Part shown: piece by piece, positions 1 through 64,000 of the stretch
Position numbering within the stretch: position 1 is the first letter of the stretch
Layout of the letters: the number at the start of each line of letters is the position of its first letter
Assembly (NCBI GenBank): GCA_020205615.1
Contig: CM035171.1
Coordinates: 27,823,105-27,887,104 of the forward strand
Direction of reading: 5' to 3'
Source of the DNA: Panax quinquefolius
Taxonomy: Eukaryota; Streptophyta; Magnoliopsida; Apiales; Araliaceae
Length of the DNA stretch: 64,000 nucleotides
Position numbers and translations under genes: made by a program
Notes under the pieces: generated by a model
Databases searched by the model: none
The model's input: the letters and a program-made list of their open reading frames with translations, nothing else
What the model was told of the DNA's origin: nothing

Positions 1-2
1 TT

Positions 3-776
3 CTTCCCATAGAACAATATAGCATGAGAGAAGTCATGAAACGTGTTCAAAATGTTTCTACTACTGAAAAGCCTACTACTATCCAGGACCTTAAGAGTGA
101 TATTAATATTCTGAAATCTGAAATAAAGCAATTACAGAATACTAATGTTATTATTTTCCAAGACTTAAAAAATATTAAAGAACAATTAATTCATAAACAG
201 GATAATAATATAGAATCCTCTAAGACTGAATCTTCTAATAAGCTAGAATCTTCTGAACAGTATTTAATGCTTATGAATCAAGTAGTCTTTCAAAAATGGT
301 ATATCAGAATTACTTTTGTTATTAAACCGGATTTTATTATTAAAGATGCCATTGCCCTTGTAGATAGTGGTGCTGACATGAATTGTATCCAGGAAGGGTT
401 AATTCCTACTAAATACTTCCAGAAAACCACTCAATCTTTAACCAGTGCAAGTGGAAACACTATGAATATTAAATACAAGATACCTGAAGCCTTAATCTGT
501 AATCAAGGTTTATGTTTACCTACTTCTTTTGTCCTTATCCGTAATATGAATCAAAGTATCATATTAGGCACCCCTTTCTTATGTCTTTTAATGCCTATTT
601 CAAAAATCGATACTTTAGTAATTCATACTACTCTTAACAACAAACATATTATTTTTGAATTCATAACAGAACCTTATACAAAAGAGTTAAATCAAGTTAA
701 ACACATGATTTATTCTAAAGAAAAGCAGAATAATTTTATTCAAAAAGAAATAAAATTTCTTACTACTGAAACGTAG
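3..776 (+). pseudogene. Endogenous pararetrovirus polyprotein, coiled-coil and aspartic protease part
   Basis: The frame is open from the window edge, so the methionine at 24 is not a real start and the polyprotein continues to the left. Counting from that methionine, residues 20-60 are rich in Lys, Glu, Leu and Ile and look like a coiled coil. The retropepsin active site is DSGAD at residues 114-118 (from base 363), preceded by hydrophobic residues. The second conserved protease motif, ILGTPF, is at 180-185. This is the pepsin-like protease that matures the Caulimoviridae polyprotein. The reading frame ends at the TAG at 774-776, just before the RT domain, where an intact virus would read through. 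The family is clear. A florendovirus or petuvirus affinity is inferred from domain order and from the overlapping second ORF. It is an old genomic copy, not a complete virus. Confidence 0.88.
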
Positions 777-779
777 AAT

Positions 780-1745
780 TTTACAACCTTCTTTACGGGA
801 CAAGATAAAATTGATCTACAAGACTCTTTAAATCTGAAATCAGAGTGATGTCCCAAATGCTTTCTGGAACAGGAAGAAGCATATTATTTCTCTTCCCTAT
901 GTCCCTAATTACAATGAGAAAAATATTCCTACTAAGTCTCGACCTAGTCAAATGAAAAAGGAATATTTACTTCTTTGCAAAAGCTGAAATTGAGTCCTTT
1001 AAATGAAAAAATTGATAAAACCTAGTACTTCTCCCACGAGTTGTATAGCTTTTTTATGTCAATAAAAATTCAGAAATTGAATGAGGAACTCCTAGACTCG
1101 TTATTAATTATAAACCGCTTAATGAAGCCCTTGATGGATTAGATATCCAATCCCAATAAAAAGGACCTTCTTGACAGACTTCATGATGCCACTATTTTCT
1201 CTAAATTTGACATGAAATCGAGGATTTTGGCAAATACAAATTAGAGAACAGGATACTTATAAACTCGCTTTTACGGTACCCTTTGGTCATTATGAATGGA
1301 ATGTTCTTCCATTTGGTGTCAAAATGGACCTTCGAATTCCAACATATCATGAATGATATTTTAATCCCTTTATCAATTTATTATCATTATATTGATGATG
1401 TTTTAATTTTCTCTTCATCCATGAACCAAAGATATTAAACATTTAAATATTTTCAAAAATGTTATAAAAAATGGTTTGGTAGCTTCACGCCCTAAAATGA
1501 AACTTTTCCAAACTAAAATCGATTTCTTGGACATAATATTTTCAATGGAACTATAATTCCAATTGATAGATGTATCGAATTTGCATCTAAATTTCTAGAC
1601 GAAATTAAAGGAATTAACCAACTGCAAAGATTTTTGGGAAGTCTTAATTATATTCGAGATTTTTACCCAAATCTTTCCCAAGATCTTTGCTATTATGTAT
1701 ACTAAATTCACGAAAAATCCTTTACCTTGGACTAATGAACATCTT
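780..1745 (+). pseudogene. Endogenous pararetrovirus reverse transcriptase, broken
   Basis: Reverse transcriptase blocks can be read, but only by changing frame. A block resembling FDMKS is near 1207-1222. A block reading LAFTVPFGHYEWNVLPFGV is near 1264-1320, and the catalytic YIDDVLIF is at 1388-1411. The thumb-side region with LQRFLGSLNYIRDF follows near 1621-1660. Several frame changes and stops separate these blocks, so no functional enzyme is encoded as written. The order protease, RT, RNase H without an integrase is typical of Caulimoviridae and argues against an LTR retrotransposon. This stretch occurs only in U1. Some breaks may be sequencing artefacts. Confidence 0.85.
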
Positions 1746-1749
1746 TGAA

Positions 1750-2209
1750 GCGATAATAAAATCAAAACCAAGGTTAAACAGATACCTTGTCTTTCCCTAC
1801 CTAATCCCGATTGGAAAAAGATTGTTCAAACTGATGCTTCTGACACAGGATATGGTGGGATTGTAAAACAATTTAATCATAACAGTAAAAGAGAAGATCT
1901 TGTCCGTTTTACTTCAGGAACTTGGAAAGGACCCTCTTTAAATTATCCTACTATAAAGAAGGAATGCCTTTCAATTGTTAAATGTGTTTTAAAATTTCGG
2001 GATGATCTTTTGAATCAAAGACTTTTAATCCGAGTTGATTGCTCAATTTAAAAATGATATTTAAAAAGATGTTCGAATTTAGCATCTAAATGAGATATTT
2101 GCAACTTTGGCAGAGTACTTTATCTCAGTGTTTGACTTTGATATTGAATATATCAAAGGAAAATGTAATTCTTTACCGATTTTCTAACCCGAGAATATTT
2201 GCGAGAATG
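1750..2209 (+). pseudogene. Endogenous pararetrovirus RNase H domain, broken (U1)
   Basis: The RNase H motif TDASDTGYGGI lies near 1830-1862, followed by a block with KKECLSIVKCVLKFR near 1957-2000, where the catalytic Glu is expected. The C-terminal part, which reads DFDIEYIKG near 2140-2160, is the segment repeated in U2-U8. The frame is interrupted several times. The domain ends at an ATGA (2207-2210) that joins its stop to the start of a second ORF. The position directly after the RT is as in caulimovirids. Confidence 0.82.
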
Positions 2210-2690
2210 ACTGTAGAAGCCGTGGTCATGGCCAATGTGAGGCCGAGCGAAGCTAATTTGTACTATCTGAATTCCGTCCTTAAATACTCAATCCAAAGAT
2301 TTCTTGACTTTCTTCTAGCCAACCAACGATGAAAGGATGTTCTCCTATTACCCAAACAAAGACATTCCCAACAAAAATAAGGAACAATCAAGATTGATCA
2401 TTGAATGAATGATGAGAAATGGATGAAAGATCCATGGGAGATAAAGAGACGTTATTTAACGACTCAACAGCCTCCTCCCGCTTCAATCGAAGTCGCTATG
2501 TTTATGAGCAAATTATCCTTGAAATAAGATCCATGGACATTAAGCACACGCTTTATGATCCATCAAAATCGACTAGTCCAATCCAATACAAGAAAACAAC
2601 CGTCAAGAACAACATGCATACTCGCTAATTGGGGTATTAATCCCATACTACTTACCCAACCATTGAATCTAGTCACAACAATAACAATAA
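2207..2690 (+). pseudogene. Endogenous pararetrovirus second ORF, collinear copy (U1)
   Basis: This is homologous to the plus-strand ORF at 40125-40391 plus the inverted segment at 40390-40695, but here the two halves lie in one orientation. Recognisable pieces are the block with EKWMKDPW, the block with RYVYEQIILE and the end with LANWGINP, in changing frames. I recall related uncharacterised proteins downstream of RNase H in endogenous florendovirus-like copies. No function is assigned. Viral homology stops near 2690, where the (TAA)n tract begins. Confidence 0.65.
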
Positions 2691-2717
2691 CAAGTAATAA
2701 TAATAATAATAATAAGT

Positions 2718-2764
<47 letters not shown>

Positions 2765-2808
2765 ATAATAATAATAATAATGAAGTAGTAATAGTAGTAG
2801 TAGTAGTA

Positions 2809-2879
<71 letters not shown>

Positions 2880-3146
2880 TTAATTATTTTAGTTATTATT
2901 ATTATTTAATTATTATTATTATTGTTACTATTATTTTAATTATTATAATAATAATAATTATTATTATTTTAATTATTACAATTATTATTATTATTATAAT
3001 TATTATTATAATTGTAATAATAATAATAATTATTATTATTATTACAATTATTATTATTATTACAATTATTAGTATTATTATAATTATAATAATTATTACA
3101 ATTATTACAATTATTAATTACAATTATAATATTAATTATTTCTACT
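2690..3146. repeat. (TAA)n/(TAC)n/(TTA)n microsatellite tract, U1
   Basis: About 450 bp are made only of trinucleotide runs: TAA, then TAC, TAG and TAA, then ATT with AATTAT interruptions. The second half contains many ATAATTAT-type palindromes. The long poly-Ile, Leu, Asn and Tyr reading frames across it are low-complexity artefacts. The tract directly abuts viral sequence on its left. Confidence 0.95.
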
Positions 3147-4349
3147 ACTCGCATACCCACATTATAACCTTATTTAATGTTAATGTTTATTTAAACATTT
3201 AGTTCCTTTCTCAGTTTCTAGAACACACCGATATTCAACCGTTTATGTATTACAATTACATATGAACTTATTGTACTACTTTGTAACGCCCCCAAAATTA
3301 GGTATACGTCACCCATCTTGGGTCGCCACTTACATGGTACATAAATTCAAATACAACTTACTAAAATAATCATGTGGGTATACAATCGACATAAATCTGT
3401 GAGTTTGAATACAAATTTTGTCTACTAGATATTATACAAACTCAAAAAGAGTCCTCATTACAAACTATTATCACACTATTTCATAGAATAGTGAGGACTA
3501 CTAATGCTATCCTCTGGACCATTACTTACGTTCCCAGGCTCGTCCCGGCTATGTTCTCATTTCACGAAGAAAAAGTGAAAGAAAGGGTGAGCTCAACTAG
3601 CCCAAGAAGAAATATTATGACTAAGATAATGCGTAATAAATTATCATTAGCCTTCAACAATGTTAAACCTGAAAATACAATGAACAACCCGGTTTAATCT
3701 GCGGCTTAATTAGTAATCCATTAAAAGAGTCAAGTAGAGAATAAAGTCTACTATCTTTTAGGTTTTAAAAGGTTTTCATCAATTTTTATCACGAGAGACT
3801 CAAACAATAAATAAACCACCACATCTAATCATCCTGTACCACGGGGCAAGGATTTTCATCAAATTATCAATGGTCATGACTATACCGAATCACCCCGGTC
3901 ATAATCATACCAAAAACTATCCATCATCGCATTACAGAAGCCATCGAGGACTTTTGTCACATCATTTATATCAAGTCGTGATTATACCGAATGATCCTCG
4001 TCATAATCATACTAAGTTCATCTATGCACGTAAGCCAAAGATAACATAATATAACATGAGGATGATGATAATGACATAATAATTCAATAAAACAAGTTCA
4101 AGAATTATTTAATCCATGAATTATTAACGCCCAAATTGTCAACACGACAATCTTTGTTTAAGTAAGTAAAATTCAAGAATGATCGGAAGAATATTTCCAT
4201 GAAAAGATCTTTGGATGAAACGCATATATCAAGGATATTCTACTAATTTAATGGAGTATAGAAGTCAAAGTTTTAACTTAACCGGGTATAATAAAGAATG
4301 GAATAACAAAAGAAATCACCATGCATGCGATTGCTTTGCGCCAGAACGG

Positions 4350-4622
4350 AGTTATTCAACAGAATAATAATAACGGAACCAGTGTCGTGAAATTCACCGA
4401 AGCGGGATGTTCCAATGAATAATAAAGATGGAACCCAGATCCGGTGTAAAACACACGATAGGATATTCCAACGAGAATGATAAAGACGGAACCCGAGTCC
4501 CAGGTGTAAAACACATGCATGTGATGTTCCAACAGAATAATAAAGATTTTAACCGTGTCCGATGTAAAACACATGCATGTGATGTTCCAACGAATAATAG
4601 AAGAATGTCACCAAGTATAGGG
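4350..4622. repeat. Minisatellite of about 58 bp inside the solo LTR
   Basis: Four to five imperfect copies contain GATGTTCCAA, AATAATAAAGA and GTAAAACACATGCATGTG. Successive TTCCA motifs lie near 4410, 4466, 4527 and 4585. The short frames on both strands here are by-products of the repeat. Confidence 0.8.
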
Positions 4623-4857
4623 TAAATCACAGCATATCGAGGTTATTCCAATGTAGAATAATAATGAATGGAATAATGTAAGTTCTCTTCAAGAAGAAAG
4701 AATAACACCCCTTACATAGTAAAAGAACCGAATATAGAAGTAGTGAAGTAGCGAGAATACTCTTCTTCTTTCTATAATTTTCTCTATAGCTTCTCTCTAT
4801 AATTTCTCTCTAGAGTTTCAATGAATTAAGTAAGAAAATAATGAAGGAATGAGCTTC

Positions 4858-4865
4858 TATTTATA
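4858..4865 (-). promoter_or_regulatory. LTR TATA box (minus strand)
   Basis: TATAAATA on the minus strand is followed downstream by a CT-rich, AGAGAG-containing leader. The same arrangement occurs in the related LTR at 60201-60208. It would start transcription toward lower coordinates. This is a prediction from sequence only. Confidence 0.55.
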
Positions 4866-4993
4866 GGAAAATGGAATGCATAAGAATTAATCCATGAACG
4901 GTCCGGATTGATTTACTTTAATCGTGGTCCATATTTAAAGAAAAATCTTTTAAATAAAATATAATATATTCTATTTATATAAAAACATTTTAC

Positions 4994-5090
4994 TATGCAA
5001 ACACTATGCAATACTATGCAAAACACTATGCAAAACACTATGCAATACTATGCAAAACACTATGCAAAACACTATGCAACACTATGCATA
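4994..5090. repeat. CACTATGCAAAA short tandem repeat in the solo LTR
   Basis: About nine copies of ACTATGCAAAAC or the shorter ATACTATGCA run head to tail, with 9-12 bp spacing. Confidence 0.85.
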
Positions 5091-5638
5091 ATAAAATATA
5101 ATATATTCCATTTATAGAACAACTTTAATAAAGTATTCTATTTTATATAAAAGATGTTTCGCTTTTATTACGTTAATAATACGAATAAAACAAAACGTCA
5201 TTATCGCTATAATAATTCATATTATTAATCGACAATAATGGAATCAAACCGAGTGACTTCTCACATAAACATCAATAATCAATACCGTGTACTACTATGC
5301 AACCACACGACATCGTACTTTTACTATTGAGTAGTTCAACAATAACCACTCAGTAAAACTTCCGCCGTTATTTCAATAAAATATTTTTGTCGCTTTCTCA
5401 ATCCGGCAATAATTACATTGTGGGTCCACCAATGATTGAGTAGTTGTAAGAATATTCCCCTGCTAAACCGAATATTCCCCGACCAATCGAATATAATATA
5501 ACCACTTGCATACTTTTTGCAAAATTTATAAATACTACCCACAACTATAATATTATCTTAAATTCACACCATAATATTAAAAAATTATTTCAACAAAATT
5601 TAAATCTTTATTGATAAAATCTGGGGTCTCACATACTT

Positions 5639-6260
5639 GGTACCTTATATTAACATAATGTACTCTTATCCTATGTTTTATTAATGTCACACATATAACA
5701 TTAATGTATCAATTCAATCTTTCTGAGAAATTAACCAACTTCAATCGATCATCAGGCACAAGGCTTGGCTTTATGATCTTCTTGATTAGCCAGCAATTTG
5801 TCTCAGCATACCCTTTGACAAAGGCAAGGTCAGGTTTAGCTTTAATTCAGTGTCAACTTTTATCACCATATTTGTTTTACACTTTATGACATATTCATCG
5901 TCCACATGAGTGACATTGCTAATCTAAGAGTGTGTTCATTACTTATATGAAATCACATGCTCAAACACGATTAATCTTCTTAATTCCCTTTTTAACTCGC
6001 TTAGTGAATTTCCTCATTTCACATCATGCCACACAAGGCATTCCACCATTCTCATTGTCAAATTCACACTTCTTAATACGCATTAATCTAGTGCAACTCA
6101 ATTGAATTAATCAACTTACAAAACATTAACACTTATATTCACATAAATATTATTTCCATTAATATATTTATTTAATAACACGTGGAAATTCTCGGGTATT
6201 ATAGCACACGTGGCGTCTACGTGGCAAACGTGGCATGTATGACTGCTGACGTGACGTCTG
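5639..6260. other. U1 unique block between the (TAA)n tract and the inverted-repeat element
   Basis: The block has a conserved AT-rich start, a hypervariable part at 5715-5835 that differs strongly between units, and a conserved end. No coding similarity was recognised; the short frames here are not supported. Equivalent blocks are 11486-12243, 17421-18179, 23371-24128, 29378-30132, 35343-36105, 41321-42081 and 47316-48076. Confidence 0.7.

Positions 6261-6262
<2 letters not shown>
6174..6262. promoter_or_regulatory. Cluster of ACGT-core (G-box/ABRE-like) motifs, U1
   Basis: Within about 90 bp lie ACACGTGG, ACACGTGGCG, CTACGTGGC, AACGTGGC and GACGTGACGTC. Such cores are known binding sites of plant bZIP and bHLH factors. 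The cluster recurs in every unit, for example at 18098-18180, 30048-30130, 36020-36103 and 47992-48076. No gene lies immediately downstream, so a regulatory role is only a possibility. Confidence 0.45.
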
Positions 6263-6911
<649 letters not shown>

Positions 6912-7320
6912 ATCAAACAAACATGTGAGGATAGTTTAGCTAGGTTTCAACCTAAGACCCATGAGTTTTGGGCCATCAAGCTACCACTAAGTCATTCTAA
7001 TTTATTCATTAACCAAACTCATCGCCATAACTCAGAAGCGGTGAGACAATGTAACACATGAGCAAATGAGGGGCAAATGAGTAATTTCTCATTCTCATGT
7101 CGCCACAACAGTGGCGGGGAGGAAATCTTTTTCAATCCGTGACATCTAATGTTGCGATCAACGATATAGATTATGGTTGTTGAAATAGTACCGTGACAAC
7201 CGATTACAAGCGTGTTAGTTCCGCCTCCCACCCAAATAAAACCAATCTTATCAAACTGATTATTATATCTATGTTTCCCAATTTTCCTATTTCTAGATAG
7301 AAGTAGGATATACTTACAAG
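6912..7320. other. U1 block between the inverted-repeat element and the MITE
   Basis: This contains the tRNA-like relic described at 12892-12956, here with the B box reduced to GGTTTCAACC on the plus strand. About 350 bp of unrecognised sequence follow, including a stretch GCGATCAACGATATAGATTA that is nearly constant in all units. A 103-codon minus-strand frame (7019-7330) does not persist in the other units, so I do not call it a gene. Confidence 0.6.
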
Positions 7321-7322
7321 TA

Positions 7323-7590
7323 CTCCTCACTCCAGAAAATGAAAGTGATGATTGATTTTATGCGAAATTAAAAAATGTCAAATGATAAAATTATTCATAT
7401 TTAAATTCTCATCTAATTGCATATTTTTATATACATGGCTAGTGATATTATATAAATAATAAAAATATGACATTTAATACTAAGGATATTACACACAAAT
7501 TATTATAAAAAAATAGATTATTTAATATAAGTAAATATTTAACTTGAGATTACATAAAATAATAAGAACTTTTATTCTTAGGCGGAGGAG
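7323..7590. mobile_element. Stowaway-like MITE, U1
   Basis: The element starts CTCCTCACTCC and ends GGCGGAGGAG, close to the Stowaway inverted terminus CTCCCTCCGT. It is flanked by the dinucleotide TA on both sides (7321-7322, 7591-7592). It is 268 bp long, AT-rich and non-coding, as expected for a non-autonomous Tc1/mariner derivative. Confidence 0.85.
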
Positions 7591-7592
7591 TA

Positions 7593-8360
7593 ACTTAAAT
7601 CATGAACATATATTTTATGTCCGTAAACAAAACATAAAAATAAGAATAGTAATGGTATACCACTAGCTATTTCTAGTTCACCTTTAACCTTTTTCTAAAT
7701 ATATTTTAAAATTAAATTATAATACTATCAGGTTTTAAGATAAAACATAAAAGATGAAAGAAAAAATTTATTATGTTTTATGAACTAGAATAGAATAAAG
7801 TTATTTAAAAATAACTTTTAAGTCATTCTTAATAAGTTAGTTTGACCCCATATTAATGTAATATTAATTTTATCCCTATTTTATTTTAATTTTTTAAAAA
7901 TGAAATATTAAGATAAAACGTCACTTTAATTGGTGTTAGAATTTTATTTTTATTTTTTATAGTCAAATCTTATATACTCCTTCATTTTCAACAATCAATG
8001 ATAGAGAATAAACATAAAAAAATATTAATATTTGTAAACAAGTACAAGATATCAAAAAAATAAAAAAAAAGAGATTCCTACGTTAATTAAAGTGATGTTA
8101 CATCTTACTATTTTTATAAATTTGCTTTATAAAAAATTTTAAAAAATTACAAAAAATGTTTATTTCCCACGAAACCAATTCTATCTAATAAACCTTCCTT
8201 TTACTTCGTCATCTCCTTGCCCTCTCTCTCTCTCTCTCTCTCTCTTCTTTCAACAACTCGTATAAAAAAAACCCTTCCTTAATGATGAGATCCGACGACA
8301 ACTCCTTCAACTCCTAGAAGTAGATCGGTGCATCGGACTTCATAGTAGAGATTGTAGCGG
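7593..8360 (+). other. AT-rich sequence upstream of the MinD fragment, with a (CT)n tract
   Basis: About 600 bp of AT-rich DNA are followed by a CT dinucleotide run (8221-8244) and a short segment leading into the MinD-like sequence. CT-rich tracts are common in plant 5' leaders. The block may therefore be captured MinD promoter and leader DNA, but this is inference. Equivalents are 13555-14329, 19476-20242, 25456-26229, 31435-32210, 37418-38180, 43368-44144 and 49393-50160. Confidence 0.5.
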
Positions 8361-8875
8361 CAAAACTCACCGGCAAAACACCAAGAGTCGTGGTCATTAC
8401 CTCCCAAGAAAGCGATGTTGGCAAAACCACTACCACCGCCAACATCGCCTTTCCTCGCTTCGCCATGCTTCTCCATCGTCGCCATCGACGTCGGCGACGC
8501 CTACCCCGCAACCTCGACCTCCTCATTGACTCGAAAACGCGTCAACTACACTCGTTGAAGTCCTCAACGATGATTGCCGCCAACAAGCCCTAGTTCGCCA
8601 CAAACATTTTTCCAACTTCAATTACTCTTTATTTCCAAGCCCCATCTAAACTCCCAATTGGGTTTGGTGGAAAAGCCCTAGTTTGGCTAATGGGCCTTTA
8701 AAAGACCTCCAAGAGGGCTCCCCGATTTCATTTTAATCGATTACACGGCTAGGATTGATGCCGGGTTCATAACGGTAATCACAATGCCGTGAATGAGGCT
8801 ATTTTGGTAACAACGCTTGACATCACGGCATCAAGTGATGCCGATGAGGTTACTGAGCTTCTAAGAATGCTTCAG
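8361..8875 (+). pseudogene. MinD fragment, U1
   Basis: This corresponds to the N-terminal ATPase half of plant chloroplast MinD, as described for the copy at 44145-44667. The P-loop region is disturbed (TCCCAAGAAAGCGATG instead of the cleaner TCCGGCAAAGGCGATG). The blocks for LPIGFGGKALVWL and PDFILIDY are readable only after frame changes. Confidence 0.85.
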
Positions 8876-9020
8876 TTTAAAGGTAAGGCATCGACCAACT
8901 CGGATCATTTATGTTGTTTGTCGTAACTCATTAATTTATTGTGGATGTCCCATTGAAACAAAGTAATGAGTTTTCTCGTCCACATTACTCGTATTATATT
9001 TGAGTTTAGTTCTTCTTTGC

Positions 9021-9198
9021 AAATGTAAAATTGTCATTTTATTGTTGGAATGTGTGGACCACCCAGTGCAATAATTTGTGGTTAGAGCTCATATGTTAGA
9101 GAGTGGGATTACGCGAGATTTAGGCAGATTTTGATAAGTGCTTGGTATTGTTTTGATGTGTGACATGGATCAAATTAGTGGTCTTATAGCAAAGAAAG
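9021..9198 (+). pseudogene. Serine hydroxymethyltransferase exon fragment, U1
   Basis: Degraded copy of the exon described at 50831-51002. The acceptor-side TTGCAG is altered to TTTGCAAATG. The blocks for [12 protein letters not shown] and [10 protein letters not shown] can be traced. The donor-side GTGAAATATTC follows at 9199. Confidence 0.75.
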
Positions 9199-9459
9199 GT
9201 GAAATATTCATGTTTAAACTGAAAAGAATTTGTGCTTTAGCTTGTTTACGCATGTCTTGCTTGAAATTTAATTTCTTTTGTTAACCTTATGAATAATCTA
9301 TTAGTTTTGTGTTAGCTATGGTTTATAATTTGAGAATCAAAGTAGTACAATCGTAAACAACTATAAAATAAAAAAATGAGAATCAAGATGCGCTTTGTTG
9401 GAAAAGTCGACTAGATGAATGTGTGGAATCATTGATTTACGATTATTTTGGGTTTCATG
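9199..9459 (+). other. Intron-like sequence after the SHMT fragment, U1
   Basis: The sequence is AT/T-rich, starts with GTGAAATATTC at the predicted splice donor, and is nearly identical in all units. It is probably captured SHMT intron. No other feature is seen. Confidence 0.5.
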
Positions 9460-10078
9460 TTAGGACATTGATATCGGGTCCTCCAATATCTAAACCATTC
9501 ATTTCAACAATGGCTTTCCAATAGTCGACTTTAGTAGTGAAGTATTCTGATTATTTTTAATAAGTACAAGCTTGACATCGATCCTTAATGTAATTATCGT
9601 CCAGATTCGTAATAGATTTCGCCAAGTCTTCCTCCGCATTTGATTCTAATCACCTTGGATAAATAATTAAGAATTTTTGTTGAATGTCTTCTTGAAGGAC
9701 ATTTCATTCGGTTCTGTTTCAATTTTGATTTACATTTATTAGCAAAATGTCATGGGTTTACCACATTTATAACACTGGACTTTAGATTTATCTTTTTTAC
9801 TATTGTTCCTTCTTTTCTTAGTGGTTTTTTCAGGGGTTTTGTTCTTAGATTTCTTAGAAGAACGCGTCTTGATGGTATAGAGTGCTTCAAATCATTATTT
9901 TTAGCCTTATTGGGATACTGTAATTTTGTATCATAAGAGAATTGGTCACAAAATTCTCTTATCTCATGTCTTTTAGTGAAATTCTGTTGTTTCATTAATT
10001 GTTGGAGTTTCATATCATTAGGACATTGATACTGGGTCCTCCAATATCTAAACCATTCATTTCAACAATGGCTTTTCA
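9460..10078 (-). pseudogene. Pararetrovirus coat-protein fragment (minus strand), U1
   Basis: Same segment as described at 45249-45875: a Lys-rich basic stretch, then a zinc knuckle on the minus strand. The N-terminal block reads MKLQQLMKQQNFTKR and is followed by EFCDQFSYDTKL. A copy of about 66 bp (GGTCCTCCAATATCTAAACC and flanks) lies at both ends, 9460-9526 and 10016-10078. Confidence 0.75.
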
Positions 10079-10575
10079 ATTATTAAATGTGTTTTAAAAT
10101 TTTAGGATGATCTTTTGAATCAAGACTTTTAATCCGAAGTTGATTGCTTCACCGCAAAAAAGAGATATTTAAAAAGATGTTCGTAATTTAGCATCTAAAA
10201 TGATATTTGCAACTCAAGTGCGAGTACTTTATCCAGATTTGACTTTGATATTGAATATATCAAAGGAAAATGAAATTCTTTACCGATTTTCTAACCCGAG
10301 AATATTTTCGTGAATGACCAAGAGAATCATGGCATGCAATGTCGGGCCGAAAATGAGCTAATTTATACTATACAGAATTCCCGTCATTAAATACTCAATC
10401 CAACATTTCTTCGGCTTCTTCTAGCCATCTAACAGTAAAGGATGTTCTCCTATTACCCGAACAGTACATTCCCAACAAAAATACGGAAGAAACAGTATTG
10501 ATCATTGAACAGAATGATGAGAAATGGATGAAAGATCCATGGGAGATAAAGAGACGTTATTTAACGACTGTCGGG
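10076..10575 (+). pseudogene. Pararetrovirus RNase H end plus ORF2 start, U2
   Basis: Equivalent to 39889-40391. The RNase H part is scrambled at nearly every CAG/CTG site. From about 10375 the sequence is almost identical to U7, including LTVKDVLLLPEQY and NKNTEETVLIIEQN. The ATGA overlap is at 10314-10317. The left palindrome arm is 10459-10569. Confidence 0.8.
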
Positions 10576-10886
10576 TAGTATGGGGAATAATACCCCAATT
10601 AGCAAGAGGCATGATGCTCTTGACGGTTGTTTTACTGTATTGGATTGGACTAGCTGATTTTGATGGATCATGAAGCGTGTGCTTAATGTCCATGGATGCT
10701 GTTTCAAGGATAATTTGCTCATAAACATAGCGATACTGATTGAAACAGGGAGGAGACTGTGGAGTCGTTAAATAACGTCTCTTTATCTCCCATGGATCTT
10801 TCATCCATTTCTCATCATTCGTTTCGATGATCAATCTTGCTTCTTCCGTATTTTTTGTTGGGAATGTATCTTTGTTGATGATCAAT
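10576..10886 (-). pseudogene. Pararetrovirus ORF2 piece, inverted, U2
   Basis: On the minus strand the frame reads EKWMKDPWEIKRRYLTT, then RYVYEQIILETASMDIKHTL and ends near LANWGI. The right palindrome arm is about 10763-10873. A short plus-strand protease/RT stub follows (10887-10961). Confidence 0.75.
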
Positions 10887-10961
10887 CTTGCTTCAAAAAG
10901 AAATAAAATTTCTTACTTCTGTAATGTAGAATTTTACAACCTTCTTTACTGAACAAGATAA

Positions 10962-11029
<68 letters not shown>

Positions 11030-11041
11030 TAACAATAATAC

Positions 11042-11123
<82 letters not shown>

Positions 11124-11153
11124 GTAGTAATAGTAGTAGTAGTAGTAGTAGTA

Positions 11154-11194
<41 letters not shown>

Positions 11195-11480
11195 TATTAT
11201 TATTATTATTATTATTTAATTATTTTAGTTATTATTATTATTTAATTATTATTATTATTATTATTATTATTTTAATTATTATAATAATAATAATTATTAT
11301 TATTTTAATTATTACAATTATTATTATTATTATTATTAATTATTATTATAATTGTAATAATAATAATAATAATAATTATTATTATTACAATTATTATTAT
11401 TATTATTACAATTATTAGTATTATTATAATTATAATAATTATTACAATTATTACAATTATTAATTACAATTATAATATTA
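10962..11480. repeat. (TAA)n microsatellite tract, U2
   Basis: About 200 bp of TAA with a few AAC interruptions are followed by (TAG)n near 11124-11155, then TAA and AT-rich ATT/AATTAT arrays. Confidence 0.95.
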
Positions 11481-12243
11481 ATTATTTCTACTACTCGTGA
11501 TACCCACATTATAACCTTATTTAATGTTAATGTTTATTTAAACATTTAGTTCCTTTCTCGGTTTAGAACACACTAGATATTCAACCGCTTTATGTATTAC
11601 AATTACATATGAACTTATTGTACTACTTGGTACCTTATATTAACATAATGTACTCTTATCCTATGTTTTATTAATGTCACACATATAACATTAATGTATC
11701 AATTCATCTTTCTGAGAAATTAACTAACTTCAATCGATCATCATGCCAATTGCTTGATTTATCTTCTTGGACGGCTGAGTACAATTGTCAATTTGTACCC
11801 TTTACAAAGGCCAAGGCTGGTTTAGCTTTAATTCAGTGTCAACTTTTATCACCATATTTGTTTTACATGACATGTATTACTGTCCACATGAGTGACATTG
11901 CTAATCTAAGAGTGTGTTCATTACTTATATGAAATCACATGCTCAAACACGATTAATCTTCTTAATTCCCTTTTTAACTCGCTTAGTGAATTTCCTCATT
12001 TCACATCATGCCACACAAGGCATTCCACCATTCTCATTGTCAAATTCACACTTCTTAATACGCATTAATCTAGTGCAACTCAATCAATTAATCAACTTAC
12101 ACAAAACATTAACACTTATATTCACATAAATATTATTTCCATTAATATATTTATTTAATAACACGTGGAAATTCTCGGTATTATAGCAGCACACGTATGC
12201 CTACGTGGCAAACGTGGCATGATATTTATCGGCGTGACGTCTG

Positions 12244-12574
12244 TTAAATTTTTTCAAAAATTGTTTTTGCAAAAGATTTGAACTCATGACCTCACATTTG
12301 GAATTTTGGTCATACGATTCTTTGATGCGACCACGAATCAACTATTAATATCTTGTAGGATTAATATTTATTTCAAAACATGATATTTCCCCGATATATT
12401 CCTTTCTTCTCCTTCAAATAACTAAATGTACATGAAAGTCTTGAGATACATACATAAATGTACATAACTAATTGAGTGATAATAATGATAATAATAATTA
12501 TAATAATAATATTGTTATTATTATTGTTATTATTATTATTATTATTATTATTAGTAGTACTATTATTATTATGA

Positions 12575-12640
<66 letters not shown>

Positions 12641-12870
12641 CGCGCAATTATTTATGGTATGTAGTGAATGAGAATAAAGGAATATATGGAAAAATCTCAT
12701 GTTTTTTGATATAAATATTAATCATTGCAAAATATTAACAATTGATCCATATTATTTTAGCGGTTATATGACCAAAATTTCAAATGTGAGGTTCGAAGTT
12801 CAAATATGTGCAAAGGCAATTTTTTGGAAAAATTTAATCAACATAGGCAATTTTTTGGAAAAATTTAATC
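12244..12870. repeat. Inverted-repeat element around (TTA)n, U2
   Basis: Arms are about 12244-12400 and 12690-12870, with the TTA run at 12478-12641. The right arm ends in a doubled CAATTTTTTGGAAAAATTTA block. Confidence 0.65.
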
Positions 12871-12891
12871 AAACAAACATGTGAGGGATAG

Positions 12892-12956
12892 TTTAGCTAG
12901 GTTTCGAACCTAAGACCTATGAGTTTTTGGGCCATCAAGCTACCACTAAGTCATTC
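12892..12956 (-). other. tRNA-like (pol III box A/box B) relic
   Basis: Read on the minus strand, TTAGTGGTAGC resembles box A and GGTTCGAAACC (12900-12910) matches the box B consensus perfectly. Their spacing of about 50 nt is as in tRNA genes. The flanks do not form an acceptor stem, so this is not a tRNA gene; a tRNA-derived SINE head or other pol III relic is more likely. Perfect B boxes also occur at 30780-30790, 36765-36775, 42714-42724 and 48740-48750. In U1, U3 and U4 the CG is missing. Confidence 0.4.
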
Positions 12957-13285
12957 TAATTTATTCGTTAACCAAACTAACGCCATAACTTGTGGCGGTG
13001 AGACAATGTAACACACGAAAGCAAATGAGGGGTAAATGAGTAATTTCTCATGTCACACAAATCAGAAGCCACGAGGAGGAAATCTTTTTCAATCCGTGAC
13101 ATCTAATGTTGCGATCAACGATATAGATTATGGTTGTTGAAATAGTACCGTGACAACCGATTGCAAGATAATGTTAGTTCCTGACCTCAGACCCAAATAA
13201 AACCAATCTTATCAAACCCGATTATTATATCTATGTTTCCCAATGTTTCCTATTTCTAGATAGAAGTAGGATATACTTACAAGTA

Positions 13286-13552
13286 CTCCTCACTCCAAAA
13301 TGAAAGTGATGATTGATTTTATGCGAAATTAAAAAATGTCAAATGATAAAATTATTCATATTTAAATTCTCATCTAATTGCATATTTTTATATACATGGC
13401 TAGTGATATTATATAAATAATAAAAATATGACATTTAATACTAAGGATATTACACACAAATTATTATAAAAAATAGATTATTTAATATAAGTAAATATTT
13501 AACTTGAGATTACATAAAATAATAAGAACTTTTATTCTTAGATTTGAGGGAG
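13286..13552. mobile_element. Stowaway-like MITE, U2
   Basis: Starts CTCCTCACTCC, ends TTTGAGGGAG, flanked by TA (13284-13285 and 13553-13554). Confidence 0.82.
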
Positions 13553-14329
13553 TAACTTAAATCATGAACATATTTTTAAGTCCGTAAACAAAACATAAAA
13601 ATAAGAATAGTAATGGTATACCCCTAGCTATTTCTAGTTCACCTTTAACCTTTTTTCTAAATATATTATAAAATTAAATTATAATACTATCGGTTTTAAG
13701 ATAAAACATAAAAGATGAAGAAAATTTATTATGTTTTATGAACTAGAAACGAATAATAAAGTTATTTAAAAATAACTTTTAAGTCATTCTTAATAAGTTA
13801 GTTTGACCCCATATTAATGTAATATTAATTTTATCCCTATTTTATTTTAATTTTTTTTAAAATGAAATATTAAGATAAAACGTCACTTTAATTGGTGTTA
13901 GAATTTTTATTTTATTTTTTTATAGCTGAAATCTTATATACTCCTTCATTTTCAACACCGATGATAGAGAATAAACATAAAAAATATTAATATTTGTAAA
14001 CAAGTACAAGATATCAAAAAATAAAAAAAAAAGAGATTCCTACGTTAATTAAAGTGATGTTACATCTTACTCTTTTTATAAATTTGCTTTATAAAATTTT
14101 TTAAAAAACTACAAAAAATGTTTATTTCCCACGAAACCAATTCTATCTAATAAACCTTCCTTTTACTTCGTCATCTCCTCGCCCTCACTCTCTCTCTCTC
14201 TCCTCTTCTTTTCAACAATCAGATAAAAAAAACCCTTCTCCTTAATAAAGTGATCCGACGACAACTCCCTTCAACTCCTAGAAGTAGATCGGTGTGTTTG
14301 GACTTCATAGTAGTAGATTGTAGCGGCCA

Positions 14330-14835
14330 AAACTCACCGGCAAAACACCAAGAGTCGTGGTCATTACCTCCCAAGAAAGGCGATGTTGGCAAAACCACTA
14401 CCACCGCCAACATCGCCTTTTCCTCGCCGCTTGCTTCTCCATCGTCGCCATTGACGTCGGCGTCGACCTCATAACCTCGACCTCCTCATTGGACTCGAAA
14501 ACCGCGTCAACTACACTCGTTGAAGTCCTCAACGATGATTGCCACCAACAAGCCCTAGTTACGCCACAAACATTTTTCCAACTTGAATTACTCTTTATTT
14601 CCAAGCCCGATCTAAACTCCCAATTGGGTTTGGTGGAAAAGCCTAGTTTGGCTAATGGGCGCCTTAAAAGACCTCCAAGAGGGCTCCCGATTTCATTTTA
14701 ATCGATTACCGGCCTAGGATTGATCTTTGGGTTCATAACAATCAATCACACCCGTGAATGAGGCTATTTTGGTATAACGCCGACATCACGGCATTGCGTG
14801 ATGTTGACGAGGTCTGAGCTTCTAAGAATGCTTCA
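14330..14835 (+). pseudogene. MinD fragment, U2
   Basis: Same extent as the other copies. The P-loop is altered (TCCCAAGAAAGGCGATG). Blocks for [14 protein letters not shown] and SPDFILID-like sequence can be traced, with frame changes. Confidence 0.85.
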
Positions 14836-14978
14836 AAGTTAAAGGTAAGGCATCACCAACTCGGATCATTTCGTTGTGTTTGTCGAACTCATTAATTTAT
14901 TGTGGATGTCCCATTGAAACAAAGTAATGAGTTTTCTCGCCACATTACTCGTATTATATTTGAGTTTAGTTCTTCTTG

Positions 14979-15154
14979 CGTGAAAATTGTCATTTTATTG
15001 GTTGGAATGTGTGGACCACCCAGCAATAATTTGTGGTTAGAGCTCATATGTTGTAGAGTGGGATTACGCGAGATTTGAGCATGTTCACGATAAGTGCTAG
15101 GTATTGCTTTGATGTGTGACATGGATCAAATTAGTGGTCTTATAGCAAAGAAAG
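14979..15154 (+). pseudogene. Serine hydroxymethyltransferase exon fragment, U2
   Basis: Traceable blocks are WTTQ(A)IICG-like, [12 protein letters not shown] and [10 protein letters not shown]. Frame is lost around the [11 protein letters not shown] segment, where the other units also differ most. Confidence 0.75.
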
Positions 15155-15416
15155 GTGAAATATTCATGTTTAAACCGAAAAGAATTTGTGCTTTAGCTTG
15201 TTTACGCATGTCTTGCTTGAAATTTAATTTCTTTTGTTAACCTTATGAATAATCTATTAGTTTTGTGTTAGCTATGGTTTATAATTTGAGAATCAAAAGT
15301 AGTACAATCGTAAACAACTATAAAATAAAAAAAATGAGAATCAAGATGCGGTTTGTTGGAAAAGTCACCTAGATGAATGTGTGGAATCATTGATTCTGAT
15401 TATTTTGGGTTTCACA

Positions 15417-16034
15417 TTAGGACATTGATCATCGGGTCCTCCAATATCTAAACCATTCATTTCAACAATGGCTTTCCAATAGTCGACTTTAGTAGTCGAC
15501 ATTACGCTTATTTTTAATAAGACAAAGCTTGACATTGATCCTTAATGAATTATCGTCGATTCGAATAGATTTACGCCAAGTCTTCCTCCTCGCACTTGAT
15601 TACGAATCATCACTTTGGATAAATAATTAAGAATTTTTTGTTGAATGTCTTCTTCAAGGACATTTCATTCATTTACATTTCAATTTTGATTTACATTTAT
15701 TAGCAAAATGTCATGGTTTACCACATTTATAACACTTGGACTTTAGATTTATCTTTTTACTATTGTTCTTCTTTTCTTAGTGGTTTTTTCGGGGTTTTGT
15801 TCTTAGATTTCTTAGAAGAACGCGTCTTGATGGTATAGAGTGCTTGAAATCATTATTTTTAACCTTATTGGGATCTTTAATTTTGTATCATAAGAGAATT
15901 GGTCACAAAATTCTCTTATCTCATGTCTTTAGTGAAATTACATTGTTTCATTAATTGTTGGAGTTTCATATCATTAGGACATTGATCTTGGGTCCTCCAA
16001 TATCTAAACCATTCATTTCAACAATGGCTTTTCA
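15417..16034 (-). pseudogene. Pararetrovirus coat-protein fragment (minus strand), U2
   Basis: Basic Lys/Arg-rich stretch and zinc-knuckle block as in the other units, with several frame changes. Flanking direct repeats of about 66 bp are present at both ends. Confidence 0.72.
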
Positions 16035-16522
16035 ATTATTAAATGTGTTTTAAAATTTTAGGATGATCTTTTGAATCAAGACTTTTTAATCCGAAGTTGA
16101 TTGCTCAAATTGCAAAATGAGATATTTAAAAAGATGTTCGAATTTAGCATCTAAATGATATTTGCAACTTTGGCGAGTACTTTATCCGTATTTGACTTTG
16201 ATATTGAATATATCAAAGGAAAACAGAATTCTTACCAGATTTTCTAACCCGAGAATATTTTCAGGAATGACCAAGAGAATCCGTGGCGGCCACGTAGTAG
16301 AAAGCGGAAGCTAATTTATACTATATGAAATTCCGGCCATTAAATACTCAATCCAACATTTCTTCGGCTTCTTCTAGCCATCTAACAAGAAAGGATGTTC
16401 TCCTATTACCCCGAACAATTACATTCCCAACAAAATACGGAAGAAACAAGATTTGATCATTGAATGAATGATGAGAAATGGATGAAAGATCCATGGGAGA
16501 TAAAGAGACGTTATTTAACGAT
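16032..16522 (+). pseudogene. Pararetrovirus RNase H end plus ORF2 start, U3
   Basis: The RNase H tail is readable near DFDIEYIKG. The ATGA overlap is at 16267-16270. The ORF2 start, with its Arg/Gly-rich region, is degraded. The left palindrome arm is about 16413-16522. Confidence 0.75.
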
Positions 16523-16524
16523 CG

Positions 16525-16845
16525 CCGGGTAGTATGGGGAATAATACCCCAATTAGCAAGAGGCATGATGCTCTTGACGGTTGTTTCTTGTATTGGATTG
16601 GACTAGTGATTTTGATGGATCATGAAGCGTGTGCTTAATGTCCATGGATCTTTATTTCGAGGATAATTTGCTCATAAACATAAGCGATCTTGATTGAAAC
16701 AGGGAGGAGACTGTGGAGTCGTTAAATAACGTCTCTTTATCTCCCATGGATCTTTCATCCATTTCTCATCATTCTGTTCAATGATCAATACTGTTTCTTC
16801 CGTATTTTTGTTGGGAATGTACTGTTCAATGATCAATACTGTTTC
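16525..16845 (-). pseudogene. Pararetrovirus ORF2 piece, inverted, U3
   Basis: Minus-strand ORF2 segment; the right arm, 16717-16827, is clean. The spacer reads out at LANWGI. A clean protease/RT stub (ISYYRTENFTTFF in one frame) lies at 16843-16910 on the plus strand and runs into the (TAA)n tract. Confidence 0.75.
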
Positions 16846-16910
16846 AAAAAGAAATAAAATTTCTTACTACAGAACAGAGAATTTTACAACCTTCTTTACA
16901 GAACAAGATA

Positions 16911-17420
<510 letters not shown>

Positions 17421-18179
17421 TTCTACTACTCGCATACCCACATTATAACCTTATTTAATGTTAATGTTTATTTAAACATTTAGTTCCTTTCTCGCTTTAG
17501 ACACACCGATATTCAACCGCTTATGTATGTATTACAATTACATATGAACTTATTGTACTACTTGGTACCTTATATTAACATAATGTACTCTTATCCTATG
17601 TTTTATTAATGTCACACATATAACATTAATGTATCAATTCATCTTCTGAGAAATTAACTAACTTAATCGATCATCGGGCAGCAATTGCCTTGATTTGATC
17701 TTCTTTGACTACAGTAAATTGGTATCAAAGTACCCTTACAGATGCAAATTTGGTTTAGCTTTAATTCAGTGTCAACTTTTATCACCATATTTGTTTTATA
17801 TGATGACATGTATTCATCATCCACATGAGTGACATTGCTAATCTAAGAGTGTGTTCATTACTTATATGAAATCACATGCTCAAACACGATTAATCTTCTT
17901 AATTCCCTTTTTAACTCGCTTAGTGAATTTCCTCATTTCACATCATGCCACACAAGGCATTCCACCATTCTCATTGTCAAATTCACACTTCTTAATACGC
18001 ATTAATCTAGTGCAACTCAATTGAATTAATCAACTTACAAAACATTAACACTTATATTCACATAAATATTATTTCCATTAATATATTTATTTAATAACAC
18101 GTGGAAATTCTCGGGTATTATAGCACACGTGGGCGTCTACGTGGCAAACGTGGCATGTATGATTGCGACGTGACGTCTG

Positions 18180-18467
18180 TTAAATTTTTTCAAAAAATTG
18201 TTTTTGCAAAGATTTGAACTCACAACCTCACATTTGGAATTTTGGTCATACGATTGCTGATGCAACACGAATCAACTATTAATATCTTGCAAGGATTAAT
18301 ATTTATTTCAAAACATGATATTTCCCCAATATATTCCTTTCTTCTCCTTCAAATAACTAAATGTACATGAAAGTCTTGAGATACATACATAAATGTACAT
18401 AACTAATTGAGTGATAATAATGATAATAATAATTATAATAATAATATTGTTATTGTTATTGTTATTG

Positions 18468-18504
<37 letters not shown>

Positions 18505-18506
18505 GA

Positions 18507-18566
<60 letters not shown>

Positions 18567-18795
18567 CGCGCATTATTTATGGTATGTAGTGAATGAGAAT
18601 AAAGGAATATATGGAAAAAATCTCATGTTTTGATATAAATATTAATCATTGCAAAATATTAACAGGTTGATCCATTATTACTTTAGCGGTCATATACGAC
18701 CAAAATTTCAAATGTGAGGTTCTGAGTTCAAATATGTGCAAAGGCAATTTTTGGAAAAATTTAATCAACATAAACAATTTTTGGAAAAATTTAAT
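18180..18795. repeat. Inverted-repeat element around (TTA)n, U3
   Basis: Arms are about 18180-18340 and 18600-18795; the centre is a (TTG)-(TTA) run at 18413-18567. Confidence 0.65.
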
Positions 18796-19204
18796 CAAAC
18801 AAACATGTGAGGATAGTTTAGCTAGGTTTCAACCTAAGACCTATGAGTTTTGGGCCATGAAGCTACCACTAAGTCATTCTAATTTATTCGTTAACCAAAC
18901 TAACGCCATAACTTGTAGCGGTAGAGACATGTAACACACAAGAGCAAATGAGGGTAAATGAGTAATTTCTCGTGTCGCTACGATCAGTAGCGGCGGGAGG
19001 AAATCTTTTTCAATCCGTGACATCTAATGTTGCGATCAACGATATAGATTATGGTTGTTGAAATAGTACCGTGACAACCGATTGCAAGCGTGTTAGTTCC
19101 GACCTCCGAGCCCAAATAAAACCAATCTTATCAAACCCGATTATTATATCTATGTTTCCCAATGTTTCCTATTTCTAGATAGAAGTAGGATATACTTACA
19201 AGTA

Positions 19205-19473
19205 CTCCTCACTCCAGAAAAATGAAAGTGATGATTGATTTTATGCGAAATTAAAAAATGTCAAATGATAAAATTATTCATATTTAAATTCTCATCTAAT
19301 TGCATATTTTTATATACATGGCTAGTGATATTATATAAATAATAAAATATGACATTTAATACTAAGGATATTACACACAAATTATTATAAAAAAATAGAT
19401 TATTTAATATAAGTAAATATTTAACTTGAGATTACATAAAATAATAAGAACTTTTATTCTTAGATTTTAGGAG
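19205..19473. mobile_element. Stowaway-like MITE, U3
   Basis: Starts CTCCTCACTCC, ends TTTAGGAG, flanked by TA (19203-19204, 19474-19475). Confidence 0.8.
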
Positions 19474-20242
19474 TAACTTAAATCATGAACATATTTTTAA
19501 GTCCGAAACAAAACATAAAAATAAGAATAGTAATGGTATACCCCTAGCTATTTCTAGTTCACCTTTAACCTTTTTCTAAATATATTATAAAATTAAATTA
19601 TAATACTATCGGTTTTTAAGATAAAACATAAAAGATGAAGAAAAATTTATTATGTTTTATGAACTAGAAACGTAATAAAGTTATTTAAAATAACTTTTAA
19701 GTCATTCTTAATAAGTTAGTTTGACCCCATATTAATGTAATATTAATTTTATCCCTATTTTATTTTAATTTTTTTAAAAATGAAATATTAAGATAAAACG
19801 TCACTTTAATTGGTGTTAGAATTTTTATTTTTATTTTTTTATAAATTTGAAATCTTATATACTCCTTCATTTTCAACACCGGAGTGATAGAGAATAAACA
19901 TAAAAAAATATTAATATTTGTAAACAAGTACAAGATATCAAAAAATAAAAAAAAGATTCCTACGTTAATTAAAGTGATGTTACATCTTACTCTTTTTATA
20001 AATTTGCTTTATAAAATTTTTTAAAAAAACTACAAAAAATGTTTATTTCCCACGAAACCAATTCTATCGGAATAAACCTTCCTTTTTACTTAAATCTCCT
20101 TGCCCTCACTCTCTCTCTCTCCTCTTCTTTCAACAACCAGTATAAAAAAACCCTTCTCCTTAACAGTAGATCCGACGACAACTCCCTTCAACTCCCTAGA
20201 AGTAGATCGGTGGCTGGACTTCATAGTAGTAGATTGTAGCGG

Positions 20243-20762
20243 CGAAACTCACTGGCAAAACACCAAGAGTCGTGGTCATTACCTCCGGCAAAGGCGATGT
20301 TGGCAAAACCACTACCACCGCCAACATCAGCCTTTCCCTCGCCCGCCTTGGCTTCTCCATCGTCGCCATTGACGTCGACGTCGGCCTCCGCAACCTTGAC
20401 CTCCTCATTGGACTCGAAAACCGCGTCAACTACACTCGTTGAAGTCCTCAACGATGATTGCCGCCTTGAACAAGCCCTAGTTCGCCACAAACATTTTTCC
20501 AACTTCGAATTACTCTTTATTTCCAAGCCCCGATCTAAACTCCCAATTGGGTTTGGTGGAAAAGCCCTAGTTTGGCTAATGGACGCCTTAAAAGACCTCC
20601 AAGAGGGCTCCCCTGATTTCATTTTAATCGATTACCTGGCTAGGATTGATCTTTGGGTTCATAACTTGCAATCACACCGTGAATGAGGCTATTTTGGTAA
20701 CAACGCCGCACATCACGGCATTGCGTGATCTTGGCAATTCTGAGCTTCTAAGAATGCTTCTT
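20243..20762 (+). pseudogene. MinD fragment, U3 (clean P-loop)
   Basis: One of three copies whose P-loop reads [16 protein letters not shown] in frame. The following [19 protein letters not shown] block is intact up to the shared frameshift after ENRVNYT. Beyond it, FSNFELLFISKPRSKLPIGF is clean. The 3' end is degraded after the ILIDYLARID block. Confidence 0.9.
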
Positions 20763-20910
20763 GAGTTAAAGGTAAGGCATTGACCAACTCGGATCATTTA
20801 TGCGTTGTTTGTCGAACTCATTAATTTATTGTGGATGTCCCATTGAAACAAAGTAATGAGTTTTCTCGTCCACATTACTCGTATTATATTTGAGTTTAGT
20901 TCTTCTTGCA

Positions 20911-21083
20911 ATGAAAATTGTCATTTTATTGGTTGGAATGTGGACCACCCAGGCAATAATTTGTGGTTAGAGCTCATATGTTAGAAGAGTGGGATTACTG
21001 AGATTTAGCAGTTCTTTGATAAGTCTTGTTATTTGTTTTTGATGTGTGACATGGATCAAATTAGTGGTCTTATAGCGTGAAAG
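20911..21083 (+). pseudogene. Serine hydroxymethyltransferase exon fragment, U3
   Basis: The acceptor-side TTCTTGCA is followed by ATGAAAATTGTC. The AIICG, REW and [10 protein letters not shown] blocks are traceable with frame changes. Confidence 0.75.
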
Positions 21084-21345
21084 GTGAAATATTCATGTTT
21101 AAACCGAAAAGAATTTGTGCTTTAGCTTGTTTACGCACGTCTTGCTTGAAATTTAATTTCTTTTGTTAACCTTATGAATAATCTATTAGTTTTGTGTTAG
21201 CTATGGTTTATAATTTGAGAATCAAAAGTAGTACAATTGTAAACAACTATAAAATAAAAAAATGAGAATCAAGATGCGTTTGTTGGAAAAGTCGACTAGA
21301 TGAATGTGTGGAATCATTGATTTACTGATTATTTTTGGGTTTACA

Positions 21346-21971
21346 TTAGGACATTGATCACTGGGTCCTCCAATATCTAAACCATTCATTTCAACAATGG
21401 CTTTCCAATAGTCACTTTTAGTAGTCAGACATTACGCTTATTTTTAATAGTACAAGCTTGACGTTGATCCTTAATGAAATTATCGCCGATTCGAATAGAT
21501 TTCGCCAAGTCTTCCTCTCGCACTTGATTACGAATCACTTCTTTGGATAAATAATTAAGAATTTTTGTTGAATGTCTTCTTCAGGGACATTTCATTCATT
21601 TACTTTCAATTTTGATTTACATTTATTAGCAAAATGTCATGGTTTACCACATTTATAACACTTTGGACTTTAGATTTATCTTTTTACTATTGTTCCTTCT
21701 TTTCTTAGTGGTTTTTTTCGGGGGTTTTGTTCTTAGATTTCTTAGAAGAACGTCTTGATGAAGGTATAGAGTGCTTGAAATCATTATTTTTAGCCTTATT
21801 GGGATATCTTTGTAATTTTGTATCATAAGAGAATTGGTCACAAAATTCTCTTATCTCATGTCTTTTTAGTGAAATTACATTTGTTTCATTAATTGTTGGA
21901 GTTTCATATCATTAGGACATTGATCTGGGTCCTCCAATATCTAAACCATTCATTTCAACAATGGCTTTTCA
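21346..21971 (-). pseudogene. Pararetrovirus coat-protein fragment (minus strand), U3
   Basis: Lys-rich stretch and zinc-knuckle block with its in-frame stop; several frame changes. Confidence 0.72.
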
Positions 21972-22467
21972 ATTATTAAATGTGTTTTAAAATTTTAGGA
22001 TGATCTTTTGAATCAAGACTTTTTAATCCGAAGTTGATTGCTTCACCGCAAAAGGATATTTAAAAAGATGTTCAGAATTTAGCATCTAAAGATATTTGCA
22101 ACTTTGGCAGAGTACTTTATCCAGTATTTGACTTTGATATTGAATATATCAAAGGAAAATGTAATTCTTTACTGATTTTCTAACCCGAGAATATTTTCGT
22201 GAATGACCAAGTAGAATCAAGTGGTCATGATCAATGAGGGCGTGGCAGTAATAATTTATACTATACAGAATTCCCGTCATTAAATACTCAATCCAACATT
22301 TCTTCGGCTTCTTCTAGCCATCTAACGATGAAAGGATGTTCTCCTATTACCCGAACAATTACATTCCCAACAAAAATACTAAGAAGAAAAAGTATTGATC
22401 GTCAATGTAATGATGATGAGAAATGGATGAAAGATCCATGGGAGATAAAGAGACGTTATTTAACGAT
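21969..22467 (+). pseudogene. Pararetrovirus RNase H end plus ORF2 start, U4
   Basis: RNase H tail and ORF2 start are present but altered at most CAG/CTG positions. The left palindrome arm is about 22353-22467. Confidence 0.75.
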
Positions 22468-22476
22468 CGTCGGGTA

Positions 22477-22780
22477 GTATGGGGAATAATACCCCAATTA
22501 GCAAGAGCGCATGATGCTCTTGACGGTTGTTTTAATTGTATTGGATTGGACTAGGCGATTTTGATGGATCGTAAGCGTGTGCTTAATGTCCATGGATCTT
22601 TATTCAAGGATAATTTGCTCATAAACATAGCGATCTTGATTGAAGCATGCGAGGAGGACCGTGGAGTCGTTAAATAACGCCTCTTTATCTCCCATGGATC
22701 TTTCATCCATTTCTCATCATTCTGTTCAATGATCAATACTGTTTCTTCCGTATTTTTGTTGGGAATGTACTGTTCAATGA
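22477..22780 (-). pseudogene. Pararetrovirus ORF2 piece, inverted, U4
   Basis: Minus-strand frame with NKNTEETVLIIEQNDEKW and DPWEIKRRYLTT; the right arm is 22665-22775. A protease/RT stub follows to 22858. Confidence 0.75.
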
Positions 22781-22858
22781 TCAATACTTTTTCAAAAGAA
22801 AATAAAATTTCTTCTACGTAGCGTAGAATTTTACAACCTTCTTTACGTAACAAGATAA

Positions 22859-22911
<53 letters not shown>

Positions 22912-22915
22912 TAAC

Positions 22916-23012
<97 letters not shown>

Positions 23013-23039
23013 GTAATAGTAGTAGTAGTAGTAGTAGTA

Positions 23040-23080
<41 letters not shown>

Positions 23081-23370
23081 TATTATTATTATTATTATTA
23101 TTTTAATTATTTTAGTTATTATTATTATTTAATTATTATTATTATTATTACTATTATTTTAATTATTATAATAATAATAATTATTATTATTTTAATTATT
23201 ACAATTATTATTATTATTATTACAATTATTATTATAATTGTAATAATAATAATAATAATAATTATTATTATTACAATTATTATTATTATTATTACAATTA
23301 TTAGTATTATTATAATTATAATAATTATTACAATTATTACAATTATTAATTACAATTATAATATTAATTA
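22859..23370. repeat. (TAA)n microsatellite tract, U4
   Basis: TAA with two AAC interruptions, (TAG)n near 23010-23041, then the AATTATTAT-rich half. Confidence 0.95.
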
Positions 23371-24128
23371 TTTCTACTACTCGCATACCCACATTATAAC
23401 CTTATTTAATGTTAATGTTTATTTAAACATTTAGTTCCTTTCTCAGTTTCTAGAACACACCGATATTCAACCGTTTATGTATTACAATTACATATGAACT
23501 TATTGTACTACTTGGTACCTTATATTAACATAATGTACTCTTATCCTATGTTTTATTAATGTCACACATATAACATTAATGTATCAATTCAGTGCTACAG
23601 TAGAAATTAACCAACTTCAATGATCGATTGGCAATGTTGCTTGATTTATCTTCTTTGAGACCAGCCTAGCAATCTGCAAGTACCACTCTGAAAGCAGTGG
23701 TTTAGCTTTAATTCAGTGTTAACTTTTATCACCATATTTGTTTTACATGACATGTATTACTGTCCACATGAGTGACATTGCTAATCTAAGAGTGTGTTCA
23801 TTACTTATATGAAATCACATGCTCAAACACGATTAATCTTCTTAATTCCCTTTTTAACTCGCTTAGTGAATTTCCTCATTTCACATCATGCCACCTGAAG
23901 GCATTCCACCATTCTCATTGTCAAATTCACACTTCTTAATACGCATTAATCTAGTGCAACTCAATTGAATTAATCAACTTACAAAACATTAACACTTATA
24001 TTCACATAAATATTATTTCCATTAATATATTTATTTAATAACACGTGGAAATTCTCGGGTATTATAGCACACGTAGGCGTCTACTACGTGGCAAGCATTG
24101 GCATGTATATTTCTTGACGTGACGTCTG

Positions 24129-24408
24129 TTAAATTTTTTTTCAAAAATTGTTTTTGCAAAGATTTGAACTCATGACCTCACATTTGGAATTTTGGTTATC
24201 ATACGATTCTTGATCTGACACGAATCAACTATTAATATCTTACGAGGATTAATATTTATTTCAAAACATGATATTTCCCCGATATATTCCTTTCTTCTCC
24301 TTCAAATAACTAAATGTACATGAAAGTCTTGAGATACATACATAAATGTACATAACTAATTGAGTGATAATAATGATAATAATAATTATAATAATAATAT
24401 TATTATTA

Positions 24409-24441
<33 letters not shown>

Positions 24442-24459
24442 GTAGTATTATTATTATTA

Positions 24460-24543
<84 letters not shown>

Positions 24544-24772
24544 CGCGCGAATTATTTATGGTATGTAGTGAATGAGAATAAAGGAATATATGGAAAAAAT
24601 CTCATGTTTTGATATAAATATTAATCATTGCAAAATATTAACAATTGATCCATGTTACTTTAGCGGTCGTATGACCAAAATTTCAAATGTGAGGTTCTCG
24701 AGTTCAAATATATGCAAAGGCAATTTTTGGAAAAATTTAATCAACATAGGCAATTTTTGGAAAAATTTAATC
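24129..24772. repeat. Inverted-repeat element around (TTA)n, U4
   Basis: Arms are about 24129-24290 and 24590-24772; the TTA run is at 24366-24543. Confidence 0.65.
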
Positions 24773-25185
24773 AAACAAACATGTGAGGGATAGTTTAGCT
24801 AGGTTTCAACCTAAGACCTATGAGTTTTGGGCCATCAAGCTACCACTAAGTCATTCTAATTTATTCGATTAACCAAACTAACGCCATAACTTGTAGCGGT
24901 AGAATGATGTAACACATGAGCAAATGAGGGTAAATGAGTAATTTCTCGTGTCGCTTCTGATGCAGTAGCAGCGGGGAGGAAATCTTTTTCAATCCGTGAC
25001 ATCTAATGTTGCGATCAACGATATAGATTATGGTTGTTGAAATAGTACCCGTGACAACCGATTGCCAAGCATGTTAGTTCCGGGCCTCCGACCCAAATAA
25101 AACCAATCTTATCAAACCTGATTATTATATCTATGTTTCCCAATGTTTCCTATTTCTAGATAGAAGTAGGATATACTTACAAGTA

Positions 25186-25453
25186 CTCCTCACTCCAAAA
25201 AATGAAAGTGATGATTGATTTTATGCGAAATTAAAAAATGTCAAATGATAAAATTATTCATATTTAAATTCTCATCTAATTGCATATTTTTTATATACAT
25301 GGCTAGTGATATTTTATAAATAATAAAAATATGACATTTAATACTAAGGATATTACACACAAATTATTATAAAAAATAGATTATTTAATATAAGTAAATA
25401 TTTAACTTGAGATTACATAAAATAATAAGAACTTTTATTCTTAGGCGGAGGAG
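25186..25453. mobile_element. Stowaway-like MITE, U4
   Basis: Starts CTCCTCACTCC, ends GGCGGAGGAG, flanked by TA (25184-25185, 25454-25455). Confidence 0.85.
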
Positions 25454-26229
25454 TAACTTAAATCATGAACATATTTTTAAGTCCGTAAACAAAACATAAA
25501 AATAAGAATAGTAATGGTATACCCCTAGCTATTTCTAGTTCACCTTTAACCTTTTTTCTAAATATATTATAAAATTAAATTATAATACTTATCGGTTTAA
25601 GATAAAACATAAAAGATGAAGAAAAATTTATTATGTTTTATGAACTAGAATGAGAATAAAGTTATTTAAAAATAACTTTTAAGTCATTCTTAATAAGTTA
25701 GTTTGACCCCATATTAATGTAATATTAATTTTATCCCTATTTTATTTTAATTTTTTTTAAAATGAAATATTAAGATAAAACGTCACTTTAATTGGTGTTA
25801 GAATTTTTATTTTTATTTTTTTATAGCTAAAATCTTATATACTCCTTCATTTTCAACACCGATGATGATAGAGAATAAACATAAAAAATATATTAATATT
25901 TGTAAACAAGTACAAGATATCAAAAAATAAAAAAAAGAGATTCCTACGTTAATTAAAGTGATGTTACATCTTACTCTTTTTTATAAATTTGCTTTATAAA
26001 AATTTTTTAAAAAAAACTACAAAAAAATGTTTATTTCCCACGAAACCAATTCTATCGGAATAAACCTTCCTTTTACTTCGTCATCTCCTTGCCCTCACTC
26101 TCTCTCTCTCTCCTCTTCTTTCAACAATTTGTATAAAAAAAACCTTCTCCTTAATGAAGAGATCCGACGACAACTCCTTCAACTCCCCTAGAAGTAGATC
26201 GGTGTTTGGACTTCATAGTAGTAGATTGT

Positions 26230-26756
26230 GGCGAAAACTCAATCGGCAAAACACCAAGAGTCGTGGTCATTACCTCCCGCAAAGGCGATGTTGGCAAAAC
26301 CACTACCACCGCTTGACATCGGCCTTTCCTCGCCACTTGCTTTCTCCATCGTCGCCATTATCGACGCCGACGCCGGCCTCATGACCTTGACCTCCTCATT
26401 GGACTCGAAAACAGCGTCGACTACACTCGTTGAAGTCCTCAACGATGATTGCCATGTGAAACAAGCCCTAGTTACGCCACAAACATTTTTCCAACTTCGA
26501 ATTACTCTTTATTTCCAAGCCCCGATCTAAACTCCCAATTGGGTTTGGTGGAAAAGCCCTAGTTTGGCTAATGGACGCCTTAAAAGACCTCCAAGAGGGC
26601 TCCCCTGATTTCATTTTAATCGATTACACGGCTAGGATTGATCTTTGGGTTCATAACAGCAATCACACCGTGAATGAGGCTATTTTGGTAACAACGCTTG
26701 GACATCACGCGGCATTGCGTGATGTTGGCAGGTTACAAGCTTCTAAGAATGCTTCA
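26230..26756 (+). pseudogene. MinD fragment, U4
   Basis: The P-loop is in frame but reads RKGDVGKT, with Arg where Gly is expected. The sequence after TTTT is altered. The stretch from LPIGFGGKALVWLMDALKDL to SPDFILIDY is clean. Confidence 0.87.
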
Positions 26757-26902
26757 AGTTAAAGGTAAGGCATTGACCAACTCGGATCATTTCGTTGTTT
26801 GTCGAAACTCATTAATTTATTGTGGATGTCCCATTGAAACAAAGTAATGAGTTTTCTCGTCCACATTACTCGTATTATATTTGAGTTTAGTTCTTCTTGC
26901 AG

Positions 26903-27076
26903 CGAAAATTGTCATTTTATTGGTTGGAATGTGTGGACCACCCAGGCAATAATTTGTGGTTAGAGCTCATATGTTAGAGAGTGGGATTACGCGAGATTTA
27001 GACAGATTAGCGATAAGTGCTTGTTATTTTTTTGATGTGTGACATGGATCAAATTAGTGGTCTTATAGCAGCAAAG
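26903..27076 (+). pseudogene. Serine hydroxymethyltransferase exon fragment, U4
   Basis: A clean acceptor TTCTTGCAG precedes it. WTTQAIICG and [13 protein letters not shown] blocks are present. The DKCGAV segment is altered. The exon ends GCAAAG with GTGAAATATTC after it. Confidence 0.78.
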
Positions 27077-27333
27077 GTGAAATATTCATGTTTAAACTGA
27101 AAAGAATTTGTGCTTTAGCTTGTTTACGCATGTCTTGCTTGAAATTTAATTTCTTTTGTTAACCTTATGAATAATCTATTAGTTTTGTGTTAGCTATGGT
27201 TTATAATTTGAGAATCAAAGTAGTACACCGTAAACAACTATAAAATAAAAAAATGAGAATCAAGATGCGCTTTGTTGGAAAAGTCACTAGATGAATGTGT
27301 GGAATCATTGATTCTGATTATTTTTGGGTTTCA

Positions 27334-27964
27334 TTAGGACATTGATCTTCGGGTCCTCCAATATCTAAACCATTCATTTCAACAATGGCTTTCCAATAGT
27401 CGACTTTTAGTAGTCGATTATTACGCTTATTTTTAATAGTACAAGCTTGACATTGATCCTTATGTAATTATCGTCGATTCGAGAATAGATTTCTACGCCA
27501 AGTCTTCCTCCGCACTTGATTACGAATCACTTCTTTGGATAAATAATTAAGAATTTTTTGTTGAATGTCTTCTTCAAGGGACATTTCATTCAGTTTCTGT
27601 TTCAATTTTGATTTACATTTATTAGCAAAATGTCATGGTTTACCACATTTATAACACTGGACTTTAGATTTATCTTTTTTACTATTGTTCCTTCTTTTCT
27701 TAGTGGTTTTTTCAGGGGTTTTGTTCTTAGATTTCTTAGAAGAACGTCTTGATGGTATAGAGTGCTTGAAATCACATTATTTTTAGCCTTATTGGGATCT
27801 TTGTAATTTTGTATCATAAGAGAATTGGTCACAAAATTCTCTTATCTCATGTCTTTTTAGTGAAATTACATTTGTTTCATTAATTGTTGGAGTTTCATAT
27901 CATTAGGACATTGATCTTTGGGTCCTCCAATATCTAAACCATTCATTTCAACAATGGCTTTTCA
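27334..27964 (-). pseudogene. Pararetrovirus coat-protein fragment (minus strand), U4
   Basis: Minus-strand Lys/Arg-rich stretch (NLRTKPLKKPLRKEG in a shifted frame) and the zinc-knuckle block with its stop. The acidic region downstream is partly readable. Confidence 0.73.
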
Positions 27965-28457
27965 ATTATTAAATGTGTTTTAAAATTTTAGGATGATCTT
28001 TTGAATCAAAGACTTTTTAATCCGAGTTGATTGCTTTCACCGCAAAATGTATATTTAAAAAGATGTTCGTAATTTAGCATCTAAAGAGATATTTGCAACT
28101 TTGGCGAGTACTTTATCCAGTATTTGACTTTGATATTGAATATATCAAAGGAAAAAGCGAATTCTTTACCGATTTTCTAACCCGAGAATATTTTCAGGAA
28201 TGACTAGTAGAATCATGTGGCTGGCCATCGGTAGTAGGCGAAAGCTAATTTATACTATCTGAAATTCCGGCCATTAAATACTCGATCCAACATTTCTTCT
28301 TATTCTTCTAGCCATCTAACAAAGAAAGGATGTTCTCCTATTACCCGAACAAAGACATTCCCAACAAAAATACTGGAAGAAACAAAGTATTGATCATTGA
28401 ATGTAATGATGAGAAATGGATGAAAGATCCATGGAGATAAAGAGACGTTATTTAACG
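27962..28457 (+). pseudogene. Pararetrovirus RNase H end plus ORF2 start, U5
   Basis: RNase H tail readable near FDFDIEYIKG. The ATGA overlap is near 28200. The left palindrome arm is about 28347-28457. Confidence 0.75.
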
Positions 28458-28464
28458 ATCGTCG

Positions 28465-28770
28465 GGTAGTATGGGGAATAATACCCCAATTAGCAAGAGG
28501 CATGATGCTCTTGACGGTTGTTTCTTGTATTGGATTGGACTAGTGATTTTGATGGATCATAGGCGTGTGCTTAATGTCCATGGATCTTTATTTCAAGGAT
28601 AATTTGCTCGTAAACATAAATGCGATCTTGATTGAAGCAGGGAGGAGGCGTGGAGTCGTTAAATAACGTCTCTTTATCTCCCATGGATCTTTCATCCATT
28701 TCTCATCATTACGCTCGATGATCAATCTCTGCTTTCTTAGTATTTTTTTGTTGGGAATGTCTTTGTTCGA
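28465..28770 (-). pseudogene. Pararetrovirus ORF2 piece, inverted, U5
   Basis: Minus-strand segment with PLANWGI and the DPWEIKRRY region; the right arm, about 28654-28768, is degraded at its outer end. Confidence 0.72.
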
Positions 28771-28853
28771 TGATCAATCTTGTTTCAAAAGAAATAAAAT
28801 TTCTTACTACGTGAGCAGTAGAATTTTACAACCTTCTTTCTGAAACGAAGATA

Positions 28854-29377
<524 letters not shown>

Positions 29378-30132
29378 CTACTACTTCGCATACCCACATT
29401 ATAACCTTATTTAATGTTAATGTTTATTTAAACATTTAGTTCCTTTCTCGGTTTAAACACAATTAGATATTCAACCGTTTATGTATTACAATTACATATG
29501 AACTTATTGTACTACTTGGTACCTTATATTAACATAATGTACTCTTATCCTATGTTTTATTAATGTCACACATATAACATTAATGTATCAATTCAATCTT
29601 CAGAGAAATTAACCAACTTAATCGATCATTTGGCAAGCAATTGCTTGATTTATCTTCTTCACTGAACGGGCAGCCTTGTTGTCTTAGTACCACTTACTGA
29701 GCGCAATTTGGTTTAGCTTTAATTCAGTGTTAACTTTTATCACCATATTTGTTTTACATGACATGTATTCGTCTCACACGAGTGACATTGCTAATCTAAG
29801 AGTGTGTTCATTACTTATATGAAATCACATTGCTCAAACACGTTAATCTTCTTAATTCCCTTTTTAACTCGCTTAGTGAATTTCCTCATTTCACATCATG
29901 CCACACAAGGCATTCCACCATTCTCATTGTCAAATTCACACTTCTTAATACGCATTAATCTAGTGCAACTCAATTGAATTAATCAACTTACAAAACATTA
30001 ACACTTATATTCACATAAATATTATTTCCATTAATATATTTATTTAATAACACGTGGAAATTCTCGGGTATTATAGCACACGTGGCGTCTACGTGGCAAA
30101 CGTGGCATGTATATTTCTTGACGTGGCGTACA

Positions 30133-30463
30133 TTAAATTTTTTCAAAAAATTGTTTTTGCAAAGATTTGAATTCACAACCTCACATTTGGAATTTTGGTC
30201 ATACGATTGCTGATGCAACACGAATCAACTATTAATATCTTGCAAGGATTAATATTTATTTCAAAACATGATATTTCCCCAATATATTCCTTTCTTCTCC
30301 TTCAAATAACTAAATGTACATGAAAGTCTTGAGATACATACATAAATGTACATAACTAATTGAGTGATAATAATGATAATAATAATTATAATAATAATAT
30401 TGTTATTGTTATTGTTATTGTTATTATTATTATTATTATTAGTAGTACTATTATTATTATGAC

Positions 30464-30527
<64 letters not shown>

Positions 30528-30748
30528 ATTATTTTTATGGTATGTAGTGAATGAGAATAAAGGAATATATGGAAAAATCTCATGTTTTGATATAAATATT
30601 AATCATTGCAAAATATTAACAATTGATCCATATTACTTTAGCGGTCGTATGACCAAAATTTCAAATGTGAGGTTCTCGAGTTCAAATATGTGCAAAGGCA
30701 ATTTTTGGAAAAATTTAATCAACATAAACAATTTTTGGAAAAATTTAA
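30133..30748. repeat. Inverted-repeat element around (TTA)n, U5
   Basis: Arms are about 30133-30290 and 30570-30748; the centre, 30366-30524, carries four TTG interruptions at its left end. Confidence 0.65.
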
Positions 30749-31161
30749 TCAAACAAACATGTGAGGGATAGTTTAGCTAGGTTTCGAACCTAAGACCTAT
30801 GAGTTTTTGGGCCATCAAGCTACCACTAAGTCATTCTAATTTATTCGTTAACCAAACTACTGCCATAACTTGTAGCGGTAGACAATGTAACACATGAGCA
30901 AATGAGGGGTAAATGAGTAATTTCTCATGTCGCTACAGTCTGTAGCGGCAGGAGGAAATCTTTTTCAATCCGTGACATCTAATGTTGCGATCAACGATAT
31001 AGATTATGGTTGTTGAAATAGTACCCGTGACAACCGATTGCCAAGCGTATTAGTTAAGACCTCAAGGCCAAAATAAAACCAATCTTATCAAACCTGATTA
31101 TTATATCTATGTTTCCCAATGTTTCCTATTTCTAGATAGAAGTAGGATATACTTACAAGTA

Positions 31162-31432
31162 CTCCCTCACTCCGAAAATGAAAGTGATGATTGATTTTAT
31201 GCGAAATTAAAAAAATGTCAAATGATAAAATTATTCATATTTAAATTCTCATCTAATTGCATATTTTTATATACATGGCTAGTGATATTATATAAATAAT
31301 AAAAATATGACATTTAATACTAAGGATATTACGCACAAATTATTATAAAAAAAATAGATTATTTAATATAAGTAAATATTTAACTTGAGATTACATAAAA
31401 TAATAAGAACTTTTATTCTTAGACGGAGGGAG
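31162..31432. mobile_element. Stowaway-like MITE, U5 (best-preserved ends)
   Basis: Starts CTCCCTCACTCCG and ends ACGGAGGGAG, which is the closest match in the window to the Stowaway terminus. TA flanks lie at 31160-31161 and 31433-31434. The length is 271 bp and there is no coding capacity. Confidence 0.9.
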
Positions 31433-32210
31433 TAACTTAAATCATGAACATATTTTAAAGTCCGAAAACAAAACATAAAAATAAGAATAGTAATGGTATA
31501 CCCCTAGCTATTTCTAGTTCACCTTTAACCTTTTTCTAAATATATTATAAAATTAAATTATAATACTATCGGTTTTAAGATAAAACATAAAAGATGAAGA
31601 AAAATTTATTATGTTTTATGAACTAGAAACGAGAATAAAGTTATTTAAAAATAACTTTTAAGTCATTCTTAATAAGTTAGTTTGACCCCATATTAATGTA
31701 ATATTAATTTTATCCCTATTTTATTTTAATTTTTTTTAAAAATGAAATATTAAGATAAAACGTCACTTTAATTGGTGTTAGAATTTTTATTTTTATTTTT
31801 TTATAAATTTGAAATCTTATATACTCCTTCATTTTCAACACCAATGATAGAGAATAAACATAAAAAATATTAATATTTGTAAACAAGTACAAGATATCAA
31901 AAAATAAAAAAAAAGAGATTCCTACGTTAATTAAAGTGATGTTACATCTTACTCTTTTTATAAATTTGCTTTATAAAAATTTTTAAAAAAAACTACAAAA
32001 AAATGTTTATTTCCCATTTAAAACCAATTCTATCTAATAAACCTTCCTTTTACTTCATCATCTCCTTGCCCTCACTCTCTCTCTCTCTCTCTTCTTTCAA
32101 CAATGTATAAAAAAAACCCTTCTCCTTAACAGAGATCCGACGACAACTCCCTTGACTCCCTAGAAGTAGATCGGTGGTTTGGACTTCATAGTAGTAGTAG
32201 ATTGTGGCGG

Positions 32211-32725
32211 CGAAACTCATCGGCAAACACCAAGAGTCGTGGTCATTACCTCCGTGAAAAGGCGATGTTGGCAAAACCACTACCACCGCCAACATCGCCT
32301 TTCCTCGCCTACCAGCTTCTCCATCGTCGCCATTAGCGTCGGCGCCGGCCTCGCAACCTTGACCTCCTCATTGGACTCGAAAACAGCGTCGACTACACTC
32401 GTTGAAGTCCTCAACGATGATTGCCGCTGTAACAAGCCCTAGTTAAGCCACAAACATTTTTCCAACTTGAATTACTCTTTATTTCCAAGCCCCGATCTAA
32501 ACTCCCAATTGGGTTTGGTGGAAAAGCCTAGTTTGGCTAATGGGCGCCTTTAAAAGACCTCCAAGAGGGCTCCCCGATTTCATTTTAATCGATTACACTG
32601 CTGGGATTGATCTTTGGGTTCATAACGGCAATCACACCGTGAATGAGGCTATTTTGGTAACAACGCCGCACATCATCACGATCAAGCGTGATCTTGGCAG
32701 GTTCTGAGCTTCTAAGAATGCTTCA
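32211..32725 (+). pseudogene. MinD fragment, U5
   Basis: The P-loop is frameshifted (TCCGTGAAAAGGCGATG). The block from [16 protein letters not shown] onward is readable in the alternative frame created by the shared frameshift. Confidence 0.85.
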
Positions 32726-32871
32726 GTTAAAGGTAAGGCATTGACCAACTCTGGGATCATTTGCGTTGTTTGTCGAACTCATTAATTTATTGTGGATGTC
32801 CCATTGAAACAAAGTAATGAGTTTTCTCGTCACATTACTCGTATTATATTTGAGTTTAGTTCTTCTTGCAG

Positions 32872-33048
32872 CGAAAATTGTCATTTTATTGGTTGGAATG
32901 TGTGGACCACCCAGTGAATAATTTGTGGTTAGAGCTCATATGTTGTAGAGAGTGGGATTACGCGAGATTTGGGCAGATTCTTTGATAAGTCTTGTTATTT
33001 GTTTTGATGTGTGACATGGATCAAATTAGTGGTCTTATAGCAGCAAAG
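32872..33048 (+). pseudogene. Serine hydroxymethyltransferase exon fragment, U5
   Basis: Clean acceptor TTCTTGCAG and donor-side GCAAAG/GTGAAA; the middle (FRQIADKCG) is altered. Confidence 0.77.
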
Positions 33049-33311
33049 GTGAAATATTCATGTTTAAACTGAAAAGAATTTGTGCTTTAGCTTGTTTACG
33101 CATGTCTTGCTTGAAATTTAATTTCTTTTGTTAACCTTATGAATAATCTATTAGTTTTGTGTTAGCTATGGTTTATAATTTGAGAATCTGAAAGTAGTAC
33201 ACTGTAAACAACTATAAAATAAAAAAAATGAGAATCAAGATGCAGTTTGTTGGAAAAGTCAGCTAGATGAATGTGTGGAATCATTGATTTACAGTTATTT
33301 TTGGGTTTCTG

Positions 33312-33927
33312 TTAGGACATTGATACTGGGTCCTCCAATATCTAAACCATTCATTTCAACAATGGCTTTCCAATAGTCAGCTTTAGTAGTCGTATTACAG
33401 TTATTTTTAATAGTACAAGCTTGACATTGATCCTTAATGTAATTATCGTCGATTCGAGAATAGATTTACGCCAAGTCTTCCTCTCGCACTTGATTACGAA
33501 TCACTTCTTTGGATAAATAATTAAGAATTTTTGTTGAATGTCTTCTTGAGGACATTTCATTCGGTTTTCGCTTCAATTTTGATTTACATTTATTAGCAAA
33601 ATGTCATGGTTTACCACATTTATAACATTGGACTTTAGATTTATCTTTTTACTATTGTTCCTTCTTTTCTTAGTGGTTTTTTCGGGGTTTTGTTCTTAGA
33701 TTTCTTAGAAGAACGTCTTGAAGGTATAGAGTGCTTGAAATCATTATTTTTAGCCTTATTGGGATACTGTAATTTTGTATCATAAGAGAATTGGTCACAA
33801 AATTCTCTTATCTCATGTCTTTTAGTGAAATTCTGTTGTTTCATTAATTGTTGGAGTTTCATATCATTAGGACATTGATACTGGGTCCTCCAATATCTAA
33901 ACCATTCATTTCAACAATGGCTTTTCA
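33312..33927 (-). pseudogene. Pararetrovirus coat-protein fragment (minus strand), U5
   Basis: The minus-strand N-terminal block MKLQQLMKQQNFTKR and EFCDQFSYDTKLQYPNKAKN is open. The Lys-rich stretch SKKSKNKTPKKP and the zinc-knuckle block follow. Confidence 0.76.
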
Positions 33928-34427
33928 ATTATTAAATGTGTTTTAAAATTTTAGGATGATCTTTTGAATCAGCACTTTTTAATCCGAGTTGATTGCTCAA
34001 ATTTGCCAAAAAGAGATATTTAAAAAGATGTTCGAAATTTAGCATCTAAATGATATATTTGCAACTTTGGCGAGTACTTTATCCAGTATTTGACTTTGAT
34101 ATTGAATATATCAAAGGAAAATGTAATTCTTTACCGATTTTCTAACCCGAGAATATTTTCGGGAATGACCAAGAGAATCTGTGGGTCAGCACAATGAGGT
34201 CGGTAGTAGAAGCGAACTAATTTATACTTATCTGAAATTCCGTCATTAAATACTCGATCCAACATTTCTTCTGACTTCTTCTAGCCATCTAACGATGAAA
34301 GGATGTTCTCCTATTACGAACGGACATTCCCAACAAAAATACGGAAGAAAGCAGTATTGATCATTGAGCGTAATGATGAGAAATGGATGAAAGATCCATG
34401 GGAGATAAAGAGACGTTATTTAACGAT
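33925..34427 (+). pseudogene. Pararetrovirus RNase H end plus ORF2 start, U6
   Basis: RNase H tail traceable, altered at most CAG/CTG sites. The left palindrome arm is about 34318-34427, with its outer end shortened. Confidence 0.75.
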
Positions 34428-34436
34428 CGTCGGGTA

Positions 34437-34735
34437 GTATGGGAATAATACCCCAATTAGCAAGAGGCATGATGCTCTTGACGGTTGTTTTACCGTATTG
34501 GATTGGACTAGTTGATTTTGATGGATCATGAGCGTGTCTTAATGTCCATGGATCTTTATTTCAAGGATAATTTGCTCATAAACATAGCGATCTTGATTGA
34601 AGCAGGAGAGAGACGTGGAGTCGTTAAATAACGCCTCTTTATCTCCCATGGATCTTTCATCCATTTCTCATCATTCTGTTCAATGATCAATACTGTTTCT
34701 TACGTATTTTTGTTGGGAATGTACTGTTCAATGAT
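34437..34735 (-). pseudogene. Pararetrovirus ORF2 piece, inverted, U6
   Basis: Minus-strand ORF2 segment; the right arm is 34619-34729. A plus-strand protease/RT stub follows to 34816. Confidence 0.73.
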
Positions 34736-34816
34736 CAATACTGTTTCAAAAAGAAATAAAATTTCTTCTTCTACGAGCAGAGAGAATTTTACAACCTTCT
34801 TTACGAGAACAAGATA

Positions 34817-35342
<526 letters not shown>

Positions 35343-36105
35343 ATTTCTACTACTTTCGCATACCCACATTATAACCTTATTTAATGTTAATGTTTATTTA
35401 AACATTTAGTTCCTTTCTCAGTTTAGAACACACCGATATTCAACCGTTTATGTATTACAATTACATATGAACTTATTGTACTACTTGGTACCTTATATTA
35501 ACATAATGTACTCTTATCCTATGTTTTATTAATGTCACACATATAACATTAATGTATCAATTCGATCTTCACGGTGAAAATTAACCAACTTCAATCGATC
35601 ATTTGGCAAGCAATTGCTGCCGATTTGTCTTCTTTGAGACTACACGGTTGTTGCTTGAGTACCACTTCTGATGCTAAAGTGGTTTAGCTTTAATTCAGTG
35701 TCAACTTTTATCACCATATTTGTTTTACATGACATGTATTACTGTCCACATGAGTGACATTGCTAATCTAAGAGTGTGTTCATTACTTATATGAAATCAC
35801 ATGCTCAAACACGATTAATCTTCTTAATTCCCTTTTTAACTAGCTTAGTGAATTTCCTCATTTCACATCATGCCACACAAGGCATTCCACCATTCTCATT
35901 GTCAAATTCACACTTCTTAATACGCATTAATCTAGTGCAACTCAATTGAATTAATCAACTTACAAAACATTAACACTTATATTCACATAAATATTATTTC
36001 CATTAATATATTTATTTAATAACACGTGGAAATTCTCGGGTATTATAGCACACGTGGCGTCTACGTGGCACACGTGGCATGTATATTTCACGACGTGACG
36101 TCTCA

Positions 36106-36438
36106 TTAAATTTTTTCAAAAATTGTTTTTAAAGATTTGAACTCATGACCTCATTTTGGAATTTTGGTCATAAATATTGATTCTTGATCTGACACGAATC
36201 AACTATTAATATCTTGCGAGGATTAATATTTATTTCAAAACATGATATTTCCCCAATATATTCCTTTCTTCTCCTTTAAATAACTAAATGTACATGAAAG
36301 TCTTGAGATACATACATAAATGTACATAACTAATTGAGTGATAATAATGATAATAATAATTATAATAATAATATTGTTATTGTTATTGTTATTGTTATTA
36401 TTATTATTATTATTATTATTAGTACTATTATTATTATG

Positions 36439-36506
<68 letters not shown>

Positions 36507-36730
36507 CGCGCAATTATTTATGGTATGTAGTGAATGAGAATAAAGGAATATATGGAAAAAATCTCATGTTTTGATATAAATATTAATCATTGCAAAATAT
36601 TAACAGTTGATCCATGTTACTTTAGCGGTCATATGACCAAAATTTCAAATGTGAGGTTCTGAGTTCAAATATGTGCAAAGGCAATTTTTTGGAAAAATTT
36701 AATCAACATAGGCAATTTTTTGGAAAAATT
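36106..36730. repeat. Inverted-repeat element around (TTA)n, U6
   Basis: Arms are about 36106-36260 and 36550-36730; the centre is at 36340-36506. Confidence 0.65.
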
Positions 36731-37146
36731 TAATCAAACAAACATGTGAGGGATAGTTTAGCTAGGTTTCGAACCTAAGACCTATGAGTTTTTGGGCCAT
36801 CAAGCTACCACTAAGTCATTCTAATTTATTCGTTAACCAAACTACTGCCATAACTTGTAGCGGTAGACAATGTAACACATGAGCAAATGAGGGGCAAATG
36901 AGTAATTTCTCATGTCGCTACAGTCTGTAGCGGCAGGAGAAAATCTTTTTCAATCCGTGACATCTAATGTTGCGATCAACGATATAGATTATGGTTGTTG
37001 AAATAGTACCCGTGACAACCGATTGCCAAGCATGTTAGTTCCGGGCCTCCGACCCAAATAAAACCAATCTTATCAAACCTGATTATTATATCTATGTTTC
37101 CCAATGTTTCCTATTTCTAGATAGAAGTAGGATATACTTACAAGTA

Positions 37147-37415
37147 CTCCCTCACTCCGAAAATGAAAGTGATGATTGATTTTATGCGAAATTAAAAAAA
37201 TGTCAAATGATAAAATTATTCATATTTAAATTCTCATCTAATTGCATATTTTTATATACATGGCTAGTGATATTATATAAATAATAAAAATATGACATTT
37301 AATACTAAGGATATTACACACAAATTATTATAAAAAAATAGATTATTTAATATAAGTAAATATTTAACTTGAGATTACATAAAATAATAAGAACTTTTAT
37401 TCTTAGACGGAGGAG
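37147..37415. mobile_element. Stowaway-like MITE, U6
   Basis: Starts CTCCCTCACTCCG, ends ACGGAGGAG, flanked by TA (37145-37146, 37416-37417). Confidence 0.88.
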
Positions 37416-38180
37416 TAACTTAAATCATGAACATATTTTTAAGTCCGAAAACAAAACATAAAAATAAGAATAGTAATGGTATACCCCTAGCTATTTCTAG
37501 TTCACCTTTAACCTTTTTCTAAATATATTATAAAATTAAATTATAATACTATCGGTTTAAGATAAAACATAAAAGATGAAGAAAAATTTATTATGTTTTA
37601 TGAACTAGAATGAATAAAGTTATTTAAAATAACTTTTAAGTCATTCTTAATAAGTTAGTTTGACCCCATATTAATGTAATATTAATTTTATCCTATTTTA
37701 TTTTAATTTTTTTAAAATGAAATATTAAGATAAAACGTCACTTTAATTGGTGTTAGAATTTTTATTTTTATTTTTTTATAGTTGAAATCTTATATACTCC
37801 TTCATTTTCAACAATCGATGATAGAGAATAAACATAAAAAAATATTAATATTTGTAAACAAGTACAAGATATCAAAAAATAAAAAAAAGAGATTCCTACG
37901 TTAATTAAAGTGATGTTACATCTTACTCTTTTTTATAAATTTGCTTTATAAAAAATTTTAAAAAATTACAAAAAATGTTTATTTCCCACGAAACCAATTC
38001 TATCTAATAAACCTTCCTTTTACTTCGTCATCTCCTTACCTCACTCTCTCTCTCTCTCTCCTCTTCTTTCAACAATCAGATAAAAAAACCCTTCTCCTTA
38101 ATAAGAGATCCGACGACAACTCCCTTCAACTCCCTAGAAGTAAATCGGTGGTTTGGACTTCATAGTAGTAGATTGTGGCG

Positions 38181-38699
38181 TAAACTCAATTGGCAAAACA
38201 CCAAGAGTCGTGGTCATTACCTCCCAAGAAAGGCGATGTTGGCAAAACCACTACCACCGCCAACATCGCCTTTCCCTCGCCCACTGCTTCTCCATCGTCG
38301 CCATTGACGTCGACGCCGACCTCCGCATGACCTTGACCTCCTCATTGGACTCGAAAACCGCGTCAACTACACTCGTTGAAGTCCTCAACGATGATTGCCG
38401 CCTTGAACAAGCCCTAGTTCGCCACAAACATTTTTCCAACTTCGAATTACTCTTTATTTCCAAGCCCCGATCTAAACTCCCAATTGGGTTTGGTGGAAAA
38501 GCCCTAGTTTGGCTAATGGACGCCTTAAAAGACCTCCAAGAGGGCTCCCCTGATTTCATTTTAATCGATTACCTGGCTAGGATTGATGCTGGGTTCATAA
38601 CGGCAATCACACCGGCGAATGAGGCTATTTTGGTAACAACGCCAGACATCACGGCATTGCGTGATCTTGACGAAATTCTGAGCTTCTAAGAATGCTTCG
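38181..38699 (+). pseudogene. MinD fragment, U6 (cleanest 3' part)
   Basis: A 178-codon frame crosses this copy, but its first third is in the wrong frame because the P-loop codons are shifted. From LVEVLNDDC onward it is MinD: SNFELLFISKPRSKLPIGF, ALVWLMDALKDLQEGSPD, ILIDYLARIDAGFITAIT and PANEAILVTTPDITALRD. The normal DCPAGIDAGF motif reads DYLARIDAGF here. The reading stops a few codons later, where homology to MinD also fades. About 190 of the roughly 320 residues usual for plant MinD are represented. Confidence 0.9.
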
Positions 38700-38846
38700 A
38701 GTTAAAGGTAAGGCATTGACCAACTCTGGATCATTTGCGTTGTTTGTCAGAACTCATTAATTTATTGTGGATGTCCCATTGAAACAAAGTAATGAGTTTT
38801 CTCGTCACATTACTCGTATTATATTTGAGTTTAGTTCTTCTTGCAG

Positions 38847-39018
38847 CGAAAATTGTCATTTTATTGGTTGGAATGTGTGGACCACCCAGGCAATAATTTG
38901 TGGTTAGAGCTCATATGTTAGAGAGTGGGATTACGCGAGATTTAGACAGATTGCTGATAAGTGCGGCGCTGTTTTGATGTGTGACATGGATCAAATTAGT
39001 GGTCTTATAGCAGCAAAG
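38847..39018 (+). pseudogene. Serine hydroxymethyltransferase exon fragment, U6
   Basis: At 172 bp, this has the same length as U8, with the clean acceptor and donor sides. [14 protein letters not shown] and [14 protein letters not shown] are in one frame except for one altered site. Confidence 0.83.
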
Positions 39019-39279
39019 GTGAAATATTCATGTTTAAACTGAAAAGAATTTGTGCTTTAGCTTGTTTACGCATGTCTTGCTTGAAATTTAATTTCTTTTG
39101 TTAACCTTATGAATAATCTATTAGTTTTGTGTTAGCTATGGTTTATAATTTGAGAATCTGAAAGTAGTACACTGTAAACAACTATAAAATAAAAAAAATG
39201 AGAATCAAGATGCGCTTTGTTGGAAAAGTCACTAGATGAATGTGTGGAATCATTGATTCTGATTATTTTTGGGTTTACA

Positions 39280-39891
39280 TTAGGACATTGATCTGGGTCC
39301 TCCAATATCTAAACCATTCATTTCAACAATGGCTTTCCAATAGTCGACTTTAGTAGTCATTATTACAGCTTATTTTAATAGTACAAGCTTGACATTGATC
39401 CTTATGAATTATCGTCGATTGAATAGATTTACGCCAAGTCTTCCTCTCGCACTTGATTACGAATCACTCTTTGGATAAATAATTAAGAATTTTTGTTGAA
39501 TGTCTTCTTGAGGACATTTCATTCGATTTCTGTTTCAATTTTGATTTACATTTATTAGCAAAATGTCATGGTTTACCACATTTATAACATCGGACTTTAG
39601 ATTTATCTTTTTACTATTGTTCCTTCTTTTCTTAGTGGTTTTTCGGGGTTTTGTTCTTAGATTTCTTAGAAGAACGTCTTGATGAGGTATAGAGTGCTTG
39701 AAATCATTATTTTTTAGCCTTATTGGGATCTTTGTAATTTTGTATCATAAGAGAATTGGTCACAAAATTCTCTTATCTCATGTCTTTAGTGAAATTACAT
39801 TGTTTCATTAATTGTTGGAGTTTCATATCATTAGGACATTGATACTGGGTCCTCCAATATCTAAACCATTCATTTCAACAATGGCTTTTCA
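39280..39891 (-). pseudogene. Pararetrovirus coat-protein fragment (minus strand), U6
   Basis: Lys-rich stretch, zinc-knuckle block and the flanking 66-bp repeats are present; frames are changed at several sites. Confidence 0.72.
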
Positions 39892-40391
39892 ATTATTAAA
39901 TGTGTTTTAAAATTTTAGGATGATCTTTTGAATCAGCACTTTTTAATCCGAGTTGATTGCTCAGCTGCAAAACAGATATTTAAAAAAGATGTTCAGAATT
40001 TAGCATCTAAACAGATATTTGCAACCTGGCAGAGTACTTTATCCGTATTTGACTTTGATATTGAATATATCAAAGGAAAACAGAATTCTTTACCAGATTT
40101 TCTAACCCGAGAATATTTTCAGGAATGACCAGTAGAATCCGTGGCCGCGGTCAGCGAGGCCGAGGCAGAGCTAATTTATACTATACAGAATTCCCGTCAT
40201 TAAATACTCAATCCAACATTTCTTCGGCTTCTTCTAGCCATCTAACAGTAAAGGATGTTCTCCTATTACCCGAACAGTACATTCCCAACAAAAATACGGA
40301 AGAAACAGTATTGATCATTGAACAGAATGATGAGAAATGGATGAAAGATCCATGGGAGATAAAGAGACGTTATTTAACGACTGTCGGGTAG
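39889..40391 (+). pseudogene. Pararetrovirus RNase H C-terminus overlapping ORF2 start, U7 (cleanest copy)
   Basis: The RNase H tail is open from 39928 to 40128. It contains LIRVDCSAAKQIF, QIFATWQSTLSVFDFDIEYI and the closing SLPDFLTREYF, all typical of caulimovirid RNase H. Its TGA stop (40126-40128) overlaps the ATG of a second frame (40125-40391) as ATGA. That frame starts with an Arg/Gly-rich segment (RIRGRGQRGRGR), which may bind nucleic acid, then LTVKDVLLLPEQY and DPWEIKRRYLTT. It ends three codons later at the palindrome junction, so ORF2 is truncated. The upstream RNase H and RT are missing. I infer an ATGA-coupled second ORF as in florendovirus-like elements, from memory of that group. 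Confidence 0.87.
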
Positions 40392-40686
40392 TATGGGGAT
40401 TAATACCCCAATTAGCAAGAGGCATGATGCTCTTGACGGTTGTTTTACTGTATTGGATTGGACTAGCTGATTTTGATGGATCATGAAGCGTGTGCTTAAT
40501 GTCCATGGATGCTGTTTCAAGGATAATTTGCTCATAAACATAACGATACTGATTGAAACAGGGAGGAGACTGTTGAGTCGTTAAATAACGTCTCTTTATC
40601 TCCCATGGATCTTTCATCCATTTCTCATCATTCTGTTCAATGATCAATACTGTTTCTTCCGTATTTTTGTTGGGAATGTACTGTTC
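40272..40686. repeat. Palindrome of viral ORF2: two perfect 111-bp arms
   Basis: Bases 40272-40382 are the exact reverse complement of 40576-40686, with a 193-bp spacer that is itself minus-strand ORF2. The arms encode the NKNTEETVLIIEQ to KRRYLTT part of ORF2. A transcript on either strand would form a long hairpin. Degraded equivalents are 10459-10873, 16413-16827, 22353-22775, 28347-28768, 34318-34729 and 46254-46672. U1 has none. Confidence 0.97.
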
Positions 40687-40695
40687 AATGATCAA
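40390..40695 (-). pseudogene. Pararetrovirus ORF2 piece, inverted, U7
   Basis: On the minus strand the frame continues the ORF2 sequence beyond the arm: KRRYLTTQQSPPCFNQ, RYVYEQIILETASMDIK, DPSKSASPIQY and LANWGINP. After that it crosses into the reverse complement of the left arm, giving meaningless residues. It therefore supplies the part of ORF2 that the plus-strand copy lacks. The junction lies near 40390-40405. Confidence 0.85.
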
Positions 40696-40769
40696 TACTG
40701 TTTCAAAAAGAAATAAAATTTCTTACTACAGAACAGAGAATTTTACAACCTTCTTTACAGAACAAGATA
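40696..40769 (+). pseudogene. Pararetrovirus protease/RT linker stub, U7
   Basis: About 70 bp are homologous to 741-810 of U1, the end of the protease region. The stub is fused to the palindrome on its left and runs straight into the (TAA)n tract on its right. It occurs in U2-U8. Confidence 0.75.
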
Positions 40770-41320
<551 letters not shown>

Positions 41321-42081
41321 TTTCTACTACTCGCATACCCACATTATAACCTTATTTAATGTTAATGTTTATTTAAACATTTAGTTCCTTTCTCAGTTTC
41401 TAGAACACACCGATATTCAACCGTTTATGTATTACAATTACATATGAACTTATTGTACTACTTGGTACCTTATATTAACATAATGTACTCTTATCCTATG
41501 TTTTATTAATGTCACACATATAACATTAATGTATCAATTCAGAGTCTTCTGATGAAATTAACCAACTTCAATCGATCATTTGGTGCAAGCAATGCTACTT
41601 GATTTATCTTCTTTCTTCAAATGCATTGTCTTGCACCCTTTACTGATGCAAGTTTGGTTTTAGCTTTAATTCAAAGGTCAACTTTTATCACCATATTTGT
41701 TTTACATGACATGTATTACTGTCCACATGAGTGACATTGCTAATCTAAGAGTGTGTTCATTACTTATATGAAATCACATGCTCAAACACGATTAATCTTC
41801 TTAATTCCCTTTTTAACTCGCTTAGTGAATTTCCTCATTTCACATCATGCCACACAAGGCATTCCACCATTCTCATTGTCAAATTCAAACTTCTTAATAC
41901 GCATTAATCTAGTGCAACTCAATTGAATTAATCAACTTACAAAACATTAACACTTATATTCACATAAATATTATTTCCATTAATATATTTATTTAATAAC
42001 ACGTGGAAATTCTCGGGTATTATAGCACACGTGGCGTCTACGTGGCACACGTTAATATGTATATTCTTGACGTGATCGTCA

Positions 42082-42386
42082 TTAAATTTTTCAAAAATTG
42101 TTTTTGCAAAGATTTGAACTCACAACCTCACATTTGGAATTTTGGTCATACGATTGCTGATGCAACACGAATCAACTATTAATATCTTGCAAGGATTAAT
42201 ATTTATTTCAAAACATGATATTTCCCCAATATATTCCTTTCTTCTCCTTTAAATAACTAAATGTACATGAAAGTCTTGAGATACATACATAAATGTACAT
42301 AACTAATTGAGTGATAATAATGATAATAATAATTATAATAATAATATTGTTATTGTTATTATTATTATTATTATTATTAGTAGTAC

Positions 42387-42458
<72 letters not shown>

Positions 42459-42682
42459 CATAATTATTTATGGTATGTAGTGAATGAGAATAAAGGAATA
42501 TATGGAAAAAATCTCATGTTTTGATATAAATATTAATCATTGCAAAATATTAACAGTTGATCCATATTACTTTAGCGGTATATGACCAAAATTTCAAATG
42601 TGAGGTTCTCGAAGTTCAAATATGTGCAAAAGGCAATTTTGGAAAAATTTAATCAACATAAACAATTTTTGGAAAAATTTAA
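42082..42682. repeat. Inverted-repeat element around (TTA)n, U7
   Basis: Arms are about 42082-42230 and 42500-42682; the centre is at 42312-42460. Confidence 0.65.
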
Positions 42683-43095
42683 TCAAACAAACATGTGAGG
42701 GATAGTTTAGCTAGGTTTCGAACCTAAGACCTATGAGTTTTTGGGCCATCAAGCTACCACTAAGTCATTCTAATTTATTCGTTAACCAAACTACTGCCAT
42801 AACTTGTAGCGGTAGACAATGTAACACATGAGCAAATGAGGGGCAAATGAGTAATTTCTCATGTCGCTACAGTCTGTAGCGGCAGGAGGAAATCTTTTTC
42901 AATCCGTGACATCTAATGTTGCGATCAACGATATAGATTATGGTTGTTGAAATAGTACCCGTGACAACCGATTGCCAAGCATGTTAGTTCCGGGCCTCCG
43001 ACCCAAATAAAACCAATCTTATCAAACCTGATTATTATATCTATGTTTCCCAATGTTTCCTATTTCTAGATAGAAGTAGGATATACTTACAAGTA

Positions 43096-43365
43096 CTCCT
43101 CAATCTCAAAAATGAAAGTGATGATTGATTTTATGCGAAATTAAAAAATGTCAAATGATAAAATTATTCATATTTAAATTCTCATCTAATTGCATATTTT
43201 TATATACATGGCTAGTGATATTATTATAAATAATTAAAATATGACATTTAATACTAAGGATATTACACACAAATTATTATAAAAAAATAGATTATTTAAT
43301 ATAAGTAAATATTTAACTTGAGATTACATAAAATAATAAGAAATTTTATTCTTAGACGGAGGGAG
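43096..43365. mobile_element. Stowaway-like MITE, U7
   Basis: Starts CTCCTCAATCTC, ends ACGGAGGGAG, flanked by TA (43094-43095, 43366-43367). Confidence 0.85.
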
Positions 43366-44144
43366 TAACTTAAATCATGAACATATTTTTAAGTCCAGAA
43401 ACAAAACATAAAAATAAGAATAGTAATGGTATACCCCTAGCTATTTCTAGTTCACCTTTAACCTTTTTTCTAAATATATTATAAAATTAAATTATAATAC
43501 TATCGGTTTTAAGATAAAACATAAAAGATGAAGAAAAATTTATTATGTTTTATGAACTAGAATGTAATAAAGTTATTTAAAAATAACTTTTAAGTCATTC
43601 TTAATAAGTTAGTTTGATCCCATATTAATGTAATATTAATTTTATCCTATTTTATTTTAATTTTTATTAAAATGAAATATTAAGATAAAACGTCACTTTA
43701 ATTGGTGTTAGAATTTTTATTTTTATTTTTTTTATAGCTGAAATCTTATATACTCCTTCATTTTCAACACCGATGATAGAGAATAAACATAAAAAAATAT
43801 TAATATTTGTAAACAAGTACAAGATATCAAAAAAATAAAAAAAAAAGAGATTCCTACGTTAATTAAAGTGATGTTACATCTTACTCTTTTTTATAAATTT
43901 GCTTTATAAAAAATTTTTAAAAAAAATTACAAAAAAATGTTTATTTCCCACGAAACCAATTCTATCGGAATAAACCTTCCTTTTACTTCGTCATCTCCTT
44001 GCCCTCACTCTCTCTCTCTCTCCCTCTTCTTTCAACAACTGTATAAAAAAAAACCCTTCTCCTTAACAGTAGATCCGACGACAACTCCCTTCAACTCCCT
44101 AGAAGTAGATCGGTGGCTGGACTTCATAGTAGTAGATTGTAGCG

Positions 44145-44667
44145 GCGAAACTCACTGGCAAAACACCAAGAGTCGTGGTCATTACCTCCGGCAAAGGCGA
44201 TGTTGGCAAAACCACTACCACCGCCAACATCAGCCTTTCCCTCGCCCGCCTTGGCTTCTCCATCGTCGCCATTGACGTCGGCGCCGACCTCCATGACCTT
44301 GACCTCCTCATTGGACTCGAAAACCGCGTCAACTACACTCGTTGAAGTCCTCAACGATGATTGCCGCCTTGAACAAGCCCTAGTTCGCCACAAACATTTT
44401 TCCAACTTCGAATTACTCTTTATTTCCAAGCCCCGATCTAAACTCCCAATTGGGTTTGGTGGAAAAGCCCTAGTTTGGCTAATGGACGCCTTAAAAGACC
44501 TCCAAGAGGGCTCCCCTGATTTCATTTTAATCGATTACCTGGTTAGGATTGATGCTTTGGGTTCATAACGGCAATCACACCGGCGAATGAGGCTATTTTG
44601 GTAACAACGCCAGACATTACGGCATTGCGTGATGCTGACAGGGTTACAGGCTTCTAAGAATGCTTCA
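44145..44667 (+). pseudogene. MinD (chloroplast septum-site ATPase) fragment, U7, reference copy
   Basis: Plant MinD is a plastid-targeted, nuclear-encoded ATPase that positions the chloroplast division ring. This fragment begins just before [10 protein letters not shown], has the deviant Walker [12 protein letters not shown] (GKGGVGKT is expected) and the block [16 protein letters not shown]. After ENRVNYT a 2-base deletion, shared by all units, shifts the frame. MinD resumes as [29 protein letters not shown] and SPDFILIDYLVRID. Homology ends soon after DITALRD, so the dimerisation and C-terminal membrane-targeting parts are absent. Several changes from the expected sequence are C-to-T or G-to-A, as with deaminated methylcytosine. 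The minus-strand frames here are shadows. It is not a working gene. Confidence 0.92.
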
Positions 44668-44814
44668 GGTTAAAGGTAAGGCATTGACCAACTCTGGATC
44701 ATTTGCGTTGTTTGTCAGAACTCATTAATTTATTGTGGATGTCCCATTGAAACAAAGTAATGAGTTTTCTCGTCACATTACTCGTATTATATTTGAGTTT
44801 AGTTCTTCTTGCAG

Positions 44815-44989
44815 CGAAAATTGTCATTTTATTGGTTGGAATGTGTGGACCACCCAGGCAATAATTTGTGGTTAGAGCTCATATGTTAGAGAGTGGGATT
44901 ACGCGAGATTTAGACAGATTATTTGATAAGTCTTGTACTTTGTTTTGATGTGTGACATGGATCAAATTAGTGGTCTTATAGCAGCAAAG
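44815..44989 (+). pseudogene. Serine hydroxymethyltransferase exon fragment, U7
   Basis: Clean acceptor [18 protein letters not shown] and REWDYARF blocks intact; the DKCGA segment altered; [14 protein letters not shown] intact to the donor GTGAAA. Confidence 0.8.
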
Positions 44990-45248
44990 GTGAAATATTC
45001 ATGTTTAAACTGAAAAGAATTTGTGCTTTAGCTTGTTTACGCATGTCTTGCTTGAAATTTAATTTCTTTTGTTAACCTTATGAATAATCTATTAGTTTTG
45101 TGTTAGCTATGGTTTATAATTTGAGAATCAGAAAGTAGTACAATTGTAAACAACTATAAAATAAAAAAATGAGAATCAAGATGCGCTTTGTTGGAAAATC
45201 ACTAGATGAATGTGTGGAATCATTGATTTACGATTATTTTGGGTTTCA

Positions 45249-45875
45249 TTAGGACATTGATCTTTGGGTCCTCCAATATCTAAACCATTCATTTCAACAA
45301 TGGCTTTCCAATAGTCAGCTTTAGTAGTCGTATTACAGTTATTTTTAATAGTACAAGCTTGACATTGATCCTTATGAAATTATTATCGTCGATTCGAGAA
45401 TAGATTTCTGCCAAGTCTTCCTCTGCACTTGATTCTGAATCACTGCTGGATAAATAATTAAGAATTTTTTGTTGAATGTCTTCTTCAAGGGACATTTCAT
45501 TCAGTTTCTGTTTCAATTTTGATTTACATTTATTAGCAAAATGTCATGGTTTACCACATTTATAACACTGGACTTTAGATTTATCTTTTTTACTATTGTT
45601 CCTTCTTTTCTTAGTGGTTTTTTCAGGGGTTTTGTTCTTAGATTTCTTAGAAGAACGTCTTCGGTAAGGTATAGAGTGCTTCGAAATCTGTTATTTTTTA
45701 GCCTTATTGGGATACTGTAATTTTGTATCATAAGAGAATTGGTCACAAAATTCTCTTATCTCATGTCTTTTAGTGAAATTCTGTTGTTTCATTAATTGTT
45801 GGAGTTTCATATCATTAGGACATTGATACTGGGTCCTCCAATATCTAAACCATTCATTTCAACAATGGCTTTTCA
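45249..45875 (-). pseudogene. Pararetrovirus coat-protein fragment with zinc knuckle (minus strand), U7, reference copy
   Basis: Read on the minus strand: a block with MKLQQLMKQQN-like and EFCDQFSYDTKL sequence, then a Lys/Arg-rich stretch, then the retroviral-type zinc knuckle C-X2-C-X4-H-X4-C at 45526-45567. An in-frame TGA sits at 45544-45546, just before the His. Downstream is a Ser/Asp/Glu-rich acidic region (SSSDSESSAEEDLAEIY) with a frame open from 45516 to 45289. A Lys-rich basic region plus zinc knuckle is the hallmark of caulimovirid coat proteins. The flanking 66-bp direct repeats are at 45249-45314 and 45816-45875. Nothing upstream of the block is recognisable. Confidence 0.82.
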
Positions 45876-46365
45876 ATTATTAAATGTGTTTTAAAATTTT
45901 AGGATGATCTTTTGAATCAGCACTTTTTAATCCGAGTTGATTGCTCAGCTGCAAAACAGATATTTAAAAAAGATGTTCAGAATTTAGCATCTAAACAGAT
46001 ATTTGCAACCTGGCAGAGTACTTTATCCGTATTTGACTTTGATATTGAATATATCAAAGGAAAACAGAATTCTTTACCAGATTTTCTAACCCGAGAATAT
46101 TTTCGTGGAGTGACCAAGAGAATCAAGTGGCGGCAAATGAGGTAGGCCGAGAAACTAATTTATACTATCTGAAATTCCGTCATTAAATACTCAATCCAAG
46201 ATTTCTTGACTTCTTCTAGCCATCTAACAATGAAGGATGTTCTCTATTACCCTAACGAAGACATTCCCAACAAAAATACGGAAGAAACAATTGATCATTG
46301 AATGAATGATGAGAAATGGATGAAAGATCCATGGGAGATAAAGAGACGTTATTTAACGATCGTTC
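45873..46365 (+). pseudogene. Pararetrovirus RNase H end plus ORF2 start, U8
   Basis: RNase H frame open at 45912-46145, identical to U7 up to the REYF block. The ATGA overlap and the Arg/Gly-rich ORF2 start are altered after 46105. The left palindrome arm is about 46254-46365. Confidence 0.83.
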
Positions 46366-46372
46366 GGGTAGT

Positions 46373-46680
46373 ATGGGGATTAATACCCCAATTAGCAAGA
46401 GGCATGATGCTCTTGACGGTTGTTTTACCAGATTGGATTGGACTAGGCGATTTTGATGGATCATGAAGCGTGTGCTTAATGTCCATGGATCTTTATTTTC
46501 AAGGATAATTTGCTCATAAACATAAGCGATCTTGATTGAAGCAGGGAGGAGACTGTTGAGTCGTTAAATAACGTCTCTTTATCTCCCATGGATCTTTCAT
46601 CCATTTCTCATTATTACATTCGATGATCAATCTTTGCTTTCTTCCGTATTTTTGTTGAGAATGTCTTTGTTCGATGATCA
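46373..46680 (-). pseudogene. Pararetrovirus ORF2 piece, inverted, U8
   Basis: Minus-strand ORF2 segment, with right arm 46559-46672 altered at several sites. A protease/RT stub follows to 46757. Confidence 0.72.
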
Positions 46681-46757
46681 ATCTCTTGTTTCAAAAAGAA
46701 ATAAAATTTCTTCTTCTGAACGTAGAATTTTACAACCTTCTTTACTGAGCAAGATAA

Positions 46758-47315
<558 letters not shown>

Positions 47316-48076
47316 TCTACTACTTTCGCATACCCACATTATAACCTTATTTAATGTTAATGTTTATTTAAACATTTAGTTCCTTTCTCAGTTTCTAGAA
47401 CACACCGATATTCAACCGTTTATGTATTACAATTACATATGAACTTATTGTACTACTTGGTACCTTATATTAACATAATGTACTCTTATCCTATGTTTTA
47501 TTAATGTCACACATATAACATTAATGTATCAATTCAATCTTCTGATGAAAATTAACCAACTTCAATCGATCATCAAGTGTAACATTGCCATTGATTTGTC
47601 TCTTCTTGAGACTGACCTTGCATCTTGCATACCACTCTGATGCGAAGGTCAAGGTTTAGCTTTAATTCAGTGTCAACTTTTATCACCATATTTTTTTTAC
47701 ATGACATGTATTACTGTCCACATGAGTGACATTGCTAATCTAAGAGTGTGTTCATTACTTATATGAAATCACATGCTCAAACACGATTAATCTTCTTAAT
47801 TCCCTTTTTAACTCGCTTAGTGAATTTCCTCATTTCACATCATGCCACACAAGGCATTCCACCATTCTCATTGTCAAATTCACACTTCTTAATACGCATT
47901 AATCTAGTGCAACTCAATTGAATTAATCAACTTACAAAACATTAACACTTATATTCACATAAATATTATTTCCATTAATATATTTATTTAATAACACGTG
48001 GAAATTCTCGGGTATTATAGCACACGTGGCGTCTACGTGGCACACGTGGCATGTATGATCACGCGACGTGACGTCA

Positions 48077-48411
48077 TTAAATTTTTTCAAAAATTGTTTT
48101 TGCAAAGATTTGAACTCATGACCTCACATTTGGAATTTTGGTCATATGATTCTTGATGCAACATACGAATCAACTATTAATATCTTGCAAGGATTAATAT
48201 TTATTTCAAAACATGATATTTCCCCAATATATTCCTTTTCTTCTCCTTCAAATAACTAAATGTACATGAAAGTCTTGAGATACATACATAAATGTACATA
48301 ACTAATTGAGTGATAATAATGATAATAATAATTATAATAATAATATTGTTATTGTTATTGTTATTGTTATTGTTATTGTTATTATTATTATTAGTAGTAC
48401 TATTATTATTA

Positions 48412-48483
<72 letters not shown>

Positions 48484-48708
48484 CGCAATTATTTATGGTA
48501 TGTAGTGAATGAGAATAAAGGAATATATGGAAAAATCTCATGTTTTGATATAAATATTAATCATTGCAAAATATTAACAATTGATCCATATTACTTTAGC
48601 GGTTATATGACCAAAATTTCAAATGTGAGGTTCTTCGAAATCAAATATGTGCAAAGGCAATTTTTTGGAAAAATTTAATCAACATAGGCAATTTTTGGAA
48701 AAATTTAA
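48077..48708. repeat. Inverted-repeat element around (TTA)n, U8
   Basis: Arms are about 48077-48230 and 48530-48708. The centre, 48312-48483, has six TTG/TTA alternations at its left end. Confidence 0.65.
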
Positions 48709-49123
48709 TCAAACAAACATGTGAGGGATAGTTTAGCTAGGTTTCGAACCTAAGACCTATGAGTTTTTGGGCCATCAAGCTACCACTAAGTCATTCTAAT
48801 TTATTAGTTAACCAAACTACCGCCATAACTTGTAGCGGTAGACAATGTAACACATGAGCAAATGAGGGCAAATGAGTAATTTCTCGTGTAAGCTACAAAT
48901 CTGAAGTGGTGAGGAGGAAATCTTTTTCAATCCGTGACATCTAATGTTGGGATCAACGATATAGATTATGGTTGTTGAAATAGTACCCGTGACAACCGAT
49001 TGCCAAGCATGTTAGTTCCGGGCCTCCGACCCAAATAAAACCAATCTCATCAAACCTGATTAATATATCTATGTTTCCCAATGTTTCCTATTTCTAGATA
49101 GAAGTAGGATATACTTACAAGTA

Positions 49124-49390
49124 CTCCCTCACTCTGAAAATGAAAGTAATGATTGATTTTATGCGAAATTAAAAAATGTCAAATGATAAAATTATTCATA
49201 TTTAAATTCTCATCTAATTGCATATTTTTTATATACATGGCTAGTGATATTATATAAATAATAAAATATGACATTTAATACTAAGGATATTACGCACAAA
49301 TTATTATAAAAAATAGATTATTTAATATAAGTAAATATTTAACTTGAGATTACATAAAATAATAAGAACTTTTATTCTTAGGCGGAGGAG
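49124..49390. mobile_element. Stowaway-like MITE, U8
   Basis: Starts CTCCCTCACTCTG, ends GGCGGAGGAG, flanked by TA (49122-49123, 49391-49392). Confidence 0.87.
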
Positions 49391-50160
49391 TAACTTAAAT
49401 CATGAACATATTTTTAAGTCCGAAAACAAAACATAAAAAGAAGAATAGTAATGGTATACCCTAGCTATTTCTAGTTCTCCTTTAACCTTTTTTCTAAATA
49501 TATTATAAAATTAAATTATAATCTTATCGGTTTTAAGATAAAACATAAAAGATGAAGAAAAATTTATTATGTTTTATGAACTAGAAAGAATAAAGTTATT
49601 TAAAAATAACTTTTAAGTCATTCTTAATAAGTTAGTTTGACCCCATATTAATGTAATATTAATTTTATCCTATTTTATTTAATTTTTTTAAAAAAAATGA
49701 AATATTAAGATAAAACGTCACTTTAATTGGTGTTAGAATTTTTATTTTTTTTTTTTATAGTGATATCTTATATACTCCTTCATTTTCAACATCGATGATA
49801 GAGAATAAACATAAAAAAATATTAATATTTGTAAACAAGTACAAGATATCAAAAAAATAAAAAAAAAGAGTATCCTACGTTAATTAAAGTGATGTTACAT
49901 CTTACTCTTTTTTTATAAATTTGCTTTATAAAAAAATTTTAAAAAAAAATTACAAAAAAATGTTTATTTCCCACGAAACCAATTCTATCGGAATAAACCC
50001 TCCTTTTACTTCGTCATTTCCTTGCCCTCACTCACTCTCTCTCTCTCTCTCTCCCTCTCCTTTCAACAGCTGTATAGAAAAAAACCCTTCTCCTTAACAG
50101 TAGATCCGACGACAACTCCCTTAGATCGGTGGCTGGACTTCATAGTAGTAGATCGTAGCG

Positions 50161-50683
50161 GCGAAACTCACTGGCAAAACACCAAGAGTCGTGGTCATTA
50201 CCTCCGGCAAAGGCGATGTTGGCAAAACCACTACCACCGCCAACATCAGCCTTTCCCTCGCCCGCCTTGGCTTCTCCATCGTCGCCATTGACGTCGACGT
50301 CGGCCTCCGCAACCTCGAACTCCTTATTGGACTCGAAAATCGCGTCAACTACACTCGTTGAAGTCCTCAACGATGATTGCCGCCTTGAACAAGCCCTAGT
50401 TCGCCACAAACGTTTTTCCAACTTCGAATTACTCTTTATTTCCAAGCCCCGATCCAAACTCCCAATTGGGTTTGGTGGAAAAGCCCTAGTTTGGCTAGTG
50501 GACGCCTTAAAAGACCTCCAAGAGGCCTCCCCTGATTTCATTTTAACGATTACTTGGCTAGGATTGATGCTGGGTTCATAACGGCAATCACACCGGCGAA
50601 TGAGGCTGTTTTGGTAACAACGCCAGACATTACTGACATTAAGCGTGATCTTGATAGGTTTCTGAGCTTCTAAGAATGCTTCA
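50161..50683 (+). pseudogene. MinD fragment, U8
   Basis: Clean Walker A ([14 protein letters not shown]), [19 protein letters not shown] and, after the shared frameshift, FSNFELLFISKPRSKLPIGF. It carries point differences not seen in the other units (Arg for His in RHKRFSNF, Ala for Gly in LQEASPD). There is one frameshift near 50548. Confidence 0.9.
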
Positions 50684-50830
50684 GGTTAAAGGTAAGGCAT
50701 TGACCAACTCTGGATCATTTGCGTTGTTTGTCAGAACTCATTAATTTATTGTGGATGTCCCATTGAAACAAAGTAATGAGTTTTCTAGTCACATTACTCG
50801 TATTATATTTGAGTTTAGTTCTTCTTGCAG

Positions 50831-51002
50831 CGAAAATTGTCATTTTATTGGTTGGAATGTGTGGACCACCCAGGCAATAATTTGTGGTCGGAGCTCATAT
50901 GTTAGAGAGTGGGATTATGCGAGATTTAGACAGATTGCTGATAAGTGCGGCGCTGTTTTGATGTGTGACATGGATTAAATTAGTGGTCTTATAGTAGCTA
51001 AG
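50831..51002 (+). pseudogene. Serine hydroxymethyltransferase exon fragment, U8, reference copy
   Basis: SHMT is the PLP enzyme that interconverts serine and glycine with folate. The exon lies between an acceptor TTCTTGCAG and a donor AAG/GTGAAA. One open frame gives [20 protein letters not shown], then [16 protein letters not shown]. This matches the conserved SHMT segment that normally ends MAHISGLVAA. In the other units it reads [11 protein letters not shown]; here a TAA replaces the Gln codon. The substitution of Ala-His by Asp-Gln removes a conserved histidine. The PLP lysine would lie in a later exon and is absent. The type with ICGGSSYPREWDY is, from memory, closest to plant SHM6/SHM7. 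Confidence 0.87.
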
Positions 51003-51241
51003 GTGAAATATTCATGTTTAAACTGAAAAGAATTTGTGCTTTAGCTTGTTTACGCATGTCTTGCTTGAAATTTAATTTCTTTTGTTAACCTTATGAATAA
51101 TCTATTAGTTTTGTGTTAGCTATGGTTTATAATTTGAGAATCTGAAAGTAGTACACTGTAAACAACTATAAAATAAAAAAAATGAGAATCAAGATGTAAT
51201 TTGTTGGAAAAGTCACTAGATGAATGTGTGGAATCATTGAT
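51003..51241 (+). other. Intron-like sequence after the SHMT fragment, end of array
   Basis: Same sequence as after the other SHMT fragments, up to GGAATCATTGAT, where array homology stops. The coat-protein fragment that follows in U1-U7 is missing here. Confidence 0.6.
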
Positions 51242-51252
51242 ACTACATCATT

Positions 51253-52675
51253 CATTAAAAACGTATTTAAATAATAAAAATACCATATAATTCTTTTATC
51301 ATTAATATTTATTTATTATCAAATATTAATGAAATACATGCCATAATATTATAATATATTTATAATGTATCAAAGTATTTTTAATACCTTAAAATCATAT
51401 TTATATAATTTTAAACACTTAAATTCATTATCCTAGTAATTACTATTAATATTAAAATATTAATATTTTTATGACAAAATATCAAAAGTTTTATTTTATA
51501 ACTTAAAATATTTTTCTAACACTTAAATCATTTTTATATGATTTATAAATCATTAATTCTATTTTTCTATAATTTATTTAATATGGTTATTAAATAAACT
51601 AATTATCATTAATATTGATTAATTAGTGAAATTCATCCCAAAATATTAAAAGTCATCAAAAATAACTTGAAATATATTTCTAATATCATAATATGATTTT
51701 TCATGAATTAAAATCATTTTTAAATCGTTTATTTAATATTATAATTAAATAAATTAAATACTATTTATATTCTAAAAATATTAAATATTTAAGGTTTGGA
51801 AAACCTTAGGATTTGTAATTTAATTTTCTAAAATTTCTAATTTAGGTTTTAAAATAAAAATTAATATTTCTAAATTATAATTAGAATTTTCTAATTATAT
51901 TAAAATTTCTTAATCATACTTTATATATTGCTAATTAGGATTAATAATTCCTAATTAAAGTTGCTAATTAAGCAATTAGGGTCAAAATTGTCATTAGGGT
52001 TTATAAACCACTAATTAGAGTTTCTAATAGAAAAAATAATTTTCTAATTTAGAAATTACATTTTAAGTAATTAGATTAGGGTTTTCTAATTACTTATAAC
52101 TTTAAAATTATTAAATCAACAATTAGATTTTTCCTATTTATAAATTAGGGTTCCTAATCCAGAAATTAGGGTTTTCGAAATTTGAAATTAGGGTTTGCTA
52201 ATTAATTAATCTTTACCCTAATTAATATTTTAATTAATATCACTTAAGCAATATAATAATCATTTAAGTTCCCAGATTAGAGTTTTAATTTCCCGAATTA
52301 GGGTTTCGAATTTTCGAAACTGAAATTAGGGTTTCCAGAACCGATTTTAGGGTTTCTTGTTAAACGCTAGGGTTTTCTAACCGAACGTTGACGTTCTTAA
52401 TATATACTTAGGGTTTGTTACATATATCGTTTATCTGGTCAACCCTTGACCTTAACCACATATTTTACACATATAATAACATTTACACAGAACATCAACA
52501 CTTATTCCTTAATCCTGAATAATTCACCTAAATCTTTCACAGAATTTTGAAATCCTCAAAATTCTATCTTAAAAATATCAAACGCATACACTTATTTTCT
52601 GTCTAGGTTCTAATTTTGAATCTTAAACTAATTAATTAAAATTTTAAAAATATTCAAAATTCTCGGGTTGTCACA
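51253..52675 (-). mobile_element. 3' LTR of a minus-strand retroelement, truncated and internally deleted
   Basis: The minus-strand LTR starts at 52675 with TGTGACAACCCGAGAA and runs toward lower coordinates. Bases 51791-52675 match 61385-62279 and 51253-51790 match about 55412-55948 of the other LTR. The intervening LTR sequence (about 1.6 kb, not counting the nested solo LTR) is absent, and the last 1.03 kb of the LTR is missing at the array junction. It is AT-rich, with many TTAGGGTTT motifs, and has no coding capacity. Confidence 0.88.
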
Positions 52676-52712
52676 TTCACCCATTTTTCTAAAAATTTTG
52701 TCCCCGAAATTT
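52676..52712 (-). other. Polypurine tract region of the retroelement
   Basis: On the minus strand the purine-rich AGAAAAATGGGTGAA ends directly at the LTR start. It is preceded by AAATTTCGGGGACAAAAT, a stretch common just before the 3' LTR of plant chromovirus-type Ty3/gypsy elements. It would prime plus-strand DNA synthesis. Confidence 0.7.
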
Positions 52713-54364
52713 ACCTTACACCTTACACCTTACACCATATTTGTCTGTCATTTTCACAAAAGTTTTATGGAAATTCATCCGCAAGCCGTCATTACTTACA
52801 GACACAAAAGGTGATTAGCCCGATATGTCCTGTACTGGCCAAGTACTAATTTTGTCTGTTTCTCTTCACTGCCATATACACAAAATTCTACCTCAGTCTT
52901 ATTTGATTCCACACCAAAACAATTTGGTTAGGGAAAATTTCTTTCAATGAACACTTAGAGTTTTCATAAATGTTTGTCTAGCTGAATCGAATAGCATAGA
53001 CTCATATCAATAATTCAATTCAATCGAATTATTTAGGTGTAGCCAAACCCCGTTGGCAAATTAAAATTTTTGAAAATATTTTCGAGAATGACGTTATGAT
53101 GCCGTACTGTATTAATAGTCCGTTTGAGGATGCCGTCATTATATAACTTTGTCATAACATATCATACAATAGTGGAACAATGATTTTCAGATCGGATTCA
53201 CACTAAGTATTCTTGCATTTACAACTCCATCAACTTTTATCATCTCTGTACCAGGTTATATGGTACATGAGTGATAAATAAAAGATATTTTGATATTTTA
53301 AATCATTTTCATCTTGCTGAAATAAGTAGCATAGACTATACTTTAAACCGTTTCAAAAATGATTACGAGTCTACATTTTTTTTAAAAAAAAATCACATAG
53401 TGCGTATTTAGCTTGCTGTCAAACTTTCGAAGTCTAGCATAGCTAGGAGTTTCGGAAAACTTATGTCTCCACTAATAATCATTCGCTTAACAATCTATCT
53501 TTTCCTATAATCTTCAATACTCCATTTATACACAACTATACCCAGTTCGTCAAACCACACTTATGAGTCCATAAATTGACACAATCATATGAGTTTAAGA
53601 ACTTTCCTAGACAGACATTTGGCGTCCATTCGCTGAGGGGTTCATAAACATTTCATATAACTATGAATCAAGTTTGTCACATAAGTATGAGTCTTAAGAA
53701 CTCGTACTTAACCTTATATCATCTACCTATGACATATTTATCTGTTATACACATGAGAAAAGAATCACCCTCTTAACATGCATATATCAAATAGCGCGAC
53801 ACAACATTTCAATGATTATCATTGTCAAAACTAAATAGTTGTTACACCAAGTACAATTCTCTGCCCACACAAGGAATCATACAACTCAGCTGCCGACATG
53901 AATCCTCAATTGAATCCCCACCTAACACTAACTCCCTTTTCAATACGAATTTCATTCAACTCGTATTCATAATCCTTTTCTCCGAATCTGTACGAATTAA
54001 TATAAGACAACCGACACCCAAAGAATCTTCTTTAAAACTTTTCAATCATTAGATTGATTCTTATTCCATATTATCACTTAATCAGATCATGGGGTGATCT
54101 CATCGTATATATTATGATTCATTTTTATACCTTGATCGTTTTGTTTTACGATCTCCTATCACTGTACTTTTAGTCTTTTAGACTCTATCTATTCACCACT
54201 AATGTTCAACTTTATTATCTGAGTTAGGGAAATCTGTATCTTATAACTCGTCGAGATTTATCTTTGAATCTTACCGACACACTAACTCTATTTGAGTTAG
54301 TACTTATCCTAATCAATGCGGTTATTAGTCTCAGGTATTCCTACCTAAGGTTCATAACCAACAA
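52713..54364 (-). mobile_element. Non-coding interior of the retroelement
   Basis: This is 1.65 kb between the primer binding site and the polypurine tract, far shorter than the 4-6 kb gag-pol of an autonomous element. I find no gag, protease, RT, RNase H or integrase motif on the minus strand. The two short plus-strand frames (53822-54052 and 54264-54467) are antisense and unsupported. It is either a deletion derivative or a non-autonomous element. Confidence 0.75.
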
Positions 54365-54375
54365 CTCTGATACCA
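54365..54375 (-). other. Primer binding site (initiator Met tRNA type)
   Basis: Reads TGGTATCAGAG on the minus strand, the usual plant PBS complementary to initiator methionine tRNA. It is two bases from the LTR end (TCACA at 54378). It fixes the element's orientation. Confidence 0.88.
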
Positions 54376-55108
54376 ACTGTGACGGCCCCCGAATCCGAGG
54401 TCCCGAATCACCGCGGATCCGGTTCGATCATTCTATACAACTATTACTATATTTGCGGAAGATATAAACATAAATTGTTTATACAATAACTTTACACACT
54501 ATTCTCCAAGGTCGAGTAACCTTAACTTATACACAAATCATAACTTTTCTAACATATAACATTATTATCAAACTACACTATTACAAAACTAATCGCGCAC
54601 ATTAACTTTAAGTTGGAATTGTCTTTAACTTTTTCTTGTATCTGAAGCATTCACCTTAATCTGCAATGTTTTATCATGATATAGCAAGGGTGAGCATAAG
54701 GATTGCCCAGCAAGTTTAAGTTCAATAATATAACGATATATCATGATTGAAATGATTTGAATAATTAGCTGGCTATAATTCAACAATATAATTGTGAACT
54801 AGCAGGAACAAATTTATGACTGAACAAGTATTATACATGAACAAATATATCTGAACCAACTGGTAATGAAGGTGATCAGCCTTTCATACCTAACTTATAC
54901 ATGCAATATGTACAGAGTACAATTCATGGCAACCAGCAATGATTAACCATAAGCTTATCCAAATGAAACAACTCCTATTAGAGTTAAGTAAAAACAAACT
55001 TGCCTGAACCGTTGATTATCGCTACGCATTTTATAACGCTTTATCCGAAGACCTAATATCAGTAATATAGATCTCCAATATTAGAATAATATCATCACAA
55101 TATAATAC

Positions 55109-55110
<2 letters not shown>

Positions 55111-55141
<31 letters not shown>
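55111..55141. repeat. (TA)n microsatellite
   Basis: About 15 TA dinucleotides in the LTR. Confidence 0.95.
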
Positions 55142-55145
<4 letters not shown>

Positions 55146-58100
55146 AACCTAAACACATAACACATAACCTATCGACCAACAACACACATAAGACTTTTAG
55201 TATCAAGTCAAACTATTGCGATGCAGAGTTGAACTGAAACACAATTCTAACATCCCGACGGTCTAGTCAGACAATTCACGAGTTTAAGTTCAATTAAACT
55301 CTGCCTAAACACTTAACAATTAACTTAAATAATTTTAATATCAGTCGAAATATTTTTCACAAGCTCATAATAATTTTTAAATAATTATTACTATTTATCT
55401 TGAATTTTAAATCATTAAAACGTATTTAAATAATATAAATACCACATAATTCTTTTATCATTAATATTTATTTATTATCAAATATTAATGAAATACATGC
55501 AATAATATTATAATATATTTATAATGTATCAAAGTATTTTTAATACCTTCAAATCATATTTATATGATTTTTAAACATTAAATTCATTATCTGGTAATTA
55601 CTATTAATATTAAAATATTAATATTTTCATGATAAAATATCAAAAGTTATATTTTATAACTTCAAATATTTTTCTAACACTTAAATCATTTTTATATGAT
55701 TTATAAATTATTAATTCTATTTTTCTATAATTTATTTAATATGGTTATTAAATAAACTAATTATCATTAAGATTGATTAATTAGTGAAATTCATCCCAAA
55801 ATATTAAAAGTCATCAAAAATAACTTGAAATATTTTCTAATATCATAATATAATTTTTCATGAATTAAAATCATTTTTAAATCATTTATTTAATATTATA
55901 ATTAAATAAATTAAATACCATTTATATTTCAAAAATATTAAATATTTATGAAATATACTCTACATAATTAAAAACTATTTTTCAGAATTTAAAATAATTT
56001 TTCAGAATTTATTTAGTATTTTTTATAATTAAAAACCATTTTTATCTATTTTTAAATAATTTTCAGAAAATCAGAAATTAAAATAAAATAGAAACTGTCG
56101 CTAAAGGGCCCTATAGCGACAGACCTGTCGCTATAGTTGTTCTTCGCCTGTTCTTGAGTGTTCTTGAGCTTCATCGCCAGTTAACGAGGTGGGTGGTTTG
56201 ACCAGCCTTAACTCTTAGTCTAATCCGATTCTGGGATAGTTTAAACGTTTATAATGTAGTCAGTGTGCACCACTACAACTATCAATCACAATATAGGTCA
56301 TACATCAACATATCACGAAGATCTGGGCTTACAAACATGTTGTCAGAACGTTCCTGGGTTTTCCAGAAACCCAGGCAATTCGAGTGCTCTTTCTAGATTA
56401 ATTTTATTTATGTTCTGGTCATCAAATGGTTGATATTACGATTTTAATATATAGTCCATATGTCAAGTAATATGTACATGACAACATATCAGTTCAACAA
56501 CATCACCAATGTCAGATGTAGCACGGTTAAACTACCTATCAGAAAACGTGTTCTTGAAGATCTGGGTTACCCAGAATCTTCATACAGTGTGTAGGTCAAC
56601 GGTCGTTTGACCATGATTATCTACTATTCTGTTCAGGATCTAGGTGATCTAAGGGCATATACATGTAGTCCATATGTCCGGCTACATTATCAAAACCACA
56701 ACTGTCCCAAACAAACCAAACACAAAGAAGAAGATCCGTAGCTTGAAAGTGACTATCGGGGCTTTACGGGCAAATCTGGGCTGCCTAGAAATCCAACTTC
56801 GTGATCGGTCAACGATGTTTGACTGCTTATATCTGGAGATCTAGACATGGTATGACCATGATTCAAAGTCCAGATTACAGTCCTGATAACATACTATAAA
56901 CACCAAACTTTAAAACACCAAACACATTAACAGGTACGGATTTATGAGTCTTGACATTGGCTTGTCAGACAACAAAATTAGGGTTCTTGACCATTTTTTA
57001 AAACTTGATTTTTGTGCATCTAGATGTTATAGATCCAAGATCTATCAACCTAGATCACTTATTAACACCCTATAACATAACTTTAACAAACCAATTTCAA
57101 CATACAACATCAAATCAAAAGATTTCTAGGATTAGGGTTTATACCTCTTTAGACTTTGATTTTTGATTTCTGCCTTTTGATTCTGATCTTGTAAAGTTAG
57201 GGACTGATATTGGCTTAGTATATATCACTCTCTCACTCTAACTCCTGAATTTCTAGATAGAGAAGGGCTTGGTAGAAAATGAAAAGTCAAGTGGCCTTTC
57301 TATCTCTCTAATCTATATAAATGTTGTCATGTTGTTATGATCTGATTATTTTCGGCTGGAATGGCTGAGATTTGTAGCATGTGGCTGATCTAGGGTGGTT
57401 GAGCAACCAATATATGGCAAGATACACAAGCAACCTTCAATAATGCTGTAACGACCCCAAAATAGGTCCATTCCATCCAACCCATTCTCGAGTGCGCCAA
57501 TATATGGTACGAAAACAACTACTGACTTTATTACAAAATTGTCGTGCAAAATACAACAACACATATCTTTGTGAGTTTGGATACAAATATATACAAACCG
57601 TAAGCACGTCCACAATGACACCTTACATAAAGGTATAGTCAAAACTATTTTAGAAATTAGAATCTTTGGGAAGTGCTCAAGAAACCTTCGTACATGGGAG
57701 GCCATGCTTTTAGGTTATGGTAGATATCATATGGTCACGAAATTATCCTTGGTTGACCCTAATAGACCCCAAAGAAAAACGAGAAGATTACTATCATATT
57801 CTTCCCAATGGTGAGTCTTCTCTTGACATATCATTATCTCCACTTGTCTCTATTTGGGTATTATACTCCAAACAAACACCAAGATTATATAGGTAGTGCT
57901 TGTAAATATACTCAAAGAAGTGGATGAGCACAACCATGTCTTATGATAACACGAGTTTGTATGTCATTAGACATCTTGTATGATAGTGACAAAACACCTT
58001 CCAAAGTTGGGTTCCTCACCCTATTTAATTCACCAAAAATAACTATTAAATGATGTATAAAATACAACACACTAAAGTCCTCAATAAAATTATTTCCATA

Positions 58101-58609
58101 CTCTTTAGGGAGAACCTCAACAACTATAGACCACCACTCTATTCCCTCGCTATCCCCCGCTCGACCCAACTACACTTTTATTACCTGAAAGGAATTGTGA
58201 AACAAAAAGGGTGAGCACAACTAGCTCAGTAAAGAATATTATGACTAAAGATAAATAAATTATCAATAGTCTTCATCGAATAAATCGTAGATTTAGAACA
58301 TATGGTAGATGATAAAACTTTTCAACCATAGTTAAAACGGTGAACGAAGCGATCCATTAAAAGAGTCAAATAGACTATAAAGTCTATTGTCTTCTCCACG
58401 TTAAAAGTCCACCAACAATATTTTATCCTCAGAACATCAATCAATAGTTCCTTTCCACAATCATATGAATAACTTCATAATCATAATTGTGATTCTAAAT
58501 TCCTCTTCTCATCCGGAGACGAAGATAATTTTCATCACTTTTACTTTACCAAAACATCAAATATCATGGTTATACCAAATCACGGTTCTGCTCATAATCA
58601 TACTAATAA

Positions 58610-58925
58610 ATTCATCTTTGCTTACACGCCAAAGATATTCATCAACAGCTTCATCTTTACACTACAGGATAAGGATATTCAACAACAAATATCTTTGCAT
58701 TCTGAGCCAAAGATATTCATCATTAATTCATCTTTGCACTACCGGCTAAAGATATTCAACATCAGGTCATCTTTGCATTACGAGCAAAAGATATTCATCA
58801 ATAATTCATCTTTGCACTACCGGCTAAAGATATTCAACATCAAAGAAATACATAATCATTTCAGAAGTTATATAACAATAATTATAACCATGTTGATCAA
58901 TTCACCTTTGCACTTAAGCTAAAAA
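58610..58925. repeat. Tandem repeat in the nested LTR
   Basis: Imperfect copies contain AAAGATATTCA and TTCATCTTTGCACTACCGGC. The two overlapping plus-strand frames here merely follow the repeat. Confidence 0.75.
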
Positions 58926-60200
58926 TATTCAATTGTAAATTCAATGGTCATGATCATACCAGTCAACAATTCAACTTTTGCACTACTGGCCAAAGAGAAC
59001 CTATGGTCATGATCATACCAATAATCTACTCATCTTTACACTCAAGTCAAAGAGAAATATCATCATTAGAGTTATAAGAATGTTATATAAAAACAATATA
59101 ATCAAAACATGGTTTTAATTTCAAGAGTAAGATTCATAAATCAACGATAATTTGGTCAAAGAAGAAACCAATTTGTCGTGAATAGTACCCCGTATTCGTA
59201 CATAGTACCGTATACGTGCATAGTAACCTCGACACGAAAAGATAAAGTTTCATAATAAAATTCATATCCATATTTATAACACCTTAATCCAAATGTTATA
59301 AATCACTTAGAAATCTCATAATCTAATATTATTAATATTACAATAATATTTTAATCATTTCTAAAACTTATAAATAATTCAATCCAATTATTTACACTTT
59401 AATAATTAATGCATTTAATCATCTAAAAATGCCAAACTCATAAGATTTCATCATCATTAACCAAAACCCTCATAAAAATCTGCATATACCTCATATATGA
59501 TTCTCAAGCCAATAAATCATATTTTCCAATTTTTTTACTTCACATAACATATTTAATTCATTTACTCATAACTAGAACATTTTCATGAAAAATACCAAAT
59601 CAGTTCCAAAAATATTTCTTTTCTGGGATTTAGCATAACATAGTCCCATATTGAACATATATTTTTCTCGAAATTTTAAAAATTCACTTACTATTTTTCA
59701 TATGGCCAAAACCATCGAATATTTAAATATTTATCATAAATTATAATTTTATCCAAAATTCTGAAATTAATACGGTATCTGATATTATATAGATGTACTC
59801 CCAATAAAAATTTCATCAATTTTGGAGTTAATCACAAGGAGTTATAAATAGTTACTTTTAAAATAGTCTTTTCTCATAAAATCCATAACTCCTAATCTAT
59901 ACATCCAAAAATCGCCATTTTTGGACACAATCTACAAAATTCATCAAAATATCATTTCAAATATTTCCAGAATTTTGAAGGTTCAGAAAAATTTCAAACT
60001 AAAAACATAATAACCCTTAAAATCTCTTACTATCCCTTACCTCAAAAAGCGAAGACTTGATTTGGAATAACGTTGAATCGAACTTGCACCGTAGATAGCA
60101 ATACTCAAAGTATACTCACAAGAATACGCTCAATATATCGAGAGAAAATAGAGAGAAACTTGGGTTTACGGTGTGATTTTCAATTCTAACCTAAGCACCC

Positions 60201-60208
60201 TATTTATA
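60201..60208 (-). promoter_or_regulatory. TATA box of the nested LTR (minus strand)
   Basis: TATAAATA followed on the minus strand by GGGTGCTTAGG and then a CTCTCTATTTTCTCTC leader, as in the U1 solo LTR. Confidence 0.55.
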
Positions 60209-61177
60209 GAAATTGCTTAGAACACCAAAGCGAAAAATTGAATATAATATTAATATAATTATACAAATTTTCCTTAGCCCACCTTTTGGTCAAAAACACC
60301 AGCCACACATGTTAATGATGTCCAAAAAATACAAAAAAACATTTTTCTAACAAAAATAATTTAAACTCCAAAAATCAATTCACACCCGATATACCGAAAC
60401 TTCAATAATTCACAATAAATAGCTCTTTTATCAGAAAATTCAAATCTCGCGAGTTTTTATAGGAAATTCAATTCTCTACAACTTTGCAGAAGAAAGTTTT
60501 TCCAAATTCCAAATAGAAATTGACCGAAATCCACAAACTGGTCGATTTTACGATCTATAATCAATTTTCGATCGAGAAATGGATCCACCAACACACAAAA
60601 CATGTGTTAAACATTTAATGCCACAAAAATACTCTTCCTCCTCATATACTCATATATCCCACATTCATTATAAAAATATCACCGTTATTAAAATAATATA
60701 TTTAAATGAATTATTTTATCAGAAAAAGATAAAATATTAATTTTCAACAATTGTCACATTAAAAATTTTCTCCATCTATATCCACATAAAATCAATATTT
60801 TCCTCATCATATAAATCAATAATTAATTATTCACAAATAATATTACGAGAATCACATTATTGACAACTGTGCAGCTTCAGGAAAGAGGGCTTTCCAATAA
60901 GAATTTCTCTCTACTTGGCAAGCATTGATTAGGTGACCAAACCTCTCCTTGGCGTAACTTTCTAGACATTGCCAATAATATTATCTAATAATATTATTCA
61001 GATAATATGAATTATTGCATCGATAATAAAAAATATTGTCTTGTGACAATTATTGAAACAACAATAATATAAAATATCAACGTAGCAATTATTGAATCAA
61101 TAAAATAAAATATTGAGCGAGAATTATTTATAACAATTATTGAGTAATGCCTTTCTTAAAAAAAAAAATTATCATGC

Positions 61178-61248
61178 TTCATGAATAGTACTCGTGAATA
61201 GTAACTCGTGAATAGTAACTCGTGAATAGTAACTCATGAATAGTAATT
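61178..61248. repeat. 14-bp tandem repeat GAATAGTAACTCGT
   Basis: About five copies near the LTR edge; the related string GTGAATAGTACC also appears at 59176-59188. Confidence 0.9.
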
Positions 61249-62279
61249 AAAAAAATTGAATTCTTTTATTTCATAAAATTCGGGGTCTTACAAATGCAAC
61301 CAAGGGTATTTTGTACATTTTGCATTTAATTTTAATGGCATTTTGGACAATTAGCCAAACCCTTAGGGTTTAGGGTTTGGTTAGGGTTTAAGGTTTGGAA
61401 AACCTTAGGATTTGTAATTTAATTTTCTAAAATTTCTAATTTAGGTTTTAAAAATAAAAATTTAATATTTCTAAATTATAATTAGAATTTTCTAATTATA
61501 TTAAAATTTCTTAATCATACTTTATATATTGCTAATTAGGATTAATAATTCCTAATTAAAGTTGCTAATTAAACAATTAGGGTCAAAATTGTCATTAGGG
61601 TTTATAAACCACTAATTAGGGTTTCTAATAGAAAAAAATAATTTTCTAATTTAGAAATTAAATTTTCGTAATTAGATTAGGGTTTTCTAATTACTTATAA
61701 CTTTAAAATTATTAAATCAACAATTAGATTTTCCCTATTTATAAATTTGGGTTCCTAATCCAGAAATTAGGGTTTTCGAAATTTGAAATTAGGGTTTGCT
61801 AATTAATTAAGCTTTACCCTAATTAATATTTTAATTAATATCACTTAAGCAATATAATAATCATTTAAGTTCCCAGATTAGGGTTTTAATTTCCTGAATT
61901 AGGGTTTCAGATTCCCGGAACTGAAATTAGGGTTTCCAGAACCGGTTTTAGGGTTTCTTATTAAACGCTAGGGTTTTCTAACCAAACGTTGACATTCTTA
62001 ATATATACTTAGAGTTTGTTACATATATATCATTTATCTGGTCAACCCTTGACCCTTAACCACATACTGTACACATATAATAACATTTACATAGAACATC
62101 AACACTTATTCCTTAATCCTGAATAATTCACCTAAATCTTTCACAGAATTTTGAAATCCTCAAAATTCTATCTTAAAAATTTCAAACGCATACACTTATT
62201 TTCTGTCTAGGTTCTAATTTTGAACCTTAAATCAATTAATTAAAATTTTAAAAATATTCAAAATTCTCGGGTTGTCACA

Positions 62280-64000
62280 CGATGCCTTCTCATGATGGAC
62301 TTGCTAAGATGACTGTGAGCTCTTCTCTATGGTACTTAGAGTCTTCCCATGATGGACATCAAGATGACATGACGCTCTTCTTTCTCTCGGCAGTTCAGAA
62401 CACTCTTAATGTAGTAGAACTCTCACTTCTACATTGTAGAACTCTCACTTCTACTTTTTTCTTTGTCTGACTCTAAGTGTTCTTGGTGGATCATAGAGTG
62501 AGCCTTCGGACTCACTATTTCACATGGTTTAGAACAGTCCACCGTTACTCTAAAACCCGACAACTCCAGCAACCCTCGATCTTTGAAGCTCTTTCTGATT
62601 TATACTCCTTCCCAATCCTTCCGTTGGAAAGTAGCCGTTGAAGGCTATTCAAATATCTTCACAGATCTCGAGGTGACTGAGGTAGACTGCTGATGTGACA
62701 AGTCATACTTTCTCTGACACTGCAGTCTACTGTTTCACTTACCCATCAGTGATGTCACTTTAATGTCTTGGGCAGGTCGAAGACTTTATTTCCTCCTTCT
62801 GATTTCTCGATCAGATGTTGTCCTTTTGCATCGAACCTCTCAATAAGCTCTTGTTCGAATATTACCCTTCAGATTGAACCGTTGCCAATGCTTCAGTCTT
62901 CAGTTATTCGAACTCTACAATTCTGATGCATGTCTTCAAGGACCTGATCGTAGTGTCATGTTGACTGGTAGAGTCAACACTACGATCTTGAAGAGTGTTG
63001 ATTGGATCTTCAATGTAGAACACCTCTTCTTTCTTTTGTGCAGTGCTTCAACACTTCTGTTTGCCTCAACAGCTCTCAGATACTGATGACTTGACTTCTT
63101 TGTTCTGTCCCCTTCTGAATAGCAAGACACTTCAGATTTTTGGCGTGTCCAGCTCGCTTTTTCCTTGTGATCTCCCATTCACTTATCATTAATGGATTGA
63201 CCCAATGCTTAATCACTTTAGCCTTGTTCTTCAGAAGCTGTCCAGTATCTCTGTATGCACTTCATCAGTTCTTTCTTTGTTTGGCAAACACTATGATCCT
63301 GGTTGCTTCCAAGATCGTTGTCTTGATCCGCTTGATGATTCTTGCACTTTGCTTGCTTTTCTTTCGCTCGGGTTTACAAGTCTTCTTCTGATCTCATTGT
63401 GGAAGACTTCATCTCGAATGGCTTCACAACTCAATCTTGATACTGATTGGGTTGGTGCTTAGATCTTCTGTTAGCTTGCATGCCATTCGTTGAGTGCTCT
63501 CTGGTTTCCTTTAGGATGGGATGTATCTTTGCAGTGCTAACCAGAGGCTTCATTCCTTTGGATATTCTGGGAGTGCTCATTCGTTGATAATCGTACTTGC
63601 TTTACGATTATGCCATGGCATTGTGAGCACAATGGTTGAGGTCTTAGTTCTGCACTCTACGATTCAGCTTTGGTTGTGCAGACACTACGACTCCGAGATC
63701 AGTTCTTAGCACTCTACGATTTCTGTCGTTGTGCTTGTTGTCTTTATCTGATCTTGTTCGACTACGATCTCTGCCTCTGGTGTGATCAGTAGACTCTACG
63801 ACTCTGAGTGTAGTCTACAATTCTTGACTTGGCTTCTGCAGATACTTCGTCGGCTCGTAGGCAGGCTGTCTCTACGATTCTGAATATGACTTCCTTAGAA
63901 GTCTACGGTCCTGAGGAAGTTCCCCTCGACACACTACGATCCTCTCCTCGTCTCTTCTGGCAGTCTAAGAACTCCAAGACTACTATCTTGCAGACTACGA
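62280..64000. other. Unrecognised, less AT-rich region
   Basis: Composition changes sharply at the LTR edge. Short frames occur on both strands (up to 94 codons) but none shows a domain, a signal peptide or a plausible continuation, so none is called a gene. A minus-strand TATAAAT (62598-62604) with two CCGTTG strings upstream on the plus strand could be part of another LTR. From 63650 the motif CTACGAYTC recurs irregularly. Confidence 0.4.

Follow-up and report, generated by a model that had tools for sequence, protein, structure and literature searches.

Results

The window, a stretch of 64,000 nt of contig CM035171.1 in the Panax quinquefolius assembly GCA_020205615.1, contains an array at 2677-51241 that is made up of eight host cores, seven viral mosaics that share one structure, and eight (AAT)n/(ATT)n palindromes (Table 1). 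Comparison of the window with itself revealed that copies 2-8 follow each other head-to-tail at a spacing of 5947-5996 bp, the match of 5634-45227 to 11624-51241 covering 40,336 alignment columns at 93.2% identity. When probes were run against the plant's own 3.565-Gb assembly, the array was matched eight times each by the element/MinD, SHMT-side and MinD probes and seven times by the viral-mosaic probe; chance is excluded as the source of this repetition. The self-match and the probes thus bear out the repetition in the original prediction, an eightfold head-to-tail array of a unit of about 6 kb. The whole unit is not present eight times, however: the host core is, but the viral part occurs seven times and is missing from copy 8. 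Furthermore, the array starts at 2677 and not at base 1, because 1-2651 is colinear viral sequence in which there is no unit.

Table 1. Features of the array and its flanks (positions in the window; copy 3 is the reference copy)
Feature	Position	Strand	Remarks
Left flank, colinear endogenous caulimovirid piece	1-2651	+	separate from array units
Left piece, protease	3-773	+	Pfam RVP 3.5e-8
Left piece, RT fragments	about 838-1700	+	RVT_1 0.0097, below its cut-off
Left piece, RNase H	1749-2048 and on	+	Pfam RT_RNaseH_2 1.2e-22
Palindrome 1	2677-3140		left limit of array; length 464
Core of copy 1	3141-9436	+	carries insert 3282-5633
Insert private to copy 1	3282-5633	none	2352 bp, TG...CA ends
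Viral mosaic 1	9437-10957	none	
Palindrome 2	10958-11485		
Core of copy 2	11486-15394	+	
Viral mosaic 2	15395-16907	none	
Palindrome 3	16908-17420		
Core of copy 3	17421-21321	+	reference copy
Foldback element with microsatellite loop	18167-18762	none	self inverted match 18180-18764, 75%
Dispersed high-copy element, truncated copy	18820-20038	+	includes the "Stowaway" stretch
MinD gene fragment, broken	20233-20729	+	Pfam CbiA 3.9e-12 on first piece
SHMT-gene fragment (exon and non-coding flanks)	20745-21321	+	C13 paralogue 89%
Viral mosaic 3	21322-22854	none	
Mosaic 3, filler	up to 21332		
Mosaic 3, coat-region piece	21333-21914	antisense	label read from translation
Mosaic 3, second antisense piece	about 21910-21973	antisense	
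Mosaic 3, RNase H piece	21964-22466	+	
Mosaic 3, viral inverted repeat	22413-22720	none	54-nt arms, 98%, 200-nt loop
Mosaic 3, inverted tail	22474-22768		
Mosaic 3, protease/RT-junction piece	22783-22854		
Palindrome 4	22855-23371		
Core of copy 4	23372-27312	+	
Viral mosaic 4	27313-28850	none	
Palindrome 5	28851-29375		
Core of copy 5	29376-33288	+	
Viral mosaic 5	33289-34813	none	
Palindrome 6	34814-35344		
Core of copy 6	35345-39257	+	
Viral mosaic 6	39258-40766	none	
Palindrome 7	40767-41321		
Core of copy 7	41322-45227	+	
Viral mosaic 7	45228-46752	none	
Palindrome 8	46753-47314		
Core of copy 8	47315-51241	+	no viral mosaic after
Ancestral right flank, nine bases beyond core 8	51242-51250	+	common to C13 and C6 paralogues

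Pararetroviral, MinD and SHMT pieces, an inverted-repeat element and long microsatellites had been named as parts of the unit, and all of these are present. Pfam recognized the first two (RVP and RT_RNaseH_2; CbiA), TRF the microsatellites, and an inverted self-match the foldback element, to which stretches at three dispersed loci (L017, L022 and L023) are related. A text search for SHMT motifs found none, and the SHMT fragment was recognized through its C13 paralogue, the exon of which matches PDB SHMT chains (best E 1.6e-17). The Stowaway MITE predicted as a separate insertion did not hold up, as this stretch lies inside a larger dispersed element and shows no clear MITE termini: none of the 14 inverted pairs of at least 14 nt matched Stowaway ends, although shorter decayed termini would escape this search. 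All 12 fetched loci match the dispersed element at 82.6-86.4%, 11 of them reaching 20029 or beyond (40 of 1946 first-look candidates were scored).

The host part of the unit has a relative at the C13 locus that is 86% identical over 19085-20729. This locus contains the equivalent of 18819-20729, with a 1.1-kb extra stretch, followed by that of 20745-21321, in the same order as in the array; the MinD-SHMT joint of the core has lost about 1.45 kb relative to it. No viral match was found at C13 within the 8.7 kb examined, and at five loci outside the array a MinD match is linked to an SHMT-side match on the same strand. As mobile element, MinD and SHMT are collinear at C13 in this stretch, the host part could have come together without the virus, and both observations speak against the virus-centred rearrangement capturing host genes that had been proposed. 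For the MinD and SHMT-side probes every first-look candidate was scored (32/32 and 35/35), the tool's counts being lower bounds. A second, independent array of 6.4 kb (C20), in which no viral match was found, has only the dispersed element in common with the one described here, and a common cause was rejected on this ground.

MAFFT distances between the copies amount to 4-8%, with the differences concentrated at CAG/CTG and CG sites. Such a divergence was rejected as real because clean columns give 0.2-1%: there the differences are 0.18-0.49% among copies 1-7 and 0.79-0.98% for copy 8, values from which the array seems young. The apparent divergence looks largely like consensus error. Errors of this kind at CAG/CTG sites are expected from nanopore data on CHG-methylated DNA, and it is this background, together with the observed differences, that makes a nanopore origin look plausible. 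We found no supporting paper on nanopore errors at CHG sites or methylation-linked consensus errors; PMC8514461, in its available part, deals with methylation calling. Deamination of methylated C was rejected as the main cause, given that single C>T or G>A changes are rare at CAG/CTG cells (2/96 in the SHMT-side segment and 19/160 in the element/MinD segment). From left to right, the copies retain 4, 1, 6, 6, 9, 14, 16 and 17 of 32 C13 triplets. The reading frames of the array are unreliable.

The branching of the copies rests on 29 variable columns among 1636 clean ones, and sets copies 1-7 apart from copy 8. Copy 8 has 11 isolated private differences at clean sites, and C13 sides with it at five of these and with the other copies at six, so that copies 1-7 have derived changes in common. 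Clean sites shared by a pair of copies lie between neighbours in six of nine cases (P 0.013), a small count made after the fact.

The mosaics, 1509-1538 bp long, make up about a quarter of the unit (about 5960 bp), and a complete virus is present in none of the copies. The same three segments, as mapped on the left viral piece, recur in all seven, and the mosaic therefore arose once. The coat-region piece, without a Pfam match, is one of a multicopy family, with 972 candidates at first look, of which 40 were scored. The inverted repeat of mosaic 3 extends into longer imperfect arms at 22353-22466 and 22667-22775, and the RNA fold of 22340-22790 has a z of -15.3.

The left flank carries protease, RT and RNase H in the caulimovirid order. 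The caulimovirid protease model Peptidase_A3B scored 0.0048, below its cut-off, and the protease piece had seven weak matches in a sequence search of the PDB (best 0.046), none named as a retroviral-type protease. In BFVD the left piece has matches at 13-21% identity, too low for genus placement; the first 19 rows comprise what we take to be 16 caulimovirids, two giant viruses and one unnamed entry. About 1-1400 matches 9 of 13 fetched dispersed copies at 90.6-95.2%. The left piece has parts in common with the mosaics, but it is different and longer. The two differ in 8/206 and 3/120 clean columns, which exceeds the difference of copy 8, and the mosaic is therefore not a plain descendant of the left piece. 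As the sequence of the left piece continues past 2462 and no inverted repeat of at least 40 nt was found in 1900-2700, the mosaic is the rearranged one of the two; a flipped left viral end was rejected for the same reasons.

The palindromes of the array are 464-562 bp long. The fourth one, folded as DNA (22855-23372), gave -110.3 against -62.71 (sd 2.84) for 100 shuffles, that is, a z of -16.8.

Two copies depart from the common build. Copy 1 is lengthened to 8281 bp by its insert, which is flanked by a 5-bp target duplication (TACTT at 3277-3281 and 5634-5638). By this duplication and its termini the insert looks like a solo LTR; its longest stop-free piece is 100 aa and it has relatives at 75-80% in L014. 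Copy 8 follows C13 and C6 for nine bases beyond the position at which viral sequence begins in copies 1-7 (50667-51250 is 94.9% identical to C13 and 94.0% to C6), and it is unlikely that chance restored these ancestral bases. The right flank beyond copy 8 is occupied by retroelements, and in a flank disturbed in this way a loss of the viral part from copy 8 is conceivable.

Discussion

The array has the appearance of a relic of repeated break repair and not of a functional gene or virus, and we consider it probable that it arose by tandem duplication during such repair, with viral filler at the join, followed by stepwise unequal exchange. The starting site would have held the foldback element, the truncated dispersed element and the MinD and SHMT fragments already joined, with a long (AAT)n/(ATT)n palindrome adjoining this core and caulimovirid sequence on the left. 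After a break near the palindrome, the right end of the core (21321) would have been rejoined to the left side by way of five or more short fragments from the same viral family that were copied, or ligated, where short overlaps existed, with core-mosaic-palindrome-core as the product. From there, unequal exchange among the repeats of about 6 kb could have produced eight cores and seven mosaics, the rightmost core retaining the ancestral flank, and later an LTR-like element would have entered copy 1 and retroelements the right flank. Viral pieces do lie at the joins between copies, and the slight excess of changes shared by neighbouring copies agrees with unequal exchange, one of the two routes of spread in the original prediction.

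A possible, though rather doubtful, alternative is that the virus came first, a rearranged caulimovirid, already in the form of the mosaic, having inserted next to the core before unequal exchange multiplied both. Caulimovirid insertions are often rearranged, according to the available parts of PMC526188 and PMC10377300, and the coat-region family is multicopy. Copy 8 must then have lost its mosaic or come from an allele without one, but excision would not restore the nine flank bases that it has in common with C13 and C6, and the virus-free allele is an extra assumption.

It is unlikely that the number of copies arose as an artefact of assembly, in which error-prone long reads made the array longer or shorter than it is. 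The heavy consensus differences at CAG/CTG sites and the shift of retained C13 triplets across the copies would fit such an origin, but the insert private to copy 1, the isolated substitutions private to copy 8, the varying palindrome lengths and the distinct flanks at both ends argue against it. The first of these, together with the differences and the right end of copy 8, likewise makes it improbable that a single unit was repeated by the assembler.

Reinsertion of several copies in a single step from an extrachromosomal or rolling circle, a route that had been suggested for the amplification, would explain why copies 1-7 are nearly equidistant; we regard it as quite improbable and reject it as the main route, since neighbours share clean changes somewhat above expectation, copy 8 stands apart, and the array ends in place at an ancestral flank rather than at a circle join in a new site.

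Duplication by break repair with viral filler, the reading that we favour, has a counterpart in endogenous caulimovirids. Florendoviruses have been proposed as filler of breaks at AT-rich simple repeats (Geering et al. 2014, PMC4241990; PMC10377300, as far as the available parts of these papers go). Like them, the array shows viral pieces that are rearranged and overlap briefly where they join, placed against a foldable AT-rich repeat, and many genomic copies that are probably silent. Unlike in that system, the viral pieces occupy the joint of a tandemly duplicated host segment and shared in its amplification, and they abut (AAT)n/(ATT)n instead of a TA dinucleotide repeat; the array may nevertheless work in a similar way. 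The endogenous PVCV concatemers of petunia are also head-to-tail arrays containing viral sequence (PMC10377300, in its available part), but there the virus is the repeat unit, whereas here a viral scrap is about a quarter of it.

The array consists of head-to-tail copies of one unit, as satellites do, but it does not form the long high-copy arrays of a satellite, and the MinD and SHMT-side matches are in tandem only here. Long-unit satellites occur in potato and on rye B chromosomes. Plant satellites can derive from mobile-element sequence (PMC7004042, in its available part), and the array resembles these as tandem repeats from such sequence that were enlarged in place; it differs from them in having eight copies at one site, not genome-wide, and a unit that combines virus, gene fragments and other elements. 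Judging by titles and the openings of abstracts, we found nothing with this composition among the papers listed in our literature searches.

In tomato, rearranged inverted-repeat caulimovirids give 22-nt siRNA (Valli et al. 2023, via PMC10377300, in the part available), and the seven mosaics similarly carry a viral inverted repeat with hairpin potential, here predicted from sequence. We hold it to be very improbable that the array acts as a heritable small-RNA locus in seven doses, maintained for the silencing of the virus family that this dosage brings about; in that case each copy could yield double-stranded RNA of the viral RNase H end, and small RNAs directed at MinD and SHMT could also come from the fragments of these host genes. 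Probably the array is silent repeat DNA, CHG-methylated and without a function of its own.

Divergence within plant repeat arrays can be due in large part to consensus error at positions where plant DNA carries methylation, and ages and pseudogene calls taken from such assemblies need checking. If the proposed origin is correct, one route to the birth of a long-unit tandem repeat would have been caught with its outermost copy still on the original flank: an AT-rich palindrome breaks, viral filler is used in the repair, the sequence is duplicated, and exchange enlarges the array.

Results

In the window (C21:27823105-27887104), the head-to-tail array extends from 2677 to 51241, according to word spacing, self-BLAST and unit mapping. 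The eightfold array of about 6 kb per unit that the original prediction placed at 1..51241 thus holds as eight head-to-tail cores, but its left limit moves to 2677, as 1-2651 is a colinear viral piece (see the table). Every copy is ordered palindrome, core, viral mosaic, with eight (AAT)n/(ATT)n palindromes (464-562 bp) and seven mosaics (1509-1538 bp), copy number being as assembled. Probes run against 3.565 Gb in 821 contigs gave 8 element/MinD, 8 SHMT-side, 8 MinD and 7 mosaic matches in the array. Copy-start spacing is 5947-5996 bp for copies 2 to 8 and 8281 bp for copy 1, which carries an insert that we read as a solo LTR. Relatives of parts of this insert (75-80%) occur in the 10 kb that follow the window on its right, at 2686-5245 and 9651-9999 of the fetched locus L014. 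The one palindrome whose DNA folding was checked was much more stable than its shuffles (z -16.8).

Coordinates and character of the features described in the text
Feature	Position	Strand	Character or basis
Left flank	1-2651		colinear protease-RT-RNase H; Pfam RVP and RT_RNaseH_2
Insert in copy 1	3282-5633 (2352 bp)		TG...CA ends, flanked by two TACTT copies
First part of core	17421-18166 (copy 3)
Foldback element	18167-18762 (copy 3)		microsatellite loop; unit mapping
Truncated dispersed element	18820-20038 (copy 3)		matches in fetched loci
Antisense piece of mosaic 3	21333-21914	antisense	read as coat region
Second short antisense piece of mosaic 3	about 21910-21973	antisense
Four further MinD/SHMT-side loci	C24; C17; C6 at 78.42 Mb; C21 at 30.45 Mb

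The dispersed element was matched by all 12 fetched loci (82.6-86.4%), 11 of them reaching 20029 or beyond. The core also contains a MinD and an SHMT fragment. The latter takes its name from its relative on contig C13, whose exon hits PDB chains of SHMT (lowest value 1.6e-17) in a listing that gives the molecule but no organism. On C13, 18819-20729 and 20745-21321 are collinear and on the same strand as in the core, but 1.1 kb of extra sequence lies inside the dispersed element, and MinD is separated from SHMT by about 1.45 kb; among the matches listed for copy 3 to 23160 and for all of 1-5633, none in the 8.7 kb of C13 examined was viral. Besides C13, MinD and SHMT-side matches occur on the same strand, separated by no more than about 3 kb, at four loci. 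The host chimera is thus present elsewhere in the genome and does not require the virus, and the earlier idea that a virus-centred rearrangement captured host DNA is not supported. A second, independent tandem array (unit ~6.4 kb; G000:C20:38765225-38788677, loci L009-L012) has just the dispersed element (18904-19771) in common with this one and gave no viral match.

In the left viral piece, RVT_1 and Peptidase_A3B score below their Pfam cut-offs. Its first part (~1-1400) is 90.6-95.2% identical to nine of 13 fetched dispersed copies and 91.8% to a tenth over 849 bp; the other three show no match of at least 120 bp. The closest protein relative of the protease piece (89%) is recorded in a bacterial metagenome bin, and the closest under a plant name is from Camellia (61%). 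Relatives P0001 and P0024 (89% and 84%) come from Chryseobacterium and Flavobacterium bins, into which plant DNA has most probably been sorted. With the predicted fold of this piece (pLDDT 76.3), the top 19 BFVD rows included 16 proteins that we take to be caulimovirid (13-18% identity); ranks 5, 6 and 16 were one entry without a name (21%) plus two from giant viruses, with retroviruses appearing from rank 20 on.

In all seven mosaics the last three segments follow one layout relative to the left piece, and all seven match 21343-22466 of copy 3 nearly end to end. Apart from its antisense pieces, mosaic 3 has an RNase H piece followed by an inverted tail and then by a protease/RT-junction piece continuing into the palindrome, and by eye its joints show short overlaps. 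Among 13 fetched dispersed loci, no single match spanned the boundary with the RNase H piece near 21964, a weak negative because the loci were trimmed to the surroundings of the coat region. The RNase H piece and the tail form an inverted repeat (54-nt arms, 98%) with an RNA fold of -202.3 versus -107.3 for shuffles (sd 6.21, z -15.3), and this predicted hairpin could possibly allow a small-RNA role, a putative function. The left piece and the mosaics differ at 8/206 and 3/120 clean columns (four invariant neighbours on each side), which speaks against the simplest form of the viral-filler model; the filler was probably derived from another viral copy or an older state.

Copy 8 ends at 51241, where copies 1-7 become viral after ~11 filler bases (copy 3). 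Beyond this point nine more bases agree with the C13 and C6 paralogues, to which 50667-51250 is 94.9% and 94.0% identical, and of the 27 matches that the SHMT-side probe has outside the array, 7 stop exactly where copy 8 does, at query base 521. To the right follows retroelement-like sequence with direct repeats (51252-51791/55412-55948 and 51788-52675/61387-62279); 62261-64000 has no match to C13 or C6. These repeats look like one 1.4-kb LTR pair, its right member interrupted by a 5.4-kb insert; the 5' end of the LTR-like repeat begins without TG. Close to where the nested insert ends, 61182-61246 and 61360-61400 contain a tandem repeat with a 14-bp unit (TGAATAGTAACTCG, 4.7 copies) along with motifs resembling TTTAGGG.

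By MAFFT the copies diverge by 4.2-7.7%, and the variation is concentrated at CAG/CTG triplets. Scored against C13, CAG/CTG columns were variable at 25/36 versus 46/524 others in the SHMT-side segment and at 35/60 versus 231/1510 in the element/MinD segment; variability was high at CG columns as well (9/16 and 21/52). In the SHMT-side segment, the 96 cells of 12 CAG/CTG sites comprised 31 unchanged, 34 with a length change, 18 with several substitutions, and single substitutions that were C>T or G>A in 2 and other in 11; the 160 cells of 20 element/MinD sites gave 20, 37, 53, 19 and 31, respectively. Control triplets were unchanged in 441/624 and 644/1304 cells and altered in length in 37 and 100. 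Fixed clean differences from C13 reach 6.9% in the element/MinD segment, truly the more diverged, versus 3.4% in the SHMT-side one. The same excess was found in units 1-7 when each was compared with the majority of these units (96/123 versus 847/5039), in the C20 array (93/228 versus 666/5965) and in ten viral protease/RT pieces (71/84 versus 230/1284). The array has a modest deficit of CAG (observed/expected 0.62) and CTG (0.57), with 0.60 to 1.14 in other stretches and 0.50 and 0.47 in the putative solo LTR. From left to right, copies 1-8 retain 4, 1, 6, 6, 9, 14, 16 and 17 of the 32 C13 triplets, a rise that could reflect polishing, coverage or a gradient of methylation.

In clean columns, variable at 29/1636, divergence is 0.18-0.49% among copies 1-7 and 0.79-0.98% between these and copy 8. 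Assuming some 7e-9 substitutions per site per year, the array would be, very roughly, a few hundred thousand years old. Of the 11 copy-8-only sites in the stretch that C13 covers, C13 sides with copy 8 at 5 and with the other copies at 6, so copies 1-7 carry derived changes in common. Clean sites common to exactly two copies link neighbours in 6/9 cases (P 0.013, a small, after-the-fact count).

Discussion

The eight cores with seven mosaics, the ancestral outer flank and the single mosaic build lead us to favour, as a fairly probable best explanation, a break-repair tandem duplication. Its join would have been filled by viral pieces, and the array would later have been enlarged through unequal exchange. 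The palindrome to the left of every copy may have been a natural break site. Geering et al. (PMC4241990) proposed that caulimovirid DNA serves as filler where TA repeats break, whereas the palindromes here are (AAT)n/(ATT)n; a review (PMC10377300) restates this proposal and describes tandem arrays and multicopy rearrangements as frequent.

Judging from the sequence pattern, we read the excess CAG/CTG variation as probable errors of a nanopore consensus where CHG sites are methylated, and real deamination could add to it in the dispersed viral pieces. Frames within the array are unreliable, and therefore frameshifts there carry no meaning. Moreover, the concentration at CAG/CTG and CG in this array and in the C20 array suggests a nanopore-based assembly of CHG-methylated repeats; genes and frames in the repeats of this assembly need care.
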